Shown: positions 1 through 64,000 of the stretch, piece after piece
How the letters are laid out: each line of letters begins with the position of its first letter
Numbering within the stretch: the first letter of the stretch is position 1
Translations under genes and position numbers: made by a program
The notes under the pieces: model-generated
The model's input: the letters and a program-made list of their open reading frames with translations, nothing else
Databases searched by the model: none
What the model was told of the DNA's origin: nothing
DNA from: Halococcus saccharolyticus DSM 5350
GTDB lineage: Archaea > Halobacteriota > Halobacteria > Halobacteriales > Halococcaceae
Length of the DNA stretch: 64,000 nt
Direction: 5' to 3'
NCBI RefSeq assembly: GCF_000336915.1
Contig: NZ_AOMD01000016.1
Span: 98,340 to 162,339, forward strand

Positions 1-327
1 TACGAGGGCGTTCAAGACGTCGGATCGAACGCGTGGGACACCTCCTCGTACCAGCGCGAGAACACGCTGATGCTGAGCGACGAGTCCGAGGCCGACGCCT
101 CGCCGAAGCTCATCATCAACAACCACGACACCGAGGCGAGCCACTCCGCGACGGTCGGACAGGTCGACCAACAGGATCTGTTCTACATGACCTCGCGCGG
201 GGTGTCGCCACGCATAGCGCGGAACATGCTCGTCGAGGGCTTCTTCGTGCCCGTCTTGGACGAGATCGCGGTTGAGGAGTTCCGCGACGACCTCTCCGAT
301 CTCGTCGCGGCGCGGCTGCGGGAGTAA
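1..327 (+). CDS. sufD: Fe-S cluster assembly SufB/SufD family protein, C-terminal part (likely SufD)
   Basis: The gene enters from the left edge; only the last 108 residues are visible. SufB and SufD form the scaffold that, with the ATPase SufC, builds Fe-S clusters in the cytoplasm. The visible part has the family's terminal beta-helix and closing helices, including INNHDTEASHSATVGQ, FYMTSRG and LVEGFFVPVLDEI, all typical of the SufB/D C-terminus. SufD is preferred over SufB because haloarchaeal suf operons usually run C-B-D and the next genes here are not suf genes, but the two paralogues cannot be separated safely on this fragment. A ferritin-like gene and the iron regulator SirR follow, which fits an iron and Fe-S neighbourhood. 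Confidence 0.88.
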   Translation, partial: YEGVQDVGSNAWDTSSYQRENTLMLSDESEADASPKLIINNHDTEASHSATVGQVDQQDLFYMTSRGVSPRIARNMLVEGFFVPVLDEIAVEEFRDDLSDLVAARLRE

Positions 328-328
328 T

Positions 329-336
329 CGTTTAAG
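329..336 (+). promoter_or_regulatory. TATA-like box upstream of the mini-ORF/ferritin/sirR chain
   Basis: The sequence gtttaag lies about 27-30 nt before an ATG at 360. This is the spacing of haloarchaeal leaderless promoters, where transcription starts at or next to the start codon. It implies that the transcript begins at the mini-ORF at 360 and not at the GTG of the ferritin-like gene. Confidence 0.45.
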
Positions 337-359
337 TCCCTCCGTCCGCGAACCACGGT

Positions 360-416
360 ATGGACGTCCACGAGGCATCGATTTTCGAGCGCGTTCTTTC
401 AGGGTGGTTGCCGTGA
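360..416 (+). CDS. 18-codon leader mini-ORF overlapping the ferritin-like gene start
   Basis: An ATG at 360 opens an 18-residue ORF (MDVHEASIFERVLSGWLP) whose TGA (414-416) overlaps the GTG start (413) of the next gene as GTGA. The ATG sits at leaderless distance from the TATA-like box. I infer a leader peptide or translational-coupling device rather than an enzyme. Alternatives are a chance ORF, or an in-frame N-terminus displaced by an indel. No homologue is recognised. Confidence 0.4.
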   Translation: MDVHEASIFERVLSGWLP

Positions 417-895
417 GCGTGAGCCAGCCGGTGGCTTCCGACCACCAGCTCGCCCGTCTCCTCCAGATCGGGGTCGTGCTGGAGGAGGTCGTCGAGGCAC
501 GCGCCCACCAGCACTCCCAGTCGTTCGAGGCGGATCTCGACCCCGAAATCGAGGACTTGCTAGAGCACGCCGCCGAGGAGTCAGCCGAGCATCGCGACCG
601 TCTCTCGGGGCTGATCGACGAACTCGACGCCGAACAGATTCCCTTCGAGCAGATCGAGCCGCTCGTCGCCGACCACTACGAGCGCGATCGTGACACCGAC
701 GGCGTGCTCTACGACCAGCTCGCGAACGAGGAGACCGCCTACAAGTTCTATGACGATCTCATCGCCGCGATCGAGTCCAGTACTGTGGAGTTCGGGATCG
801 AGCGCGAACGACTCGTCGGAACACTGTCGACGATTCGTGAAGAGGAAGCCGAAGGAGCGGAAGAGGTCACGAAACTCATGGAGGAACGCGAATGA
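413..895 (+). CDS. Ferritin-like / rubrerythrin-type protein
   Basis: This is a 160-residue all-helical acidic protein with the start VSVSQPVASDHQLARLLQIG and repeated EE, HxH and ExxAEHR patterns, as in ferritin-like or rubrerythrin-like four-helix proteins. Such proteins can bind a di-iron centre through Glu and His residues on their helices. The carboxylate/His pairs EEVVEARAHQH and EESAEHRDR are visible, but I cannot prove an intact di-iron site. The GTG start was chosen because it gives the usual length and a GTGA overlap with an upstream mini-ORF. Its TGA overlaps another mini-ORF (ATGA, 892-895) that runs into sirR. The neighbours (suf upstream, SirR downstream) suggest a role in iron storage or peroxide defence, which is inference. 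Confidence 0.7.
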   Translation: MSVSQPVASDHQLARLLQIGVVLEEVVEARAHQHSQSFEADLDPEIEDLLEHAAEESAEHRDRLSGLIDELDAEQIPFEQIEPLVADHYERDRDTDGVLYDQLANEETAYKFYDDLIAAIESSTVEFGIERERLVGTLSTIREEEAEGAEEVTKLMEERE

Positions 896-954
896 ACGCT
901 GTCGAAGCGAAGCATCGACAAGCTCACGTGAGCCACCGGGGGTGGCTCGCGTGA
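892..954 (+). CDS. 20-codon mini-ORF bridging the ferritin-like gene and sirR
   Basis: An ATG at 892 overlaps the ferritin-like stop (ATGA). The 20-residue ORF ends in TGA at 952-954, which overlaps the GTG start of sirR at 951 (GTGA). Both junctions are 4-nt overlaps typical of translational coupling, so ribosomes could pass from the ferritin-like gene through this ORF into sirR. No domain is recognised. It could be a coincidence of the reading frames. Confidence 0.35.
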   Translation: MNAVEAKHRQAHVSHRGWLA

Positions 955-1382
955 ACACGGCCGAGCAGTACCTGAAAGCGATCTATCTCGTCCAGCAGGT
1001 CGAGAACGGCCCGGCGGCAACAGGTCGATTGGCCGACACTCTCGACGTGAGCCCCGCAAGCGCCAACGAGATGATCGGGAAACTCGAATCGCGCGGGCTC
1101 GCCGACCACGAGAAGTACAAAGGCGTCACGCTGACCGACGAAGGGATCGAACGCGCGCGTGATTCGCTCCAGACGTACTGCATCATCGAGCGGTTCCTCG
1201 TGGAGGTGCTCGGCGTCGAGGAGTTCCGTGCCGAAGCCGGCCAGCTCGAAAGCGTGATCGACGAGACGGTCGCCGAGCGCCTCGACACTATCATCGATCG
1301 TGAGCCGCAGTGCCCAGACTGTTTCGCGCCGGAGGAGGACGTCTGTGCCCTGCTCGACGCCGAGCCAGAGGCGGCGGACTGA
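951..1382 (+). CDS. sirR: SirR / DtxR-family metal-dependent transcriptional regulator
   Basis: This 143-residue protein has an N-terminal winged helix (NTAEQYLKAIYL, then LADTLDVSPASANEMIGKLESRGL as the recognition region, residues about 1-65) followed by the short DtxR/IdeR dimerisation and metal domain. A C-terminal cluster, CPDCFAPEEDVC, adds three cysteines. Family members sense Fe(II) or Mn(II) and repress iron-uptake genes. The GTG start gives the family's usual N-terminus. It is the last gene of the chain from the Suf region and probably belongs to the same iron regulon. There is no C-terminal SH3-like FeoA domain, so it is a short two-domain form. Confidence 0.88.
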   Translation: MNTAEQYLKAIYLVQQVENGPAATGRLADTLDVSPASANEMIGKLESRGLADHEKYKGVTLTDEGIERARDSLQTYCIIERFLVEVLGVEEFRAEAGQLESVIDETVAERLDTIIDREPQCPDCFAPEEDVCALLDAEPEAAD

Positions 1383-1411
1383 CTCTCCTCGCGAGGCGAC
1401 CGCAACCGCAA

Positions 1412-1804
1412 TCACCGTTTGTCGGACCACGCTTTTGGCGGCGGAACGATTCCTGTTGTGACGAGCGCCAGCCCGACGAGATAGCAGCCGAGTGCCGCCG
1501 CACCCGCAACCACGAGCCAGCCAGTGGAGACGACCACCGCCAACGTGCCGAGACAGAGTGCGATGCCGACGGTTCCCGCCCTGACGGTTGGTCGAGCCCA
1601 GAGCCGACGGACGCGATCGGCATCCCGACCGGCGAGCGCCTCGAAGCCCACGGTTGATATAGCACCGACAAGGATCGCCGACGGCGAGACGTCGATCTCG
1701 CGGTTCCGAATGATCGCGATCGCAACCACGAGAACGGCTGCGGCGAGCGCTCCGTCAGCAAGCCTGGTCGGTGGATCCTGTGGTGTCGTCCGTTCGTCGG
1801 CCAC
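1412..1804 (-). CDS. Hypothetical four-TM membrane protein
   Basis: A 130-residue protein that I do not recognise. It has about four hydrophobic segments: LADGALAAAVLVVAIAII, ILVGAISTVGFEALAG, TVGIALCLGTLAVVVSTGW and LVVAGAAALGCYLVGLALV. The N-terminus is short and charged and the C-terminus is basic (PPPKAWSDKR). It ends 30 bp from sirR in convergent orientation. There is no motif for transport or catalysis. The amino-acid composition is typical of a genuine haloarchaeal membrane protein. Confidence 0.6.
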   Translation of the reverse strand: MADERTTPQDPPTRLADGALAAAVLVVAIAIIRNREIDVSPSAILVGAISTVGFEALAGRDADRVRRLWARPTVRAGTVGIALCLGTLAVVVSTGWLVVAGAAALGCYLVGLALVTTGIVPPPKAWSDKR

Positions 1805-1884
1805 GCCTGCTCGATTTCGAGAGATGCAGACAGAAAAGGTCGGGTCTCGAAGCGTTCAAGTGTGGTCCGGCGATACTCCGAAAC

Positions 1885-1899
1885 GAAGTCCCGTGGTGT
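1885..1899 (+). repeat. 15-nt copy of the tRNA-Gln 5' end
   Basis: The 15 bases gaagtcccgtggtgt are identical to 2070-2084, which cover the base before tRNA-Gln plus its first 13 nt. The copy lies 185 bp upstream in the same orientation. The spacer holds several short hairpins and the motif gaacgaagtgag. Confidence 0.75.
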
Positions 1900-1917
1900 C
1901 TCGCCGAACGTAGTCGT

Positions 1918-2070
1918 TCGAAACGGCTTCGCCGTTTCGTGATGACGAAAGACGCTTCGCGTCTTTCGAACCATGAGGCGAGGCTCGGAACGCGAGCAAA
2001 GCGAGCGTTTCGGTGGTGAGCAAATCCGTAGGATTTGCGATCCTTGCGGGACGAGCGAACGAAGTGAGTG
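1918..2070. other. Hairpin-rich spacer before tRNA-Gln
   Basis: At least three tight inverted repeats are visible: gaaacggcttcgccgtttc near 1918, gaaagacgcttcgcgtctttc near 1950 and gcaaatccgtaggatttgc near 2021. Just before the tRNA is the haloarchaeal spacer motif gcgaacgaagtgag. No coding sequence is supported here. The block is exactly the interval between the tRNA-Gln 5' copy and the gene itself. Confidence 0.55.
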
Positions 2071-2071
2071 A

Positions 2072-2144
2072 AGTCCCGTGGTGTAGTGGCCAATCATATG
2101 GGCCTTTGGAGCCCATGACAGCGGTTCGAATCCGCTCGGGACTA
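2072..2144 (+). tRNA. tRNA-Gln (TTG)
   Basis: A 73-nt cloverleaf with a perfect 7-bp acceptor stem (agtcccg/cgggact) and discriminator A. The anticodon stem is tgggc/gccca around the loop ctttgga, giving anticodon TTG. The T arm is agcgg-ttcgaat-ccgct. No intron and no encoded CCA. A 15-nt copy of its 5' end lies upstream at 1885-1899. Confidence 0.95.
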
Positions 2145-2192
2145 TTTGCTTCGTGGATGGCGCTCCGCTGTTCTACGATGGACGAATCTCTG

Positions 2193-2975
2193 TTAGGTCC
2201 ACTCGATCTCGAACCCCCGGGCGTCGCAGCCACGACAGACCGCGCGGACCACGTCGAACGACCGACAGCACGAGTCGACGACCTCCTCATCCAGCTCTAC
2301 CGAGTCGTCACACGCCGGGCACGTTTCGAGGAACAGCCGGAGACTGCCGAGGAGTTGGAGCCGCTCGACGGGTGTCAGTCGCTGCCACGATGACACGAAC
2401 GACGGAACGACGTCGGTCGCGGCCACGTCGGCCACGATCGCCGCGTCGGAACTCCACTGTCCGACGGTCGCGTTATCGTGAAGTGCGACGACGTTACCGT
2501 CGATCGACTCGAACGTCAGCTCGTCGTCGGGATCGTCGATCGCCTCTTCGAGGCGTGTCGATCCCGGGTCGCGTTCTCGGACGAACTCGATCCGGTCGCG
2601 CCACGTCGTGCGAAACTCGGGCTGGAGACAGAGATCGTCCGCGTGTTCGCACGGGCCGATCACCCCTGCATCCACCAGGAGCTCTTCGGGCGAAAAGGAT
2701 GCAGGGGTTGACGGCTGTGTCGGTGCCTTCCCGAACCGACGCAGCACCCGATCCGGGAGGTAACGCTTGGTCAGCGCCGGCGTGCCGGGAACGAGATATC
2801 CTCTGAGGTAGATGACGACGAGACAGCCCACGAGTACCGCCACCCCAGCGCCCGCAGTCCACAGTCCGATCGCAGCGCTCACCGCGATCGCGATTCCGAC
2901 GTTGACCACTGTACACGGGAGACAGCGGTTCTCGCCGACGTGTTCCGGCTGCCGAAATCGGGAATGGAGCCCCAT
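2193..2975 (-). CDS. Membrane-anchored protein with C-terminal zinc-ribbon-like cysteines
   Basis: I do not recognise this 260-residue protein. Near the N-terminus are two adjacent hydrophobic segments (about residues 24-56: VVNVGIAIAVSAAIGLWTAG, GVAVLVGCLVVIYLRGYLV), followed by a roughly 180-residue acidic soluble domain. The C-terminus carries CPACDD, a Cys-Cys pair and CRGC, which could form a zinc ribbon. The gene is monocistronic between tRNA-Gln and an orphan tRNA tail. A 12-bp perfect inverted repeat (2662-2673 and 2697-2708) lies inside the coding sequence. Function unknown. Confidence 0.65.
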   Translation of the reverse strand: MGLHSRFRQPEHVGENRCLPCTVVNVGIAIAVSAAIGLWTAGAGVAVLVGCLVVIYLRGYLVPGTPALTKRYLPDRVLRRFGKAPTQPSTPASFSPEELLVDAGVIGPCEHADDLCLQPEFRTTWRDRIEFVRERDPGSTRLEEAIDDPDDELTFESIDGNVVALHDNATVGQWSSDAAIVADVAATDVVPSFVSSWQRLTPVERLQLLGSLRLFLETCPACDDSVELDEEVVDSCCRSFDVVRAVCRGCDARGFEIEWT

Positions 2976-3105
2976 TGGTTCCCGTTACCGGGGCAGTCCA
3001 GTTCAATCGTGTGGTCGCTGTCGTGTACGTCATGGATGATTTGGTGGTAATTGCTCTAGTTGCTCCTATCGTCGTCGGCCGGTTCGATAGTGTCACGCGA
3101 GCCGT

Positions 3106-3127
3106 CGGTTCGAATCCGCTGGCCCAT
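3106..3127 (+). repeat. Orphan tRNA 3'-tail-like fragment
   Basis: The stretch cggttcgaatccgctggccc resembles a T loop followed by the 3' acceptor strand of a tRNA. It matches the tRNA-Ile tail at 20461-20486 apart from one A-to-G change, a 2-nt deletion and a further mismatch at the end. No 5' half or anticodon arm exists upstream, and the T stem no longer pairs fully, so this is a remnant and not a gene. Confidence 0.55.
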
Positions 3128-3190
3128 CTCGATTTCCTCAGTCGCCTTCGGTACTGACACAACGGCTGAAGTGAACCGTGTACGCTTAGA

Positions 3191-3829
3191 TTACTCCCGG
3201 TGAGGTTGCTGGGGTTCGGGTTTGCTTCGAACTGCCGCGTTCGTGATGCCGGTGACGACGGTTTCGATCATCATGTTTCGGACGGCGGGATAGAGATCCT
3301 CGCCGATGTCCTCCTTGTGGAGCGCGAGAATGGCTGCTGAGTCGATGGTCGCGGCGATGATCTCGGGGTCACCCTCACGAATCGCCTCCGTCTCCTGCCA
3401 CTCCCTGATGTAAGGCATGATGTAGCCGAGCTCTCGCGTTCGTTGTTCGAGGAACTCGTCTTCGGAATACAGGTGGCCCAACTGCTCCAGCTCGTCGTCG
3501 GCGAGCACCCGCTCGATCAGTGGATTCGTTTCCAATTCCTCGAAGAGAACGTGGAGGTACTCCCTGATCGCCTGCTCGGGATCGGACTGTTCTTCGAGCG
3601 GGGTGGTAGCACGCTCGTAGAACCGTTCGGTCTCGCGTTCGAGGACCGCGAGGTAGAGCTTTTCCTTCGAATCGAAGAACTGATAGAACGTGCTCGGCGC
3701 GATGTCCACAGGGGTAGTGAGGTCGGTCATCGTGGTCTTCTTGAGCCCGTAGCGCGCGAAGAGCTTCCGGCCCTCGTCGAGCAGTTCCTGTCTGATGTAC
3801 GCCCGTCTTTCGTCGCTGAATCCTTTCAT
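3191..3829 (-). CDS. TetR/AcrR-family transcriptional regulator
   Basis: This 212-residue protein has an N-terminal TetR helix-turn-helix (about residues 8-55: IRQELLDEGRKLFARYGLKK, TMTDLTTPVDIAPSTFYQFF, SKEKLYLAVL). A variable helical ligand domain follows. TetR proteins are dimeric repressors released by small molecules. The gene lies downstream of, and co-directional with, the two permeases and ATPase at 3900-6539 (70-bp gap), so it probably autoregulates this exporter operon. A 16-bp inverted repeat at the operon promoter (6568-6583) is a candidate operator. Confidence 0.85.
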   Translation of the reverse strand: MKGFSDERRAYIRQELLDEGRKLFARYGLKKTTMTDLTTPVDIAPSTFYQFFDSKEKLYLAVLERETERFYERATTPLEEQSDPEQAIREYLHVLFEELETNPLIERVLADDELEQLGHLYSEDEFLEQRTRELGYIMPYIREWQETEAIREGDPEIIAATIDSAAILALHKEDIGEDLYPAVRNMMIETVVTGITNAAVRSKPEPQQPHRE

Positions 3830-3899
3830 GGTGTGGTCGTCTACTGATGAAACCGCGGATACGATTCGATCTCTGGGATCGTTCGGTGCGTCCGATTCA

Positions 3900-4739
3900 C
3901 TACAGATCCATCCGGGTGAATCGAAACTGGCTCACGATTACCAACACGATGGCGACCGCGAGCAGGAGTGCTGCGCCATCGAGGTTGTAGGCTCCATCGA
4001 CGAGGATACCCGACGGATCGAAGTAACGCATCGGCGAGACGTTCCCGAGCCACTCGACGTCGGTCTCGACGACGAACGATTCGAGGAGCCACGCCGCGAT
4101 GACGACCCCGAGCGCGGCACGGCCGGCGGTTCGTCCCCGGCCGACGACGACGCCCAGCAAGAGGCCGACCGCAGCCCAGCAGAGCAGGTACGGGATCGAC
4201 AACGCGTGCAGCGCCGCGAGGTCGGCAAGCGCGATCGGTTCGTCGATGAGCACCGAGCCGCCGTACATCACGAGCGGGATAACGACGTTCAAAACGACGA
4301 TAGGCACGAGCAGCGAGAAGTACTTCCCGAGCAGCACCTTCGTCCGCGAGATAGGGGCCGCCATCAGGGTGTCCATCCGGTCGTTTTTGATGTCGCCCGC
4401 GACGCTCCCGGCGGCGCTGTACGCGAGGTACGCGCCCAGCCCGACGACCCACGTGAAGGTGTAGAACTCGCCGCCGACGACCCCTTCGATCGAGTTGAAG
4501 TTCTCGAACCCCATCAGTGCGTTCATCGCGGGTGGCATCGCCTCGATGATGTCGTCGTATGCGCCCGTCGAGACGAGGTCGGGGGCGAGCGCGACGAACA
4601 TCCCGCCGAACAGCGCGAAGATAACGGCGAGGACGCCCGTGATCCGGAGTCGTCGAACGCCCTCGAAGCGGATCACGTCGAGCATCGAGCCGGTGTGTCC
4701 CCCACGGTCGGCGGCTTCGGTTCCCGTCTGGGTGCTCAT
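3900..4739 (-). CDS. ABC-2 type transporter permease (second copy)
   Basis: A 279-residue ABC-2 type membrane subunit with about six TM helices and the family region containing AAYSAAG-like, DRMDTLMAAPISRTKVLLGK and FSLLVPIVVLNVVIPLV segments. It is a clear paralogue of the gene just upstream, sharing SIAGDI-like, MDTL-AAPxSRT and RYFDP/RYYDP motifs, so the pair arose by tandem duplication. The ATG at 4739 was chosen over an upstream in-frame ATG (4763) because it makes a 4-nt ATGA overlap with the upstream permease. The two permeases probably form a heterodimeric exporter driven by the ATPase at 5517. Substrate unknown. Confidence 0.85.
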   Translation of the reverse strand: MSTQTGTEAADRGGHTGSMLDVIRFEGVRRLRITGVLAVIFALFGGMFVALAPDLVSTGAYDDIIEAMPPAMNALMGFENFNSIEGVVGGEFYTFTWVVGLGAYLAYSAAGSVAGDIKNDRMDTLMAAPISRTKVLLGKYFSLLVPIVVLNVVIPLVMYGGSVLIDEPIALADLAALHALSIPYLLCWAAVGLLLGVVVGRGRTAGRAALGVVIAAWLLESFVVETDVEWLGNVSPMRYFDPSGILVDGAYNLDGAALLLAVAIVLVIVSQFRFTRMDL

Positions 4740-5524
4740 TGGACGTCCCTCCGTGCGAACCACGCGCCACTCGCGAGCAGGAACACGGCGGCAACGGCGA
4801 GTAAGATGGCCGCGCCCTCGTAGTTGTACTCGCTCGCCGTGAGAATGGTGACCGGGTCGTAGTAGCGCGTCGGCGAAAGCACTCCGAGCCAGTCGAGGTC
4901 CGTCCCGTCGGCCACCGTCTCGACGAGGAAGGTTGCGACGACCGCGCCGGCCGCGACACCCTCGGCGACGACGCGTCGCGGAGCGAGAACCGACGCCAGC
5001 ATTCCGAATGCACCCCAGAGCAACAGGTACGGGACCGAGAGTGCGTGGACCGCGATCAGGTCGGCGGCCGCGATGGGTTCGTCGACGAGTTGGGTGCCGG
5101 CATAAACGACCACGAGCACGACGACGTTGATGACGATGATGGGCGTGAGCAGCGAGAGAAATTTTTCGAGGAGGACGCTCGTCCGCGAGACGGGGGCTGC
5201 CAACAGCGTGTCCATCGTCCCGTCGTCGATGTCGCCCGCGATGGAACTCGCGGCGCTGTAGGCTACGTAGATGGCCAACACGAGCAGCCAGCCGAACCAG
5301 TACAGTTCGAGCGCGATGAATCCCTCGATGGTCCCGATGACGTCGAGCTGCATCGCCTCGACGAGTGCCGGCGGGAACGTCTCGGTGAGCGCCGCGACGT
5401 CGAACTCGTCGAGCAGACCGGGCGCGATGAGGATCATCATGGCCGCAAACGCCGACAGCCCGATCGCGACGACCACAGAGCCGGTGAGCCGGCGTTCGGA
5501 CTCGAAGCGCGCCGTCTCAAACAT
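4736..5524 (-). CDS. ABC-2 type transporter permease (first copy)
   Basis: This 262-residue permease starts MFETARFESERRLTGS and has six predicted TM segments with the ABC-2 core IAGDIDDGTMDTLLAAPVSR and RTSVLLEKFLSLLTPIIVIN. The start overlaps the end of the ATPase gene by 8 nt, and its stop overlaps the next permease start (ATGA), so all three are translationally coupled. It pairs with the paralogous permease downstream. Related systems export lipids, peptides or drugs, and nothing in the sequence fixes the substrate. Confidence 0.87.
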   Translation of the reverse strand: MFETARFESERRLTGSVVVAIGLSAFAAMMILIAPGLLDEFDVAALTETFPPALVEAMQLDVIGTIEGFIALELYWFGWLLVLAIYVAYSAASSIAGDIDDGTMDTLLAAPVSRTSVLLEKFLSLLTPIIVINVVVLVVVYAGTQLVDEPIAAADLIAVHALSVPYLLLWGAFGMLASVLAPRRVVAEGVAAGAVVATFLVETVADGTDLDWLGVLSPTRYYDPVTILTASEYNYEGAAILLAVAAVFLLASGAWFARRDVQ

Positions 5525-6539
5525 CGGCGGCCTCCGTGTTCCGGTCGTCGGTCCCGCCGCCGTCGCGATCGTCACCTCGCTCGTTCTCGACGCGCTCGAC
5601 GGTTTCTTCGGGGTTGTGGTCGCCGTAGAAGCGCATGAAGACGTCCTCCAGCGGTGCCTCCTCGATGGTGAGGTCGAGCACATCGTAGTTCAGCAGGCGG
5701 CGGAGCAGCGGCTCGTAGGTGCCGGTGTAAGTGAACGAGACGGTCTTACTGTCCTCTCCTCCATCGGTCTCGGCGGTCGCGGGGCCGACGGACTCGCCAC
5801 TCACGGTGACATCGTGTGCGCCCTCGATGGCGAACTCGTTGGCAGTCACCGAGTCGCCGAGGTTGGCCCGAACGACCTTGCCGGTGCGGTCGAGCAGCGA
5901 CTCGATGTCTTCGAGTTCGACGAGGTGGCCGTTGCGGATGATGCCGATGCGGTCACACACTTTTCGGACCTCGCCGAGGATGTGCGAGGAGAAGAAGAAG
6001 GTCTTCCCTCGTTCCTGTTCGGCGCGGATGAACTCGAGGAACTGGTCCTGTTTGAGGGGATCCAGCCCCGACGTGGGTTCGTCCATGATCATGAGGTCCG
6101 GATCGTTCATGAACGCGAGCACGATGGCGAGCATCTGCTTGTTCCCCCGGGAGTAATCACCGACCCTGCGGTCGAGCGGCGGGTCGAACAGTTCGAGCAG
6201 TTCGTCGCTACGCACGTCGCCGCGAAGGGAGCCGTGGTACTCCAGAAGACGACGACCGGTGACGTTCTCATTGAACCCCGGCTCGCTCGGGAGGAATCCG
6301 ATACGTGATCGCGCCTCGCGGAGCGCGCTTGCATCCGCAATATCGGCACCGAGGACCGTAGCGGACCCCTCGGTCGGGGACTGAAAGCCCATCAACGTCC
6401 GAATCGTGGTGGTCTTGCCCGCCCCGTTCGGGCCGAGAAAGCCGAACACTTCACCCTCCCGAACGTCGAAGGAGAGATCCTCGATGCCGCGGACATCCCC
6501 GTAGTACTTCGTCAGTCCGTTCGTTTGGATTGCAGCCAT
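5517..6539 (-). CDS. ABC transporter ATP-binding protein
   Basis: A 340-residue ATPase of an ABC-2 type exporter. Walker A is GPNGAGKT (about residues 36-43) and Walker B is LMIMDEPTSGLD. The signature is the variant YSRGNKQ in place of LSGGQ, as in BcrA-like exporters, and the switch His is in FFFSSH. The C-terminal about 110 residues form an extra acidic domain ending in a poly-charged tail. It is the first gene of an operon with two permeases and a TetR regulator. The ATG at 6539 sits about 8 nt from the expected transcription start. The export substrate is unknown. Confidence 0.92.
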   Translation of the reverse strand: MAAIQTNGLTKYYGDVRGIEDLSFDVREGEVFGFLGPNGAGKTTTIRTLMGFQSPTEGSATVLGADIADASALREARSRIGFLPSEPGFNENVTGRRLLEYHGSLRGDVRSDELLELFDPPLDRRVGDYSRGNKQMLAIVLAFMNDPDLMIMDEPTSGLDPLKQDQFLEFIRAEQERGKTFFFSSHILGEVRKVCDRIGIIRNGHLVELEDIESLLDRTGKVVRANLGDSVTANEFAIEGAHDVTVSGESVGPATAETDGGEDSKTVSFTYTGTYEPLLRRLLNYDVLDLTIEEAPLEDVFMRFYGDHNPEETVERVENERGDDRDGGGTDDRNTEAADV

Positions 6540-6567
6540 ATTATTCTCTCATACATCTACACTCTAT

Positions 6568-6583
6568 GAGTATATGAATACTC
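6568..6583. promoter_or_regulatory. Candidate TetR operator overlapping the ABC operon promoter
   Basis: gagtat-atga-atactc is a perfect 6-bp inverted repeat with a 4-bp spacer. It lies 29-44 bp upstream of the ATPase start and covers the likely TATA element (ttcatatac on the minus strand). A dimeric repressor bound here would block TBP. Assignment to the TetR protein at 3191-3829 is inference from position. Confidence 0.45.
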
Positions 6584-7020
6584 TGACCACAACGTTTTTG
6601 AATTTTTGAATTTTAGCTCTGACCGAACTGCGGCAGACGGAAGCTGCAGTTTGTGCGGAGTCTCCTCTCAGTCGTGATGCAAACCGATAACTGGAAGGTT
6701 GTAACAATAAATTCAACGCTGATGGGTTGGCACAGAATTGGCTCCGAGGAACGTTAGCCAAGTCATCTCGCTAGATGAATCAACCACCTATCATAAATGT
6801 CACATACATGTAGGTTCTGGTAGACACGTCGACGTATCCTCTTACCGTGTATTTCAGCACGCTCGTTACTCCCTCCGTAGTGATGGTGTCGCTCGGAGCG
6901 GATCTCTTCGAGCGAGTCGAGGCAGGACGAATCCCGGATGGTAGCGCTATCCATATCCACTCTCTGATGGATGACAACTACCGCTGAGAAGACTCTCGAC
7001 GGGAACTCAGAGCGACGTAC
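6584..7020. other. AT-richer intergenic region without a recognisable gene
   Basis: About 440 bp with visibly lower GC than its surroundings, especially 6590-6620 and 6700-6800. Short ORFs exist in several frames (60-70 codons), but none shows haloarchaeal acidic composition or a recognised domain. I see no RNA gene. It may hold the promoter region of the ABC operon plus a decayed gene. Confidence 0.4.
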
Positions 7021-7452
7021 TTACTCATAGCCGATGTCGGACGTGAGTTCGGTCTTGCTACGCGTGAACGTTCCGGAGCCACGAGCGAGTTCATGTCCGT
7101 TGTCGTCGTAGGCGACCGATTCGGCGATGAGTTGGTTTGGATTATCGTTGACGACCTCGCCCTCAGCATGAATGGTTCCCTCTGAAACTGGGCGTTCGAA
7201 GTGGAGATTGAAGTTCGTCGTAAGGACGAAAACATCCTCGATAAGCGAGTTGGCCGCAAAGAAGGCGGCATCGTCAAGGGCCTTAAAGTAAATCGAGCCG
7301 TGAACGGCACCGAGTGGATGGTGGTACGATTCGGAGATCGGTAGCTTGAGGTCGGCCTCACCGTCACGAACCGCGAGGGTTCCGTCGCAGATACGGTTGA
7401 TTTGTGCGTCTTCGTACATCCGTTCGAGCTTTCGGAAGTGTGCTTCGCTCAC
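7021..7452 (-). CDS. PaaI-family hotdog thioesterase
   Basis: A 143-residue single hotdog-fold protein. The segment YHHPLGAVHGSIYFKALDDAAFFAANS (residues about 42-68) carries the HGG/HGS-D pattern of PaaI/4HBT thioesterases, in which the Asp (LDD) helps catalysis. The second half, LTTNFNLHFERPVSEGTIHAEG, completes the fold. Such enzymes hydrolyse acyl-CoA thioesters in the cytoplasm; the substrate is unknown. The gene is monocistronic, with halocyanin downstream on its 5' side. Confidence 0.85.
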   Translation of the reverse strand: MSEAHFRKLERMYEDAQINRICDGTLAVRDGEADLKLPISESYHHPLGAVHGSIYFKALDDAAFFAANSLIEDVFVLTTNFNLHFERPVSEGTIHAEGEVVNDNPNQLIAESVAYDDNGHELARGSGTFTRSKTELTSDIGYE

Positions 7453-7577
7453 GTCTGTGGGAACTCGCGGAAGAACGATACCGATTTCGAACCTCGAAAA
7501 CGAACTCCATCGATTAGACCGTTCGTGATGAGCGTGGTTGTGCCAAAAGAACGAACAGCGAGCGGCAACCGAGTCAA

Positions 7578-8144
7578 CTACTCTGTATGTTCTCTATAGT
7601 CGCCACCATACTTCATGAACACGTAGGCGAGACCGAGCGTCGAGAGCATGAAACTCATCGTGGCGACGCCGAGGGTTTTCGCGCTGTTGGGAACAACGGG
7701 TCCTGAGGATTCCCCACCACTACTCGCGCCACCCTCCTGTACGATGATGGTGCCGACCATCCCGACGGCCTCGTGGGGTGCACAGTGGTAGGGGAACTCG
7801 CCGGTCTCTTCGAAGGTATGTTCGAAAGTGATACCGCTGCCCTCCTCCGGACTCCCGCTGTCGAACGCGCCGTCGTCGGCGACGACGTTGTGTGCGCCGC
7901 CCTCGCCGGTCCACTCCCAGACGACGGTGCCGCCGGGCGCGATGGTGGCTTCCTCGGGTCCGAAAGAGGTCCCCGATCCCGTACCGACTTCTACTGTCGT
8001 CGTCCCGCCGCCACCGCCCCCACTCGAACTGTTGCCTTCCTGTGCCGCCGCCGTCCCGCTCGTGCCTGCGACGGCCGCCGCCCCTGCTGCCGTCCGGAGG
8101 AACCCCCGGCGGCTCACTGGTCCGTCGGCGTCGGTTTCGCTCAT
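7578..8144 (-). CDS. Halocyanin-like blue copper protein with Tat signal and C-terminal TM
   Basis: A 188-residue exported copper protein. The N-terminus has a twin-arginine signal (VSRRGFLRTAAGAAAVAGTSG), then a Gly/Ser linker and a cupredoxin domain. Type-1 copper ligands are visible as His in GAHNV and Cys-His-Met in YHCAPHEAVGM. A C-terminal TM segment (TLGVATMSFMLSTLGLAYVF) anchors it to the membrane with the domain outside. The ATG at 8144 is preferred over an in-frame upstream ATG because it begins MSETDADG directly before the Tat motif. It is probably a mobile or anchored electron carrier in the respiratory chain. Confidence 0.9.
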   Translation of the reverse strand: MSETDADGPVSRRGFLRTAAGAAAVAGTSGTAAAQEGNSSSGGGGGGTTTVEVGTGSGTSFGPEEATIAPGGTVVWEWTGEGGAHNVVADDGAFDSGSPEEGSGITFEHTFEETGEFPYHCAPHEAVGMVGTIIVQEGGASSGGESSGPVVPNSAKTLGVATMSFMLSTLGLAYVFMKYGGDYREHTE

Positions 8145-8186
8145 GTGATCCCCTACCGGCTGGCGCGTACTGAACATTACGATGCA

Positions 8187-8480
8187 CCTTTTTACTTCGT
8201 CGGGTGCGCTCGCTCCGCTCACGCATCACTCCCCGCAAAAATCTGCACCAAAAACACTCGCACACTCGCCTACGGCTCGTTCGCGGTACAACCCACTTGT
8301 CCACCGTACCACGACCGTAAACTGCACAATACCCCCGAACCCTCGGTCACTCACTTCGTTCTCGTGAGCGAAGCGAACGAGAGCTCGGAGCGCGCAGCGC
8401 GTGCTCCGGCGTTCGTGGCCTCGCCCTTCATCCGCCAGGCCCGCACCACAGCCGCCGCTCCAGAGCGCAACCATCCCGAA
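8187..8480. repeat. Dispersed intergenic repeat, copy A (diverged)
   Basis: This gene-free stretch between halocyanin and the PIN ATPase shares an ordered set of blocks with 21581-21865 and, inverted, 28465-28712. The blocks are a cTTTTTact-cgtcggg start, an A-rich aaaaac...aaaaacac core (8237-8260), a ccacgaccgtaaactgcac block, a gagcgaagcgaacgag block, and cttcatccgccaggcccgc followed by ccgccgct. It is the most diverged of the three copies. Confidence 0.6.
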
Positions 8481-8501
8481 AAAGCGGTCGACTGTTGTCG
8501 T

Positions 8502-10394
8502 TTACGACGGCGCGACGGTGACCTGCTGGCCGCGGTCGATCGCACCCTCCAGCTCCTCCGCGATCGCGCTGCCCCGCGAGACCTGCACCTCGCCGCCCCG
8601 CGAGACGGTCGCAGTGAACAGATACTCGCCGTCGGCCTGGACCTCGACCGTCTCACCGGCGTAGCCGTCCATCGGGATCACGACGTGTCGGGACGTGATC
8701 TCGGGTGTGACGATCTCGCCCGCACCGCTCGATCCGCCACCGCTCCCGCCCCGACTGCCGCCACCGCCGCCACCGCTATTCGCGTTTCCCGACCGGCCGC
8801 CGCGACCGCCTGGCCGCTCGTCGAACGTCCGCACGTCGATGCTGATCCCGAGTCGGTTCTCGATGTCGGTGATCCGACCGCCACCCTTGCCGATCACCGT
8901 CGAGATGTCGGCCTCCTCGACGTAGACGACTGCGGTGTTCGCGCTCTTGAGCTCGACCTCGCAGTTGCCGCGCGCGACCGACCGGATCTCGCGTTCGATC
9001 TCCTGTTTCGCGATCCGGTCGACGCCGCTGTCGTCGTCCTCGCCACCGACGGGGACGGTGACGACCTGACGATTGAAACTGTAGATCTCGTACTCCGGAC
9101 GCTGGGTCTCGAAGTCCCGAACCTGGATCACGGGCCGCGCGAGATCCTCCTCGGTGAGGCCCTCGGGGACTTTGACCTCGGTCCGAACGTCGTAGACGGT
9201 GTCGATCTCGCCCGCTTCGACGTACACCACGGTATCCACTACTTGTGGGATCATCCCGAGTTCGACCCGCCCGACGAGTCGGCCGAGCGCGTCGATCGCG
9301 CGAGTGGCGTGGACCACGCCGATCATTCCGACGCCAGCGAGGCGCATGTCCGCAAAGACCGAGAAGTCCTCGGTCTTCCTGACTTCGTCGTAGATGGTGT
9401 AATCCGGCCGGACCATCAGCAGCGAGTCCGCGGTATTCTCCATCTGCCCGTCGAGCTCGGTGTACTGAGTGATCTCGGGGCCGACCTGGAGATCGCGGGG
9501 CTTCTCCATCGTCTTGACCGAGAACGCCGAATCGGCGAGGAAACCCGCGACCGCACCCGCGAGCGTCGACTTCCCCGCGCCTGGCGCGCCCGCGATCAGG
9601 ACGCCACGCTGGTGGTCGAGCAGTCGCTCACGGAGGTCGTCGGCGTACTCGTAATCGTCGAGTTCGGTCTCGACGATCGGCCGAACCGCGGTGATCTCCA
9701 ACCCGTCGGCGAAGGGCGGCCGGGCGAGCGCGATCCGGTACTCCCCGAACTGGACGATCGTCATGCCGTTCCGATCGAGTTCGGTGAACCCGTCGCTCGA
9801 CGCCCGCGTGGCGGTCTCAATCTCTGCGACCCACTCACGGAGATCGTCCTCGGTGAGCGGGTCGTCGCCGATGGTTTCGAAGCGCATCTCGCCGACTGCC
9901 CCGCGTTTCGCCATCGGTGCGACGCCGGTCTTGAGGTGGACGCTCATCGTCTCCTCGTCGAAAAAGTCCTCGATCGCGAGCTGTTCGGGTGCTTCCCCGC
10001 GGACTTCGGGATCGACGTACTCGACGTCGAGTTCTTTCGCGCGGGCGACCTCGCTTTGGACTTTGTCGCTCGTGAGCAGCGTGGCCCCCTTCTCCGCAGC
10101 GAGATCGCGGATCAGCGCGTCGACGGCCCCCTCGTCGGAAGCGTGGCGTTCGCCGTCGCCCGGCCGTCGGCCGACGTACTCGACTTCCACACTCCCCTCG
10201 TCGGCGAGTTCGGCGAGCCGTTGGAGCTCGGCGAGTCCGTCCCAGCCCGACTCGCGGCCGTCGTTGGCCTGGAATTCGAGTTCCGCGACGACCGCCTCGG
10301 GGACCGCAACGGTCTCCTCCTCGAACGCACCGCTCTCCACTCGTTCGGACACGCGCCCGTCGATAACCGCGCTCGTGTCCGGTACGACAGTCAT
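8502..10394 (-). CDS. PIN domain - VirB11/PilT-like ATPase with KH domain
   Basis: This 630-residue protein is the conserved archaeal PINc/VapC-family ATPase. Residues 1-125 are a PIN nuclease domain with DTSAVIDG and D-rich motifs. Residues about 150-400 form a type II/IV secretion-type ATPase with Walker A GAPGAGKST (269-277), an Asp box and GVVHAT. Residues about 475-525 are a KH-like RNA-binding domain with IGKGGGR (501-507). A Gly/Ser-rich linker and a roughly 70-residue beta domain (TRAM/OB-like) follow. The combination suggests an ATP-driven RNA-binding ribonuclease, role inferred. The start gives the canonical PIN N-terminus MTVVPDTS. The gene is divergent from the M20 peptidase gene. 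Confidence 0.92.
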   Translation of the reverse strand: MTVVPDTSAVIDGRVSERVESGAFEEETVAVPEAVVAELEFQANDGRESGWDGLAELQRLAELADEGSVEVEYVGRRPGDGERHASDEGAVDALIRDLAAEKGATLLTSDKVQSEVARAKELDVEYVDPEVRGEAPEQLAIEDFFDEETMSVHLKTGVAPMAKRGAVGEMRFETIGDDPLTEDDLREWVAEIETATRASSDGFTELDRNGMTIVQFGEYRIALARPPFADGLEITAVRPIVETELDDYEYADDLRERLLDHQRGVLIAGAPGAGKSTLAGAVAGFLADSAFSVKTMEKPRDLQVGPEITQYTELDGQMENTADSLLMVRPDYTIYDEVRKTEDFSVFADMRLAGVGMIGVVHATRAIDALGRLVGRVELGMIPQVVDTVVYVEAGEIDTVYDVRTEVKVPEGLTEEDLARPVIQVRDFETQRPEYEIYSFNRQVVTVPVGGEDDDSGVDRIAKQEIEREIRSVARGNCEVELKSANTAVVYVEEADISTVIGKGGGRITDIENRLGISIDVRTFDERPGGRGGRSGNANSGGGGGGSRGGSGGGSSGAGEIVTPEITSRHVVIPMDGYAGETVEVQADGEYLFTATVSRGGEVQVSRGSAIAEELEGAIDRGQQVTVAPS

Positions 10395-10445
10395 GCGTGT
10401 CGTTCGGCCGGCAGGATCAAAAGGGTGTTCAAGCGCGGGCGGAAG

Positions 10446-10453
10446 GGCTTATG
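10446..10453 (+). promoter_or_regulatory. TATA-like box for the M20 peptidase
   Basis: ggcttatg lies 25-32 nt before the ATG at 10478, the spacing expected for a leaderless haloarchaeal transcript. The ATG inside this box (10451) is therefore unlikely to be the start codon, although it is in frame. Confidence 0.5.
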
Positions 10454-10477
10454 CCGTTTCTCGTGGATCGTGCTTCC

Positions 10478-11563
10478 ATGGCTGCCGTCACGGATCTCAC
10501 CCGCGACCTCGCTGCGATCCCGAGCCACGACGACGAGACCGATGCAGGTGACTTCATCGAGGCCTGGCTCCGAGAAGAGACCGACGCCGACGTGACCCGC
10601 GACGGGGTCGGAAACGTCATCGCACGTCGGAACACGAACCCCGACGCGAACGAGTCGGTCGCGCTCGTCGGCCACCACGACGTCGTGCCGCCCGACGAAT
10701 CGCAGATTGCCAACGGCGAGTACGTCGTCGAGGAACGCGATGGCCGGCTCTACGGCCGGGGTGCGGCGGACATGAAGGGCGCGGTCGCGGCCGCGATGTG
10801 TGCCTTCCGCGACACCGACCCTACAGTGGAACTCGTCTTCGCGAGTTTCGTCGGCGAGGAGATCGGTGGCGAGGGCGCGCGCCACGCCATCGACGAGGGG
10901 TTCTCGCCCGACTACGCGATCGTCGGCGAGGGGACGACGGGCTACTCCGCGCCCGGAACGACTGACGTCGCGGTGGCACACAAGGGTCGGCGGGCGAGCA
11001 CCATCACTGCCCACGGGACTGCGGCCCACGCGAGCGAACCCGAGGCCGGCGAGAACGCCGTCTACACCGCGTGCAAGGCGGTCGAGATGGTTTGCGAGAT
11101 CGACGCACCATCCACCGACGTGTTCGGCGAGCGGGTACGGGGCAGCGTCGTCGTGACCGAGATCGAGGGTGGATCGGCGTGGAACGTCATCCCGGAATCG
11201 TGTTCGATCACCGTCGACGAACGGACGATTCCGGGCGAGCGCGCTCCGTTGGCGGCGGTCGAGGATTCGGGACGCGTCGAGTGGACGGTCGATCAAGACC
11301 TCCCGCCGATGGCGTGTGACGACGAGGCGTTCGCCGAGGCGGTGCGAGCGGCCGCCGCCGACGCCCAGGAGGGCGAGCCCGAACTCGTCACGAAACCCCA
11401 CGCGACCGACGCTGGCTGGCTTGCCGAGGCGGGCGTGACCTGCGTGATCTGTGGGCCCGCCGAGCAGGGCGAGGCCCACACCAAAGACGAGAGCGTCTCG
11501 CTCGCCGTCCTCGATCGGTGTTACGAGACCTATCGCGGTGCGGTCGAGTCGATCGGCCGGTAG
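10478..11563 (+). CDS. M20-family metallopeptidase (DapE/ArgE-like deacylase)
   Basis: A 361-residue zinc-dependent amidohydrolase. Family motifs are GHHDVV (residues 65-70), GRGAADMKG (metal-binding Asp98), GEEIGGEGA (catalytic Glu127/128) and a C-terminal His in KPHATDAGWL and EAHTKDE. Members deacylate N-acyl amino acids, such as succinyl-diaminopimelate, acetyl-ornithine or acetyl-lysine, or cleave dipeptides. The substrate cannot be assigned here because no amino-acid pathway genes flank it. The start at 10478 was chosen from the TATA spacing. An M32 carboxypeptidase follows 36 bp later, hinting at a peptide-turnover pair. Confidence 0.88.
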   Translation: MAAVTDLTRDLAAIPSHDDETDAGDFIEAWLREETDADVTRDGVGNVIARRNTNPDANESVALVGHHDVVPPDESQIANGEYVVEERDGRLYGRGAADMKGAVAAAMCAFRDTDPTVELVFASFVGEEIGGEGARHAIDEGFSPDYAIVGEGTTGYSAPGTTDVAVAHKGRRASTITAHGTAAHASEPEAGENAVYTACKAVEMVCEIDAPSTDVFGERVRGSVVVTEIEGGSAWNVIPESCSITVDERTIPGERAPLAAVEDSGRVEWTVDQDLPPMACDDEAFAEAVRAAAADAQEGEPELVTKPHATDAGWLAEAGVTCVICGPAEQGEAHTKDESVSLAVLDRCYETYRGAVESIGR

Positions 11564-11599
11564 GCAAGAATTGATAGGGCGGCGCGCCGGGTGTCGGGT

Positions 11600-13102
11600 A
11601 TGGCATCCGACGCCACGGTCGACGCCTACGACGAGCTCCTCGAACGCTACGAGCGGATTTCCAACATCCAGAGCGCAGCGGGCGTGCTGAGCTGGGATCA
11701 GGAAGTCATGATGCCCGACGGCGGCACGCCGGCGCGCTCGGCCCAGCGCTCGGCGCTGTCGGCGACGAGCCACGAACTCCTCGTCGAGGAGGACATGGAA
11801 GGGGCGCTCGAAGCGGCCGAGAGCGCGGACCTCTCGGGCGAGCAGGCTGCCGTCGTCCGGGAGATCCGCCGCCAGTACGACCGTGCGGCGCGCGTTCCAA
11901 CGGACCTCGTCGCGGAGATCTCACAGACCACGAGCGAGGCGCTCCCGGTCTGGAAGGAGGCGAAAGCCGAGGACGACTTCGAGACGTTCGCGCCGATCTT
12001 GGAGGACTTGCTCGACCTCAAGCGCGAGTACGCCGACCACATCGATTCGAGCCGACCGCCCTACGAAGTGCTGTTCGAGGACTACGAACCCTACCTCGGG
12101 CTCGACACAGCCGAACGAATCCTCGACCGACTCCGTGAGGAGCTCGTCCCGCTGATCGACGAGGTGGGCGAGAGTGATGTCGAAATCGCCAGGCCGTTCG
12201 ACGGAACGTTCGACGCCGACGCCCAGGAGGCGCTCGCGCGCGACGCGCTCGACACGCTCGGCTACGACTGGGAGCGAGGCCGGCTCGACACCGCGCCGCA
12301 CCCGTTCTCGACAGGAACTCAGTTCGACGCCCGCGTGACGACGCGCTTCGACGAAGAGGACCCGCTGGGAGCGCTAACGAGCACGATCCACGAGTTCGGC
12401 CACGCGACCTACACTCTCGGGCTGCCCGACGACGAGTACGGAAGTCCGCTGGGCGAAAGCCGCAATCTCTCGGTCCACGAATCCCAGTCGCGGCTCTGGG
12501 AGAATCATGTCGGGCGGTCGCAGCCGTTCTGGTCGCTGTTCCTGCCGAAAGTCAAAGAGCGATTCTCGGGACTCGACGACGTCACCGCGCGGGACGCCTA
12601 CGAGGCCGCAAACCGGGTGTACGACGACAACCTCATTCGCGTGGAAGCGGACGAACTCACCTACCACATGCACATCGTGCTCCGGTTCGAGATCGAGCGC
12701 GCGCTCATCGAGGGCGATCTCGACGTCCGCGAGGTGCCCCAGGTCTGGAACGACAAGATGGACGAGTATCTCGGAATCCGTCCCGAGACCGACGCCGATG
12801 GCTGTCTCCAGGATATCCACTGGTCACACGGTTCGTTCGGCTACTTCCCCACCTACTCGCTCGGCAGCGTGCTCGCCGCGCAACTGTACGAAAGCGCCGA
12901 CGCCGCCATCGACGATCTCGACGACGACATCGAGAGCGGCGAGTTCGACGCGCTCCACGACTGGCTCACCACGAACGTCCACAGCCACGGTCAGCGCTAC
13001 ACCACGCCCGACCTGATCGAGGAAGCCACCGGCGAGGCGTTCACCGCCGACTATTTCCTCGATCATGCTACGGCAAAGTACGGCGCGCTGTACGATCTGT
13101 AG
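11600..13102 (+). CDS. Carboxypeptidase Taq, M32 family
   Basis: A 500-residue cytoplasmic metallocarboxypeptidase. The zinc motif HEFGH is at 264-268 and the third ligand and surrounding HESQSRLWEN are at about 294. The typical M32 segments GVLSWDQEVMMP near the N-terminus and IHWSHGSFGYFPTYSLG near the C-terminus are present, and length and order match the full family. It removes C-terminal residues from peptides with broad specificity. The ATG at 11600 is preferred over the in-frame GTG at 11591 because the TATA-like attgata lies at leaderless distance. Confidence 0.93.
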   Translation: MASDATVDAYDELLERYERISNIQSAAGVLSWDQEVMMPDGGTPARSAQRSALSATSHELLVEEDMEGALEAAESADLSGEQAAVVREIRRQYDRAARVPTDLVAEISQTTSEALPVWKEAKAEDDFETFAPILEDLLDLKREYADHIDSSRPPYEVLFEDYEPYLGLDTAERILDRLREELVPLIDEVGESDVEIARPFDGTFDADAQEALARDALDTLGYDWERGRLDTAPHPFSTGTQFDARVTTRFDEEDPLGALTSTIHEFGHATYTLGLPDDEYGSPLGESRNLSVHESQSRLWENHVGRSQPFWSLFLPKVKERFSGLDDVTARDAYEAANRVYDDNLIRVEADELTYHMHIVLRFEIERALIEGDLDVREVPQVWNDKMDEYLGIRPETDADGCLQDIHWSHGSFGYFPTYSLGSVLAAQLYESADAAIDDLDDDIESGEFDALHDWLTTNVHSHGQRYTTPDLIEEATGEAFTADYFLDHATAKYGALYDL

Positions 13103-13229
13103 GACATCGAGATAGCGGCGATTTCTCCCTCGATTTCGACCGGATCACTCTTCCGTTCCGGGCCTCCTTACTGTCCGTCGTCGTTCTGCCACGTCGTTCG
13201 CGGTAAGCGTTAGCACCGACCACCAGAGC

Positions 13230-13235
13230 TATAAG
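13230..13235 (+). promoter_or_regulatory. TATA box for the small zinc-finger gene
   Basis: tataag is centred about 28 nt before the ATG at 13261, matching a leaderless promoter. This supports 13261 as the start rather than in-frame codons further upstream. Confidence 0.5.
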
Positions 13236-13260
13236 ATTGGTGCGTCATACCGTAGCATGT

Positions 13261-13446
13261 ATGGCGACCGCACCCAACGACGCCGACGCTGACGTCGACG
13301 AGTTCCTCGCGCAGCGCGGCCACGAAACCGGATCGCCGGGATGGGGAGAGAGCTACAACAAAAAGCAGTGCCCGGACTGCGGTGGGCTTCACGAGTCCGA
13401 CGCGAGCACCTGTACGGTGTGTGGCTGGACGCCGCGATCGGCCTGA
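13261..13446 (+). CDS. Small zinc-finger protein (HVO_0416-like)
   Basis: A 61-residue protein with an acidic N-terminus followed by a CPDC...CTVC zinc knuckle (residues about 38-55). The sequence WGESYNKKQCPDCGGLH resembles the haloarchaeal HVO_0416 family of small zinc-finger proteins, as I remember it. These single-domain proteins are thought to bind nucleic acid or proteins, and the function is not established here. It has its own promoter and stands alone. Confidence 0.8.
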   Translation: MATAPNDADADVDEFLAQRGHETGSPGWGESYNKKQCPDCGGLHESDASTCTVCGWTPRSA

Positions 13447-13512
13447 TTCTGGGATTCGACCGCTCGACGCCGCGACGAAGCCGGTAAGTGATCCCGTCTC
13501 TCACGACGTGAT

Positions 13513-13755
13513 ATGGGCATCATCAGCACGTTCGGAACGGTCGTGACGCTCGTGCTCGCGCTGCCGGTGGCGATGCTCGGCACGCTCTTTCTGGCCCAGG
13601 GGCAGACCCTATCGGGCATCGCGATGATCGTCGTCGCGGTGTTGATGTTCGTGGTCAAAACGTACGTCACCACGCCGGACGATCTCCCTATGATGGCGGC
13701 CGAGCGCACCGTCGGTACGATCGCGAAAGACCCCGACGAGGACGAGCAGAACTAA
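13513..13755 (+). CDS. Conserved small two-TM membrane protein
   Basis: This 80-residue protein has two hydrophobic helices (about residues 3-29 and 33-50: IISTFGTVVTLVLALPVAML and GIAMIVVAVLMFVVKTYV) and a soluble acidic tail ending KDPDEDEQN. I recognise the type as a widespread haloarchaeal small membrane protein, but no function is known to me. Its TAA overlaps the stop of the convergent helicase gene by a few bases. Confidence 0.7.
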   Translation: MGIISTFGTVVTLVLALPVAMLGTLFLAQGQTLSGIAMIVVAVLMFVVKTYVTTPDDLPMMAAERTVGTIAKDPDEDEQN

Positions 13756-15581
13756 TCCGCGGCGGGGGCCTCGGCCTCACTAAGCACGTCTTCGACCGTG
13801 ACGCCCGAGGGTTGGTTGTCGAGCAGCACGTCGACCGGGAGCGTGGGCGCGCCGCCGATGAGGTCTTCGAGCAGGACGAGGCGCTCGCGTGCGCGACTCA
13901 TCCCGACGTAAAACACCCGACGCTCGTTGTCGGTCAACATTGGTACTGGATCGGTGTTCTTGGTGAACGGCTCGTCGCCGGGGATCGCGGTGTCGTCGTC
14001 GACCGAGGCCGCCATCTGCTCGACGACCTTCTCCGTGAGGTCAGTCGCGACGAACACGTGATCGGCCTCGCGACCCTTCGCGGAGTGGATGGTCCCCACC
14101 CGGACGCGATCACGGTCGACGTCCTGATACTCGCCGCCGAAGTACGCCGCGACCGACTGTTTCTGGAACTGTGAGACCTTCCGGAGCATGTCGTCGGCCG
14201 ACGCCGGCCCGGGCATGAACGGGACGTGCTCCTCGACCAGTTCGGCGTCGATGGTGAGTTCGGCGATATCCTCGACGCCCGCCGCTTCCTGCTCGTCGTC
14301 GAGCGCCTCGTAGAGGGCGTCCCGATGGTTGGTCCCGAAGGCGGTGTCGGCGAGCATGTCGGCCAGCCGGCGGGCTTCGAGTCCCGTGATGGGCTCGCCC
14401 TCGTCGACCCGCTCGATCGCGCCGACGTAGTCGTCGAGTCGGTCGGTCCACATCCGCTGGTCGGTGAGCGCCTGGAAGGGAATCCCGTCGTCGATGAACT
14501 CGTCCATGAACCGGAACAGCTGATAGCGAGCCCGGAACAGCACCATCACGGTCTCGTCGGTGTTCTCGACCGTCGACCGGACGTTCCGGACGAGATCGAG
14601 CATCGATGGGCCGTGGACTGCCTCGACCGTTCCGCCCTCGGTCCGCGGTCGGAGGTTCTTCTCCTGGCGCTGCTCGATGTGACGGACCTCGCGGTTCACG
14701 ACGTTCAGCACCCGCGACGGCAGCCGGTAGGAGTTGTCGAGGATCACGTCCTCGCCCACCTCGTCGAGGAGGAGCTGTGGGTCCGCGCCTTGCCACGCGT
14801 ACACCACCTGATCGTCGTCGCCCGCGATCAGCGCGTGCTCGACGTGGGGTTTCCACGCCTCGTACACTTGGTGCTGGAGCGTCGTGATGTCTTGGAACTC
14901 GTCGATCACGAGGTACTCGACCGACGGGAGGAGCGATCGCTGGTGGACGCGTTCGAGCATGTCCGCAAACCCAGTCAATCCCTGCTCACCTTTGTACGTT
15001 CGCCACGCTCGGATCGCCTCCGGGATGTCGATCCGATCGTCGTCGGAGGGCCACGTCGGGGTGTACTTGTTGCCCTGCTGGGCGTTCGGATCGATGTCCG
15101 GTGGCAGCCGAACCTCCTCTTCGTCCCACTGGAAGGGCACGTCGTACCAGTCGGCGACGTCCCGCGTCGTGCGCTGGAGCCACTGGCTCGTCGCGATGGT
15201 CTTGTTGCCAATGGTGGTCGAGCGCGCGCTCCGCCGACGCGATCCCTCGTACTCGTCTTCGAACTCGATCCCGTACTCCTCACAGAACTCCTTTTTGTCG
15301 GATTCACCGACGACATCGCCGCGCGAGAGGTCGAGGAGTTCGTACGCCTTCGCGTGCATCGTACAGACGTTGCCCTTGAGCGATCGCGGGCTGACGTCGA
15401 GGCGTTCGGCGAGGCGTTCGCGGATCTCGGCGGCTGCCGCTCGGGTGTACGAAACCACGAGCACGTCGTCGACCGTGACGCCCGGCTCGTCGAGGATGTC
15501 CTCGACGCGGTCGAGCAGCGCCGTGGTCTTCCCGCTCCCCGGACCGCCGAACAGCCGGGTCACGTGCGTGTCGGTAGACAT
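13752..15581 (-). CDS. UvrD/PcrA-type superfamily 1 helicase
   Basis: A 609-residue SF1A DNA helicase. Walker A GGPGSGKTT is at residues 12-20 and motif Ia is VVSYTRAAAAEI. Motif II (LVIDEFQDIT), motif III (IAGDDDQVVYAW), motif IV (DNSYRLP), motif V (GTIHSAKGREADHVFV) and motif VI (RVFYVGMSRARERLV) are all in order. Such enzymes unwind DNA 3'-5' in repair and recombination. It is somewhat shorter than bacterial UvrD (about 720). The ATG at 15581 was chosen since it puts Walker A close to the N-terminus as usual. It is divergent from ribE. Confidence 0.92.
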   Translation of the reverse strand: MSTDTHVTRLFGGPGSGKTTALLDRVEDILDEPGVTVDDVLVVSYTRAAAAEIRERLAERLDVSPRSLKGNVCTMHAKAYELLDLSRGDVVGESDKKEFCEEYGIEFEDEYEGSRRRSARSTTIGNKTIATSQWLQRTTRDVADWYDVPFQWDEEEVRLPPDIDPNAQQGNKYTPTWPSDDDRIDIPEAIRAWRTYKGEQGLTGFADMLERVHQRSLLPSVEYLVIDEFQDITTLQHQVYEAWKPHVEHALIAGDDDQVVYAWQGADPQLLLDEVGEDVILDNSYRLPSRVLNVVNREVRHIEQRQEKNLRPRTEGGTVEAVHGPSMLDLVRNVRSTVENTDETVMVLFRARYQLFRFMDEFIDDGIPFQALTDQRMWTDRLDDYVGAIERVDEGEPITGLEARRLADMLADTAFGTNHRDALYEALDDEQEAAGVEDIAELTIDAELVEEHVPFMPGPASADDMLRKVSQFQKQSVAAYFGGEYQDVDRDRVRVGTIHSAKGREADHVFVATDLTEKVVEQMAASVDDDTAIPGDEPFTKNTDPVPMLTDNERRVFYVGMSRARERLVLLEDLIGGAPTLPVDVLLDNQPSGVTVEDVLSEAEAPAAD

Positions 15582-15716
15582 GGCCCAGAACAGGCACCCA
15601 TCGGTTATAAACGACGTGGCTCCCGTGCGAACCCGTTTCGCGACCCGGACACCGTCGAACGAGGACCACGGCCGTCGAGCGGTAGCCTCATCCCGCGACC
15701 ACACCTATCGCCGACC

Positions 15717-16304
15717 ATGTTCACCGGTATCGTCGAAACCACCGGCCAGGTCCGCGACGTCATCGACGAGGACGGCGGCAGACGCGTTCGGGTCGGAGCC
15801 GACCTCGACGGTCTCGCACACGGCCAGAGCATCGCGATCGACGGAACCTGTCTCACCGTCGAGAACCACGACGACGGGTGGTTCGAACTGTTCTGCTCGA
15901 CCGAGACGCTCGAACGCACGACGCTCTCGACGATCGCAGCCGACGATGCGGTCAACATCGAGCGCGCGCTGCCCGCCGACGGCCGGTTCGACGGCCACTT
16001 CGTCCAGGGTCACGTCGACGCGACCGCCGAACTCCGATCCGTAGAGCGGATCGGCGACGACTGGGAGTTCGCGTTCTCACTGCCCGAATCGGTCGCTCGC
16101 TACGTCGTCGAGAAGGGATCGATCACCGTCGACGGAATCAGCCTCACGGTCGCCGACCTCCGTGCCGACTCGTTCACCGTGGCCGTGATCCCGGCGACCT
16201 ACGACCTGACGGCGCTGAGCGAGAAGCAGCCAGGCGATCCGATCAACCTCGAGGTCGACGTGATCGCCAAGTACGTCGAGCGCCTCACCGAGGGGTATCG
16301 GTGA
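15717..16304 (+). CDS. ribE: Riboflavin synthase (alpha-type)
   Basis: A 195-residue enzyme that dismutates two molecules of 6,7-dimethyl-8-ribityllumazine into riboflavin. It has the two tandem lumazine-binding barrels. The first starts MFTGIVETTGQV and contains IAIDGTCLTV. The second contains FVQGHVDATAEL, KGSITVDGISLTV and VAVIPATYDLTAL. The start codon gives the invariant MFTGI. This is the bacterial/eukaryotic-type enzyme, not the pentameric RibC of methanogens. RibH (43197) and RibL (41192) lie elsewhere in the window. Confidence 0.95.
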   Translation: MFTGIVETTGQVRDVIDEDGGRRVRVGADLDGLAHGQSIAIDGTCLTVENHDDGWFELFCSTETLERTTLSTIAADDAVNIERALPADGRFDGHFVQGHVDATAELRSVERIGDDWEFAFSLPESVARYVVEKGSITVDGISLTVADLRADSFTVAVIPATYDLTALSEKQPGDPINLEVDVIAKYVERLTEGYR

Positions 16305-16381
16305 GGTCGTCACGAGTGGCCGGAACGAGCGGCGAACCGAAGAGCGAAGTTTCTTTGATGGACGCCGGCTACTCCCGGGCA

Positions 16382-17467
16382 ATGTACGATTTCGTCGTCG
16401 TGGGTGCCGGGCCGGCCGGGTCGCGCTTCTCCCGCCAGGCCGCCGCGGCGGGCCACGACGTTCTCGTCCTCGAACGTGGCGAAGTCGGGACGCCGCTCGC
16501 GTGTTCGGGCCACGTCAGTACCGACGTCTGGGGATTCACGCCCGACGGCGCGCGCACGGACCTCCTCCAGAACGAGATCTCGGGCGCACGGTTTCACGCC
16601 GGCGGCCCCGGCGAGCGCGCACATCTGTTCTACAAGGACGAAACCATCTCGAACGTCATCGACCGGGTTGGCCTCGACCGAACCCTCGCACGCGCGGCCC
16701 GCGAGGCGGGTGCGGACCTCCGGGAACACCACAGCGTGGTTGACGTTGAGGAGCACGCCGATCGCGTCTCGGTGACCGCCAGAACGCCCGACGGCAAGCG
16801 AACCTTCGACGCACGGATGGTGGCGGGCTGTGACGGACCGGTGTCGCGGGTTCGACGCGAACTCGACCTGCCCGAGCCGGGCGAGAAGCTCCAGGGTGTA
16901 CTCGCGTTCTCGGAGGAAAACGATCCCGGCGCACACGTCGACGTCCACCTCTCGGTGCCGGAGTTCTTCGCGTGGCGCATTCCCCGCGCCGAGGCAGGCG
17001 TCGAGTACGGCCTCGCGGCCGCACCCGGTGAGAACGCCACCGGACTGTTCGAGGCGTTCACCGACGGCTACGGGGTCGAAACCGGCGAGACGTGTGCCGG
17101 GATGATCCCCATTGGACCGCCCGATCGCGTCACCGGCTATCGGTCGTTTCTGATCGGCGACGCCGCCGCCCAGACCAAGCCGTTCACCGGCGGCGGGATC
17201 GTGTATGGAATGACCGCGGCCGACCACGCCGCCCGCGAGATCGATCCCCAGAATCCAGGATCGCTCGCCGACTACGAAACGGCGTGGCGCGACGACCTCG
17301 CGCGTGAAATCCGGCTCGGACACTGGGTCCGCCGGGCGTACTCGCTCCCGAAACCCCTCCAGAACGCCGGCCTCTCAGCCCTCTCCGGGAAGATCGGCGT
17401 CCACATGGACAAACCGACCACGCTGTTCTCGCCTGAGAGCCTGAAGACGCTGCTCTCGCGGTCGTAA
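16382..17467 (+). CDS. Geranylgeranyl reductase-family FAD-dependent oxidoreductase
   Basis: A 361-residue flavoprotein with an N-terminal FAD-binding Rossmann motif VVVGAGPAGSRFSRQAA (residues 5-21), ER(G)EVG and the GGR-family ACSG motif. Later it has CDGPVSRVRR, the LIGDAAAQTKPFTGGGI flavin motif and GMTAADHAA. Relatives saturate the isoprenoid chains of archaeal lipids (digeranylgeranylglycerophospholipid reductase) or quinones. Haloarchaea have several paralogues, so the exact substrate is open. ATG 16382 gives the canonical N-terminus; an ATG at 16358 is a weaker alternative. Confidence 0.85.
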   Translation: MYDFVVVGAGPAGSRFSRQAAAAGHDVLVLERGEVGTPLACSGHVSTDVWGFTPDGARTDLLQNEISGARFHAGGPGERAHLFYKDETISNVIDRVGLDRTLARAAREAGADLREHHSVVDVEEHADRVSVTARTPDGKRTFDARMVAGCDGPVSRVRRELDLPEPGEKLQGVLAFSEENDPGAHVDVHLSVPEFFAWRIPRAEAGVEYGLAAAPGENATGLFEAFTDGYGVETGETCAGMIPIGPPDRVTGYRSFLIGDAAAQTKPFTGGGIVYGMTAADHAAREIDPQNPGSLADYETAWRDDLAREIRLGHWVRRAYSLPKPLQNAGLSALSGKIGVHMDKPTTLFSPESLKTLLSRS

Positions 17468-17525
17468 CGACTGTCGTTGCCGGGTAGCCAGTAGCCATTT
17501 ATGCAGGTGGATCGACCGACTCCGC

Positions 17526-18086
17526 ATGCCCGGCGAAGTCTTTCTCCGTAGCGAGCGTGTCACTCTCCGCACCGTCGAACCCGAGGACGCAGAACTGCTC
17601 CAGCGAGCCCGCAACGATCCCGACCTCCGGGAGGGATTGCTGTTTCGCTCCCCGTCGACCCGGGGCGAGGTTGAGGCGTTCATCGAGGAATCCGTCGAGG
17701 GCGACGACGAAAGTCAAAACCTGCTGATCTGTGTGAGCGACGAACCGATCGGGGCGGTAGACCTCTTCGACATCCACCGGGAGAGCGCTACGCTCGCCTA
17801 CTGGCTGCTGCCGGACCACCACGGCGACGGCTACGCGACCGAGGCCGTCGCGCTCGTGATCGATCACGCCTTCGACACGCTCGGTCTCAACCACCTCGTC
17901 GCGTGGACCATCGGCTACAACGGGGCCTCACAGGCGCTTCTCGGCCGGCTCGGTTTCTCCCACGAAGGAACCTACCGCGAGCACGTCTTCCGAAAGGGCG
18001 AGCACCACGACACGGAGCATTACGGTATTCTCGCCGATGAGTGGACGGGAAGCGAGTCGATCCTCGACGGAGGCTCGCCGGACTGA
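17526..18086 (+). CDS. GNAT-family N-acetyltransferase (RimJ/RimL-like)
   Basis: This 186-residue protein has the Acetyltransf_3 layout. An N-terminal strand RSERVTLRTVEPEDAELL is followed by the central IGAVDLFDI, then the acetyl-CoA pyrophosphate-binding region YWLLPDHHGDGYATEAVALVIDHAF (residues about 98-122), and a C-terminal NGASQALLGRLGFSHEGT motif. Members acetylate ribosomal protein N-termini or small amines. The substrate is unknown. It stands alone and converges on the DUF255 gene. Confidence 0.88.
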   Translation: MPGEVFLRSERVTLRTVEPEDAELLQRARNDPDLREGLLFRSPSTRGEVEAFIEESVEGDDESQNLLICVSDEPIGAVDLFDIHRESATLAYWLLPDHHGDGYATEAVALVIDHAFDTLGLNHLVAWTIGYNGASQALLGRLGFSHEGTYREHVFRKGEHHDTEHYGILADEWTGSESILDGGSPD

Positions 18087-18141
18087 CGGCGATCCCCGAT
18101 GCGAACGGTCGCCGGCGCGCGGCGATGTGTGTCTGTTGGCC

Positions 18142-19755
18142 TCACTCGCCAGCGACGTGCTCGTGCAGCTCCGCCGGAGCCGACACCATCGTCGATTCAC
18201 CGTCGATAGTGATTCGTGCGGTGTCCGACTCGCCATCCACGTCGGGGATCACGACCGCTTCGTGGTCCGGGATGTCGAGGGCGGCACGATGGAGTGGCGA
18301 GTCGAGGGGTGCGGCGACCGCAATCTCTGTCCCGGAGAGCACGCGCGCGGCGGTGGTGGCGTACCCCGCGACCTCGATTCCGAGCCGATCGTGTGCGCCC
18401 GCGAACGCCGCGAGCGTCTCGCGCGCGATCTCGTGATAGCGGTCCTCACCGGTCAGCACGCCCAGCTCGTACAGCGCGTCCGCGATCGTCACGTTCGTGC
18501 CGAGCGGTCGTAGCGGGCGCGAGAGCAGCCCCGATCCGTCTTCCGGTCCGTCGAGAAACGAATCTCCCTCGCGGCGTTCCGCGATCGTGTACTCCGCGAT
18601 CCGTTCGGCGGGCGCAAGCCAGTCGTCGCCGAGCACTTGGACGGCACTCGTGAGCGCACCGAGGACGCGGGCTTGATCGGCGAGCACTCCGTGGGGGCCG
18701 GCCGTGTTGCCGTCGCGGTAGTGGAGCACCCGTCCGTCCTCGACGAGGCTATCGAGGAGCTGTGAGAGTCCGCGCTCGGCCCCGCGACGCGCCCCCTCGT
18801 GGCCGATGACGGCGTGGGTTTCGAGCAGCGCGTCGATCGCGAGCCCGTTCGCTCCGGCGAGCACGGTGTCGTCGATCGGGGGCGAGTCAGCGGCTTCGCG
18901 ATCGCTCGGTGGAAGACCGTAGTACGCCTCGTCGCCCGCCTGGCTCGCCGCGAAGCCGTCGCCGCTCGCGAGGGTCGTCGTGAGGAACTCCGCCGTGCGC
19001 ACCGCGGGGTCGGCGTACTCGTCGTCGTAGCGTGCCGCCGCGGCGAACGTCCGGCAGAGCCCGGCGTTGGTATCGAGGGTCTTCTCGGTCTGGCGGTCGC
19101 CCCAGTCGCGCTCGACGGCGTACCGGAAGAAGCCGCCGGCGTAGGTGTCGTGGAGATGTGTACGAATAGCTTCGAGCGTCCGGAACGCCCGATCGGGATC
19201 GCGGGTGAGCGCGAACTCGATGGCGGGTGCGAGCGGGAACTTCGGTCCCGTCCCCCACCCGCCGAACTCCTCGTCGAACGCCGCCGCGATCTCGCGCTCC
19301 ATGTGGGCCTCGATCGCCGGGGAGAGCGCGCCCGCCGGCGGGTCGGCGTCGCGGAGTTCGCGCGGGACCCGTCCGGCCTCCTCTCCGTTCTCGTTCCACG
19401 CCGTCCGCACGCGTTCGAGCACCTGACGGAGCCCGTCGGCCCCGAGATAGGTCGCGCCCGTGATGAGTTCTCCAGAGGGGGTGAGGAATACTGTCGAGGG
19501 GAACCCACCCATGTTGTAGCGCTCCCGTACTCGGGGCCGGCGATCGACGTCGACGCGAACCGGCACGAACCCGTCGTTCAGGTTTGCCGCCACAGTTGGT
19601 GAGGCGTACGCAGTCCGGTCCATCTCACGGCACTCGCGACACCAGTGGGCGCGCAGGTTACAGAGAATCGGCGCGTCGCGCTCGCGGGCCTCGTCGAACG
19701 CCGCTGCGCCCCACTCGCGCCACTCGACCAGCGTATCGACTGCGCCAGCGTCCAT
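18142..19755 (-). CDS. DUF255 / YyaL-type thioredoxin-fold protein with (alpha/alpha)6 barrel
   Basis: A 537-residue protein. The N-terminal roughly 110 residues are a thioredoxin-like DUF255 domain (Thioredox_DsbH) with AHWCRECREMD, where C39 and C42 form a CxxC. The remainder resembles the six-hairpin glycosidase/epimerase-like part of YyaL (spermatogenesis-associated protein 20 family), with GGWGTGPKFPLAP, GGFFRYAVERDW and EKTLDTNAGL. It is shorter than typical family members (about 650-700), which suggests trimmed C-terminal elements. The molecular function of the family is unknown. It is divergent from fxsA. Confidence 0.85.
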   Translation of the reverse strand: MDAGAVDTLVEWREWGAAAFDEARERDAPILCNLRAHWCRECREMDRTAYASPTVAANLNDGFVPVRVDVDRRPRVRERYNMGGFPSTVFLTPSGELITGATYLGADGLRQVLERVRTAWNENGEEAGRVPRELRDADPPAGALSPAIEAHMEREIAAAFDEEFGGWGTGPKFPLAPAIEFALTRDPDRAFRTLEAIRTHLHDTYAGGFFRYAVERDWGDRQTEKTLDTNAGLCRTFAAAARYDDEYADPAVRTAEFLTTTLASGDGFAASQAGDEAYYGLPPSDREAADSPPIDDTVLAGANGLAIDALLETHAVIGHEGARRGAERGLSQLLDSLVEDGRVLHYRDGNTAGPHGVLADQARVLGALTSAVQVLGDDWLAPAERIAEYTIAERREGDSFLDGPEDGSGLLSRPLRPLGTNVTIADALYELGVLTGEDRYHEIARETLAAFAGAHDRLGIEVAGYATTAARVLSGTEIAVAAPLDSPLHRAALDIPDHEAVVIPDVDGESDTARITIDGESTMVSAPAELHEHVAGE

Positions 19756-19845
19756 ATTTCCCCTTCGGCGGACCGGCCAAAGCGCTTCGGACTCCGAACC
19801 CGTCGGAGGATAAAGGGTTTTGCGTGCGCGACGGGTAGTCGAAGT

Positions 19846-20340
19846 ATGGTGCTCCGGATCATCGGGCTGCTCCTCCTCATCCCGCTGTTCGACGCCGTGT
19901 TGCTCGTCGCGGTGGCGAACTTCATCGGCGCGATCCAGACCGTGGCGCTGGTGGTGCTCACGGCGCTGATCGGAATGCTCCTCGTGCGCGCCGAGAGCCG
20001 TCACACCGTCAGGAAGATCAGGGAGCGCGTCGAGCGCGGCGAGCTTCCCGGCGACGAGCTCCTCGACGGCGGCCTCTTGATCGCTGCCGGCGCGTTCTTG
20101 CTCACGCCGGGTCTCGTCACCGACGCCGTGGGACTCCTCCTCGTCGTCCCCGTGACGCGCTGGCCGATCCGCTCGGCGATCAAGCGCTGGTTCGTCGTGC
20201 CGTACATCGATCGAAAAACTGGCGGAATCGCCTCCGGCGGCGTCTACGTCGGTGGATTCCCCGGTGGAGCCGACACCGACGATTCGGACATCTACGATGT
20301 CGATAGTGGACGCGATGACCCTGAGCCAGGTCACGAGTAG
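19846..20340 (+). CDS. FxsA-family membrane protein
   Basis: A 164-residue protein. The N-terminal two thirds match FxsA: two TM hairpins (LRIIGLLLLIPLFDAVLLVA, IQTVALVVLTALIGMLLVRA) and the diagnostic GGLLIAAGAFLLTPGLVTDAVGLLLVVPVTR (residues about 75-105). The C-terminus is an acidic, Gly-rich soluble tail. In bacteria FxsA modulates phage T7 exclusion and its normal role is unknown. The family is widespread in haloarchaea. Confidence 0.88.
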   Translation: MVLRIIGLLLLIPLFDAVLLVAVANFIGAIQTVALVVLTALIGMLLVRAESRHTVRKIRERVERGELPGDELLDGGLLIAAGAFLLTPGLVTDAVGLLLVVPVTRWPIRSAIKRWFVVPYIDRKTGGIASGGVYVGGFPGGADTDDSDIYDVDSGRDDPEPGHE

Positions 20341-20409
20341 TTTCACTGAAAAATCGACGCGTCGCGAAGAGAAACCCTTACATGCGGTACGGCGCAACTC
20401 CGGATGTCC

Positions 20410-20483
20410 GGGCCAATAGCTCAGTTAGGTTGAGCGCTCGGCTGATAACCGGGAGGTCCGCGGTTCAAATCCGCGTTGGCCCA
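20410..20483 (+). tRNA. tRNA-Ile (GAT)
   Basis: A 74-nt cloverleaf with acceptor gggccaa/ttggccc, discriminator A, and anticodon stem ctcgg/ccggg around loop ctgataa, giving GAT. The T arm is ccgcg-gttcaaat-ccgcg. No intron or encoded CCA. The last 23 nt plus three flanking bases are copied 140 bp downstream. Confidence 0.95.
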
Positions 20484-20486
20484 TTT
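20461..20486 (+). repeat. tRNA-Ile 3' tail, original copy of a 26-nt direct repeat
   Basis: These 26 nt, the T-loop side and 3' acceptor strand plus ttt, recur without mismatch at 20601-20626. The 140-bp period is bounded exactly like an attachment-site duplication. Confidence 0.85.
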
Positions 20487-20600
20487 TCCTACGTAAATCG
20501 ACGAACGAAGAGGGTCCGATGAGCGTCGAAAATACAACCGAGCGGATTTGAGCCCTGCCAGTCGCAGCCGACGAACGAAGTGAGTCGGATCGTCTGGCTC

Positions 20601-20626
20601 CGGTTCAAATCCGCGTTGGCCCATTT
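20601..20626 (+). repeat. tRNA-Ile 3' tail, downstream duplicate
   Basis: A 26/26 match to 20461-20486. The 114-bp interval holds two copies of cgacgaacgaag (20501 and 20569) and no ORF of its own. No anticodon arm precedes this copy, so it is not a second tRNA gene. Confidence 0.85.
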
Positions 20627-21025
20627 CTGACGGCGAAGCGCACGAGCTACTGACTCATGAAACGGCAGCCGGTGCGATTGGCGAACGGACCCCTTCGCGA
20701 GCCGTAGCTCGTCGGCCAGTTCATCCGAAAAAGACAGCAGGGGTAGGTTACAGGTGATGCCACGCAACAGAACCCTGCTGTCCCGTGGAGCTCGCCTCGC
20801 TCCGTTTGTCACTCTGTCCCACGCGATAATAAGCTTTGTGTGGGCACACTACTGCGATATATATTGATTGCGGGTATCGGTCGGGCGAAAGCTGGTGCCG
20901 AATTGGATGAGTCTCGGCTGAGGTGTCGATACCGACATGCGCCGAACCGAGCCATTGAGGCCAGTCGAGACCGTAGCCGAGCGTATGATCGGTCATCGAT
21001 GCCGCCAAGCGGGGACGGTCCGTCC
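20627..21025. other. Intergenic stretch with a 10-bp inverted repeat and AT-rich patch
   Basis: No gene is supported. A perfect inverted repeat gacagcaggg (20733-20742) / ccctgctgtc (20773-20782) flanks a 30-nt loop. The AT-rich run gcgatatatattgattg (around 20852-20868) is much lower in GC than its neighbours and could be promoter-like. Confidence 0.4.
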
Positions 21026-21226
21026 ATGACGGTCGACGAACGCGTGCTGCTGGGGGTCGTCCTCGCCGCCGGCGTGGTCGTCCCTGGGGTGGCTGACTAC
21101 GCGCTTTCGACCGCCGGGTTTGACACGGCCGGAATGATCGTTTGGGCCGTCGGCTACCTCACGATGGCACTCCTGGTCTGGTATCGCTGGATTCGGCCGC
21201 TCGATCTCTCGGGGCCGGCCGGATAA
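21026..21226 (+). CDS. Conserved small two-TM membrane protein
   Basis: A 66-residue protein, MTVDERVLLGVVLAAGVVVP, with two hydrophobic segments (residues about 6-26 and 36-56) and the conserved-looking WYRWIRPLDLSGP terminus. I recognise the pattern from haloarchaeal genomes but know no function. The reading frame stays open upstream, yet the upstream part lacks membrane-protein composition, so the ATG at 21026 is used. Confidence 0.6.
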   Translation: MTVDERVLLGVVLAAGVVVPGVADYALSTAGFDTAGMIVWAVGYLTMALLVWYRWIRPLDLSGPAG

Positions 21227-21317
21227 CTGCCCTCGGTATCGTCGTCTGGCGACCGCTCGCAGTACTCGGCCCGACTCGTAAGCTTGAAGCCGGCGACCCG
21301 CCGACGTTTCGCTGAGG

Positions 21318-21575
21318 ATGTTCGCGCTCCCGCTGCAGGTGATCGACAAGTTCCTGCTCCAGTACAATCTGGGCCAGGTGTTGCTGCTCGTCTTCGTGCT
21401 TGCGACCCTCGCCGCGCTCACCCAGCGGTCGCTGAAGATCATCGCGCTCCAGACCATGACCTTCGGTCTCCTCTTCATGCTGGTTCCGAGCATCGACGGC
21501 CCGCCCCTCTATCTCTACCTCGGCATCGGACTCCTGATGGTCGCCCCGATGGCGTACGTCAGCGCCGGCCGCTGA
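21318..21575 (+). CDS. Conserved small membrane protein
   Basis: An 85-residue, very hydrophobic protein with three likely TM segments (LGQVLLLVFVLATLAAL, IIALQTMTFGLLFMLVP, LYLYLGIGLLMVAPMAYV). Function unknown. Its stop codon is followed within about 9 nt by a cactttttac T-run, which begins repeat copy B and probably terminates the transcript. Confidence 0.6.
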   Translation: MFALPLQVIDKFLLQYNLGQVLLLVFVLATLAALTQRSLKIIALQTMTFGLLFMLVPSIDGPPLYLYLGIGLLMVAPMAYVSAGR

Positions 21576-21580
21576 CCCAC

Positions 21581-21865
21581 CACTTTTTACTGCGTCGGGT
21601 CTCCTCGCTCGTCGGCTTCGCCGACTCGCTGCGGGGACCACTCCTTGTAAAAACCTGGACTAAAAACACCCGCTCGTTCGCCTTCGGCTCACTCACGGCG
21701 AACCGCGCTCGCTCCGCTCGCGCGGACGGTCTCCACTACCCCGCACCACGACCGCAAACCGCACAACACCGCCGAAGCCCTCAACTGCTCGCTTCGCTCG
21801 CAGTTTCACCCTTCATCTGCCAGGCCCGCCCCGCAACCGCGCCGCCCCGTAGCCGCACCGCTCCC
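21581..21865 (+). repeat. Dispersed intergenic repeat, copy B
   Basis: It begins with a T-run right after the stop at 21575. It contains a 28-nt core at 21649-21676 (aaaaacctggac then taaaaacacccg and ctcg) that is identical, in reverse complement, to 28633-28660. Further shared blocks with copies A and C are the accgcacaacaccgccga-type block and the atctgccaggcccgccccgc-type block. It fills the gap between two genes and shows no credible coding sequence. Confidence 0.75.
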
Positions 21866-21936
21866 GCAGCCGCCCTGCAACCGCACGCGCTCTCGCCACC
21901 ACGATTTATCCCGCTCGGCGTGGTACGTATCGCCGT

Positions 21937-22500
21937 ATGTCAGAGACAGATGTCGCGGTCGTCGGCGGCGGACCGGCAGGGCTCAGCGCGGCGCTGTTCG
22001 CCGCGAAGAACGGTCTCGACACGATCACCTTCGACACCGACGAAACCTGGATGCACAAAGCGCACCTGTTCAACTACCTCGGGATCGAGAGCGAAGACGG
22101 CTCGGCGTTCATGGACGACGCTCGCGAGCAAGTCGCGGAGTTCGGCGTCGATCGCCGGCAGGGAACGCAGGTCACCGGCGTCGCCGAGAACGGCGACGGC
22201 TTCACCGTCTCGACCGACGATGGTGATCACGAGGCGAGCTACGTCGTCCTCGCGACGGGCGCGAAGCGCGATCTCGCCGAGGACCTCGGCTGTGAGTTCA
22301 CCGACGAGGACGTGGTCGACGTGGACGTGACGATGGAAACCACGGTCGAGAACGCCTACGCCACGGGCGCGATGGTCCGGGCCGAGGAGTGGCAGGCGGT
22401 CATCTCGGCTGGCGACGGTGCGGCAGCCGCCCTGAACGTCCTCACGAAGGAGAAAGGCGAACACTTCCACGACTTCGACACGCCTGCCGACGCCGAGTGA
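21937..22500 (+). CDS. Short thioredoxin reductase-like FAD oxidoreductase
   Basis: A 187-residue protein starting MSETDVAVVGGGPAGLSAAL, with an FAD Rossmann motif, a region around ETWMHKAHLFNYLG, the ATG motif VVLATGAK, and a C-terminal ATGAMVRAEEWQAVISAGDGAAAALNVL that matches the flavin-closing motif of TrxR. Compared with TrxR (about 310 aa) it lacks the central NAD(P)H domain and the redox CxxC. It could receive electrons from another partner, or act as a flavin-binding sensor. The gene appears intact, with a TATA-like box upstream, so it is a family form rather than a fragment. Confidence 0.78.
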   Translation: MSETDVAVVGGGPAGLSAALFAAKNGLDTITFDTDETWMHKAHLFNYLGIESEDGSAFMDDAREQVAEFGVDRRQGTQVTGVAENGDGFTVSTDDGDHEASYVVLATGAKRDLAEDLGCEFTDEDVVDVDVTMETTVENAYATGAMVRAEEWQAVISAGDGAAAALNVLTKEKGEHFHDFDTPADAE

Positions 22501-22558
22501 CCGACGACCGTCGCGACGATCCAGAACCCGTAAGCGGTCGGCCGCCGTCGAACCGGGC

Positions 22559-23467
22559 GTGAGTACCGGTGTTTTTCGACGTGTCGAGCGCACGACGCCA
22601 CCCCTTGCGGCGCTCGCGGTTGCGGTCGTCGCGGTCAGCACCAGCGCGTTCTTAGTTCGCTACAGTGCGGCCCCGAGCCTCGTGAAGGCGTTCTACCGGG
22701 TTCTCTTCACCACGCTGCTCCTCGTTCCGTTCGCGCTCGTTCGCCACCGCGACGCGTTCGGTCGGCTCTCCGCCCGGGACTGGTTCGTCGCGACTGCGGG
22801 CGGCGTCGCGCTCGCGATCCACTTCGCATCGTGGTTCGAGAGCCTGGAGTGGACCAGCGTCGCCGCCTCGGTCACGATCGTCCAGTCTCAAGTCCTGTTC
22901 GTCGCCGCCGGTGCGGCGTTCTTCCTCGCCGAACACGTCACCCGCCGCACCCTCGCGGGGATGATCGTCGCACTCTGTGGGATCGCGGTGATGTCGGTTG
23001 GTGACGCTCTCACCGGGGCGAATGTCGCGGGTGCGGCCCCGCTGTACGGCAACGCCCTCGCGCTCGTCGGTGCGGTCTGTGCGGCGGGCTACGTGCTCGC
23101 CGGGCGCTCGCTCCGTCAGCGCATCCCGCTGGTTCCGTACGTCATCGTGGTTTACTCTGTCTGTGCGGTCGTACTGCTCGCGCTCACCGTCGCCGACGGC
23201 GCGGCCTTGGTCAACTACCCGCCCCGCGAGTGGCTGCTCTTTCTCGGGATGGCGGTCGGCCCCGGACTGTTCGGCCACACAGTCCTGAACTGGGCGCTTG
23301 CCCACGTCGAATCCAGTGTCGTCAGCGTCTCGCTGCTCGGCGAACCCATCGGTAGCGCGCTACTCGCGCTCGTTCTCCTCGGTGAGATTCCGACCGCGAT
23401 CACCGTCGTCGGCGGTGCGGTCGTGCTCGTGGGGATCGCGGTCACCTCGCGGGCGCGGACGACCTGA
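22559..23467 (+). CDS. EamA/DMT-superfamily transporter
   Basis: A 302-residue integral membrane protein with about ten TM helices in two EamA repeats. The first repeat includes STSAFLVRYSAAPSLVKAFYR and HFASWFESLEWTSVAASVTI. The second includes YVLAGRSLRQRIPLVPYVIV and NWALAHVESSVVSVSLLGEP with IGSALLALVLLGEIPT. DMT proteins export or take up amino acids, nucleosides or metabolites, and the substrate is unknown. The start is GTG. Confidence 0.88.
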   Translation: MSTGVFRRVERTTPPLAALAVAVVAVSTSAFLVRYSAAPSLVKAFYRVLFTTLLLVPFALVRHRDAFGRLSARDWFVATAGGVALAIHFASWFESLEWTSVAASVTIVQSQVLFVAAGAAFFLAEHVTRRTLAGMIVALCGIAVMSVGDALTGANVAGAAPLYGNALALVGAVCAAGYVLAGRSLRQRIPLVPYVIVVYSVCAVVLLALTVADGAALVNYPPREWLLFLGMAVGPGLFGHTVLNWALAHVESSVVSVSLLGEPIGSALLALVLLGEIPTAITVVGGAVVLVGIAVTSRARTT

Positions 23468-23671
23468 CCTGATGGGGAGATCGATGGGTGGTTGGCGCGC
23501 GATGAATGCGCGCCGACGGCGCGCAGAACGCGCGAGGGATGACTGAATGATGCGAGCGTCGCGAGCAAACGAAGGAATCGACTGGGGAGGGCGTGGCCCG
23601 CTCTCTCTCATTTGTCCCGTGGTTCGCGGCTTTCGACGCCGTACTCCCGACCGAAATCCCTCATCGTGTGG

Positions 23672-24466
23672 CTACTGCCGGCTGCCTGGCTGCGGGTCGA
23701 CGTGTGGTTTCGCCATGAGCGCGTCGCGCGGCTGGTCGTCAAGCCAGTCGAGCAGCTGAACGAGCTGGTCGGCCGCGGCCTCGAACAACTGCTTGCCCTT
23801 TGCCGCCGTCGCGTCGGTCTGATCGCCGAGCACGCCATTCTGGGTGTTGTCGATCGAGTCGTAGAACGTCCGTGCGCCGAACTTCCGCGGGTCGGCCTCG
23901 GCGAGGTCGGCGATCCCGCCATCCCGGGCGTCGTCGAGCTTCCCGTCCCGAACGAGGTCAGGAGCGATATGCTGGATCATCGCGGTCTCCTTCGGCCCTC
24001 CATGCGGGCCGTTCTGGGCGAACAGGTCGTCGACGAGTTCGGGGATCGAGTCGTTCCACATCCACTCGATCGCGTAGGCGGTGCCGTCGTCGCGGAGTCG
24101 CCGGCCGACCTCGCGGAGGTGGACGGTGTTGCCGCCGTGGGCGTTGACGAACACGATCCGGTCGACGCCGTGGTACGAGAGGTTGCGTGCGAGGCTCTCG
24201 ACGTACTCCCGGAAGGCGGGTGCGTCGACCCACATCGTGCCGTGGAACTGTCGGTGATGGGGGCTCACGCCGACGTTCACCGTGGGCGTACAGAGCACGT
24301 CAGCCCGATCGGTCGCCTCGCGCGCGAGGTGCTCGGCGATCAGGTGGTCGGTAGCGAGCGGAAGATGCGGACCGTGCTGTTCGGTCGAGCCGAGCGGGAC
24401 GACCGCAAGCGACTCGCTTGCGACGTGCTCACCGAGTTCCGGCCACGTCCGATCCGCGAGGTACAT
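23672..24466 (-). CDS. Creatininase-family amidohydrolase (possible ArfB)
   Basis: A 264-residue metal-dependent amidase. The metal-site signature LGSTEQHGPHLPLATDHLIAE (about residues 25-45), HHRQFHGT, NAHGGN and the catalytic Glu region IEWMWND are intact. The creatininase family includes the archaeal riboflavin/F420 enzyme ArfB (formylamine deformylase) and mycofactocin and creatinine hydrolases. With ribE, ribH and ribL in the same window an ArfB role is attractive, but this is inference. The gene is divergent from the class V aminotransferase. Confidence 0.82.
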   Translation of the reverse strand: MYLADRTWPELGEHVASESLAVVPLGSTEQHGPHLPLATDHLIAEHLAREATDRADVLCTPTVNVGVSPHHRQFHGTMWVDAPAFREYVESLARNLSYHGVDRIVFVNAHGGNTVHLREVGRRLRDDGTAYAIEWMWNDSIPELVDDLFAQNGPHGGPKETAMIQHIAPDLVRDGKLDDARDGGIADLAEADPRKFGARTFYDSIDNTQNGVLGDQTDATAAKGKQLFEAAADQLVQLLDWLDDQPRDALMAKPHVDPQPGSRQ

Positions 24467-24568
24467 ACCGGCGTGTCGAGCGGACCCCGCATAACGGTGT
24501 CCACTTCGGCTCTCGTGGCCGTGGCTCCGGATGGGAACGTTTCAATCCCCGTGTGCCGTACCCCAGCT

Positions 24569-25675
24569 ATGGACCCGCTCGATCTTCGAGAGACGATCCC
24601 GGCGCTCGACGAGATCACGTATCTCAACACGGGTGCCGCGAGCCCCGCTCCGCGCCCCGTCGTCGAGGCCGTCACCGACTGCGTCGAACGCCAGCAGTAC
24701 GTCGCACCCGCCGCCGAGGGGATGTATCCGGCGCTCTTTGCGGCATTCGACGATGCACGGGAATCCGTCGCCGACTTCCTCGGAGCCGACCCGGACGAGA
24801 TCGCGCTGACCCAGAGCACCGCCGACGGGATCAACCGCGTCGCGACCGCGCTGCCGTGGCAGGCGGGCGACGTGGTGGTTCGGACCGACTGCGAGCACCC
24901 GGCCGGCATCCTGCCGTGGAAACGCCTCGCCGACCGCCACGGCGTCGAGACGCGGGTGGTCGAGACCACACGCGGCCGACTCGATCGCAACGACCTCGCA
25001 ACCGCACTCGACGGCGCGGACCTGCTCTGTCTCAGTTCGATCACGTGGAACTACGGGACGCGACTCCCGATCGCGGAGGCGGTCACGATGGCCCACGATG
25101 CGGGGGCGCGTGTGCTGGTCGACGCGGTCCAGTCGCCCGGTCAGGTCGCGGTCGACATCGATGAATGGGGGGCTGATTTCGTCGTCGGGGCCGGCCACAA
25201 GTGGCTGCTCGGACCGTGGGGTGCGGGCTTCCTGTACGTCGCCGCCGACGCCACCGCGGCGCTCGAACCACAGCGGGTCGGCTACCGGAGCGTTGCGGAC
25301 CCGAACGATCCGGCCGCCGGCTTTGCCGCTGGCGCTCGCCGACTCGAAGTCGGCACCGCCTCGCCCGCCCCACACGCTGGCCTCGCGGCAGCCATCGAGT
25401 GTCTCGATTCGGTCGGCTTCGGCACGATCGAGAATCGGATCGAGAACCTCACCGACCGACTCAAGGACGGTCTCGACGACGATTCACTCCTGAGTCCACG
25501 GAGCTACGAATCGGGGCTCGTGACTGTCGATGTCGATGATCCCGAAACCACTGTCGAGCGACTCGCCGAGCACGATATCCGGGTTCGGTCGCTCCCGTCG
25601 CCCGACGCGATCCGGATCTCGGTTCATGTGTTCAACACGACCGACGACATCGACCGGGTGCTCTCACACCTCTGA
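24569..25675 (+). CDS. Class V aminotransferase-fold PLP enzyme
   Basis: A 368-residue PLP enzyme of the NifS/isopenicillin epimerase-like fold. Visible features are YLNTGAASPAPRPVVEA at the N-terminus, QSTADGINRVATAL, the Asp of LVDAVQSPGQ that contacts the PLP ring, and the Schiff-base lysine in GAGHKWLLGPWG (about residue 210). It lacks a desulfurase Cys loop that I can identify, so a simple cysteine desulfurase role is not assured. The start follows from the leaderless position after caatccccgtgtgcc. Confidence 0.85.
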   Translation: MDPLDLRETIPALDEITYLNTGAASPAPRPVVEAVTDCVERQQYVAPAAEGMYPALFAAFDDARESVADFLGADPDEIALTQSTADGINRVATALPWQAGDVVVRTDCEHPAGILPWKRLADRHGVETRVVETTRGRLDRNDLATALDGADLLCLSSITWNYGTRLPIAEAVTMAHDAGARVLVDAVQSPGQVAVDIDEWGADFVVGAGHKWLLGPWGAGFLYVAADATAALEPQRVGYRSVADPNDPAAGFAAGARRLEVGTASPAPHAGLAAAIECLDSVGFGTIENRIENLTDRLKDGLDDDSLLSPRSYESGLVTVDVDDPETTVERLAEHDIRVRSLPSPDAIRISVHVFNTTDDIDRVLSHL

Positions 25676-25762
25676 CTGGCCTCGATCGGGGGTGTCATAA
25701 CAGCCGGGCTGTCGTACGAGTATTACGGTAGTGCTAAACGTCTCCGCTGGTACGAGTCGCCC

Positions 25763-25882
25763 ATGGATCTCCCGTCGCCGACGTCGGTCGATGGAATGTA
25801 TCAGTACATGATCGGTTTGCTGCTGGTGCTCGTCGTGGTTTTCGGGCTGTTCTTCGGAGCAGCGTATCTGGGACTTCTGTAA
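25763..25882 (+). CDS. Putative 39-residue single-TM protein
   Basis: The ATG at 25763 opens an ORF with a polar N-terminus (MDLPSPTSVDGMYQYM) followed by one strong hydrophobic helix (IGLLLVLVVVFGLFFGAA) and TAA at 25880. Codon third positions follow the local pattern. It is well placed in a 300-bp gap with AT-rich sequence upstream (tattacggtagtgctaaac). Many such mini-proteins are real in haloarchaea, but I cannot verify conservation. Confidence 0.5.
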   Translation: MDLPSPTSVDGMYQYMIGLLLVLVVVFGLFFGAAYLGLL

Positions 25883-26026
25883 TCCAGAGCGGTTCTGACG
25901 TCGGATTTGTCGGTACTGGGTTGTAACCACTCAGTCCAATCCACGTTTCGACGTGTGACAATACGGGAATCGTGAAACCACCGTTCTCTAATCCACGAAA
26001 CCGGACGGTCCCGCGCTGTTCACGAG

Positions 26027-26049
26027 AACGCCGGGACGGGGATCTGAAC
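26027..26049 (-). repeat. Duplicate of the tRNA-Ser 3' end
   Basis: This 23-nt stretch matches 26140-26162 (3' flank plus 3' acceptor and T-arm side of tRNA-Ser) with one mismatch, 113 bp downstream of the gene's own end on the minus strand. The spacer contains the cgctcacttcgttcgc motif. Confidence 0.8.
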
Positions 26050-26141
26050 TCGTCGAGACGTGCTCGCTACGCTGCGCGCGACTCGTCTACTCAAATCCCC
26101 CGTTTCCGGGCTTCAGCCGCTCACTTCGTTCGCGTCAGAAA

Positions 26142-26222
26142 CGCCGGGACGGGGATTTGAACCCCGGATCCCAAAGGGAACACGCTTTCCAGGCGTGCGC
26201 CTTACCACTCGGCCATCCCGGC
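26142..26222 (-). tRNA. tRNA-Ser (GGA)
   Basis: A class II tRNA of 81 nt on the minus strand with acceptor gccggga/tcccggc and discriminator G. The anticodon stem cacgc/gcgtg encloses loop ctggaaa, giving GGA. It has a variable arm (gttccctttgggatcc) and the T arm ccggg-gttcaaat-ccccg. No intron or encoded CCA. Confidence 0.94.
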
Positions 26223-26248
26223 TCGAATGATTCTACCGGAGTCGGCGG

Positions 26249-26458
26249 TTAAGACCTTTCGCTCCGCGCCAGCCATCCTTCCAGCGCGTAGCTCGATACA
26301 CCCCCACAGACGCCGACGACCACGGCGACCACCAGCTTCGCGAGAATGCCGATCGCCGGCTCCGACGCGACGAGGAGTGTGTAGCCCTGCACGAGCACGA
26401 GAAAGACGAGCGCGGCGATCGCGCCCCACAGCAGGCTCGCCTTGATCCGCGGGTGCAC
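26249..26458 (-). CDS. Conserved small membrane protein
   Basis: A 69-residue, GTG-initiated protein with two hydrophobic helices (about residues 6-29 and 37-62: LLWGAIAALVFLVLVQGYTL, LAKLVVAVVVGVCGGVSSYA) and a short charged C-terminus (LARSERS). It begins 27 bp upstream of tRNA-Ser on the same strand. It is a haloarchaeal type of small membrane protein with no known role. Confidence 0.55.
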   Translation of the reverse strand: MHPRIKASLLWGAIAALVFLVLVQGYTLLVASEPAIGILAKLVVAVVVGVCGGVSSYALEGWLARSERS

Positions 26459-26580
26459 TACGCTGCCCTCACGACAGCTACCGCGGCTTTACTCGGCTGG
26501 GCGATCCGTTTCATACCCGAGCTCCGGTGTGAACGCCTAAATTTCCCCGCATCAAGCCAGAGATCACCACTTCAACGACC

Positions 26581-27792
26581 TCACACGAGCACGTCGACAT
26601 CGTAGCCGCTGGCTTCGAGTTCGTCGAGGAGGGCCGCGACGTGGTCTTCGCCCCGAGTTTCGAGGTCGATCTCGACCTCGGTCGCGGTCATTCCGGTGTC
26701 CCGTGATGTCCGGTCGTGCTGGATAGCGTAGATGTTCGCACGCTCTGCCGAGATGATCCCGATAAGCTGTTCGAGCGATCCGGGCTGGTCGGCCAGCGTG
26801 GTCCGGAGTCGGAGGTAGCGTCCGGTTTCGACGAGGCCGCGCATCACCACCGTCCGGAGCATGTTGAGATCGATGTTGCCACCACACAGTGCCGGCACGA
26901 TCACTTCGTCGTCACCGTATTCGAACGCCTCGGCGAGGATCGCCGCCATCGGGACCGCGCCAGCGCCCTCCACCAGCGTCTTCGATCGTTCGAGCAACGT
27001 CGTGATCGCAACCGCGATCTCGGGGTCCGAAACCGTCACCACTTCGTCGACGCGTTTCTCGATCACCTCGAAGGTTCGATCGCCGACCTTGCGGGTTGCA
27101 ATCCCGTCGGCGATGGTGTCGACGCCGTCGAGCTTCTGGATGTTCCCCTGCTGGAGCGATTGTGCCGCGCTCGGTGCGCCCTCGGCTTCGACGCCGATCA
27201 CCCGGGTATCGGGCGATTTCGCTTTGACAGCGGTGGCGATCCCTGCAATGAGTCCGCCGCCGCCGATCGGAACCACGACGGTGTCGACATCGGGGCAGTC
27301 CTCGACGATCTCGAGGCCGATGGTTCCCTGTCCAGCCATCACGGTCGGATCGTCGAACGCGTGGACGTAGGTCCGACCGTCGTCAGCTTCGATCTCGTGG
27401 GCGCGGGCTTGGGCCGCGTCGTAGTCCTCGCCGTGGAGGACGACTTCCGCTCCGTAGCTCCGGGTGGCTTTGACCTTCGCGATCGGGGCGTGTTCGGGCA
27501 TTACGACGACGCTGTCCACGTCCGCACGGGTGGCCGCGAGCGCGACGCCCTGGGCGTGATTGCCAGCACTCGCGGTGACGACGCCCGCCGCCTGCTCGTC
27601 GGCGGAGAGCGTTGCGATCCGATTGGTCGCACCCCGGAGCTTGAACGAGCCGGTGCGCTGGAACACCTCGAGCTTGGGGTGGACCGCTGCGCCGGTCATC
27701 GAGGAAAACGAGTGGGAGTATTCGAGCGGTGTGTGGCGAGCGACGCTTTCGACGCGCTCGCGGGCGTCGAGCACGTCGGCGAGTTCGATCAT
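26581..27792 (-). CDS. ilvA: Threonine ammonia-lyase (biosynthetic-type with ACT domain)
   Basis: A 403-residue fold-type II PLP enzyme that converts threonine to 2-oxobutanoate, the first step of isoleucine synthesis. PLP lysine K51 lies in RTGSFKLRGA. ASAGNHAQGVA and the Gly loop PIGGGGLIAGIA bind the cofactor phosphate and substrate. The final roughly 75 residues (RLRTTLADQPGSLEQLIGII...) form an ACT domain for allosteric control. The ATG at 27792 lies 27 nt from a minus-strand ttatacc box (27814-27820), so it is leaderless. A longer frame from 27855 is rejected. Confidence 0.93.
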   Translation of the reverse strand: MIELADVLDARERVESVARHTPLEYSHSFSSMTGAAVHPKLEVFQRTGSFKLRGATNRIATLSADEQAAGVVTASAGNHAQGVALAATRADVDSVVVMPEHAPIAKVKATRSYGAEVVLHGEDYDAAQARAHEIEADDGRTYVHAFDDPTVMAGQGTIGLEIVEDCPDVDTVVVPIGGGGLIAGIATAVKAKSPDTRVIGVEAEGAPSAAQSLQQGNIQKLDGVDTIADGIATRKVGDRTFEVIEKRVDEVVTVSDPEIAVAITTLLERSKTLVEGAGAVPMAAILAEAFEYGDDEVIVPALCGGNIDLNMLRTVVMRGLVETGRYLRLRTTLADQPGSLEQLIGIISAERANIYAIQHDRTSRDTGMTATEVEIDLETRGEDHVAALLDELEASGYDVDVLV

Positions 27793-27948
27793 GTGCCGTC
27801 TGCGTCGCTCCGCGGTATAACGGTTGCCGAAAACGGCGGTGGAGAGAACCGCCAAGCGTGTGACCCACCGGTGATCGAGCCCGGCTCGTCTTGAACCTCT
27901 GCCATGCAGGGTGAAAGTGAAAAGTACTTGGAGACCGCCACGAACTAG

Positions 27949-28383
27949 TCATTCCCGGCGGACACATACCTCATTCTCGCGGACGTACCGCTCGACGCGA
28001 TCGCGAAACGAACCCGGGCCTGGCCACGAAACGCCCGCCACGCCGAGTGCGTCCGGATCGCCGACGTACACCGCGATCTTCTCGCTGTCGATTACTGTGT
28101 CACCCCGAGCAGCAGTGTCGTCGCGGTCGATCGTAGCGTCGGTGAATGGCACCGAAACCCGGGCGTACAGCCCACGTCCGACTCCTTCGTACTCGTCGAG
28201 TACGTCGATCTCGGGCGTTCGGAGGATTCGTCCTCGCGTTCTGCCCTCGGGTGCGAGCGTCGGGTAGGTCCCGTCGACACGGTGGAGTCCGTCGAGAACG
28301 GCGTCGCCGCGGTAGTCGAACGTATCGAGGAGCGCCGCCGTACGGTCGGGATCGGTCAGTGTTCCGTAGACGAAGACCTCCAT
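27949..28383 (-). CDS. Gamma-glutamylcyclotransferase-like (GGCT/AIG2) protein
   Basis: A 144-residue protein with the GGCT-fold opening EVFVYGTLTDPDR and the typical tail of TYPTLAPEG and DEYEGVGRGLYARVSV, including the catalytic Glu position in DEYEG. Family members cyclise gamma-glutamyl amines, for example from gamma-glutamylcysteine, which haloarchaea make. The substrate here is not determined. It begins just after repeat copy C. Confidence 0.8.
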   Translation of the reverse strand: MEVFVYGTLTDPDRTAALLDTFDYRGDAVLDGLHRVDGTYPTLAPEGRTRGRILRTPEIDVLDEYEGVGRGLYARVSVPFTDATIDRDDTAARGDTVIDSEKIAVYVGDPDALGVAGVSWPGPGSFRDRVERYVRENEVCVRRE

Positions 28384-28464
28384 GCCGGATCGACGCCACG
28401 TGGACGTATTCCGTTTCCGGCAAGGCGATTGGCCAACACGGACTGTGAGGATGTTTGACGAGCG

Positions 28465-28712
28465 GTGCGGATGAGGCGTCGCCGCGCGGCCAGCGGCGGT
28501 GCGGTTGCGGGGCGGACGCGGCCCTGGTGGATCGAGGGCGAGGACGCGATCAGCGGGAGCGTCCGAGGGCTCGGGCGGTGCTGTGCGGTTGCGGAGAGAG
28601 CTAGCGATCGCACCGCGAGCGAACGAAGTGAGCGAGCGGGTGTTTTTAGTCCAGGTTTTTGGACGGGGTTCGAGGCGAGCGAAGCGAGCCGAGGACCCCG
28701 TCGAAAAAAGTG
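28465..28712 (-). repeat. Dispersed intergenic repeat, copy C (inverted)
   Basis: Read on the minus strand it starts with cacttttttcga right after the citrate synthase stop. It carries the same 28-nt core as copy B (28633-28660, identical in reverse complement). It continues with the cgcaaccgcacagcaccgcc, atccaccagggccgc and ccccgcaaccgcaccgccgc blocks in the same order as B. The gap has no credible gene. Confidence 0.75.
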
Positions 28713-28719
28713 GGTGTTT

Positions 28720-29871
28720 CTAGCGCTCGTCGACTGGCACGAACGACTCGTCTTCCGGGCCGGTGTAGCGGGCACGCGGACGGATCAGTCGATTGTTCTC
28801 TTGATATTCGAGGATGTGGCCGAGCCAGCCGCTGACACGGCTCATCGCGAAGATCGGGGTGTACATATCCATCGGGATCCCGAGCTGGTGGTAGACCGAT
28901 CCCGAGTAGAAGTCGACGTTGGGTGCGATCCCCTTCTCGATGAGACCCTCCTCGCGGAGGTGGTTCTCGATCGCGGTGGTGGCGTCGTACCACTTGGTAT
29001 CGTCGGCGGACTCGCCGAGTTCTTCCAATCGGCTCTGGAGGATGTCCGCCCGTGGATCCTTGACGTTGTACACGCGGTGGCCCCAGCCGGGCACCCGCCA
29101 GTCCTCGCGGTTTTCGCGTGCGTCGGCAACGAAATCGACCGGGTCAGCGCCCGCCTCGTCGATCTCGTAGAGCATCTCCATGACGTCCTGATTCGCGCCG
29201 CCGTGGAGTGGCCCCGACAGCGCGCCCACGCCCCCCGTCAGGGCGCTGTAGGCGTCGGCGAACGTGCTCGCGATCACCATCGTGGTGAACGTCGAGGCGT
29301 TCAGCCCGTGGTCGGCGTGGAGCACGAGCGCCTGGTCGAACGTCTCGGCTGCGACCTCGTCGGGCTCCTCGCCGGTGAGCATGTAGAGGAAGTTCGCGGC
29401 GTAGCCCAGATCGGGGTGCGGTTCGACCGGCTTCTCGCCGTTGCGCAGGCGGTCGAACGCCGCGAGCACCGTCGGGACCTTCGCGGCGACGCGTCGTCCC
29501 TTCCGGAGGGTGGCCTCGCGGTCGCGTGGGTTCGCCGCCGAGTCGGGATCGCCGGCAGAGAACATCGAGACCGCGGTGCGGAGCGCGGCCATCGGCCGTT
29601 CGTCGCCCGCGAGTTCATCGAGCGTTGCGAGGATACGGTCGTCGACCGCCCGCTCGTTCGCGAGAGCGTCCTCGAACGCATCGAGCTCGTCGCGGTCGGG
29701 GAGGTGGCCGTGCCAGAGGAGATAACACACCTCTTCGTAACTCGCCTCGCGGGCGAGGTCCTCGATAGCGTAGCCCCGGTATACCAGTCGCCCCGCGTCG
29801 CCGTCGATGTTGCTGAGCGAGGATTCGGCCACCAGCACACCTTCGAGACCACGTTTGAGCTCGTCGGACAT
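28720..29871 (-). CDS. citZ: Citrate synthase
   Basis: A 383-residue TCA-cycle enzyme condensing acetyl-CoA and oxaloacetate. Catalytic residues sit in ADHGLNASTF (His), GPLHGGANQ (His), GWGHRVY (substrate His) and NVDFYSG (Asp). The length fits the archaeal and Gram-positive type I enzymes. It is monogenic, and its stop is followed immediately by a T-run on its own strand. The N-terminal MSDELKRGLEGVLVAESSLS supports the start. Confidence 0.95.
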   Translation of the reverse strand: MSDELKRGLEGVLVAESSLSNIDGDAGRLVYRGYAIEDLAREASYEEVCYLLWHGHLPDRDELDAFEDALANERAVDDRILATLDELAGDERPMAALRTAVSMFSAGDPDSAANPRDREATLRKGRRVAAKVPTVLAAFDRLRNGEKPVEPHPDLGYAANFLYMLTGEEPDEVAAETFDQALVLHADHGLNASTFTTMVIASTFADAYSALTGGVGALSGPLHGGANQDVMEMLYEIDEAGADPVDFVADARENREDWRVPGWGHRVYNVKDPRADILQSRLEELGESADDTKWYDATTAIENHLREEGLIEKGIAPNVDFYSGSVYHQLGIPMDMYTPIFAMSRVSGWLGHILEYQENNRLIRPRARYTGPEDESFVPVDER

Positions 29872-29936
29872 CGCCTCAGCTTACCCAACCTGCCAGTAAA
29901 AGCATTATCGTTGCGTCCCCGTAGCGCGATCCGCAC

Positions 29937-30338
29937 TCACTGGTACGTTTCGAGCGTGACGCCGGGAATCGTCCCGAAATGTGAATCGCCAGCGAGAACG
30001 GGTTCGTCGCGTTCGATGGCGGTTGCGGCGATTGCGGCATCGGCTTTCCCGATACCGGGACCGTCGTCGTCATCCGCGAGGCGCTCGCCGAGGAGTCGCC
30101 CGGCACGCCGAGCAATGCGCGGGCTCATCTCCACCAGTGGGTACGAATCCAACACCGTCTCGACGGTTCGACGTTCTCCGGGGGAGTTCGCTACCTTTCC
30201 GACGCCGATGCAGAGTTCCAGCACGGTCATCGCGGGCATGACGAGTGGGACACCCTCGGCTTCGAGTTCGCGCTCCATCGAGACGGCCGCCTCCACGTCG
30301 TCGATGACATCCAGGACGAAGCTCGTATCGACGATCAT
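29937..30338 (-). CDS. vapC: PIN-domain toxin VapC
   Basis: A 133-residue PIN nuclease. The acidic catalytic residues appear as D4 (MIVDTSFVLD), E41 (VLELCIGVG), D100 (GKADAAIAA) and D118 (GDSHFG), so the active site looks intact. VapC toxins cleave tRNA or rRNA. Its ATG overlaps the antitoxin stop (ATGA at 30335-30338), the standard VapBC arrangement. It lies between citrate synthase and tRNA-Ala. Confidence 0.9.
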   Translation of the reverse strand: MIVDTSFVLDVIDDVEAAVSMERELEAEGVPLVMPAMTVLELCIGVGKVANSPGERRTVETVLDSYPLVEMSPRIARRAGRLLGERLADDDDGPGIGKADAAIAATAIERDEPVLAGDSHFGTIPGVTLETYQ

Positions 30339-30565
30339 TCGAATCGGTCGGCGACCTCGCGGACCGCCTTGCGGTCTCGGTCGTCGGCAGCGTCGATGGC
30401 CTCGCGCATCGCGGCCACCTCGCTCCCCTCGAACACGTCACGGAGGTCACGCAACGACCGGCCACCGATGAGTCGCTCGACAGCTTCGCTGAACGACTCG
30501 TCGTCGCGTTTGTTCGACCGGATGCGCTCGTACACGTGGTCCTGGAGTCGGATCTGTTGTGACAT
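30335..30565 (-). CDS. vapB: VapB-type antitoxin
   Basis: A 76-residue protein starting MSQQIRLQDHVYERIRSNKR. It has a predicted DNA-binding N-terminus followed by SFSEAVERLIGGRSLRDLRDVF and a charged helix ending VREVADRFE. This matches the small archaeal VapB-like antitoxin family. It is immediately upstream of vapC with a 4-nt overlap. The start at 30565 is preferred over an upstream in-frame codon because the upstream extension is not antitoxin-like. It likely autoregulates the pair. Confidence 0.82.
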   Translation of the reverse strand: MSQQIRLQDHVYERIRSNKRDDESFSEAVERLIGGRSLRDLRDVFEGSEVAAMREAIDAADDRDRKAVREVADRFE

Positions 30566-30669
30566 CCTTGTTGACAGCGTTGACGCTCGACGGTAATCAG
30601 CATTCGGACGGGCCTCGAGGTTTCCGTCGTAGCTGCCTTCACCGGTAAGGACGGTCAATCAGGCGAACC

Positions 30670-30686
30670 GAATGGACTCGTCGGGA
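30670..30686 (-). repeat. Duplicate of the tRNA-Ala 3' end
   Basis: The 17 nt gaatggactcgtcggga are identical to 30753-30769 (3' flank plus 3' acceptor strand of tRNA-Ala), 83 bp away in the same orientation. The spacer is rich in gagcgaacg/tagtgagcg-type motifs. Confidence 0.8.
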
Positions 30687-30755
30687 CCGAGCGAACGCTG
30701 CGCGTTCGCGAGGGTCGACGAGGGAACGACTGAGCGAACGTAGTGAGCGAAGGAA

Positions 30756-30827
30756 TGGACTCGTCGGGATTTGAACCCGAGGCCTTCCCCGTGCCAGGGG
30801 GATGATCTACCACTGATCTACGAGCCC
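30756..30827 (-). tRNA. tRNA-Ala (GGC)
   Basis: A 72-nt cloverleaf on the minus strand with acceptor gggctcg/cgagtcc (one G-T pair) and discriminator A. The anticodon stem tcccc/gggga holds loop ctggcac, giving GGC. The T arm is ctcgg-gttcaaat-cccga. No intron or encoded CCA. Confidence 0.94.
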
Positions 30828-31013
30828 TCACCCCTCGCTATCGCCGTCCGTCGCATAAACCCATCGAACCCGGCGCGTCGAGTCGAAACGGTTTACTGCG
30901 CCCCACGGATGAGTGGGGATGGGAACAGCACGGCCGCAAATCTGACTCGCCCGCACGGGCTCCGGGATTGCGGTAGTGTTCGGTAGCGTTTCGTGCGATT
31001 CCTATCCTCACAT

Positions 31014-31475
31014 ATGGCACGAATGCACACACGACGCCGCGGGTCGTCTAGTTCGGACACGCCCGTGGCGGACGATCCGCCGGAGTGGAGCGACGTCGAC
31101 ACCGACGCCATCGAGCAGCGCGTCGTCGAACTGGCAGAGGAGGGCTACGACCCGAGCCAGATCGGTCTCAAACTGCGCGACGAGGGCGTCCAGGGCACGC
31201 CGATCCCGAACGTCCAGCTCGCGACCGACAAGAAAGTGACCGAGATATTGGACGAGCACGACGTCGGTGGCGACCTCCCGGAGGACCTCCGGAACCTGCT
31301 CGAACGCGCGGTCCGGCTCCGCGAGCACATGGCCGACAACCCGGGCGACGCCCAGAACAAGCGCGCGCTCCAGAACGCCGAGGCGAAGGTCCGCCGGCTC
31401 GCCGATTACTACCGCGGCGACGAGCTCGACGCCGACTTCGAGTACACCTACGAGCACGCGCGGGAACTCCTGTAG
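31014..31475 (+). CDS. rps15: 30S ribosomal protein S15 (archaeal/eukaryotic S13-type)
   Basis: A 153-residue small-subunit protein. It has the archaeal N-terminal extension MARMHTRRRGSSSSD, then PEWSDVDTDAIEQRVVELA, the middle segment LRDEGVQGTPIPNVQLATDK, and the S15 core LPEDLRNLLERAVRLREHM with LADYYR. It binds the central domain of 16S rRNA. The ATG at 31014 gives the conserved MARMH. It is the first gene of a tight operon (TAG then ATG) with a RecJ-like protein, Pcc1 and S3Ae. Confidence 0.95.
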   Translation: MARMHTRRRGSSSSDTPVADDPPEWSDVDTDAIEQRVVELAEEGYDPSQIGLKLRDEGVQGTPIPNVQLATDKKVTEILDEHDVGGDLPEDLRNLLERAVRLREHMADNPGDAQNKRALQNAEAKVRRLADYYRGDELDADFEYTYEHARELL

Positions 31476-32642
31476 ATGGCCGTCGCCGGTCGTTCCGAGG
31501 ACGGATCGACTGCCGACAGCGTCGCTGCCGCGCTCCGCGAGGCCGGGTTCGTCCGGTTTCGCGTCGCGCCCGACGGCGACTCGCTGGCGGCTACCGGGCT
31601 CCTCGCCCGGGCACTCGCCGAGCGGGACACCCCGTTCCAGGCGAGCGTCGTCCACGGCAGACGATCGGCAACGACCGACACTACAGGTACCGACGACACG
31701 ACGACCGTGCGTATCGGCGGCACGGAGCCCGCCGACGTCACGCTCGATCCACCTGAGTCGGCGAGCGAGGCAGCGTTCGAAGCGTGTCGCGAACTCGGGA
31801 ACGATCCCGACCCGATCCTCGCGCTCGCTGGCGCGTTCACCGTCCCCGACGCTGCGCTCGAAGGGAGCGCCGCGTTCGAGGCCGCGCACGACCAGACACT
31901 CGTCGAACAGCGACCCGGGGTCGCGATCCCGATCACGGATCTCGCCGACGGACTCGCGCACACGACGCTCGTCCACGCCGGGTTTTCGGGCGATCCCGAT
32001 GCAGTACGCGAGACACTCGCCGGCCGCGAGGCCGCCGACACCGACGAAGAACGACGCAAGGTCGCCTCGATCGTCGCGCTCGCGGTCGCCAGCGCGGAGA
32101 ACGCGACACCGCGCGCCGCCGAGACGGTCGAGCACGCACTCCGACCGTACGAGATCGTCGACCGATCCGACGACGGGTCAGCCACGGGTTCCGGGTTCAC
32201 GACTGTCGGCGGGTACGCGGACGTGCTCCGTGCGTGTGCCCACGAGCGGCCAGGCACCGGGCTCGCGCTGGCGATCGGTCACGACGTCCGCGATGCGGCG
32301 CTGTCGGCGTGGCGCGCACATGCAGGACGGGCTCACGCCGCGGCTCGGAACGCGACGACCGCGCGACATCGCAATCTCGTGATCGCCCGTGTCGATGCGG
32401 ATGCGCCACTCGCGACGACTGCGAGGCTCCTGTGTGACTTCCGTTCACCGGAGCCGGTCGTGTTGGTCGTCTGTGATACCGAGGCGGCCGCTGCCGCGGC
32501 CGACGATCGGAACCTCGGTACCCGAATGCGTGAGGCCGCGACGGTCGCCGACGGCGACGGAACGGGCAGCGAACGTCGGGGCCGCGCGACCTTCACCGAC
32601 GACGAGGCGTTCGTCGCGGCGTTCCGGGAGGCGACGGCGTGA
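31476..32642 (+). CDS. Haloarchaeal RecJ-like protein lacking a DHH motif
   Basis: A 388-residue acidic protein. Genes in this position, between rps15 and pcc1, are commonly labelled RecJ-like exonuclease in haloarchaea (from memory). I see no DHH motif or the N-terminal Asp motifs needed for catalysis. Ordered segments such as GLLARALAERDTPFQASVVH, LVHAGFSGDPDAVRETLAG and SGFTTVGGYADVLRACA are compatible with a degenerate DHH-DHHA1 fold. It could be a catalytically inactive relative, analogous to Cdc45, which is inference. It is coupled to pcc1 by a GTGA overlap. Confidence 0.65.
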   Translation: MAVAGRSEDGSTADSVAAALREAGFVRFRVAPDGDSLAATGLLARALAERDTPFQASVVHGRRSATTDTTGTDDTTTVRIGGTEPADVTLDPPESASEAAFEACRELGNDPDPILALAGAFTVPDAALEGSAAFEAAHDQTLVEQRPGVAIPITDLADGLAHTTLVHAGFSGDPDAVRETLAGREAADTDEERRKVASIVALAVASAENATPRAAETVEHALRPYEIVDRSDDGSATGSGFTTVGGYADVLRACAHERPGTGLALAIGHDVRDAALSAWRAHAGRAHAAARNATTARHRNLVIARVDADAPLATTARLLCDFRSPEPVVLVVCDTEAAAAAADDRNLGTRMREAATVADGDGTGSERRGRATFTDDEAFVAAFREATA

Positions 32643-32980
32643 CCCGACGCGCCCGACTCCGGACCGAGTCGACTCGCGCCAGCGTCGTCGCCGCGGCGCT
32701 CGCCCCCGACAACACCCCCGAAATGGAGACGACGGTCGACGATGAGACGATCGAGACCACGATCGCGCGCGAGACGACCGGCGGGCTCCGCACCACGGTC
32801 GACGACTACGTCGTCAACCTCTCGGTGGCAGAGCGCATCGCGCAGACGGCCGAGCGACGCGTGACCGATCGGGAGGCCGACCACGACGCGGATCGAGGAG
32901 AGACGAATCGAGCGATCGACCAACCGCGATCCACGGACGACGTGGACGACACCCAGAACACGAACGACACCAACCCATGA
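32639..32980 (+). CDS. pcc1: KEOPS complex subunit Pcc1
   Basis: This 113-residue protein starts from a GTG overlapping the previous stop (GTGA). The first about 80 residues form the Pcc1 dimerisation fold (ARLRTESTRASVVAAALAPD, ETTVDDETIETTIARETTGG, LRTTVDDYVVNLSVAERIA). The remaining tail is Asp/Asn-rich and disordered. Pcc1 holds the KEOPS complex that makes t6A37 in tRNA. Its stop overlaps the rps3ae start (ATGA). Identity rests on both sequence pattern and the well-known neighbourhood. Confidence 0.85.
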   Translation: MTRRARLRTESTRASVVAAALAPDNTPEMETTVDDETIETTIARETTGGLRTTVDDYVVNLSVAERIAQTAERRVTDREADHDADRGETNRAIDQPRSTDDVDDTQNTNDTNP

Positions 32981-33612
32981 GCGAACGATCAGTTTCACGA
33001 CAGCAACAGGAGAAACGGTGGTACACCGTGTTCGCGCCCGAGGAGTTCGACCGGGCCGAGCTCGGCGAGACCCCCGCGAACGAACCGGACCAGGTGCTCG
33101 ATCGCACCATCGAAACCACGCTCGGCGACCTGACCGACGACGCCGGCGCGAACAACGTCAAGCTCACCTTCCGCATCCGGGACGTGGGCAGCGACGCGGC
33201 CTACACCGAGTTCATCAAACACGAGCTCACCCGGGACTATCTCGACAGTCTCGTGCGCCGTGGGGCCTCGAAGGTCGAAGCCTACCTCACGGTGCTGACG
33301 AGCGACGACTATCGTGTTCGGATCCAGCCGGTCGCGTTCACGACGAAGAAGGCTGACGACAGCCAGGAACGCGCGATCCGCCGCCGGATGACCGAACTCG
33401 TCGAAGAAGCCGCCAGTGAGCGGACCTTCGAGGAACTCGTCGACAGCGTGACCCAGGGTCGGCTTTCGAGTGCGATCTACGGTGAGGCGCGCACGATCTA
33501 CCCGCTCCGCCGGGTCGAGGTCGGCAAGCTCGCGCTTGACGCTCATCCCGAGGAAGTCGCCGAGGAGGAAGAGACCGCGGTCGACGTCGAAGAAGACGAC
33601 GTCGAAGTCTGA
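32977..33612 (+). CDS. rps3ae: 30S ribosomal protein S3Ae (eS1)
   Basis: A 211-residue archaeal/eukaryotic ribosomal protein. Characteristic segments are KRWYTVFAPEEFDRAELGET near the N-terminus, LTFRIRDVGSDAAYTEF, HELTRDYLDSLVRRGASKVE, and IYGEARTIYPLRRVEVGKL near the C-terminus. An acidic tail ends the protein (EEEETAVDVEEDDVEV). It binds near the mRNA exit channel of the small subunit. It is the last gene of the rps15 operon. Confidence 0.95.
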   Translation: MSERSVSRQQQEKRWYTVFAPEEFDRAELGETPANEPDQVLDRTIETTLGDLTDDAGANNVKLTFRIRDVGSDAAYTEFIKHELTRDYLDSLVRRGASKVEAYLTVLTSDDYRVRIQPVAFTTKKADDSQERAIRRRMTELVEEAASERTFEELVDSVTQGRLSSAIYGEARTIYPLRRVEVGKLALDAHPEEVAEEEETAVDVEEDDVEV

Positions 33613-33630
33613 ATCGCGAACGTTTCGACG

Positions 33631-34047
33631 CTACTCGACGACGGTGAACTCGTCGACCATCCCGCCGCGCTCGTGTGGGATGCAGAAGTAGTTGTACGTC
33701 CCGGGGACCTCGAACGTCACCTCGAACGTTTCGCCACTGGCGATCCCACCGCCGCCACGCTGGAGCCACGCATCACGGGCTGCCTCGGTGCTCTCGAACC
33801 CGCCGGAGGCGAAGAACGATGCCTCGTCCGGGATCGCCGACCCGTAGGCGGTCACGGTGTGGGTCCGCGAGCCGGTGTTGCGCCAGACGACCGGCTCGCC
33901 GACTCGTGGCTCGAAGTCGTCCTGTGGGAGAAACGCGCTCGAACTCATCCCGATGTCGTACTCGGGTTGTTGGCGCGATTGGCCGATACAGCCCGCGAAA
34001 ACGGTAGTGACGCCCGCAGCAGCTCCGAGAAACGTGCGTCGATCCAT
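33631..34047 (-). CDS. Halocyanin/plastocyanin-like copper lipoprotein
   Basis: A 138-residue exported cupredoxin. It starts MDRRTFLGAAAGVTTVFAGC, combining a Tat-type RR motif with a lipobox whose Cys (about residue 20) would be lipidated. Copper ligands are visible as His in RTHTVTAY and Cys-His-Met in FCIPHERGGM. It probably carries electrons at the outer membrane face. The ATG at 34047 lies 27 nt from a TATA box (ctataccc, minus strand) that runs into a perfect 16-bp palindrome. It differs clearly from the halocyanin at 7578, which uses a C-terminal TM anchor. Confidence 0.88.
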   Translation of the reverse strand: MDRRTFLGAAAGVTTVFAGCIGQSRQQPEYDIGMSSSAFLPQDDFEPRVGEPVVWRNTGSRTHTVTAYGSAIPDEASFFASGGFESTEAARDAWLQRGGGGIASGETFEVTFEVPGTYNYFCIPHERGGMVDEFTVVE

Positions 34048-34057
34048 AGGCAATACT

Positions 34058-34073
34058 TACCCACCGGTGGGTA
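34058..34073. promoter_or_regulatory. Perfect 16-bp palindrome at the halocyanin promoter
   Basis: tacccaccggtgggta is an uninterrupted palindrome 11-26 bp upstream of the halocyanin start. It begins inside the minus-strand TATA element and covers the likely transcription start. This is the classic position for a repressor operator. The cognate regulator is unknown; a copper- or redox-responsive factor would fit. Confidence 0.55.
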
Positions 34074-34166
34074 TAGACCCCTCGATACCCGCTGTGCGAG
34101 CACTCCCGCAGTCGGCCGGCGCACCAAAGATAAACCCCTAAATCGCGGGTCGGCGAGTCCGGTGGT

Positions 34167-34874
34167 ATGCAGCCCCGCTTCGTCGCACGGCTCGGACTCG
34201 CCGACGCCGTCACGGCGACGAACGCCGGTCTCGGCTTCCTCGCAGCGGCCGCCGCGATGGTCGATCCCGGACTCGCCGCTCGGCTGATCCTGCTGGCGGC
34301 GATCGCTGACGGCCTCGACGGCGCGCTCGCCCAGCACGTCGGGAGCACGCCGGTCGGGGAGTTTCTCGATTCGCTCGCGGATGTCGCCTCGTTCGGCGTC
34401 GCGCCCGCGCTGTTCGTCTTCGCTATCGCGCGCACTGCGTGGGACCTCTCGCTCGCCGAATCCTCTCTGCCGTTAGCACTCTCGCTTTTCGTGACCGGGC
34501 TGTTCGTCGTGACGGCGGTTGTCCGACTCGGACTCTACACTGCCTACGACATCGGGCGCGGGGCGACCGAGGGTGCACAGACCACGCTCGCGGCGACGGT
34601 GCTCGCGGTCGCCTATCTCGCCGGGGTGCGGTCGCCGGCGGTGCTCCTCGGCGCGACCCTCGTCTTCGTTGGACTGATGGTCGCGCCGTTTCGGTACCCC
34701 GACCTCCGGGTTCGGGATGCGCTGGCGATGGGTGTCGTCCAGGCGCTGTCGATCCTCGTTCCGGGAGCGTTCGGTCGGCTGTTTCCTCGGCTGTTGCTCG
34801 CCGCCGCGCTCGCGTACCTCGTGCTCGCACCGCGGCTGTATCGCCGTGGGACTCCCGAAGGGAAACGCACTTAG
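34167..34874 (+). CDS. pssA: Archaetidylserine synthase (CDP-alcohol phosphatidyltransferase)
   Basis: A 235-residue membrane enzyme with about seven TM helices. The CDP-alcohol phosphotransferase motif is DGLDGALAQHVGSTPVGEFL followed by DSLAD (residues about 48-72), containing the four catalytic Asp residues, with Gln replacing the usual Arg. It attaches serine to CDP-archaeol. In Haloferax the PssA homologue is needed for archaeosortase-dependent anchoring of surface proteins, as I recall. TATA-like cctaaat lies 27 nt before the ATG. Confidence 0.85.
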   Translation: MQPRFVARLGLADAVTATNAGLGFLAAAAAMVDPGLAARLILLAAIADGLDGALAQHVGSTPVGEFLDSLADVASFGVAPALFVFAIARTAWDLSLAESSLPLALSLFVTGLFVVTAVVRLGLYTAYDIGRGATEGAQTTLAATVLAVAYLAGVRSPAVLLGATLVFVGLMVAPFRYPDLRVRDALAMGVVQALSILVPGAFGRLFPRLLLAAALAYLVLAPRLYRRGTPEGKRT

Positions 34875-34897
34875 TAGCTTGTGCCACAGTTTTCTCC

Positions 34898-36946
34898 ATG
34901 AGCAACGGGGACGACGAGCCTGACGCCGACAACGGCGAGGGGTCAGCGGGGGCTACAGACCAGGCCTCGGCCGAGGAGGCGGGGGCGGCCGAATCGGAGC
35001 TGGGGTCCGACGAGGACAACCCGACGGCGAAGGAGATCGCCGCTCAGGAGGACACCGGCTCCAACGACGAAGGGAACGGAGACGAACCGGCCGGCGAAGC
35101 CGACGAAGAGGCCCGCCTGGAGGCCGACCAGATGGAGGCTGAGCGGGCGGACGAGGAGTCGATGTCGGGCGACGACGCCGAGGTCGACGCTCCCGACGAG
35201 CCCGCCGAGGAGCGCGACGAGACGGAGGGCGCAAGCGTCGAGGAGGAAACAGTGGGCGAAGAGACCGACGACGAGGGCGACGAAGTGGAGGACGCTGCGA
35301 GCGACGAGGGAGAGCAGGAAACGGACGAAGAGGCGGCGGACGACGCAGCCGACGACGCGGAAGTCGGTGACGACACGCCAGACGAAGACGAGACCGACGA
35401 AGCGGCTGCTACCGAAGAAGAGTCCGCGAACGAAGAGCCCGAGACGGACGAGAGCGATACGGAGGAGGACGGCGAGGACGACGAAAGTGGGGAGACGGAA
35501 ACGGACGACGAAAGCGACAGTGACGAAACCGGCGAAGACGGCGAAGGTGGGGAAGCCGATGGGGACGATGAAGACACCGAGACCGACGCCATCGAAACGA
35601 AACACACTCCCGAGTCCCTCGACGAACGACTCGACGAGATCGAGGCCGCAGTCGAGGAGGCCGACACCGAGTCCGATCTCGACGCCGTCGAGTCTGATCT
35701 CGACGACGTAGAGGCGGATATCGAGGCGGCCGATCTCCCCGAATCCGACGAGGACGAGGAGGACGAAGACGAGGAAGACGACGAACGCACCCGCGAGGAA
35801 CTCGAATCACGCGTCACGGAGCTCCGCGAGACGATCGAGTCCCAGCGTGGTCCGTACGCCGAAGACGTCGTTGAGACGGTCGAAGGCGCGAAAACCACGA
35901 TCACTGAGACGCGCTGGACCGATGAGGGTGAGGACGAAGTGGCCGAAGCAGTCGAGCGCTTCCTCGACGACGCTGGCGACACGCTCAGCGAAACGTTCGC
36001 CGTGAAAAACGACGGAGCCGACTCCGATACGGGGAACGAGGCCGCAACTGACGGCGGCGACGCCCAGGAGGACGTTGACGACGAGGACGACGCCGACGAG
36101 CACGCCGAACTCGTCGCAGCGCTCGACGACGTGATCGAATCGATCGAGACGCACGACCTCGATCCCGACGAGGACGAGGAGACCGTCGCCGACCTGCTCG
36201 ACGCTGCCGAGGGACTCGCCGACGACCTCGACGACGCCGAGGAGTGGGACGATCTCACGGTGCGTGAGAAGCTCACCGTCGAGGGGTTTTACGACGTGCT
36301 CAGTTCCGAGAACCGCAAGGATTACCCTCCGGAGTGGAACGCGATCAAGATCTACGAGAAGCGCGGCGAACCCGAGCCGATCCTCCGGGGACTGGAGATG
36401 TTCGGCTCGGAGTTCATGGAGGAGCACTGTATCGAGTCGCTGAAACGACTCGGCGCACCTGCGGCGTTCGACGCGATGGAGCAGCGCGCCCAGAAGCGTG
36501 ACAAGGCCCCGATCGCGGCGCTCGGGAAGATCGGCGACGACCGCGCGCTCGACACGCTCCACGAGTACATCGAGGGCGATAGTGACCCCGGTCTCCAGAA
36601 GGTCACGCTCAAAGCGCTCGGCGAGATCGGCTCGGAAGATTCGACACAGCCGGTCGCCGATCGCCTCGTCGCCGACAACGAAACCGTCCGCTCGAACGCG
36701 GCGCGTGCACTCGGCCTGATCGGCGACGCACGCGCGATCGACCCGCTCGCGGACGTGATCGACGAGGACGACTCGAACTCGGTGCGCGCGAGCGCGGCGT
36801 GGGCGCTCAACCAGATCGGGACCGAGAGCGCGCTCGACGCCGCCCGCGACCACGCCGACGATCGATCGTATCTCGTCCAAACCGAGGCCGAGAAGGCCGA
36901 AGACGCGATGGCCGACGACGGCGACACGACCGAAACTCCGGCCTGA
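34898..36946 (+). CDS. HEAT-repeat protein with very long acidic N-terminal region
   Basis: A 682-residue protein. Residues 1 to about 330 are an extreme Asp/Glu low-complexity region (MSNGDDEPDADNGEGS onward) that looks disordered, with a short coiled stretch (SLDERLDEIEAAVEEADTES). Residues about 345-480 are helical. The C-terminal about 200 residues contain several HEAT-like repeats (IAALGKIGDDRALDTLHEYI, LKALGEIGSEDSTQPVADRL, ARALGLIGDARAIDPLADVI, AWALNQIGTESALDAARDHA). HEAT repeats mediate protein binding; the partner is unknown. Repetitive gacgaag codons may cause length variation between strains. Confidence 0.85.
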   Translation: MSNGDDEPDADNGEGSAGATDQASAEEAGAAESELGSDEDNPTAKEIAAQEDTGSNDEGNGDEPAGEADEEARLEADQMEAERADEESMSGDDAEVDAPDEPAEERDETEGASVEEETVGEETDDEGDEVEDAASDEGEQETDEEAADDAADDAEVGDDTPDEDETDEAAATEEESANEEPETDESDTEEDGEDDESGETETDDESDSDETGEDGEGGEADGDDEDTETDAIETKHTPESLDERLDEIEAAVEEADTESDLDAVESDLDDVEADIEAADLPESDEDEEDEDEEDDERTREELESRVTELRETIESQRGPYAEDVVETVEGAKTTITETRWTDEGEDEVAEAVERFLDDAGDTLSETFAVKNDGADSDTGNEAATDGGDAQEDVDDEDDADEHAELVAALDDVIESIETHDLDPDEDEETVADLLDAAEGLADDLDDAEEWDDLTVREKLTVEGFYDVLSSENRKDYPPEWNAIKIYEKRGEPEPILRGLEMFGSEFMEEHCIESLKRLGAPAAFDAMEQRAQKRDKAPIAALGKIGDDRALDTLHEYIEGDSDPGLQKVTLKALGEIGSEDSTQPVADRLVADNETVRSNAARALGLIGDARAIDPLADVIDEDDSNSVRASAAWALNQIGTESALDAARDHADDRSYLVQTEAEKAEDAMADDGDTTETPA

Positions 36947-36988
36947 GACCCGCTCTTCCGTTCTGCCAGATTCGATCCGGCACGAAGG

Positions 36989-36995
36989 CTTAAAT
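36989..36995 (+). promoter_or_regulatory. TATA box for the LTD-PLD gene
   Basis: cttaaat is centred about 28 nt before the GTG at 37020, consistent with a leaderless transcript and supporting GTG as the start codon. Confidence 0.5.
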
Positions 36996-37019
36996 CGGAG
37001 AACGTGACCACCGGCGGGT

Positions 37020-38687
37020 GTGTCCCGCCGGGTCGTCGTGCTCGCGTTCGTGGTCGTCGCGCTCGTCGTGTCGCCGATCGGCGTCGCGGTGGCAACGCCG
37101 GCCGGCGGTGCGGTGGTCGGCAACGAGACGGCCGACGAACCCCGACCCGACGGCCCGCACGTCGCAGCGGTGTACCCGAATCCGCTCGCCGAGGAGGACG
37201 CGGGCGAGTACGTCGTGCTCGCGTTCCCCGAGGCGACGAACCTCACCGGCTGGACGCTGAGCGACGGCGAGACGAACGTCTCGCTGCCGAACACCACGAT
37301 AGAGGACCGAATAGCCGTCACGGCCACACCGAACGTGACCACGAACCTCACGACGGCGTCGATCGTGGGCGTAAACGAGTCGGTGAGTCTCGCCAACGGT
37401 GGCGACGAGGTCACACTCCGCGACGAGGAGCGCGTCGTCGACGAGATGGCATACGAGGACGCACCCGAGGCCGAACGCTACAACCGAACCGCCGACGGCT
37501 GGACGTGGGAACATCTCGGTGCGACGAACTTCTCGGCGGTGCGGACGGGTCCCGCGACGGTTCGGGCGTTCGTCCTGCCCGATGCGCCAGCGGTGCCGAT
37601 CGACGTTCTCGAATCGGCCGATCGCCGAATTCTGCTCGGTGGGTATACCTTTAGCTCCGAGCGCGCCGCGACGGCGCTCGAACGCGCGGCCGAGCGCGGC
37701 GTCGACGTTCGAATACTCGTCGACGACGCACCCGTCGGCGGGATGACGACGCGGCAGGCGAAACTCCTCAATCGTCTCACGAGCGCGGGCGTCGCAGTCG
37801 AGGTCATCGGCGGCAAGCGCGCACGGTACGACTATCACCACCCGAAGTATGCCGTGGTCGACGATCGCGCGCTCGTGATGACGGAGAATTGGAAACCGTC
37901 GGGAACCGGTGGTCGGTCGAGCCGCGGGTGGGGTGCCGTAGTTCGGGGCGGCGAAACCGCTCCGGGACTCGCCGAGGTGTTCCGGGCGGACATCGGCTGG
38001 CGTGATACGGTTTCGTGGAGCACATACCGCGCTAACGAGACGTTCGAGACCGAGCCGGCGGCGAACGGGAGCTATCCGACGAACTTCGAGCCGAAAGAAA
38101 TCGAGGCCCAGGGTGTGCAACTCCTCACAGCACCTGACAACGCCGAGCGGGTGCTCGTCGACCGGATCGATCGGGCCAATGAGTCGGTCGAGATCGTTCA
38201 GGCGTCGATCGGGAGTCGTCGCCAGCCGCTGCTCGAAGCGGCGGTCCGGGCGGCCGAGCGCGGCGTCGACGTCCGCATCCTGCTGAGTAGCGTGTGGTAT
38301 TCAGAGGAAGAGAACTCCGCGCTCGCCGACTGGCTGAACAGGAAGGCAGAGGCGGAGAACCTCACGCTCGACGCCAAAGTAGCCGACCCGGGTGATCGTT
38401 TCGAGAAGATCCACGCCAAGGGCGTCATAATCGACCGCGAGATGGCCGTGGTGGGGAGTCTCAATTGGAATAACAATTCAGCCGATCAGAACCGCGAGGT
38501 CGCGGTCGTGCTCGAAGGAAAGGAGGCCGGAGAATACTACGGGAAGATCTTCGAGGCCGACTGGGAAGGAGGGGACGGCGGTCCCGGAATCGGTGACAAC
38601 TCACCGCTTCCCGTCGGGATCGTCGCCGCGGTCGTCGGCGTGGTGGCGCTTGCAGTCGTCGTTGCCCGCCGGATCGAGTTCGAGTAA
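37020..38687 (+). CDS. Secreted lamin-tail / phospholipase D-like protein with C-terminal TM
   Basis: A 555-residue exported protein. It has a Sec-type signal (VVVLAFVVVALVVSPIGVAVA), then a lamin-tail domain (VAAVYPNPLAEEDAGEYVVL and GWTLSDG...), then two PLD-like catalytic domains. The first has YHHPKYAVVDD (about residue 275) and the second HAKGVIIDREMAVVGSLNWN (about 464), so two HKD-type half-sites can form one active site. A C-terminal TM (LPVGIVAAVVGVVALAVVVA) anchors it, with the domains outside. It may be a surface phosphodiesterase or nuclease. Confidence 0.88.
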   Translation: MSRRVVVLAFVVVALVVSPIGVAVATPAGGAVVGNETADEPRPDGPHVAAVYPNPLAEEDAGEYVVLAFPEATNLTGWTLSDGETNVSLPNTTIEDRIAVTATPNVTTNLTTASIVGVNESVSLANGGDEVTLRDEERVVDEMAYEDAPEAERYNRTADGWTWEHLGATNFSAVRTGPATVRAFVLPDAPAVPIDVLESADRRILLGGYTFSSERAATALERAAERGVDVRILVDDAPVGGMTTRQAKLLNRLTSAGVAVEVIGGKRARYDYHHPKYAVVDDRALVMTENWKPSGTGGRSSRGWGAVVRGGETAPGLAEVFRADIGWRDTVSWSTYRANETFETEPAANGSYPTNFEPKEIEAQGVQLLTAPDNAERVLVDRIDRANESVEIVQASIGSRRQPLLEAAVRAAERGVDVRILLSSVWYSEEENSALADWLNRKAEAENLTLDAKVADPGDRFEKIHAKGVIIDREMAVVGSLNWNNNSADQNREVAVVLEGKEAGEYYGKIFEADWEGGDGGPGIGDNSPLPVGIVAAVVGVVALAVVVARRIEFE

Positions 38688-38708
38688 CCTCGGATCGTCT
38701 CGACGGTC

Positions 38709-40619
38709 TCAGTCCTCGAAACCGGCGACCGACGCGCTACCGAGTTCCTCGTCGATCTCGGCGTCGCCCATCTTGGCTTCGAGCGCGGCGAGGACGTCCT
38801 CGCGCATCCCCTTCACGAACTTGATCGAGCCGACGACGAGGTGGCCGCCGCCGCTCACGCCGCCGCCCGTGACCTCCTCTTCGAGCTCCTCGACCATCTG
38901 CGGGATGTCGAGGCGCACGCCGTCGCTCCGGAGGACGGCGAAATCGGGGCCGTAGCCCACAGTAATGACGGGGCTATCGGTCTCGGCGACCTTCCGGTCG
39001 TGGATCGCGCCCGTCGTCTTGCCTGGCGCAGGGTAGGTGAAGCGCCTGGCGTAGCGCTCGACGTCGATCCGGTTCAACTGTGCGCCGTTGTCGAGCGATT
39101 CGGTCTCGACGTGAGGCATGGCGGCGTCGAGCTGGCGGTCGGTGTCGCGGTCGGCGCGTTCGGAGAGATGGTCGGCGAGATCGCGGTGACGGTCCTCGTC
39201 GGCGGCGTCGACGCCGAGCACGTCGGTCATCAGGGCGTCGCCCGAACTGTAGCGCAGCCAGTGGGCGGCGTAATCGAGCGCGTCGCCGATCGCCTGGAGG
39301 TCCGACTCGTCGTAGCCCTCCTCCTGTGCGAGCGCGAGGTAGTCGGCCATCGCGTCGGCCTCCGAGCGGTCGGTGAGGCCGGCGACCGCCGGCACATGGG
39401 AAAGTTCGTCGGTGATCTCGGGATGGATCATCCGGGCGAGTTCGACACAGAGCATTCCGGTGGTCACACCGTAGTCCTCGCCGCGGAGGTAGGGGTTGAC
39501 GTGCTCGTCGAGCAATCCGTCGACGGCGTCGGGGTCGGGATGGTGGTGGTCGACCGCCACGATCGGGATGTCGTACTGGGCGAGCGCCTCGTAGGCCGGC
39601 ACGTCCTCCTCGGTGCTCCCGTTGTCGAGCATCGCCACGAGTGGGAGGCGCTGGCCGTGACGGTCGCGGTCGCCGAGCGCGAAGTTCAGATCGCGCGTGA
39701 CGTCCTCCATCTCGTAGAAGGGAGCCTTGCTCGGCAGTCGCTTGACGAGGTGGCGTGGGGCCGAAGCGTCGCCGTGGACGTCTTCAATAAAGCGCGAAAG
39801 GGCGAGCTGGACGGGGATCGAGGCGCACATCCCGTCGCCGTCGGCGTGGTGGCGGATGCGGATCGGCCGGTTTTCGAGGACTGCACGGCGAAGCCGCGCC
39901 GCGACAGCCTCCAGATCGTCCCACAGCTTGTCGAGCGCGTCCCACTCGATCAGCGGCGTGACGTCGCGGGCCGCCGCCCGCTCGTCGAGCGCGTTATCGA
40001 GGCGTTCTCGGAGGTCGGCAGCGTCGTCGAGTGCGGCGAGATCGCTGACCTCGACTTGGATCGCGCCCTCGCGGCGTTCCGGCGTCCCCTCGATTCGTAC
40101 GAGGTCGCCCACACTGATTTCGGGATACGCCCGGACACCGGCGGCCTCGAACGCCGCACAGTCGACGACGCTCGATGCGTCGCGGAGCGTGAATACCGTC
40201 GGGCCACCGGTCTGTTCGATCCCGACGATCTCGCCGTCGAGCGTCACGTCCTCGCCGACTGCCGCTTCGAGATCGTCGGTGGCCGTAATCTCCGGCTCGT
40301 ACTCGACGGTGACCGTCTCGTAGTCGTCGATCGTGGCTTCGTCGAAACCGAGATCGCCGTTCGGCCTGATCTCGTCGAGGCGGACGAGCAGATCGTCGCC
40401 GACCGCGTACTCGCCGTCGAGGTTCGATTCGTGGACCAGTCCCGAGACGTCGTCGGCGATGTCGACGAACACGCCGTACTCCACGACGCCGTTGACGGTC
40501 GCGTGGTAGCGTTCGCCGGCCTCGACGGCCTCGGTGGTGTGTTCGGGTGCGAGATCGTAGACGGTCGGGAGCTCGGCCCCCTCGTCCGTTCGATCGTCGG
40601 ATTCGGCGGGTGTAGACAT
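38709..40619 (-). CDS. DHH-family phosphoesterase (RecJ-like) with S1 and OB domains
   Basis: A 636-residue protein. Residues about 35-80 are an S1 RNA-binding domain (YHATVNGVVEYGVFVDIADD). Residues about 115-195 are an OB-fold nucleic-acid domain. The C-terminal half is a DHH phosphoesterase with HHADGDGMCAS, AMLDNGSTEED and AVDHHHPDPDA (the DHH motif), and a DHHA1 region with GGGVSGGGHLVVGS. It is likely a Mg/Mn-dependent exonuclease or RNase acting on single strands. ATG 40619 is supported by a minus-strand ttaaac box near 40647-40653. It is divergent from the JAMM gene. Confidence 0.9.
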   Translation of the reverse strand: MSTPAESDDRTDEGAELPTVYDLAPEHTTEAVEAGERYHATVNGVVEYGVFVDIADDVSGLVHESNLDGEYAVGDDLLVRLDEIRPNGDLGFDEATIDDYETVTVEYEPEITATDDLEAAVGEDVTLDGEIVGIEQTGGPTVFTLRDASSVVDCAAFEAAGVRAYPEISVGDLVRIEGTPERREGAIQVEVSDLAALDDAADLRERLDNALDERAAARDVTPLIEWDALDKLWDDLEAVAARLRRAVLENRPIRIRHHADGDGMCASIPVQLALSRFIEDVHGDASAPRHLVKRLPSKAPFYEMEDVTRDLNFALGDRDRHGQRLPLVAMLDNGSTEEDVPAYEALAQYDIPIVAVDHHHPDPDAVDGLLDEHVNPYLRGEDYGVTTGMLCVELARMIHPEITDELSHVPAVAGLTDRSEADAMADYLALAQEEGYDESDLQAIGDALDYAAHWLRYSSGDALMTDVLGVDAADEDRHRDLADHLSERADRDTDRQLDAAMPHVETESLDNGAQLNRIDVERYARRFTYPAPGKTTGAIHDRKVAETDSPVITVGYGPDFAVLRSDGVRLDIPQMVEELEEEVTGGGVSGGGHLVVGSIKFVKGMREDVLAALEAKMGDAEIDEELGSASVAGFED

Positions 40620-40682
40620 TCTTGACCGGCGTTTGCCGCGACCGGGTTTAAGAATTGGCAAATCACACTCCCCATCCGGAAC

Positions 40683-40690
40683 GCTTAGAT
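40683..40690 (+). promoter_or_regulatory. TATA-like box for the JAMM-ribL pair
   Basis: gcttagat lies about 24-30 nt before ATG 40713. The same 90-bp region carries the opposite-strand promoter of the DHH gene, so it is a compact divergent promoter. This argues against the upstream in-frame ATG at 40689. Confidence 0.45.
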
Positions 40691-40712
40691 GGTCACCGGC
40701 CGGTGTTCGGAC

Positions 40713-41195
40713 ATGGGCTTTTTCCGGTCGAGCGAGGTCGTCGGGATCGCCGCCGATACTCTCGCGTTCGCCCGCTCGGCCGCCGAGGAGAGCCACCCGA
40801 ACGAGTACATGGGGCTGCTCCGTGGCGAGGACGCGACCGATCTCGGACTCGACAGGTCGGGAACCGTCGTGACCGACGTGCTCGTGGTTCCGGCAACCGA
40901 ATCGAACCCGGTGAGCGCCACAGTAAAGACGAGTCTCGTCCCGAACGATATGCGCGCTGCCGGCTCGATCCACTCGCATCCGAACGGCGTCCTCCAGCCG
41001 AGCGACGCCGATCTCGCTACGTTCGGGAAAGGTGATGTCCACATCATTCTCGGTGCGCCCTACCGCGACCACGACTGGCAGGCGTTCGACCGCGAGGGCC
41101 GGCGACGCGACCTCCCGGTGCTCGACGTCGACCTGCCCGACGACGAGGACTTTTTCGACTTCACACAGGCCGACATCGACGAGGAGCTACGATGA
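40713..41195 (+). CDS. JAB1/MPN (JAMM) domain metalloprotease
   Basis: A 160-residue protein with an intact JAMM site. Glu31 lies in [11 protein letters not shown], and [16 protein letters not shown] supplies H87, H89, S97 and D100. Archaeal JAMM proteins are zinc isopeptidases that remove SAMP (ubiquitin-like) modifiers. A desampylase role is plausible but not proven. The C-terminus is acidic. Its stop overlaps the ribL start (ATGA), a pairing that may be conserved. Confidence 0.85.
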
Positions 41196-41716
41196 GTCGG
41201 GAACCGAACGAGGGCGAGCGAAACGGTGGCGAGCGAACCGACGGCCGAACCCGATCGGAAGCCGATCCGCCCGAGACGAGCGACGATCCGACCACAGTCG
41301 TCGCCCAGGGAACGTTCGACATCCTCCATCCCGGTCATCTGGAGTACCTCCGCGAGGCGGCGGCGATGGGGGACGAACTCGCCGTGATCCTCGCTCGCCG
41401 GGAGAACGTCACCCACAAAGCCAAACCGATTCTCGCGGACCGTCAGCGTCGAGAGATGGTCGCTGCGCTCGATCCGGTCGACAACGCGGTGCTCGGCGAC
41501 CGCGAGGACATCTTCGTCCCGATCGAGGCGCTCGATCCCGACGTGATCGTCCTCGGACACGACCAGCACCACGACGAGGCTGCGATCGCGGCGGCGCTCG
41601 GCGATCGCGGGATCGACTGCGACGTGAAGCGTGCATCGGGGCGCGAGCCGAACTACGACGGAGAACTGCTCTCGACCGGGCAGATCATCGACCGAATCCG
41701 CGAAGAGCGGGACTGA
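41192..41716 (+). CDS. ribL: FAD synthase RibL (cytidylyltransferase family)
   Basis: A 174-residue nucleotidyltransferase that transfers AMP (or CMP) to FMN in the archaeal pathway. The catalytic HPGH is at 46-49 in [20 protein letters not shown] follows, and [10 protein letters not shown] and [13 protein letters not shown] (ISTT-like region) close the active site. The N-terminal roughly 33 residues are charged and unconserved, perhaps indicating a later true start, but the overlap with the JAMM stop supports 41192. Together with ribE and ribH it covers the last steps to FAD. Confidence 0.85.
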
Positions 41717-41917
41717 CCGAAATCGAGACGCTGTACGTCGTGTCCAGCGGCGATATTCGCCGCGTTGGTCGTCGACTTTCTCGCGCCAGCGACCCTCGGC
41801 AACACCGTCGGCGTCGTCGTATTCGTCGCATTGTTGAACTACAGCCAGACCCGCGATCACCGGATTCGAAACCGGGACTGTCGCGTGCTCGCACTCGGCT
41901 GGTCGGTGGTTCTTTAG
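41717..41917 (+). pseudogene. Possible remnant of a small membrane protein
   Basis: A frame without stop codons from 41717 to TAG at 41915 has no ATG or GTG near its head. It encodes a hydrophobic core (LVVDFLAPATLGNTVGVVVF, VALLNYSQTRDHRIRN) with membrane-protein composition. It may be a decayed gene whose N-terminus is lost, or use TTG at 41765. Weak evidence. The rest of this gap (to 42054) shows nothing. Confidence 0.25.
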
Positions 41918-42054
41918 GAATCACATCAGCCACCCGATCACGCCCTCGTTTCCGGATTCTGACGAGGACGGTGCCGAAGCCGACTGATCGGGTCCCGCCT
42001 CCTAGGTCGTGAATCGCTTCGGAAAATCTGGGTCTTCTCGTGGCTTCTCGTCGA

Positions 42055-43200
42055 TTAGACCAATTCTTCGGCAGCCAGCCGATCGACCGCCTCGCGCAGC
42101 CGTTCCTGGCTGTTGGCGTACGAGAAGCGGGCGTAGCCGGGCGCGCCGAACGCGCTGCCCGGAACGGTGGCGACGTGGGCGTCCTGGATCGCGTCTTCGC
42201 ACCACTGCTGGTCGTCGTCGGCCACAGGAACCATCACGTAGAACGCGCCGTCGGGCGCGGACACGTCGACGCCGTGCTCGGCGAGCAGATCGACGACGAG
42301 ATCGCGGCGCTCCTCGAACGCTTCCGTCATCTGAGCGACGGCCTGATCGGTGTTTTCGAGCGCTTCGACGCCCGCGTGCTGGACGAAGTTTGTCGCACAC
42401 GAGACCGAATGCGAGTGGAGTTTGGCGGCCTGATCGACGAGCGCTTCGGGTGCGGCGAGGTAGCCGAGCCGCCAGCCCGTCATCGAGTACGCCTTCGAGA
42501 ACCCGTTGATCGTCACCGTGCGGTCGGCCATGCCCTCCAAGGTGCCCAGACTCGTCGGTTCGACGCCGTAGGTGATCTCCTTGTAGATCTCGTCGGAGAT
42601 AACAGTAATATCGTGTTCGACCGCGAGATCGCGGACGCCGCGGAGCGCCGTATCGGTGAACACGGAGCCGGTCGGGTTCGACGGCGAGTTCACGACGAGG
42701 AGTTCGGTGTCGTCAGTGACTGCCGCGGCGAGATCGTCGAGCGCGGGTTCGAGCTGGAGGTCGTACGGCGTGAGATCGACCCGCGAGAGGCTCCCACCGG
42801 CGAGTTTCACCATCGCCTCGTAGGAGACCCACGCCGGATCGAGCAGACAAACCTCGTCGCCATCGTCGATCAGCGTCTGGAACGTCTCGTAGAGCGCCTG
42901 CTTGCCACCTGGCGTGACGATGATCTCGTCAGTGGCGTAATCGAGTCCATCCCTCTGGAGCTTGTCGGCGATCGCTTCCTTGAGTTCGGGAATCCCGTTC
43001 GAGGAGGTGTAGCCGGTGTGGCCCGAATCCATCGCGTCCTTACCGGCTGCCACGATGTTCTCGGGCGTCGGGAAGTCGGGCTCGCCCACGCTGAGGTCGA
43101 CGACATCGACACCGTCGGCTTCGAGTTCGCCGGCGAGGTTACTGATCGCGAGCGTCGCGCTCGGCTCGACGCGCTCGACGCGGGCGGCGAACTCGCTCAT
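42055..43200 (-). CDS. Class I aminotransferase (aspartate aminotransferase-like)
   Basis: A 381-residue PLP enzyme of the AspC/subgroup I-gamma type. The Schiff-base lysine lies in NGFSKAYSMTGWRLGYLAAP. The N-terminal SVGEPDFPTPENI, the substrate Asn in VVNSPSNPTG, and the Arg in YARFSYANS near the C-terminus match the family. It transfers the amino group between aspartate or aromatic amino acids and 2-oxoglutarate. Its ATG overlaps the ribH stop (ATGA), so the two are co-transcribed, a link between riboflavin synthesis and amino acids that may be merely organisational. Confidence 0.9.
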   Translation of the reverse strand: MSEFAARVERVEPSATLAISNLAGELEADGVDVVDLSVGEPDFPTPENIVAAGKDAMDSGHTGYTSSNGIPELKEAIADKLQRDGLDYATDEIIVTPGGKQALYETFQTLIDDGDEVCLLDPAWVSYEAMVKLAGGSLSRVDLTPYDLQLEPALDDLAAAVTDDTELLVVNSPSNPTGSVFTDTALRGVRDLAVEHDITVISDEIYKEITYGVEPTSLGTLEGMADRTVTINGFSKAYSMTGWRLGYLAAPEALVDQAAKLHSHSVSCATNFVQHAGVEALENTDQAVAQMTEAFEERRDLVVDLLAEHGVDVSAPDGAFYVMVPVADDDQQWCEDAIQDAHVATVPGSAFGAPGYARFSYANSQERLREAVDRLAAEELV

Positions 43201-43601
43201 GCGAGCGCCTCCACCATGTCGACGGCGGTCTCGACCGCTTCAGCACCTTTGTCAGCGCGCTCGCGCGCCTCCGCACCGCTCATCCCGGGTCCAACCACAC
43301 CGAAGGTCACGGGTTTGTCGCGGTCGAGACTTACATCGGTCAGGCCCTTCGCCGCCGACCGGCCGATGACCTGATCGTGGTCGGTGTCGCCGGAAACGAT
43401 CGCGCCGAGCACCGCGACCGCTGCGATCTCCTCGCGGCGTGCGAGTCGGTCGGCCGCGAGTGGCGCGTCGTACGCGCCGGGGACCGGGATCGTGTCGGTG
43501 ATCTCGGCCCCACACTCCGCTGCGGCCTCGTGTGCGTGCTCTTCCATCTCCGTCGCGAGGTCGTCGTAGAACTGGGCAACGACCAGTCCGAGACTGTGCA
43601 T
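43197..43601 (-). CDS. ribH: 6,7-dimethyl-8-ribityllumazine synthase
   Basis: A 134-residue enzyme that joins 5-amino-6-ribitylaminouracil and dihydroxybutanone phosphate. Conserved features are LGLVVAQFYDDLATEM, PVPGAYDAPLAADRLAR, AVLGAIVSGDTDHDQVIG, and PVTFGVVGPG with the MSGAEARER tail. In the usual GDTDHD segment the catalytic His region is present. The ATG at 43601 begins MHSLGL, as expected; an upstream frame is rejected. It is the first gene of a pair with the aminotransferase. Confidence 0.93.
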   Translation of the reverse strand: MHSLGLVVAQFYDDLATEMEEHAHEAAAECGAEITDTIPVPGAYDAPLAADRLARREEIAAVAVLGAIVSGDTDHDQVIGRSAAKGLTDVSLDRDKPVTFGVVGPGMSGAEARERADKGAEAVETAVDMVEALA

Positions 43602-43677
43602 GTGCGGCGGGTGGCGAGCGGCCCTCAAAGACCTACCGTTCGGTGCCAGCCCTGCCGAACGACCAACCGAAACGCTC

Positions 43678-43683
43678 CTATGG
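43678..43683 (+). promoter_or_regulatory. TATA-like box for agl23
   Basis: ctatgg is centred about 26 nt before the ATG at 43706. It supports that start and a leaderless transcript divergent from ribH. Confidence 0.4.
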
Positions 43684-43705
43684 GCTGCCCGACCGTGGAT
43701 GGGAC

Positions 43706-45415
43706 ATGAGAGCGACAGACGGCGTCGTGTCCTCCCGGCGTCGTCGGGTCACGCTCGCCGTCGTCGCCATCGCCGTGCTGGGACTGCTCGCCCGGATCGC
43801 CTTCCTCGGTGACCGGATCGCCCACTGGGACGAGGCCCGCGTCGGCTACTGGATCCTGAACTACGCCGAAACGGGGAGTTTCGTGTACCGACCGATGATC
43901 CACGGCCCCTTCCTCCATCAGGTGAACGCCCCTCTCTTCTCCCTGCTCGGCCCGAACGATTTCACGATGCGGCTCGTGGTTGCTATCCTCGGGGCCGCAC
44001 TCCCGCTCGTCGCGCTGCTCTTCCGTGACCGTCTTCGTTCCACCGAGACGATCGCGCTCGCCCTCTTTCTTGCTGCCGATCCGGTCTTGCTCTACTACTC
44101 GCGGTTCATGCGGAGCGACCTCCCGCTCGCGGTCTTCTCGTTGTTCGCCGTCGGGTTCTTCGTCCAGGCGATCGACACCCGTCGTGAACGGTGGTTCCAC
44201 GCTGGCGTGATTTCGCTCGCGCTCGCGTTCACGACCAAGGAGAACGTCCTCATCACGCTCGTGACGTGGCTTGGCGCGCTCGCCCTCCTCGTCGACCATC
44301 GACTGTTTCTCGATCGGGGCTGGCAGACGGCACTCCGACGGCGCACCACGTGGATCCGTCACGGAGTCCGGTCATGGACGCCACACCTCCTCGCCGGTAT
44401 GATCGAGTTCCTCGCGATCGTCGTGTACTTCTACGCGCCGCGGCGGACTGACGGACCCGGATTCGACGACCTCCTCGCCGATCCCACGACGCTCCCGGCG
44501 GTGGTGGGTGAGGCGACGCTTGGCTCGTGGAACGCCTTCTACTCGCTGTGGATCGAGGGCGGCCACCAGGATCATCCGTACCTCCCCTACCTCGCCGACT
44601 ACCTCGAAACCCTCTCCACGGGGTCGGGAGCGCTAGTGGTGCTCGCGGTGGTCGGGTTCCTCGTGGACCGCTACACCGGTGACCGGCCGCGTGATCTCGT
44701 CGCGTTCTGTTTCTACTGGGGTGTAGTCAGCGTTCTCGGCTATCCCATCGCGACCGACATCATGGCTCCGTGGGCGACGATCCACGCGATCGTTCCGCTC
44801 GCGGTGCCGGCGGCGGCTGGTGTTGGCGTCCTCTTCGCGTGGGGCCGTGCGGCGCTCGCCGACGACAACCGCGCCGCCGTCGCCGCGGTGGCGATCGCCC
44901 TCCTCCTCGTCGTCGCACAGATCGGGGTCGTTGCGGCCGACGACGTCTATCTCGACTCTCAGTCCGACGGGAACGAACTCGTCCAGTACGCTCAGCCAGC
45001 CGACGACTTCCACCCCGCGATCGACGACATGGCTGCCGTGAGCGCGACCAACGAAGGAACTGACGTGCTGGTGTACGGCGAGTTCTTCGTCGCCGAGCAG
45101 TCGGGCGCGAGGGAGCCAGGCTGCACGAAGTGGTTCAACCTCCTTCCGATCCCGTGGTACACCGAGAGCACCGACGCAACCGTCTCGTGTGCGCGGAACG
45201 TCTCGGCGTTCGAGCGACGGACGGCGGGGAACCCCCCTCCTGTAGTGATCGGGCTGACCACCGACCGAGCGTTCCTCGCTGACCGTCTCGATGGGTACGA
45301 CGCCCGGAGCTATGTGATGCGGACGCAGGATACCGGGAAAACCAACACGACCTTCTTCGTGGACACGAGCCGGCTCCCCGCGAACGCGACTGCCGGAACC
45401 GAAGGGAATCCTTAA
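43706..45415 (+). CDS. Agl23-type membrane protein (flippase activity-associated, PMT-like)
   Basis: A 569-residue integral membrane protein of the family described as flippase activity-associated protein Agl23 (TIGR03663), from memory. The N-terminal LGDRIAHWDEARVGYWIL carries the acidic loop typical of GT39/PMT-like glycosyltransferases. About 11-12 TM segments follow, and an extracytoplasmic domain occupies about residues 420-569. It probably works at the membrane in N-glycan assembly or lipid-linked sugar handling, which fits the many sequon-rich surface proteins in this window. Confidence 0.82.
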   Translation: MRATDGVVSSRRRRVTLAVVAIAVLGLLARIAFLGDRIAHWDEARVGYWILNYAETGSFVYRPMIHGPFLHQVNAPLFSLLGPNDFTMRLVVAILGAALPLVALLFRDRLRSTETIALALFLAADPVLLYYSRFMRSDLPLAVFSLFAVGFFVQAIDTRRERWFHAGVISLALAFTTKENVLITLVTWLGALALLVDHRLFLDRGWQTALRRRTTWIRHGVRSWTPHLLAGMIEFLAIVVYFYAPRRTDGPGFDDLLADPTTLPAVVGEATLGSWNAFYSLWIEGGHQDHPYLPYLADYLETLSTGSGALVVLAVVGFLVDRYTGDRPRDLVAFCFYWGVVSVLGYPIATDIMAPWATIHAIVPLAVPAAAGVGVLFAWGRAALADDNRAAVAAVAIALLLVVAQIGVVAADDVYLDSQSDGNELVQYAQPADDFHPAIDDMAAVSATNEGTDVLVYGEFFVAEQSGAREPGCTKWFNLLPIPWYTESTDATVSCARNVSAFERRTAGNPPPVVIGLTTDRAFLADRLDGYDARSYVMRTQDTGKTNTTFFVDTSRLPANATAGTEGNP

Positions 45416-45441
45416 CCTCCCGAGTCGAAAACCGAGCCACC

Positions 45442-46596
45442 ATGCAAGCGACTGCACCAGGTCCGACGCTGGGGGTGGTCGGCGGCGGTCAGCTCGGCCG
45501 AATGCTCGGCGAGGCCGCCGCGCCGCTCGGGGTCGAGGTCGTCGTGAGCGATCCGACCCCCGACCCGCCCGCCGCACCCGTCGTCCGCGACACGCTCCAC
45601 GGCGATTTCGACGATCCGGATGCCGTCGCCGTACTCGCAGAGCGCGCCGACGTCCTAACCTACGAGATCGAACTCGCCGATCCCGACCTGCTCGAACGGG
45701 TAAGCGAGGAGTTCGATACCCCTGTGCATCCCGCCCCCGACACGCTCCGGACGATCCAGGACAAACTCATCCAGAAGCGCCGCCTCCAGGAGGCCGGGGT
45801 TCCCGTCCCGCCGTTCCGGGCGGTCGAGAGCGTCGCCGATCTCCACGACGCGCTTCAGGACCTCGGCTATCCCGCGATGTTGAAAGCCCGTCGTGGCGGC
45901 TACGACGGTCGCGGCAACGTCCCGATCGAGTCGCCGGGCGGTGTCGAAACCGCGTTCGAGGCGATCGACGGCGACGCGATGGTCGAGGCGTTCGTTCCCT
46001 TCGATCGGGAGCTCTCGGTCATCGGCGTTCGTGGCGCGGACGATCGACGAACGTTCACGCCCGGTGAGAACGTCCACGAGGAAGAAATCCTGTGCGAGAC
46101 GATCGTCCCGGCGCGCGTCTCCGATGACGTCCGCGAACGCGCAAAATCGGTCGCACGCGACGTCCTCGACTTGATGGACGGTCGGGGCGTGTTCGGAATC
46201 GAACTGTTCGAGTCGGATGGCGAAATCTCGGTCAACGAGATCGCCCCGCGGCCGCACAACTCCGGCCACTGGACCATCGAGGGGGCGCTAAGCTCCCAGT
46301 TCGAACAGCACGTTCGCGCGGTCCTCGGCTGGCCGCTCGGCGCGACCGAGCGCCGAGGCCGGACGGTGATGACGAACCTCCTCGGCGATGTCGACGAACC
46401 ACGACCTGCTGAACTCACAGGCGTCGACCGGGTGCTTGCCGAACGGGGCGCGAACCTCCACTGGTACGGCAAGCACGAGGCGCGCCCGCTCCGGAAGCTC
46501 GGCCACGTCACACTCACCGGCGACGAGGAGGAGAACACGAACGAACTGCTCGAACGTGCCCGCGAACTCCGCGACGGCTGTACCTTCGACTCATGA
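45442..46596 (+). CDS. purK: 5-(carboxyamino)imidazole ribonucleotide synthase
   Basis: A 384-residue ATP-grasp enzyme of purine synthesis (AIR plus bicarbonate plus ATP to N5-CAIR). It has LGVVGGGQLGRMLGEAAAPL at the N-terminus, the ATP-grasp core AMLKARRGGYDGRGN, and NEIAPRPHNSGHWTIEGA near the C-terminus, all canonical. TATA-like cttaac (45411-45416) sits 28 nt before the ATG. It is coupled to purE by a 4-nt overlap. Confidence 0.95.
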   Translation: MQATAPGPTLGVVGGGQLGRMLGEAAAPLGVEVVVSDPTPDPPAAPVVRDTLHGDFDDPDAVAVLAERADVLTYEIELADPDLLERVSEEFDTPVHPAPDTLRTIQDKLIQKRRLQEAGVPVPPFRAVESVADLHDALQDLGYPAMLKARRGGYDGRGNVPIESPGGVETAFEAIDGDAMVEAFVPFDRELSVIGVRGADDRRTFTPGENVHEEEILCETIVPARVSDDVRERAKSVARDVLDLMDGRGVFGIELFESDGEISVNEIAPRPHNSGHWTIEGALSSQFEQHVRAVLGWPLGATERRGRTVMTNLLGDVDEPRPAELTGVDRVLAERGANLHWYGKHEARPLRKLGHVTLTGDEEENTNELLERARELRDGCTFDS

Positions 46597-47240
46597 CTGA
46601 GACATCAGAAACGACCACCGCGACGGACACCTCCGAGCTCGACGACCTTCTCGAATCACTCGAACGCGAGGCCGACCGCGATCGTTCGCCCGAAACGGCT
46701 CCCGACGTGGGGATCGTGATGGGGTCGGATTCGGACCTCGACACGATGTACGGCGCGTACGAGGCGCTTTTCGAGCTCGGCTTCGCCGAACTCACCGATC
46801 CCGACGACCCGCCCGAGAACCGATTCACGTTCGAGAGCTACGTGGTTTCGGCCCACCGGACTCCCGGACTGATGTACACCTACGCCGAGACCGCCCGCGA
46901 GCGCGGACTCGACGTTATCATCGCGGGCGCAGGCGGGAAGTCGGCCGACCTCCCGAACATGGTCGCCTCGATCGCGTACCCGATCCCCGTGATCGGCGTC
47001 CCGGTGCAAGAGAAATCGGTCGACTCGGTCATCGGGATGCCGACCGGCGCGCCGATCGTCGCAGTCGACGCAGGGAAATCGTTCAACGCCGGGCTGTCGG
47101 CGGTCCAAATGCTCTCGCGCGAACACGACGAACTGGAAGACCGACTGATCGACTACCACGAGGACCTCACGGCTGACGTCGCACGCGTCTCGCGTGATCT
47201 CCACGACCGGGGCGTCGAAGCGTTTCGGGGGGACGAATGA
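46593..47240 (+). CDS. purE: N5-carboxyaminoimidazole ribonucleotide mutase
   Basis: A 215-residue PurE that converts N5-CAIR to CAIR. The core GIVMGSDSDLDTM (residues about 40-52) and VSAHRTPGLMYTYAETA, with the catalytic His, are present, as are IAGAGGKSADLPNMVAS and PVIGVPVQEKSVDSV. The first about 38 residues are an acidic extension common in haloarchaea. Its ATG overlaps the purK stop (ATGA). Confidence 0.94.
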   Translation: MTETSETTTATDTSELDDLLESLEREADRDRSPETAPDVGIVMGSDSDLDTMYGAYEALFELGFAELTDPDDPPENRFTFESYVVSAHRTPGLMYTYAETARERGLDVIIAGAGGKSADLPNMVASIAYPIPVIGVPVQEKSVDSVIGMPTGAPIVAVDAGKSFNAGLSAVQMLSREHDELEDRLIDYHEDLTADVARVSRDLHDRGVEAFRGDE

Positions 47241-47308
47241 GCCGAGGGAGTCGGGCGTGCCGTGGAGTGGCGGTGTCCGATACCGGACTGGCGGGTGGGA
47301 AGAATCAA

Positions 47309-47316
47309 CCCTTATG
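47309..47316 (+). promoter_or_regulatory. Candidate TATA box for the nuo operon
   Basis: cccttatg lies about 40-47 nt before the nuoA start at 47356 in an otherwise GC-rich gap. Transcription would begin around 47335-47340 and leave a short leader, unlike the leaderless genes nearby. Confidence 0.35.
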
Positions 47317-47355
47317 TGAGTGCGCTCCAAAGCCCGAACACGAGCCAGAAATCAC

Positions 47356-47763
47356 ATGAATCCGTGGATAGCTATCGGCGCGCTGGCGGTCGTCGGGGTC
47401 GCCGTCCCGCTGACGATGATCGTCGTATCGAGCCTGCTGCGACCCAGCGTGCCCGAGCAGGGGAAATCCGCCGTGTACGAGAGCGGCGAGGTTCCGACGG
47501 GCAACACCCGCATCCGGTTCAACATCCAGTACTACATGGTCGCGCTGCTGTTCGTGATCTTCGACATCGAGACCGTCCTGATCTTCCCCTGGACGGTCAT
47601 CTACCGCGACGCCGTCGCGAACCCGGAGATCGGGTTGGTGCCGGCGCTCGTCCCCATGCTGGTGTTCATCGGCATCCTCGTCGTCGGCCTCGCGTGGGCG
47701 TGGCGTAACGGCGCGGTACAGTGGATTCGGAACGAACGGTCGAGCGGCACCCGGACACGATAA
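47356..47763 (+). CDS. nuoA: Complex I subunit A (NuoA)
   Basis: A 135-residue membrane subunit with three TM helices. The family motif KSAVYESGEVPTGNTRIRFN and the following YYMVALLFVIFDIETVLIFPWTVI match NuoA/NDH-3. It forms part of the quinone-channel junction. ATG 47356 is used, since the upstream GTG frame adds only a basic, non-conserved stretch. It is the first gene of a long operon, and its TAA overlaps nuoB by one base. Confidence 0.94.
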   Translation: MNPWIAIGALAVVGVAVPLTMIVVSSLLRPSVPEQGKSAVYESGEVPTGNTRIRFNIQYYMVALLFVIFDIETVLIFPWTVIYRDAVANPEIGLVPALVPMLVFIGILVVGLAWAWRNGAVQWIRNERSSGTRTR

Positions 47764-48455
47764 TGAGCAGCGACAGCCAACTCACGAACGCGGACGCACA
47801 GACCACCCAGGAGGCCCGAATGGGCGGGGGCACGGACAACCGGTTCAACTCCAAGCTCCGGGAGGCGTTCGGCTCCTCGCCGTTCGTCCTCACGAAGTTC
47901 GACTCCTTCATGAACTGGGTCCGGAGCTCCTCGATGTTCATGCTCCAGTTCGGGATCGCCTGCTGTTCCATCGAGATGATGCACACCTACGCGGTGAAAC
48001 ACGACCTCGATCGGTTCGGCGCGGGCGTCCCCCGAGCTTCGCCCCGGCAGGCCGACGTGATCATCGTTCCCGGAACGATCGTCTCGAAGTTCGGCCCGCG
48101 GATGAAGCGGGTGTACGACCAGATGCCCGAGCCGAAGTTCGTGGTCTCGATGGGATCGTGCACCATCTCGGGTGGGCCGTTCCAGCAGGGGTACAACGTC
48201 GTGAAGGGCGCAGAGGAGATCATTCCCGTCGACATCCACGTTCCGGGCTGTCCGCCCCGACCCGAGGCGCTGGTCTACGGCGTCGCCAAGCTTCAAGAGC
48301 GTATCGGCGAGGGCGAGACCGCGCCCGTGACCGTGAAACCCTACGAACTCGAAGAGTTCGGCGACCTCGAACGCGACGAGCTGGTGACGAAGCTCGCCGA
48401 CGACATCGACGAGGACACGCTCGTGATGCGGTACAACTGGAACGATTCGCCATGA
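47763..48455 (+). CDS. nuoB: Complex I subunit B (NuoB)
   Basis: A 230-residue peripheral subunit carrying the terminal 4Fe-4S cluster N2. The cluster ligands are visible in GIACCSIEM (C67, C68), GSCTISGG and VPGCPPRPEAL. It hands electrons to the quinone near NuoCD. Its N-terminal about 30 residues are an acidic extension. Its end overlaps nuoCD (ATGA). Confidence 0.95.
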   Translation: MSSDSQLTNADAQTTQEARMGGGTDNRFNSKLREAFGSSPFVLTKFDSFMNWVRSSSMFMLQFGIACCSIEMMHTYAVKHDLDRFGAGVPRASPRQADVIIVPGTIVSKFGPRMKRVYDQMPEPKFVVSMGSCTISGGPFQQGYNVVKGAEEIIPVDIHVPGCPPRPEALVYGVAKLQERIGEGETAPVTVKPYELEEFGDLERDELVTKLADDIDEDTLVMRYNWNDSP

Positions 48456-50128
48456 GCCTTGAACGACCACGCGACCGGTCTCAAACTGTGGGCGTCACCG
48501 ACGACGGTCTCGACTACGACGCGCTCGCCGACCTCCTCGGCGACACGGTAGTGAGCCGGGAGACCCACCGGAACGCGGAAGCGTTCGTCGTCCGACCGGA
48601 CGAGGTCCAGGACGCGCTGTTCGCGCTGCGCGACGAGGCGGGGTTCGATCATTGTTCGAACGTCACCGCCCAGGAGTACGAGGATCGCTTCGAGTCGATC
48701 TACCACCTGAAGAAGTACGAGGATCCCACTCAGGAGGTTTCGGTCGTCGTACCGACCTCTCGGGAAAATCCGGTGAGCCAGAGCGCGGAGCCGGTCTACC
48801 GGACGGCGGACTGGCACGAGCGCGAGGCGTACGATCTCGTGGGGATCGAGTACGACGACCACCCCGATCTCCGGCGGATTCTACTGCCCGAGACGTGGCA
48901 GGGGCATCCGATGGGGCTTGACTACAATCAGGACAAGCCCCAGGTCGTCACCCTCGAATCACACGCCAACCCGATCGCCGACGACCACAAGGAGGACGGT
49001 TCGGACACGATGTTCCTCAACATCGGGCCTCACCACCCCGCGACTCACGGCGTGCTCCACGTCGAGACGGTACTCTCCGGCGAGCAGGTCGCCCACGTCG
49101 ATCCCGACATCGGCTACCTCCACCGGTGTGAGGAGCAGATGGCTCAGAACGGGAAGTACCGCCACGAGATCATGCCCTACCCCGACCGCTGGGACTATGT
49201 CTCGGCGGGCATCCTGAACGAGTGGGCCTACGCCCGCACCGCCGAGGATCTCGCGGGTCTCGACGTGCCGGAGTACGCCCAGGTCATCCGGACGATGTCG
49301 GCGGAGTTCTGCCGGATCGCGGCCCACATGCTCGCACTCGGTACGTTCGCACTCGACGTCTACGGCGAGTTCACCGCGACGTTCATGTACACGTTCCGGG
49401 ACCGCGAAGTCGTCGAGGACATTCTCGAAGACCTCACGGGCCAGCGGCTGATGTTCAACTACATGCGGCTCGGGGGCGTGGCGTGGGATCTGCCCGAACC
49501 GCGTGAGGACTTTTTCGAGAAGATCCGGGACTTCCTCGACGGCCTCCCCGAGAAGCTCGACGAGTACCACGACCTGATCACCTCGAACGAGATCTTCCAG
49601 CTCCGCTGTGTCGACACGGGTGTGCTCGACGCCGAGACGGCCAAACAGTACGGAGCGACGGGTCCGGTCGCCCGCGCCTCGGGCGTCGACTACGACCTCC
49701 GGCGCGACGATCCCTACGGCTACTACGACGAACTCGATTGGGACGTCATCACTGCCGAGGAGGGCGACAACTACGCTCGCGTGCTCTGTCGGATGCAGGA
49801 GGTCGAGCAGTCCGCACGGATCATCGAGCAGTGTGTCGACCTGCTCGAAGACTGGCCGGAAGACGATCGCGAGATCCAGTCGAACGTTCCCCGTACCCTC
49901 CGGCCGGACGAGGACGCCGAAATCTACCGGGCGGTCGAGGGCGCGAAGGGCGAACTCGGGATCTACATCCGGAGCGATGGCACCGACAAGCCCGCTCGGT
50001 TCAAGATCCGGAGTCCGTGCTTTTCGAATCTCCAAACGCTTCCCGAGATGGCCGAAGGCGAGTATATCCCTGATCTGATCGCTTCCCTGGCGAGTCTCGA
50101 TATCGTGCTCGGTGAGGTCGATAGATGA
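48452..50128 (+). CDS. nuoCD: Complex I fused subunits C and D (NuoCD)
   Basis: A 558-residue fusion. Residues 1 to about 160 are NuoC (FDHCSNVTAQEYEDRFESIY, ADWHEREAYDLVGIEYDDHP). Residues about 175-558 are NuoD, with FLNIGPHHPATHGVLHVETV, IGYLHRCEEQMAQN and the terminal DLIASLASLDIVLGEVDR. The C-D fusion is typical of haloarchaea. It forms the quinone pocket with NuoB. The start overlaps nuoB and the end overlaps nuoH. Confidence 0.95.
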   Translation: MSLERPRDRSQTVGVTDDGLDYDALADLLGDTVVSRETHRNAEAFVVRPDEVQDALFALRDEAGFDHCSNVTAQEYEDRFESIYHLKKYEDPTQEVSVVVPTSRENPVSQSAEPVYRTADWHEREAYDLVGIEYDDHPDLRRILLPETWQGHPMGLDYNQDKPQVVTLESHANPIADDHKEDGSDTMFLNIGPHHPATHGVLHVETVLSGEQVAHVDPDIGYLHRCEEQMAQNGKYRHEIMPYPDRWDYVSAGILNEWAYARTAEDLAGLDVPEYAQVIRTMSAEFCRIAAHMLALGTFALDVYGEFTATFMYTFRDREVVEDILEDLTGQRLMFNYMRLGGVAWDLPEPREDFFEKIRDFLDGLPEKLDEYHDLITSNEIFQLRCVDTGVLDAETAKQYGATGPVARASGVDYDLRRDDPYGYYDELDWDVITAEEGDNYARVLCRMQEVEQSARIIEQCVDLLEDWPEDDREIQSNVPRTLRPDEDAEIYRAVEGAKGELGIYIRSDGTDKPARFKIRSPCFSNLQTLPEMAEGEYIPDLIASLASLDIVLGEVDR

Positions 50129-51318
50129 GCCCGAGCGAGGTCCTGTTCCAGGCGGCGAACGCCTCGAACGCCACCAACGCGACGAACGGCACTGGCGGGG
50201 CGAACGCGACCGGCGCAGCCAATGCGACGAACGCCACGAACGCCTCCGCGGGCGGCGCGGCCGGCGGTGGCCAGACGTTCCCGGAGACGCTGAGCCAGCT
50301 CCTCGGGTTCGGTGCCAACCCCGATCCGGGTCTCCAGTTCATCTTCGGGATCGTCGGCGCGTCGCTGATCGCGGTGATCTTCCTGACGTTCGCGGCGGTC
50401 GGGGGGATCTGGGGCAAGCGGAAGATCACGGCGGCGTTCACCGATCGGATCGCGGTCAACCGGGTCGGCCCGTTCGGTCTGCTGATCATCGTGGCCGACG
50501 CCGTCCGGCTGCTCTCGAAGGAGGTCATCATCCCCGATAGCGTCGATCGGCCGGCGTTCGACATTGCGCCGTTCCTCGTGCCGTTCTCGGCACTGCTCGG
50601 GTTCGCGGTGATTCCGCTGGGGTCCGGTCTCCAGCTCGCCGACCCCGAGACCGGGTTCGTGTTCGTGTTCGCCGCGTCGTCGATCGCGTCGCTCGGGCTG
50701 TTGATGTCGGGCTATGCGTCGAACAACAAGTACTCGTTCCTCGGCGGGCTGCGCGCGCTCGCCCAGAACATCGCCTACGAGATCCCGCTCGTCGTGACCG
50801 CGGCCTCGGTCGTCGTCTTCGCCGGGACGCTTCGGATGAGTGAGATCGTCGCGATGCAGAGCGAGGCACTCGTCACGATCGCTGGCGTCTCGATCCCATC
50901 GTGGTTCGCGTTCGTCAACCCGTTCGCGTTCGTGCTGTTCCTGATCGCGAACCTCGCTGAGGTCGGGCGGAACCCCTTCGACACGCCCGAGGCACCCGGT
51001 GAGCTGGTGGCGGGGTACATGACCGAGTACTCGGGTGCGTACTTCGTCCTGCTGTACCTCGGCGAGTTCCTCCACATCTTCCTTGGCGGCGCGATCGTCG
51101 CGACGCTGTTCCTGGGCGGTCCTGCGGGGCCGGTGCTCCCGGGGATCGTCTGGATGCTGCTCAAGATCCTCGCAGTCTACCTGTTCACCCAGTGGGCACG
51201 GTCGGCGATCCCACGGGTGCGGATCGATCAGCTCATCGAGATCGGCTGGAAGGGGCTGCTCGTGATGAGTTTCGCCAACCTCGTGCTCACGGCGATCATC
51301 GTGGGATTCATCGCCTGA
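50125..51318 (+). CDS. nuoH: Complex I subunit H (NuoH) with sequon-rich N-terminal tail
   Basis: A 397-residue integral subunit with eight predicted TM helices that links the quinone site to the proton channels. Core motifs are DRIAVNRVGPFGLL, LRALAQNIAYEIPLV, and EVGRNPFDTPEAPGELVAGY. Unusually, residues about 11-42 are almost entirely Asn-Ala-Ser/Thr, giving eight N-x-S/T sequons (NAS, NAT, NAT, NGT, NAT, NAT, NAT, NAS) before the first TM helix. The start overlaps the nuoCD stop (ATGA), so the tail is translated. Confidence 0.94.
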   Translation: MSPSEVLFQAANASNATNATNGTGGANATGAANATNATNASAGGAAGGGQTFPETLSQLLGFGANPDPGLQFIFGIVGASLIAVIFLTFAAVGGIWGKRKITAAFTDRIAVNRVGPFGLLIIVADAVRLLSKEVIIPDSVDRPAFDIAPFLVPFSALLGFAVIPLGSGLQLADPETGFVFVFAASSIASLGLLMSGYASNNKYSFLGGLRALAQNIAYEIPLVVTAASVVVFAGTLRMSEIVAMQSEALVTIAGVSIPSWFAFVNPFAFVLFLIANLAEVGRNPFDTPEAPGELVAGYMTEYSGAYFVLLYLGEFLHIFLGGAIVATLFLGGPAGPVLPGIVWMLLKILAVYLFTQWARSAIPRVRIDQLIEIGWKGLLVMSFANLVLTAIIVGFIA

Positions 51319-51355
51319 TCGCTCTCACAATCATCCACCACACACCCACCAACCC

Positions 51356-51817
51356 ATGATCGGAATCCTCAAATCGATGGCAACGACGATGAAACACGCG
51401 CTCGACGGCTCGACGTTCACTGTCGAGTACCCCGACGTCGCACCCGAGGTCAGTCCCCGTTTCCGAGGGGTCCACAAGTTCAGCCAGGAGCGCTGCATCT
51501 GGTGTCGTCAGTGTGAGAACGTCTGTCCGAACGACACGATCCAGATCGTGATGGACGAGCAGCGCAACGGCGAGCAGTACAACCTCCACATCGGCCAGTG
51601 CATCTACTGCCGTCTGTGCGAGGAAGTCTGTCCCGTCGACGCCATCCTCCTGACCCAGAACTTCGAGTTCACCGGCGACACCAAGGACGACCTCGCATAC
51701 AACAAAGAGCAGTTGAAGAACGTTCCGTGGTACAAGGACATCGACCCGCTCGAATCTCGTGAACCCGACCGCGGCGCGTGGATCGGCGAGGGCGAAGGCG
51801 AAGTGGACTATCAGTAG
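51356..51817 (+). CDS. nuoI: Complex I subunit I (NuoI), two 4Fe-4S clusters
   Basis: A 153-residue ferredoxin-like subunit. The two cluster motifs are CIWCRQCENVCP (C47, 50, 53, 57) and CIYCRLCEEVCP (C82, 85, 88, 92), giving N6a and N6b. It passes electrons to NuoB. A 37-bp gap with repeated acccac-type runs separates it from nuoH. The next gene in the row is the ferritin-DUF302 protein rather than nuoJ. Confidence 0.95.
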   Translation: MIGILKSMATTMKHALDGSTFTVEYPDVAPEVSPRFRGVHKFSQERCIWCRQCENVCPNDTIQIVMDEQRNGEQYNLHIGQCIYCRLCEEVCPVDAILLTQNFEFTGDTKDDLAYNKEQLKNVPWYKDIDPLESREPDRGAWIGEGEGEVDYQ

Positions 51818-52033
51818 TTTTCGGACTCGTTTCGTCACCAGTCGACGAGATGCGACGGTAATCCCCTCTTCCGATTCTCCAGTCGTGTTGGCCTGTTCGC
51901 TCGGATCGATCGAGTAGCGCCAGATCGTCTTCGGCGGCCAGATAGTGTTTCGGTCGGCCCTTCGAGATAGTCGTTGGACGTATCGGTCGCAATTCCGGCA
52001 TAGTTTTTTGGTGCAAATAGACGATTGATCTGT
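51818..52033. other. Non-coding gap after nuoI
   Basis: This roughly 215-bp stretch interrupts the otherwise tightly packed nuo operon. No gene is seen. A TATA-like catagttttttgg (around 51999-52011) lies about 30 nt before an ATG at 52034 and probably drives the following gene. Confidence 0.45.
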
Positions 52034-52092
52034 ATGGGAAAGAGAACGATAGACAGGCGAGTGCCGACGGCGGACGCTCACGGCGGGGGTTC

Positions 52093-53538
52093 ATGAGCGA
52101 TGCGGCGCTCGCGGGTGCCGGAGCGCTCGCGCTCTCGGCCACCAGCGGTGTAGTGGCGGGCAACAACGATGGTGAAACTGATTCGTCGCCGAGCGACGTG
52201 GAGGTATTGAACTACGCGCTGGCGCTGGAGCATCTCGAAGCGGCGTACTACAACGACTTCCTCGCCGAATATTCCGAAAGCGAGGTCGAGCGTTCGGCGG
52301 TGGCGAAGTACTTCGCGCGACCCACCCTCAGATACTCGACGTACCAGCAGATCCAGGACGTTCGGGATCACGAGGAGGCCCACGTCGAGGCACTCAGCCA
52401 AACGATCACCGACCTCGGCGGAACGCCGGTCGAACCTGCCGCCTACGAGTTTTCGTACGATTCGATCGCGGAGTTCGTGGCGATCGCCGACCGGCTCGAA
52501 GCCGTCGGAGTGTCGGCGTACGCCGGGGCCGCGCCGCTGATCGACAACGATGAAGTGCTGGAGGCCGCGCTCAGCATCCACTCGGTGGAGGCCGAACACC
52601 AAACGTACTTCCAACTCCTGCACCTCCAGCGGCCATCGCCCGACGCGTTCAACGAGGCGCGCTCGATGGAGCAGGTGCTCCCGATCGCCAAACAGTTCAT
52701 CGCTGGCACTGACGGCGGGGCAGCCGGCGGCAACGGGCTCGTGACTGCCGAAACCGACGAGAGCGTTCCGGCGACCGTCGAGCGGATCAAAGGGCGAATC
52801 AGGGAGAATGGGTTGACACTCGTGACGACTCTCGATCACGCCGCGAACGCCGCCTCGGTCGGGATGGAGCTCCGACCGACGACGCTGCTAGTCTTTGGTA
52901 ATCCGAACGTCGGCACACCACTGATGCAGGCGAGTCAAACGACGGGAGTCGATCTGCCGCAGAAGATACTGGTCTACGAGGACGAAAACGGCCGAACGAA
53001 CGTGGTATACAACAGTCCGGCGTATCTCGCGGCACGACACGACATCACTGGCCAGGACGAGCGCCTCGGAACCATCGACAGTGTACTCGAAACGCTCGCT
53101 GGTAGTGACGTGAACCGACCGAGGACGAACCCGAACGCCTTGCTTGGGGACGGCAACGGCGTCGTGACCGTCGCGGGCGGCGAGAGCGTGGACGCGACCG
53201 TCGGTCGCGTTCAGCGCACGCTCGAATCGGCCGACGGTATCTCGGTCGTGACGACGCTCGACCACGCCGCGAACGCTGACTCGGTCGGGATGGAGCTCCG
53301 ACCAACCACGGTCGTCCTGTTCGCCAATCCAAAGCTCGGGACGCCGTTGATGCAGGCGAGTCAAACGACGGGAATCGATCTGCCGCAGAAACTACTGGTC
53401 TACGAGGACGAAAACGGAGCGGTCAGGGTGGGATACAACGATCCGCAGTACGTCGCCGCCCGTCATGGAATCACCGGCCAGAGCGAGCGTCTGGCGACGA
53501 TCGAGAACGCGTTGCGGATGATCGCCATAGGGCAATAG
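52093..53538 (+). CDS. Ferritin-like domain fused to two DUF302 domains, start disturbed
   Basis: The annotated 481 residues begin inside a Tat-like signal. Residues about 25-215 are a ferritin-like (DUF4439/dessication-type) domain with VEVLNYALALEHLEAAYYND and EEAHVEALSQTI. Two DUF302 domains follow (about 222-345 and 364-481), 142 codons apart and nearly identical in places (VTTLDHAANA-SVGMELRPTT, LMQASQTTG-DLPQK), so they arose by internal duplication. Upstream, the in-frame codons SRRGF directly precede the ATG and form a twin-arginine motif, but no start codon is in frame. An ATG at 52034 is one base out of frame. The gene sits between nuoI and nuoJ. Confidence 0.75.
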   Translation: MSDAALAGAGALALSATSGVVAGNNDGETDSSPSDVEVLNYALALEHLEAAYYNDFLAEYSESEVERSAVAKYFARPTLRYSTYQQIQDVRDHEEAHVEALSQTITDLGGTPVEPAAYEFSYDSIAEFVAIADRLEAVGVSAYAGAAPLIDNDEVLEAALSIHSVEAEHQTYFQLLHLQRPSPDAFNEARSMEQVLPIAKQFIAGTDGGAAGGNGLVTAETDESVPATVERIKGRIRENGLTLVTTLDHAANAASVGMELRPTTLLVFGNPNVGTPLMQASQTTGVDLPQKILVYEDENGRTNVVYNSPAYLAARHDITGQDERLGTIDSVLETLAGSDVNRPRTNPNALLGDGNGVVTVAGGESVDATVGRVQRTLESADGISVVTTLDHAANADSVGMELRPTTVVLFANPKLGTPLMQASQTTGIDLPQKLLVYEDENGAVRVGYNDPQYVAARHGITGQSERLATIENALRMIAIGQ

Positions 53539-53679
53539 CGACGGCTCCGTCGGGCGAACGGTAGTCGAAGCGATCGAGGATGGGGGGCCAGTGATGGCGC
53601 GACAGCGCCGTTGCCCACGCGGGCGAGCGCTCGCGCGGGTCTCGAAACCTTCAAACACCATCCAACACGAGTGGAGCTA

Positions 53680-53952
53680 ATGGCAGCCTTACCGTACGAG
53701 GCGATTGCGTTCGCGCTGTTCGCACTCGTCACCGTGGCGAGCAGTCTCGGGGTCGTGCTCGTGGAGGACGTGTGGCACTCCGCGCTGCTGCTCGGGGTGT
53801 CGCTTCTGAGCGTCGCCGTCCACTACGTGATGCTCAACGCGGAGTTCCTCGCGGCGATGCAGATCCTGGTGTACGTCGGCGGGGTGCTCATCCTGATCAC
53901 CTTCGCCGTCATGCTCACTCGAACTGACGATCCGAAGGAGGCGGTTTCGTGA
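53680..53952 (+). CDS. nuoJ1: Complex I subunit J, N-terminal half (NuoJ1)
   Basis: A 90-residue membrane protein matching the first half of NuoJ (YEAIAFALFALVTVASSLGV, HYVMLNAEFLAAMQILVYVG, GVLILITFAVML). Three TM helices are predicted. NuoJ is split in haloarchaea. Its stop overlaps the next gene by GTGA. The ATG at 53680 is selected because the upstream frame is not membrane-like. Confidence 0.9.
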   Translation: MAALPYEAIAFALFALVTVASSLGVVLVEDVWHSALLLGVSLLSVAVHYVMLNAEFLAAMQILVYVGGVLILITFAVMLTRTDDPKEAVS

Positions 53953-54350
53953 CGACTCGCCCCAAGCTGAAGACGGACGGGAACTTTCTACCCGGGCTGA
54001 TCGCGCTCGCGCTGTTCGGCGTGTTTGCGGCCGTCTTTCTGACAGCCTCGTTCCCGGACCCGACCGGCTTCGCCGGCGACGGGTCGATCACCGCCTCGAT
54101 CGGCTACGCGATGTTCAACCTCCCCGGCGGCGTCCACCCGAGCGAGGGCTTTCTCGTCGCGTTCATCGTCATCGCGGTCGTCCTCGACGCCGCACTCGAT
54201 GCGTCGGTGATGCTCGCGAAAACCGAGGAGGATGGTCGGATCGCCGGCGCACTCCGGTTCGGATCGAACAGCACCGACGACGCCACTGACGACAGTTCCG
54301 CCCGCACCGACGGCGGCCGTGACCGCTCCCGCGGCGAGGAGGGACGCTGA
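53949..54350 (+). CDS. nuoJ2: Complex I subunit J, C-terminal half (NuoJ2)
   Basis: A 133-residue protein with a GTG start overlapping nuoJ1. It has two TM segments (LPGLIALALFGVFAAVFLTA and FLVAFIVIAVVLDAALDASV) equivalent to the second half of NuoJ, followed by a polar acidic tail ending GGRDRSRGEEGR. Its TGA overlaps nuoK by one base. Confidence 0.82.
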   Translation: MTTRPKLKTDGNFLPGLIALALFGVFAAVFLTASFPDPTGFAGDGSITASIGYAMFNLPGGVHPSEGFLVAFIVIAVVLDAALDASVMLAKTEEDGRIAGALRFGSNSTDDATDDSSARTDGGRDRSRGEEGR

Positions 54351-54652
54351 TGGTTCCCGCCCAGTACTATCTCGTGCTCTCGGCCGCGATGTTTTGCATC
54401 GGGCTGTTCGGCATCTTGACGCGGCGGAACGCGTTGCTGTTCCTGATGAGCGTCGAGATCATGCTCACCGCCGGCAACATCAATCTCGTCGCGTTCTCGC
54501 TTCAGTACGGGAACCTCACCGGACAGGTGTTCAGCCTGTTCACGATCGCGCTCGCCGCGGCGGAGGTCGCGGTCGGTATCGGTATCATCCTCGTCCTCTA
54601 CCGCAACTTCCGCGGCGTGGACGTAACGAAAGCGACGACTATGAGGTGGTAA
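54350..54652 (+). CDS. nuoK: Complex I subunit K (NuoK)
   Basis: A 100-residue subunit with three TM helices. The helix-2 acidic residue lies in LFLMSVEIMLTAGNINLVAF and helix 3 in LFTIALAAAEVAVGIGIILV (Glu in AAAEV), both important in proton translocation. Canonical size and order. It overlaps nuoJ2 by one base and is followed directly by nuoL. Confidence 0.95.
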   Translation: MVPAQYYLVLSAAMFCIGLFGILTRRNALLFLMSVEIMLTAGNINLVAFSLQYGNLTGQVFSLFTIALAAAEVAVGIGIILVLYRNFRGVDVTKATTMRW

Positions 54653-54653
54653 G

Positions 54654-56666
54654 ATGGTGGCATTCGACTACGCACCCGCGATTGCACTCCTGCCGTTCGC
54701 ATCGTTCGTGATCGCACTGTTTGGCGGCCGATTCCTCCCGAAGAAGGGCGCGTTTGCGGGCATCCTCGCGACGGCCGGCTCGCTCGTGCTCTCGATCTGG
54801 ATGGCGCTCACCGTCGCTGGCGGCAACACCTACAACCAGGAACTCTACACGTTCGTCGCCGCCGGGGGGATCGAACTCCATCTCGGGGTACTGATCGATC
54901 CGCTCGCGGCGCTCATGCTGATCATCGTCTCACTGGTCGCCTTCCTCGTCCACGTGTTCAGCCTCGGATACATGAACGACGAGGGTGAGCCGGGACTGCC
55001 CCGGTACTACGCCGGCCTCGGCCTCTTCACAGCGAGCATGCTCGGGTTCGTGATCGCCGACAACCTGTTCATGGCGTTCATGTTCTTCGAGATGGTCGGG
55101 CTGTGCTCGTGGCTGCTGATCGGTCACTGGTACCGCGACGACGCGCCGCCGAGCGCGGCGAAGAAAGCGTTCCTCGTCACGCGCTTCGGGGACTACTTCT
55201 TCCTCGTCGGCGTCGTCGGCATCCTCGCCACCTTCGGCACCGCAAAATTCGCTGGTGAGGAGAGTTTCCCCGGGCTGGCCGAGGTGGTGCTCGGCGAAGG
55301 GAGTGCGGGCGCGGTCTCGACGTTCGGTTTCGCCCCCGAGACGTGGTTCACGATCCTCGGTCTCCTCGTCCTCGGCGGCGTGATCGGGAAGTCGGCGCAG
55401 TTCCCGCTGCACACGTGGCTCCCCGACGCGATGGAGGGCCCGACGCCTGTTTCGGCGCTGATCCACGCCGCGACGATGGTCGCCGCCGGTGTGTACCTCG
55501 TCGCCCGGATGTACGGCTTCTACGCGCTGCTCCCGACCGTGCTCGCGATCATCGCGTTCATCGGCGGGTTCACCGCGCTGTTCGCGGCGACGATGGGCGT
55601 CGTCAAGCGCGAGATCAAGCAGGTGCTCGCGTACTCGACCATCTCACAGTACGGCTACATGATGCTCGCGCTCGGTGCTGGGGGGTACGTCGCCGCGACC
55701 TTCCACCTGATGACCCACGCCTTTTTCAAGGCGCTGCTGTTCCTCGGTGCCGGCTCGGTCATCATCGCGATGCACCACAACGAGAACATGTGGGACATGG
55801 GCGGGCTCAAGGACAGAATGCCTGTGACCTACTACACCTTCCTCGCGGGCTCGCTCGCGCTCGCGGGTATCTTCCCGTTCGCGGGCTTCTGGTCGAAAGA
55901 CGAGGTGCTCTACGAGGCGCTGATCCACGGGCTCGGATCGAGTCCACTCTTGCTCGGCGCGTACGCCATGGGACTGCTCGCGGTGCCAATCACCGCCTTC
56001 TACACCTTCCGGATGGTGCTGCTCACCTTCCACGGCGAACCACGCAGCGATACGGCCCGGAACCCACACGGAGTCGGCTGGAACGTCAAAGCTCCCCTCG
56101 TCGTCCTCGGGGTGCTGGCGGTCGTCGCCGGCTTCATCAACATGCTGCCGGTGCAGAAAGTCCTCGGGATCGAGGGGATCGACTTCCTCCACCAGTGGCT
56201 CGACGGCGGGTTCGAGGGATTGACTGCCCACCACTACGGCGACCTCACCGGCTACGCGAGCGGCTACATCGGCAGTGAGTCCATAACTGTGCTGCTCGGC
56301 GTGGTCGCCTCGCTCGGGCTGGCGCTCGCCGGCGCGGGCCTCGCCTACACGCTCTACCGTGGCCCCGATCCTGACCACCACACCGACCGACTCGGTAACG
56401 CGAAGACGGTTCTCATGAGCAACTACTATCAAGACGAGTATCAGGTCTGGCTGGCCGACGCGACCGCGCGGGTCGCCCGCGCGGCCGACACGTTCGACCA
56501 AGGTATCATCGACGGCACGGTCAACGGCGTGTCGAGCGTGAGCCTGTTTTCGGGCAGCCGGATCAAACGGATCCAGACGGGTATCGTGACGAACTACGCT
56601 GCGCTCCTCTCGCTCGGCCTGGTCGCGCTCCTCGTGATCTTCGGCCTGATCGGGGGGTGGTTCTGA
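54654..56666 (+). CDS. nuoL: Complex I subunit L (NuoL), antiporter-like
   Basis: A 670-residue antiporter-like subunit with about 16 TM helices. Proton-path residues appear in FFEMVGLCSWLLIGHW (Glu), QFPLHTWLPDAMEGPTPVSA and IKQVLAYSTISQYGYMMLA (Lys). The C-terminal roughly 70 residues include the lateral-helix region and end in a TM segment. Length is normal. It abuts nuoM without a gap. Confidence 0.95.
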   Translation: MVAFDYAPAIALLPFASFVIALFGGRFLPKKGAFAGILATAGSLVLSIWMALTVAGGNTYNQELYTFVAAGGIELHLGVLIDPLAALMLIIVSLVAFLVHVFSLGYMNDEGEPGLPRYYAGLGLFTASMLGFVIADNLFMAFMFFEMVGLCSWLLIGHWYRDDAPPSAAKKAFLVTRFGDYFFLVGVVGILATFGTAKFAGEESFPGLAEVVLGEGSAGAVSTFGFAPETWFTILGLLVLGGVIGKSAQFPLHTWLPDAMEGPTPVSALIHAATMVAAGVYLVARMYGFYALLPTVLAIIAFIGGFTALFAATMGVVKREIKQVLAYSTISQYGYMMLALGAGGYVAATFHLMTHAFFKALLFLGAGSVIIAMHHNENMWDMGGLKDRMPVTYYTFLAGSLALAGIFPFAGFWSKDEVLYEALIHGLGSSPLLLGAYAMGLLAVPITAFYTFRMVLLTFHGEPRSDTARNPHGVGWNVKAPLVVLGVLAVVAGFINMLPVQKVLGIEGIDFLHQWLDGGFEGLTAHHYGDLTGYASGYIGSESITVLLGVVASLGLALAGAGLAYTLYRGPDPDHHTDRLGNAKTVLMSNYYQDEYQVWLADATARVARAADTFDQGIIDGTVNGVSSVSLFSGSRIKRIQTGIVTNYAALLSLGLVALLVIFGLIGGWF

Positions 56667-58190
56667 ATGCTGATCGAGATCCTGCTCGCGCTCTGTCTGC
56701 TCGGCGCGCTGGTCGTGTTCGTCCTCCCGGACGACTACGCACCCGTCGGCGCGCTGGTCGCGAGCCTCTTCCCACTGGTGACGAGCTTCCTGATGTGGTT
56801 CGGGTTCGACGGCTCGGGCAACGCCTTCCTCGACGGCGGCACGTTGGCCTACGAGACGATGGTCCAGTGGATTTCGGTGGGCCCGTACGCGATCAACTGG
56901 CACGTCGGCGTCGACGGCATCAGCATGCCGCTCGTCGTGCTCACCACAGTACTCACGACGCTCGCGATCCTGACGGCGTGGACGCCGATCGACGAGCGCC
57001 GTTCGCAGTTCTACGGTCTCGTCCTGTTCCTCGAAACCGGCCTGCTCGGCGTGTTCGTCGCGCTGGATTTCTTCGCGTGGCTCGTCTTCTGGGAGATCGT
57101 GCTGATCCCGATGTACATGCTGATCGGGGTCTGGGGTGGCCCTCGCCGGAAGTACGCCGCGATCAAGTTCTTCGTCTACACCAACGTCGCGACGCTCGTG
57201 ATGTTCCTCGGCTTCGCCGCGCTGGTGTTCGGGCTCGGCGATGCGGTCACGAGCCTCGACATGCCCGCGATCGCCCAAGCGATCCGGGCCGGAGAGCTCG
57301 GTTCGCTCGGCGGCGTCGGACCGGACACGCTCAAACTGATCGCGTTCGTCGCGATGTTCGCCGGCTTCGCGGTCAAGGTGCCGATCGTGCCGGTCCACAC
57401 GTGGCTGCCGGATGCTCACGTCGAGGCTCCGACGCCCGCATCGGTGCTGCTGGCGGGCGTCCTCCTGAAGATGGGGACGTACGCGCTGCTGCGGTTCAAC
57501 TTCACCATGCTGCCGGACGTGGCCGCCGATCTCGCGCCCTACATCGCGATCCTCGCGGTGGTGAGCGTGATCTACGGCGCGATGCTCGCACTCGCCCAGC
57601 AGGACCTCAAACGGATCGTGGCGTACTCGTCGATCTCGTCGATGGGGTTCGTCATTCTGGGTCTCGTGGCGTACACCGAGTTCGGGCTGGGCGGAGCGAC
57701 CTTCCAGATGCTCTCGCACGGCCTGATCTCCGGGCTGCTGTTCGCGTGTGTCGGCGTGATCTACAACACGACCCACACCCGGATGGTCGGTGACATGGCG
57801 GGACTCGCCGACCGGATGCCGGTCACTACCGGCATGTTCATCGCAGGCTGTTTCGCCTACATGGGGCTGCCGTTCATGGCGGGGTTCATGGGCGAGTACT
57901 TCATCTTCCAGGGCTCGTTCGCCGCCGAGTTCGCGGGCTCGATGGTGTTCACCGCGATCGCGATGTTCGGCATCGTGATCGTGGCGGGCTACCTGCTCTA
58001 CGCGATGCAGCGCACGCTGTTCGGCGAGTTCCGGCTCGATACCGATTATACGATCGGCCGGGCGGCGTTCCACGACGTGGTGCCGCTCGCGGTGCTCGTG
58101 GTCTGTATCATCGGCCTCGGTACCGCGCCCGACGTGTTCTTCGGCATGATCCAGGACGCAGTCGGCCCGCTGCTGGGGGGTGGTGCCTGA
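56667..58190 (+). CDS. nuoM: Complex I subunit M (NuoM), antiporter-like
   Basis: A 507-residue antiporter-like subunit with about 14 TM helices. WEIVLIPMYMLIGVWGG (Glu), KVPIVPVHTWLPDAHVEAP and LKRIVAYSSISSMGFVILG (Lys) are the conserved proton-path segments. The start codon follows the nuoL stop directly, and the stop abuts nuoN. Confidence 0.95.
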   Translation: MLIEILLALCLLGALVVFVLPDDYAPVGALVASLFPLVTSFLMWFGFDGSGNAFLDGGTLAYETMVQWISVGPYAINWHVGVDGISMPLVVLTTVLTTLAILTAWTPIDERRSQFYGLVLFLETGLLGVFVALDFFAWLVFWEIVLIPMYMLIGVWGGPRRKYAAIKFFVYTNVATLVMFLGFAALVFGLGDAVTSLDMPAIAQAIRAGELGSLGGVGPDTLKLIAFVAMFAGFAVKVPIVPVHTWLPDAHVEAPTPASVLLAGVLLKMGTYALLRFNFTMLPDVAADLAPYIAILAVVSVIYGAMLALAQQDLKRIVAYSSISSMGFVILGLVAYTEFGLGGATFQMLSHGLISGLLFACVGVIYNTTHTRMVGDMAGLADRMPVTTGMFIAGCFAYMGLPFMAGFMGEYFIFQGSFAAEFAGSMVFTAIAMFGIVIVAGYLLYAMQRTLFGEFRLDTDYTIGRAAFHDVVPLAVLVVCIIGLGTAPDVFFGMIQDAVGPLLGGGA

Positions 58191-59663
58191 ATGGCACCTC
58201 TGACCGCGCTCGCGCCGACGCTGCTGCTCGCTCTGACCGCGCTCGCGCTGTTCGTCATCGACAGCATCGACCCGCACTCGAAGAACCGCACGCTGTTCTC
58301 GGGCACCGCGACGGTCGGCTCGCTGGCCGCGCTCGTCGCTGCCGGCGCGCTGCTGGTCACCGGAACGGGAACCAATGGTGGCGTGCAGTTCTACGGCGGT
58401 CAGCTCGTCGTCGACGGGATGAGTCTCTTCTTCACGATCATCTTCACGAGCGTCGCGACGCTCGTCACGGTCGCGAGCTACGACTACCTCGCGGGCGAGA
58501 CCGAACAGGCGGATTACTACACGCTCGTGATGCTCGCCGCGACCGGAATGACGCTACTCGCCTCCGCAGGCAGCCTCGCGGTCGCGTTCGTGAGCCTCGA
58601 ACTCGTCTCGCTGCCGACGTACGCTCTCGTCGCCTTCCTGAAGGACAACCGTGGTAGCGTCGAAGCAGGACTGAAATACTTCCTGATCGGCGCGCTCTCG
58701 TCGGCGATCTTTGCGTACGGGATCAGCCTCGTCTACGCCGCCACGGGAAGTCTCCTCTTTAGCGACGTCGCCGCGGCCGCGGCAGAGACCGAACTCACGG
58801 GCGTGCTCGGGATCGGCGTCCTGATGGTGCTCGCCGGATTCGCGTTCAAGACCGCGAGCGTTCCGTTCCACTTCTGGGCACCGGAGGCGTACGAGGGCGC
58901 ACCGGCCCCCATCTCGGCGTTCCTCTCCTCTGCCTCGAAGGCCGCCGGGTTCGTGGTGGCGTTCCGGGTGTTTACGGTGGCGTTCGGGCTCGACATCACG
59001 TCGAGCGTCGACTGGGTGCTCGCCTTCCAGATCCTCGCCGTCGTGACGATGACGCTCGGCAACTTCGCGGCCGCGACCCAGGACAACGTGAAGCGGATGT
59101 TGGCGTACTCGTCGATCGGTCAGGCGGGTTATGTCCTGATCGGCCTCGCGGCACTCGGCGGCGGGAACAATCCGTCGGTGCTCGGGATGAGTATGGTCCA
59201 CCTGTTCGTGTACGGGTTCATGAACACCGGTGCCTTCCTGTTCGTCGCGCTGGTCGAGCATTGGGGCTCCGTGGGGAGGACGTTCGAGGACTACAACGGC
59301 CTCGGGCGCGAGGCACCGATCGCGTGCGTCGCGATGACGGTGTTCATGTTCAGCCTCGCGGGGATCCCGCTCGGCGGCGGGTTCCTCTCGAAGTACCTGC
59401 TGTTCTACGAGGCGGTCGGTGCGGGCTTCTGGTGGCTCGCCGCCGTCGGCGTCGTCAACAGCGTGCTGTCGCTGTACTACTACAGCCGGGTCGTCAAGGC
59501 GATGTGGCTCAACGACCCTGCCAGCGATCTCTCGCTCAATAGCTACCCGATCGGGCTGTACACCGCGGTGGTCGCCGCCGGTCTGGTGACGGTGCTCTTG
59601 ATCCCCGCGTTCGGGCTCGTCACCGATCCGGCCATCGACGCTGCCGCCGCGCTGTTCTCCTGA
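58191..59663 (+). CDS. nuoN: Complex I subunit N (NuoN), antiporter-like
   Basis: A 490-residue antiporter-like subunit with about 14 TM helices. VSLELVSLPTYALVAFL (Glu), KTASVPFHFWAPEAYEGAP and VKRMLAYSSIGQAGYVLIG (Lys) are typical. It is the last nuo gene. No nuoE, F or G exists in this operon, so the electron input is probably not an NADH module, as in other haloarchaea. A hairpin follows 7 bp after its stop. Confidence 0.95.
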   Translation: MAPLTALAPTLLLALTALALFVIDSIDPHSKNRTLFSGTATVGSLAALVAAGALLVTGTGTNGGVQFYGGQLVVDGMSLFFTIIFTSVATLVTVASYDYLAGETEQADYYTLVMLAATGMTLLASAGSLAVAFVSLELVSLPTYALVAFLKDNRGSVEAGLKYFLIGALSSAIFAYGISLVYAATGSLLFSDVAAAAAETELTGVLGIGVLMVLAGFAFKTASVPFHFWAPEAYEGAPAPISAFLSSASKAAGFVVAFRVFTVAFGLDITSSVDWVLAFQILAVVTMTLGNFAAATQDNVKRMLAYSSIGQAGYVLIGLAALGGGNNPSVLGMSMVHLFVYGFMNTGAFLFVALVEHWGSVGRTFEDYNGLGREAPIACVAMTVFMFSLAGIPLGGGFLSKYLLFYEAVGAGFWWLAAVGVVNSVLSLYYYSRVVKAMWLNDPASDLSLNSYPIGLYTAVVAAGLVTVLLIPAFGLVTDPAIDAAAALFS

Positions 59664-59669
59664 CGTTCG

Positions 59670-59689
59670 GCCGTCGAGTTTTCGACGGC
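59670..59689 (+). terminator. Hairpin after nuoN
   Basis: gccgtcga-gttt-tcgacggc is a perfect 8-bp stem with a 4-nt loop starting 7 bp after the nuoN stop. It is followed by AT-rich sequence (gaaacgttattttcacg). It probably marks the 3' end of the nuo transcript or protects it. Confidence 0.5.
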
Positions 59690-60211
59690 GGATGAAACGT
59701 TATTTTCACGATTTAGTGACTGAGGGTTGTCAGTTCGATAGCGACTGCTATTGATGTTCGTCCGCAGAACGCGAAGGCTGCCCGTATTGGCGATGAGCGC
59801 TTGCACAGCTATCCGGAGTGGCGGTGCTGTGCGGTAGCGGTGGCTGTGCGGAAGCTATGCGGTGGCGGTGCAGAAGCTGTGTAGTGGCGGTGCGGAGGCG
59901 GAAGGAAGCCACGCGGCCGCGTTTATCGCGGCCGCACGGGGAGGGACGGGGACTTCAGCGCGTGCCGCCACGAGGCGCGTAGCGCCTCGGCCCGTGCGAA
60001 CGGGCGGGCCGCCCGTGAGCAGACGCGACAGCGCGGGTCGCGCAATGCTGTCCTGGTGGTGCTGAAAATCGAAGATTTTTCGCATGCCAAAAACGCCGCT
60101 GCGCGGCGTTTTTGAGCAACATGAAAAGGGCGAGGAACCGCCGTCAGGCGTCCGGCCGAGCGTAGCGAGGCCGGATGCGCGGGCCGATGGCCCGCGCAGT
60201 TCCGAGGGCTT
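59690..60211. other. Hairpin-dense non-coding region between nuoN and gdhB
   Basis: Contains an imperfect 22-nt tandem repeat (59848-59869 and 59870-59891), a 9-bp perfect stem gcggccgcg-tttat-cgcggccgc (59913-59935), gaggcgc-gta-gcgcctc (around 59974-59990), and an 11-bp stem described separately. No ORF has a credible composition. Confidence 0.5.
60089..60113. terminator. Bidirectional terminator-like hairpin
   Basis: aaaaacgccgc-tgc-gcggcgttttt is a perfect 11-bp stem with a 3-nt loop. Its outer pairs give a T-run on either strand. It lies between the converging ends of nuoN and gdhB and may stop transcription from both sides. Confidence 0.55.
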
Positions 60212-61468
60212 TCAGGGGAACGTACCGCCCTCTTCGTGGGCGTCGAGGATGCGCCGGATGGCGACGACGTAGGCGGCCATCCGAAAAGTGGGAAGGTCGC
60301 GGTCCTCGAACGTTTCGACGAGCCCGTCGAAGGCGTTCACGATCACCGTTTCGAGTTCGTCGTTGACGCGCTCTTCGGACCAGTAGAACCGCCGGCGATT
60401 CTGCACCCACTCGAAGTACGAGACCGTGACACCGCCGGCGTTGGCGAGCACGTCGGGAAGGACGTAGACGTCGCGGTCGGCCAGCACGTCGTCGGCTTCG
60501 GGCGTCAGCGGCCCGTTCGCGGCCTCGACGATCACGTCGGCCGCGACGTCTGCCGCAATGTCGGCGTCGATGGCGTTTTCGAGCGCCGCCGGGATCAGGA
60601 GATCGACGTCGAGGGTGAGGAGTTCCCGGTTCGAGAGCTCCTCGTCGGCGTCCGCGTACTCGGCGACGCTACCGGTCTCGTTTTTGTGGTCCTTGACGGC
60701 TTCGGCGTCGAGGCCGTCGTCATTGTATACTGCACCGCTCGAATCCGAGACCGCGACGACGGTCGCACCGCGCTCGTCGAGGAGACGGGCGGCGATCGCG
60801 CCGGCGTTGCCGTAGCCCTGCACGGCGACCGTCGCGTCCGCGACGTCAGTGCCGAGATAGTCGAACGCTTCGCGCGCGGTGAGCATCACGGAGCGGCCCG
60901 TCGCCTCGACGCGGCCCTCGCTGCCGCCCGACGCGATCGCTTTGCCAGTGACGGTGCCGGGTGCGGTGGTGTTCTCAAGGGTCTCGTAGGTGTCTTTGAT
61001 CCAGTTCATCTCGCGCTGGCCGGTGTTGACGTCCGGTGCGGGGATGTCCCGATCCGGACCGATCAGCGGCCGGAGCTCGGTCGCGAACGAGCGGGTGATG
61101 CGTTCGAGTTCCACTGCGGAATACTCCTTGGGATCGATGACGATGCCGCCCTTTCCGCCGCCGTAGGGGATGTCGACCACCGCGCACTTGTACGCCATCC
61201 AACCCGAAAGCGCCTTGACTTCGTCACGGGTGACACCCGGATGATAGCGGATGCCGCCCTTGTAGGGACCGCGGTCGCCGTTGAACTGTGAGCGGAAAGC
61301 TTTGAACGTCGCCAGCGATCCGTCGTCGTCCTCGATCGAGAGGGTGGTTTCGAGCACGCGCTCGGGGTGTTTGAGCCGTTCGAGTTGGTCGTCGGATGCA
61401 TCGAGATGAGCTGCGGCATCGTCGATTTGCTCCTGGAGGCTCTCGAACGGGTTCACCTGCTCGGACAT
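60212..61468 (-). CDS. gdhB: Glutamate dehydrogenase
   Basis: A 418-residue hexameric-type GDH. Substrate and catalytic segments are [41 protein letters not shown] (catalytic Lys) and [16 protein letters not shown]. The Rossmann motif is [17 protein letters not shown]. It interconverts glutamate and 2-oxoglutarate plus ammonia; the cofactor is not decidable by eye. Minus-strand gcttaac (about 61492-61498) gives a leaderless promoter. Haloarchaea often have several GDH paralogues, so the letter is tentative. Confidence 0.92.
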
Positions 61469-61545
61469 ACCCGTACCTCGCCGAGCCGCCTGTTAAGCGT
61501 GTCGAGATACATACCACACGAATAATATTGAGGTGTATAAGGTAA

Positions 61546-62391
61546 TCAGCGACCGGCGGCGTCCGCCCGCTCGATGACTCGTTCGGCCTGGGCGATCAGC
61601 GGCGCATCGATCATCTCGCCGTCGACCCTAAACACGCCCCGTCCGTCGGCGTCGGCCTCGGATCGCGCGTCGAGCACGCGCTCGGCCCACTCGACATGCT
61701 CCGGACTCGGGGTGTAGGCGTCGTTGATCGGATCGACCTGTGCAGGGTGGATCGCCATCTTACCGTCGTAGCCGAGTTCGACGGCGAATTCGGTTTCCGT
61801 TCCGAGTCCTTCCTCGTCCTCGATATCGGTGAACACCGTATCGATGGCGTCGACGCCGGCCGCACTCGCCGCGAGGACGGCGTGCTCGCGGGCGTAGAGC
61901 ACTTCTGTTCCCTCCTCGGTCCGACTCGCGCCGAGATCGGCCGCGAGATCCTCCGCGCCGAAGCACACTGCGGTCGTGGGCTCGGCGGCGGCGATTTCCT
62001 CGGTATGGAGGATTCCAGGGGCAGTTTCGACCAGCGCGAACACCGGGAGGTCGTGGCCACGCTCGGTGGCTCCCTCGGCGAGCGAGCGAACGTCTTCGCG
62101 CGTTTCGGCTTTCGGCAGCATGAGCGAATCGAGTCGGTGTTCGTCGGGCGCGTCGTCGAGGAGGACGTCGAGATCGGCGGTCGAATCGGTGGAACTGACC
62201 CGAACACAGACCTCGCAGTCGGGGTCGAACCCGGCGAGTACGTCGGCGACCGCTGTGCGGGCCTCGGCCTTCCGGGCGGGCGCGACTGCGTCCTCGAGAT
62301 CGAACACCACGACGTCCGCGCCGGTTTCGGGAGCCTTTCGGCACATCTCGGGTCGATCACCGGGCGAGAACAGCACGCTTCTGCGAGCCAT
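61546..62391 (-). CDS. HpcH/HpaI aldolase / CitE-family lyase
   Basis: A 281-residue TIM-barrel protein of the CitE type: MARRSVLFSPGDRPEMCRKA, VVFDLEDAVAPARKAEARTA (metal Glu/Asp), LMLPKAETREDV, ALVETAPGIL, and FGAEDLAADLG, with GKMAIHPAQVDPIN at the end. Haloarchaeal relatives act as malyl-CoA or beta-methylmalyl-CoA lyase or thioesterase in the methylaspartate cycle. It is divergent from a MaoC gene and upstream of gdhB on the same strand, which fits such a pathway. Confidence 0.88.
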   Translation of the reverse strand: MARRSVLFSPGDRPEMCRKAPETGADVVVFDLEDAVAPARKAEARTAVADVLAGFDPDCEVCVRVSSTDSTADLDVLLDDAPDEHRLDSLMLPKAETREDVRSLAEGATERGHDLPVFALVETAPGILHTEEIAAAEPTTAVCFGAEDLAADLGASRTEEGTEVLYAREHAVLAASAAGVDAIDTVFTDIEDEEGLGTETEFAVELGYDGKMAIHPAQVDPINDAYTPSPEHVEWAERVLDARSEADADGRGVFRVDGEMIDAPLIAQAERVIERADAAGR

Positions 62392-62508
62392 ACGCGTGTT
62401 GGGACGGCAGGGGGTTTCAACGATGTGTCCGACGCACCACCGACGGTGGCGGCGCTGTGGTGGCGGCTCACCGGTGGCTTTTCGGCGCAAGCGCGAGAGG
62501 GGGGCCGT

Positions 62509-62964
62509 ATGGTCGGACGCTACTACGAGGACTACGACGAGGGCGAGACGATCGAGCACGACAAACGCCGGACGGTGAGCGAGAGCGACAACCAACAGTT
62601 CTGTGACATGACGATGAACCAGCAGCCGCTCCACCTCGACAGCGAGTTCGCCGGGGAGAGCCAGTTCGGCGAGCGACTCGTCAACGGGCTCTATACGATG
62701 AGTCTCGCGGTCGGTCTCACGATCCCCGACACGAGCGATGGCACCATCGTTGCCAACCTCTCGTACGACGACGTCGAACACCCGGCCCCGGTTTTCCACG
62801 GCGACACCATCCGTGCGCGTTCGACCGTCGTCGAGAAACGCGAGACCAGCGACGGCGAGCGCGGCGTCGTCACGATGCACGTCGAGGCGTTCAACCAGAA
62901 CGACGACCTCGTCTGCGAGTTCGATCGAACCACGCTCTCGCTGAAACGCGACCACGTCGAGTGA
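62509..62964 (+). CDS. MaoC-family (R)-hydratase / mesaconyl-CoA hydratase-like
   Basis: A 151-residue hotdog protein. It starts MVGRYYEDYDEGETIEHDKR and contains NQQPLHLDSEFAGESQFGER and LVNGLYTMSLAVGL, the MaoC active-site region with the Asp/His-like pair (HLD), and PVFHGDTIRARSTV. Members hydrate enoyl-CoA or mesaconyl-CoA. The length is a single hotdog domain. It is divergent from the CitE-family gene (117-bp intergenic region), suggesting a shared pathway. Confidence 0.87.
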   Translation: MVGRYYEDYDEGETIEHDKRRTVSESDNQQFCDMTMNQQPLHLDSEFAGESQFGERLVNGLYTMSLAVGLTIPDTSDGTIVANLSYDDVEHPAPVFHGDTIRARSTVVEKRETSDGERGVVTMHVEAFNQNDDLVCEFDRTTLSLKRDHVE

Positions 62965-63188
62965 TCGGTCGTTTCGAACCGTCGATCGACCTTTCCGAAT
63001 CACGACCGAACTCCCGGAAACGCACCGCGGGCCATTCGATGCGGATGGTCGTCACCAAAAGGAATTTATTCCGATAACGTGTGGAAGACAGCAACCTCCA
63101 ACAGCAGGATGGCAGCGTGATGGAATCTCGACTGTTGGGAATCCGGACACGTCGATCGTCCATCGTCGCTGGGAGGAAAATTTGAACA
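62965..63188. other. Promoter region with a 12-bp palindrome
   Basis: No gene is seen. ggaatttattcc (63061-63072) is a perfect palindrome within an AT-rich patch (ccaaaaggaatttattccg). It may include a TATA element or operator for the surface protein downstream, though it is about 120 bp away. Confidence 0.35.
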
Positions 63189-64000
63189 ATGACACGAACG
63201 AACGAACGACACCGAAGTTTGCTTCTCGCCGGCCTGATCGTCATGGCGGCTGCCGTCGGTACCGTCGGCGCGGTCGGGACGGTCGGTGCACAGGACGCCG
63301 GTAACGAGACCAGTGAGAACGCGAGCGAGGAGGACTTCTACAGCCCCTCGGCTGAGGATCCGCTGAACGCGCGATTCAGGGACTGTTGTGCGAACACCGT
63401 CGACTCGACCGACGGCGACGTACTCAACCTCAACATCGTCTACGGGCCGGCACAGGAGTCCTACGACGTCGAGGTCTCTGCCTCGAACCTCAGCGACGAG
63501 CAGATCGACGCGATCACCTACGGCAACGACACGGACCTGTCGCCCGCTGACCTCGAACGGACCGATATCGTTGGTATGGACTTCACTGACGTCCCGGCCG
63601 GTGAGTACGAGTTCACTGTGACCGTCGTCGGTGAGGACGCCGAGACTACCGTCCCACTCGAAGTCACCGGCGAGTCGGCAGCCGAGGATGCGTCGAACCA
63701 GTCGGCAACTGACGAAACGACGACTGCCGAGGAAACCATGTCGGCCAACGACACGTCGGCCAACGATACCGGGGCGAGCAATGCAACGACGATAGTCAAC
63801 GAAACGACGACCGACACCCCAGCCAACGGAACGACGACCGGTGCGACGACCAACGAGACTGGAAACGAGACCGAGATGGGTGTCGAGAACGGAACGATGG
63901 CGAACAGGACGATGAACGAGACGAGCGAGAACGTGTCGGTGATGGCGGAGCCGGACTCGGCGAACGCGAGCGCGAACCACACGGTATCGGCGGTCGTGAC
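63189..64000 (+). CDS. Secreted sequon-rich Thr/Asn-rich surface protein (incomplete)
   Basis: ATG 63189 opens a frame that is still open at the right edge (270 codons). The first about 34 residues are a signal peptide (LLLAGLIVMAAAVGTVGAVG ending GAQDAG). A beta-rich region follows (DVLNLNIVYGPAQESYDVEV, GEYEFTVTVVGEDAETTVPL). From about residue 160 it becomes a low-complexity tail with many N-x-T/S sequons and Thr runs (ANDTSANDTGASNATT, NETTTDTPANGTT). The end is missing, so a sorting signal such as PGF-CTERM cannot be checked. Confidence 0.85.
   Translation, partial: MTRTNERHRSLLLAGLIVMAAAVGTVGAVGTVGAQDAGNETSENASEEDFYSPSAEDPLNARFRDCCANTVDSTDGDVLNLNIVYGPAQESYDVEVSASNLSDEQIDAITYGNDTDLSPADLERTDIVGMDFTDVPAGEYEFTVTVVGEDAETTVPLEVTGESAAEDASNQSATDETTTAEETMSANDTSANDTGASNATTIVNETTTDTPANGTTTGATTNETGNETEMGVENGTMANRTMNETSENVSVMAEPDSANASANHTVSAVV

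Follow-up and report, generated by a model that had tools for sequence, protein, structure and literature searches.

Hairpin units with arms matching the adjacent tRNA gene in haloarchaea: probable mobile mini-elements at tRNA 3' ends

MITEs and REP-like palindromes are short non-coding hairpin elements that are present or absent between relatives. Integron attC hairpins are stem-loops with a variable apical part and a conserved structure, and they occur in arrays. Tandem inversion duplications have their copies in the order direct, inverted, direct. At tRNA genes themselves, partial duplications in Haloquadratum are connected with proviruses (PMC3119063), and PMC6977970 gives a target duplication of 14-15 bp for the casposons of Methanosarcina mazei and Aciduliprofundum boonei, which in M. 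mazei consists of 4 bp of tRNA-Leu and 10 bp beyond it.

The window analyzed here is the whole 64,000-nt stretch of Halococcus saccharolyticus DSM 5350 DNA, in which ARAGORN finds exactly four tRNA genes (Gln, Ile, Ser, and Ala). An initial annotation had reported a truncated copy of each tRNA's own end nearby, and a direct check of the window sequence confirmed all four repeats: 15 nt at 1885-1899/2070-2084 (Gln), 26 nt at 20461-20486/20601-20626 (Ile), 23 nt with one mismatch at 26140-26162/26027-26049 (Ser), and 17 nt at 30753-30769/30670-30686 (Ala). As a common pattern, 'four of four' holds for Ile, Ser, and Ala, where a 3' copy lies downstream with an inverted stretch between, and fails for Gln. 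Based on the repeat check and the genome-wide count, we judge the copy of the tRNA-Gln 5' end (1885-1899, + strand) to be a real but one-off repeat outside the family, because it is the sole upstream case among the genome's 46 tRNA genes. The 16-mer gcgaacgaagtgagcg, said to occur in every spacer, is present in three spacers (Gln, Ser, and Ala) with at most two mismatches, and the Ile spacer has a looser variant with three differences; outside these spacers it occurs, with at most two mismatches, at two further window sites (8348 and 28619). On the question of a general tendency toward local duplication, the window also holds five additional direct-repeat families of at least 15 nt within 400 bp. 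An inverted T-arm copy and a common body, described below, are features absent from the initial annotation.

A unit usually reads, in order, tRNA, trailer, inverted T-arm copy (left arm), hairpin body, and direct copy of tRNA nt 54-73 (right copy). The left edge of the right copy falls within a GGTTC common to tRNAs and body, and its right edge is the discriminator base. Unit 1 lies on the + strand behind tRNA-Ile(gat) (20410-20483; ARAGORN, Rfam). Its trailer, read from the sequence, extends from the tRNA to the left arm (20484-20541); the left arm, seen in the inverted repeats, copies the tRNA-Ile T-arm with one mismatch (20542-20554); the type A hairpin body, identified by R1 match and fold, occupies 20555-20603; and the right copy is identical to the last 20 nt of tRNA-Ile (nt 54-73; 20604-20623), in an identity stretch spanning 20601 to 20626. 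Type A bodies comprise a stem P2, a conserved internal loop, a stem P3, and a GA-rich apical loop, and the unit 1 body scores 70.7 bits against the R1 model (G000:C16:118894-118941). By eye, the tRNA-Ile trailer has blocks in common with the tRNA-Tyr trailer of the same genome.

The other two units are on the - strand. Unit 2 belongs to tRNA-Ser(gga) (26142-26222; ARAGORN, Rfam) and consists of a trailer containing gcgaacgaagtgagcg (26102-26141), an inverted T-arm copy as left arm (26091-26101), a type C hairpin body (26050-26090), and a right copy that repeats the tRNA-Ser 3' end with one mismatch (26029-26049). Unit 3, at tRNA-Ala(ggc) (30756-30827; ARAGORN, Rfam), has a short left arm of 7 nt that inverts part of the acceptor strand (30716-30722) and is weak, its 7-mer being frequent across the window; a type D hairpin body (30687-30715); and a right copy made of the last 14 nt of the tRNA plus 3 nt of trailer (30670-30686). 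Compared to shuffled sequences, the Ile unit folds strongly (z -4.3 for the whole unit, z -6.6 for the hairpin at 20542-20614), the Ala type D body gives z -2.5, and the Ser unit shows no such advantage (z -1.1 and -1.5). In the predicted fold, the acceptor strand of the copy pairs with the 5' strand of the tRNA; this follows from sequence identity, so we do not count it as evidence. A scan of 20000-31500 with Rfam release 15 (E<=1) gave no match to any unit, and its six matches are the three tRNAs, one S15 leader, and two sub-threshold matches over tRNAs.

The initial annotation had proposed checking all tRNA genes of the genome against shuffled controls. Using 46 genes (44 Rfam matches and two array tRNAs from ARAGORN) and a cut-off score of at least 13 against the tRNA's own 3' end, we found a downstream copy at 13/46, all within 167 bp, and none in each of 20 dinucleotide-shuffled replicates, which rules out a chance origin. 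Copies linked to tRNAs occur more often than chance predicts, but at just 13 of the 46 genes rather than at every one; upstream, a copy is seen at 1/46. When tRNA i is instead compared with the flank of a different tRNA j, 55/2070 of these mismatched pairings pass the cut-off, partly because tRNAs resemble one another. For inverted copies downstream (score of at least 10), the figures are 9/46 for a tRNA's own flank and 97/2070 for mismatched pairings.

Comparison with other haloarchaea had also been suggested, and there the tRNA-linked units recur. The exact type A pattern has 82 matches in GTDB genomes, and for 75 of them a tRNA on the same strand lies less than 400 bp upstream. The remaining seven lack an ARAGORN tRNA upstream, yet on reading each shows a tRNA or tRNA-like sequence: the tRNA is cut by the locus edge (L109, L139) or contains an N stretch (L120, L147), a longer partial tRNA copy carries the hairpin or body in its T-loop (L113, L171), or the stretch is degenerate and tRNA-like (L130). 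Reading these seven ruled out a larger element bearing the same ends. With the body-only model R1, which omits the arms, 27 of the 30 loci fetched from the genus follow a tRNA on the same strand; one body site away from tRNAs is a gap between rpl24e-like and ndk-like genes in two genomes (G001 and G009). In a 294-genome sample of the phylum, the commonest body has matches in 50 genomes from the window's order and a weak match in one other. At least two body families use the same frame across many genomes. Type B bodies are downstream of a tRNA in 28 of 30 fetched matches, with an exact copy in 14/28; the exceptions among the 30 are two without a tRNA and six with at least eight mismatches, which in some cases reflect a shift. 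Bodies of types C and D are present in the window's genome and at some further loci.

Measured units span 69-180 bp, the inserts measuring 69-167 bp across the window's genome, 139 bp at Tyr, and 140-180 bp at Ile, and units also occur in tandem. A 76-nt trailer is found at Arg, Ile, Lys, and Glu tRNAs (3/11 trailer matches are without an ARAGORN tRNA), and at tRNA-Lys one trailer precedes bodies of different types, type C in one genome and type B in two. The empty site at tRNA-Tyr is base-exact in relative G005 and near-exact in G007; the Tyr insert comprises 139 bp with a 20-nt copy and no gene inside. At tRNA-Ile, the unit is patchy among relatives.

The arms follow the adjacent tRNA closely. 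For type A we used 110 of 112 rows, leaving out an unrelated pattern match (L031) and a double count through a second tRNA (L143). In 74/110 elements, all 20 nt of the right copy match the adjacent tRNA, where the search pattern fixes the first 3 of the 20 nt, elements lie at most 450 nt from the tRNA, and loci that share an isotype or genus are not independent. No right copy (0/110) equals a tRNA drawn at random from another isotype (median mismatches 0 for own, 7 for other); at least seven mismatches are seen in 7/110 copies, several through a one-base shift. Among the 103 elements with at most six mismatches, base 57 matches the host tRNA in 100 copies and 94 left arms, also within variable isotypes, and copy/tRNA identity drops to about 0.5 immediately past base 73. 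Set against its fit to a random tRNA of another isotype, the left arm's fit to its own tRNA is better in 77 cases, worse in 8, and tied in 25, and the arm's end is fixed at 7 nt from the core in 96/110 elements. In the 100 elements with at most four mismatches, the trailer is duplicated too in 21, against 5/100 random pairings; T-runs of at least 5 occur in one trailer and after 10 copies, and T-runs of at least 4 in 18 trailers and after 31 copies.

Type A bodies covary, with a score of 0.458 compared to 0.135 when shuffled (0/500 as high), and covariation is also present in all 76 distinct pattern cores, taken without hand selection. The R1 alignment uses 32 of 58 non-redundant bodies (from 106); longer bodies were excluded, and some short ones were dropped by hand, a few of which pair poorly by eye (L092, L161, L181). 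For A1, 26/31 were used. Inheritance of the body is mixed: average likeness between genera is flat with respect to isotype (0.680 for the same isotype, 0.676 for different ones; 649/2000 permutations as high), yet nearest-neighbour bodies share isotype in 21.8/101 cases against 5.3 expected. In this isotype comparison, simple vertical descent and simple intragenomic spread are each insufficient alone. Kinship with the insert (expansion segment) of Halococcus 5S rRNA was rejected: at the 5S loci of five genomes, R1 gives just two weak matches (12.9 and 8.6 bits). Inspection by eye did not support reading the internal loop as a kink-turn or BHB; with a tRNA intron and its bulge-helix-bulge in mind, we also noted by eye that the tRNA is complete ahead of the insert.

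We lean toward reading the units as short non-coding hairpin mini-elements, likely mobile, that insert at tRNA 3' ends. A unit would enter with a 20-nt target duplication, using a candidate enzyme supplied from elsewhere rather than by the unit, with the body as recognition hairpin. The left arm may later be fitted to the host tRNA through copying or through selection for pairing, and deletion between the 20-nt direct repeats could remove the unit. The systematic, tRNA-directed process suspected at the outset is supported by the genome-wide excess, the covarying body, the tRNA-anchored position, and the exact empty site, with Gln set aside. The 'tRNA-targeting mini-element' proposed then is also our best reading, for a subset of tRNAs (13/46) that excludes Gln; repeated site-specific recombination, also named then, is possible as the process. 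It is tempting to speculate further, though we hold this only tentatively, that enzyme-less hairpins across the haloarchaeal class enter the tRNA T-loop and take both arms from the entered gene, as a target-templated mini-transposon. With comparable hesitation, one body might then live at almost any tRNA.

Several observations weigh against mobility. No recombinase or other enzyme, excision product, or circle turned up, and the body pattern has no credible match in viral contigs, plasmids, or phages; simple target duplication alone leaves the tRNA-specific left arm unexplained, and the conserved internal-loop bases could be explained equally by an RNA function. The mixed body inheritance, the body site in the rpl24e-like/ndk-like gap, and the exceptions among type A copies, type B matches, and trailer matches also count against it. 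The main rival, which we consider unlikely, is a maintained RNA, co-transcribed with the tRNA, whose hairpin and tRNA-like 3' end are processed to a discrete small RNA. That processing, perhaps by tRNase Z at both discriminator bases, and a role in tRNA maturation or regulation seem no likelier. Covarying stems, the conserved internal loop, the strong fold of the Ile unit, and copies that remain true to the tRNA across genera all suit such an RNA, as do the few T-runs in trailers, which leave most units without an obvious transcription stop ahead of the hairpin. However, units sit at some tRNAs only, are patchy among related species, and have clean empty sites; the body differs at one locus (tRNA-Lys), the Ser unit folds no better than shuffles, and single-base identity to the own tRNA exceeds what a processing signal needs.

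Haloarchaea are polyploid and undergo gene conversion, which would favour correction and could also yield paired stem changes. Template switching in the T-arm, by tandem inversion duplication or quasi-palindrome correction, might then make and homogenise direct and inverted copies with no dedicated enzyme, and both the copy order and the duplicated trailers fit; even so, the recurrence of common bodies, each with its fixed internal loop, at many different tRNAs across many genera, and their near restriction to tRNAs, would go unexplained, and we regard a purely mutational product as improbable. Slightly less probable again are scars left by integrative viruses or plasmids whose attB was the tRNA T-loop and which were deleted down to their ends. 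A 3' tRNA copy is the classical mark of integrative elements, and the Haloquadratum duplications are linked to proviruses (PMC3119063), but the units are small, similar in size, and share bodies at many isotypes, and in none of the loci read does a larger element have a body at its far end. The body pattern has 0 exact matches in viral contigs, none in plasmids, and matches at chance level only in phages; with no credible match in any of these, we reject a virus or plasmid origin.

If the units are mobile, they would represent a widespread genetic element with ends copied from its target, a form of targeting without description among the literature matches listed; titles and abstract openings among those matches hold no account of tRNA-tailored units. 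If instead they are a maintained RNA, haloarchaeal tRNA transcripts would bear a structured RNA family missed by our Rfam scan of the units. Under either reading, extra direct copies of tRNA 3' ends lie next to genes that serve as classic integration sites, and the empty sites, tandem units, and differing bodies at one locus offer a clean experimental system in cultivable haloarchaea.

Set against known systems, the units share with integrative elements and proviruses at tRNA attB sites a tRNA 3'-end copy that marks the far end. Those described (haloarchaeal proviruses, PMC3119063) extend over kilobases and carry an integrase or other genes, whereas the units are gene-free, their inserts of 69-180 bp leaving no room for an integrase or similar gene, and possess both a conserved hairpin and an additional inverted arm. 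Casposons likewise insert at the 3' end of a tRNA gene with target duplication; they duplicate 14-15 bp and encode Cas1 (PMC6977970), but the units duplicate about 20 nt, all inside the tRNA, and encode nothing, as in the gene-free Tyr insert with its 20-nt copy. MITEs and REP-like palindromes are similarly short non-coding hairpins that vary in presence between relatives. Unlike the fixed terminal inverted repeats that MITEs disperse over a genome, the units almost always follow a tRNA gene in a single orientation, and their arms vary by host tRNA. Integron attC hairpins resemble the units in their conserved stem-loop with a variable apical part and in forming arrays, but the units lack cassette genes and build their outer stem from host tRNA sequence. 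Finally, tandem inversion duplications show the same direct-inverted-direct order, but between the copies of the units lies sequence from a conserved family rather than local sequence.

All four tRNA genes of the window (Gln, Ile, Ser and Ala) had been described in the initial annotation as having a copy of their own end nearby, and all four repeats are present where it placed them, adjoining the only tRNA genes that the window holds. Across the window's genome (haloarchaeal, 3.45 Mb, 36 contigs), we tested 46 tRNAs, namely 44 tRNA matches, with flanks taken from fetched loci (30) or by genomic place (14), and two array tRNAs (ARAGORN). A direct copy of the tRNA's own 3' end lies downstream of 13 of the 46, between +57 and +167; shuffled flanks gave no direct copy in any of 20 replicates, and upstream flanks held a copy at a single tRNA, that for Gln. 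The pattern is therefore real but not universal, and tRNA-Gln, which had been grouped with the other three, is a separate case. Its 15-nt 5'-end copy lies 185 bp upstream (window 1885-2084), with several short hairpins in between, as judged by eye. An Rfam S15-Halobacteria ribosomal protein leader (window 30919-30979, +) adjoins tRNA-Ala, which is on the opposite strand.

Most of the 13 units share one order: tRNA end, trailer, inverted T-arm copy (the left arm), hairpin body, and a direct copy spanning T-arm and acceptor strand (the right copy). An inverted stretch scoring at least 7 precedes the copy in 12 of the 13, but because a score of 7 is about background, the firmer figure is that for scores of at least 10, reached by 9 of 46 own pairs vs 97 of 2070 mismatched pairs. 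Sorted by eye, the bodies fall into at least four types (A-D). Type A, found at the Ile, Tyr and Asn tRNAs of the window's genome, is built on the core GTCGCAG - stem - GA-rich loop - stem - GACCGTC, which varies slightly. Tandem units are seen, for example at Pro, Arg, Glu, Met and Leu tRNAs, and the trailer is repeated 3' of the copy in 21 of 100 units vs 5 of 100 random pairings. Longer partial tRNA copies, from the anticodon arm onward and with a hairpin or body within the T-loop, occur at two fetched loci (L113, 320-430; L171, 1735-1860); the genome of the former also carries two similar many-tRNA arrays on two replicons (C1:6995-11080 and C2:586079-587989). By reading, the window's genome has a 5S rRNA gene expanded in the manner of Halococcus (L276, 1500-1720), which was considered as a relative of the bodies and found unrelated. 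Halococcus is very likely the genus of the window's genome, to judge by this gene and by the relative G001, whose 5S rRNA lies at position 66312 of contig 54, matching the place given for Halococcus morrhuae DSM 1307 (PMC7812874).

The type A body is conserved as a structure. In an alignment of 32 bodies without arms, pairing is retained in 97.4% of 428 cells (34-39% in slid controls), and the covariation score is 0.458 vs 0.135 when shuffled, with none of 500 shuffles as high. In the full set of 76 distinct cores found with the pattern, stem P2 has its two variable pairs formed in 96% and 99% of sequences, where shuffling gives 45% and 48%; for pairs 1-3 of stem P3 the figures are 99%, 80% and 82%, vs 66%, 48% and 38% when shuffled. 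Fold z-scores are -6.6 for the Ile hairpin and -2.5 for the Ala unit; the Ser unit folds no better than its shuffles.

The 77-nt Ile hairpin was found in 35 of 60 related genomes, with a tRNA within 700 bp in all 30 fetched loci. Scanning genome contigs of 84,980 species with a type A pattern found 81 stretches. Loci were listed for 80 of these, and their record titles all name a haloarchaeal taxon except for two MAGs, 'uncultured archaeon' (L145) and 'Euryarchaeota archaeon' (L175). These listed loci hold 82 pattern hits; for 75 of them a tRNA lies under 400 bp upstream on the same strand, and at the other seven, reading shows tRNA sequence that is cut, masked, partial or degenerate. A model of the body alone matched 51 of 294 genomes in a phylum sample at E<=0.001, 50 in the window's order and one weakly outside it (4.8e-4); the unmatched genomes listed include three of the same order, and a further 223 unmatched genomes lie beyond those listed. 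At E<=0.01 it gave 89 matches across the ten genus genomes, the weakest of which match part of the loop. Of 30 fetched matches, 27 have a tRNA upstream on the same strand, at most a few hundred bp away judging by their positions. One of the others is weak and likely due to chance, and two represent one site common to the relatives G001 and G009, in the gap that separates an rpl24e-like from an ndk-like gene (named from ORF reading; L240 and L242, ~1480-1560). This is the only non-tRNA type A site among the loci read, and its arms bear no relation to a T-arm. A second body type (type B), with the pattern CAGGGAG...GACCGTGGTTC, has 62 occurrences spread over 33 of 60 genomes, and none in the reversed control; 28 of 30 fetched examples are downstream of a tRNA, 14 of these with an exact copy.

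In 110 type A elements, each within 450 nt of a tRNA, the right copy is identical to the adjacent tRNA's last 20 nt (nt 54-73) in 74, whereas none of the copies equals a tRNA drawn at random from another isotype; the search pattern sets the first three letters (TTC), so this test rests on the other 17. Since tRNAs and bodies both contain GGTTC, the copy's left edge can be placed only to within it, and upstream of it the likeness to the tRNA is lost at most positions. Unusual T-loops are also reproduced, such as Lys TTCAACTC and His TTCGATTC, and among 103 elements, base 57 of the host tRNA is matched in the copy of 100 and in the left arm of 94. Left arms are specific to their own tRNA, fitting it better than another in 77 elements and worse in 8, with 25 ties; in 96 of 110 the arm ends at a fixed distance from the core. 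A one-base T-loop change, TTCACAATCC-like for TTCAAATCC, recurs in copies at unrelated tRNAs (L122, L161, L181, L244, L286). A dispersed intergenic repeat of ~70 nt (CCACCTTTTGCTGCG...GGCAAAATCTGG), with many matches across the genus, lies 3' of several right copies, for example in the L020 flank.

Relatives within the genus provide both states of a site. At tRNA-Tyr, the window's genome has the tRNA, 119 nt, the 20-nt copy and then cgttcccacctttt, which in G005 directly follows the tRNA; G007 has the same cgttcccacctttt flank, two bases shorter. Both are empty sites, base-exact in G005. The site is occupied in G002 and G003, with one unit in G008 and two in G006; G001, G004 and G009 have none, but their flank could not be aligned with that of the window's genome. 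G005 is less similar to the window's genome at this locus than G002, G003 and G007 (BLAST identity 78% vs 85-90%) and yet is empty, which favours insertion over deletion, but deletion between the 20-nt repeats would leave the same empty site, so the polarity is not proven. At tRNA-Ile, nine genus genomes with a readable locus comprise five empty and four occupied, the latter being the window's genome, G003, G005 and G002, whose unit has lost its left half and has a decayed copy. All four occupied flanks align with that of G004 (scores 101-124), and that of G003 aligns briefly (32) with G007, whose locus contains an N stretch and a duplicated tRNA; the remaining pairs of occupied and empty genomes gave no alignment. 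Parts of units recur in different combinations: at tRNA-Tyr, G002 and G003 share a trailer and the window's genome and G003 a body, and at tRNA-Lys one trailer is followed by a body of type C in the window's genome but of type B in G002 and G006. A 76-nt trailer has 11 matches in seven of ten genus genomes, eight at loci with Arg, Ile, Lys or Glu tRNAs and three without a tRNA (ARAGORN). Between genera, mean body likeness at the same isotype is no higher than at different isotypes, yet nearest-neighbour bodies share isotype four times more often than expected.

These patterns suggest that units are likely mobile in trans, that the T-loop and base 73 would set the limits of insertion, and that the left arm may be fitted to the host tRNA. 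It is also possible that the unit is transcribed together with the tRNA, as an RNA whose 3' end resembles a tRNA, and the distribution of T-runs of at least 5 is consistent with this: among 100 units, one has such a run in its trailer and 10 have one 3' of the copy. Rfam gave no match to the window's units, and we did not find units of this form described in the literature searched, although a description elsewhere is possible. What the sequences show is a family of structured, non-coding inserts that is anchored at tRNAs, carries a 20-nt copy derived from the host tRNA and has an empty site exact to the base.
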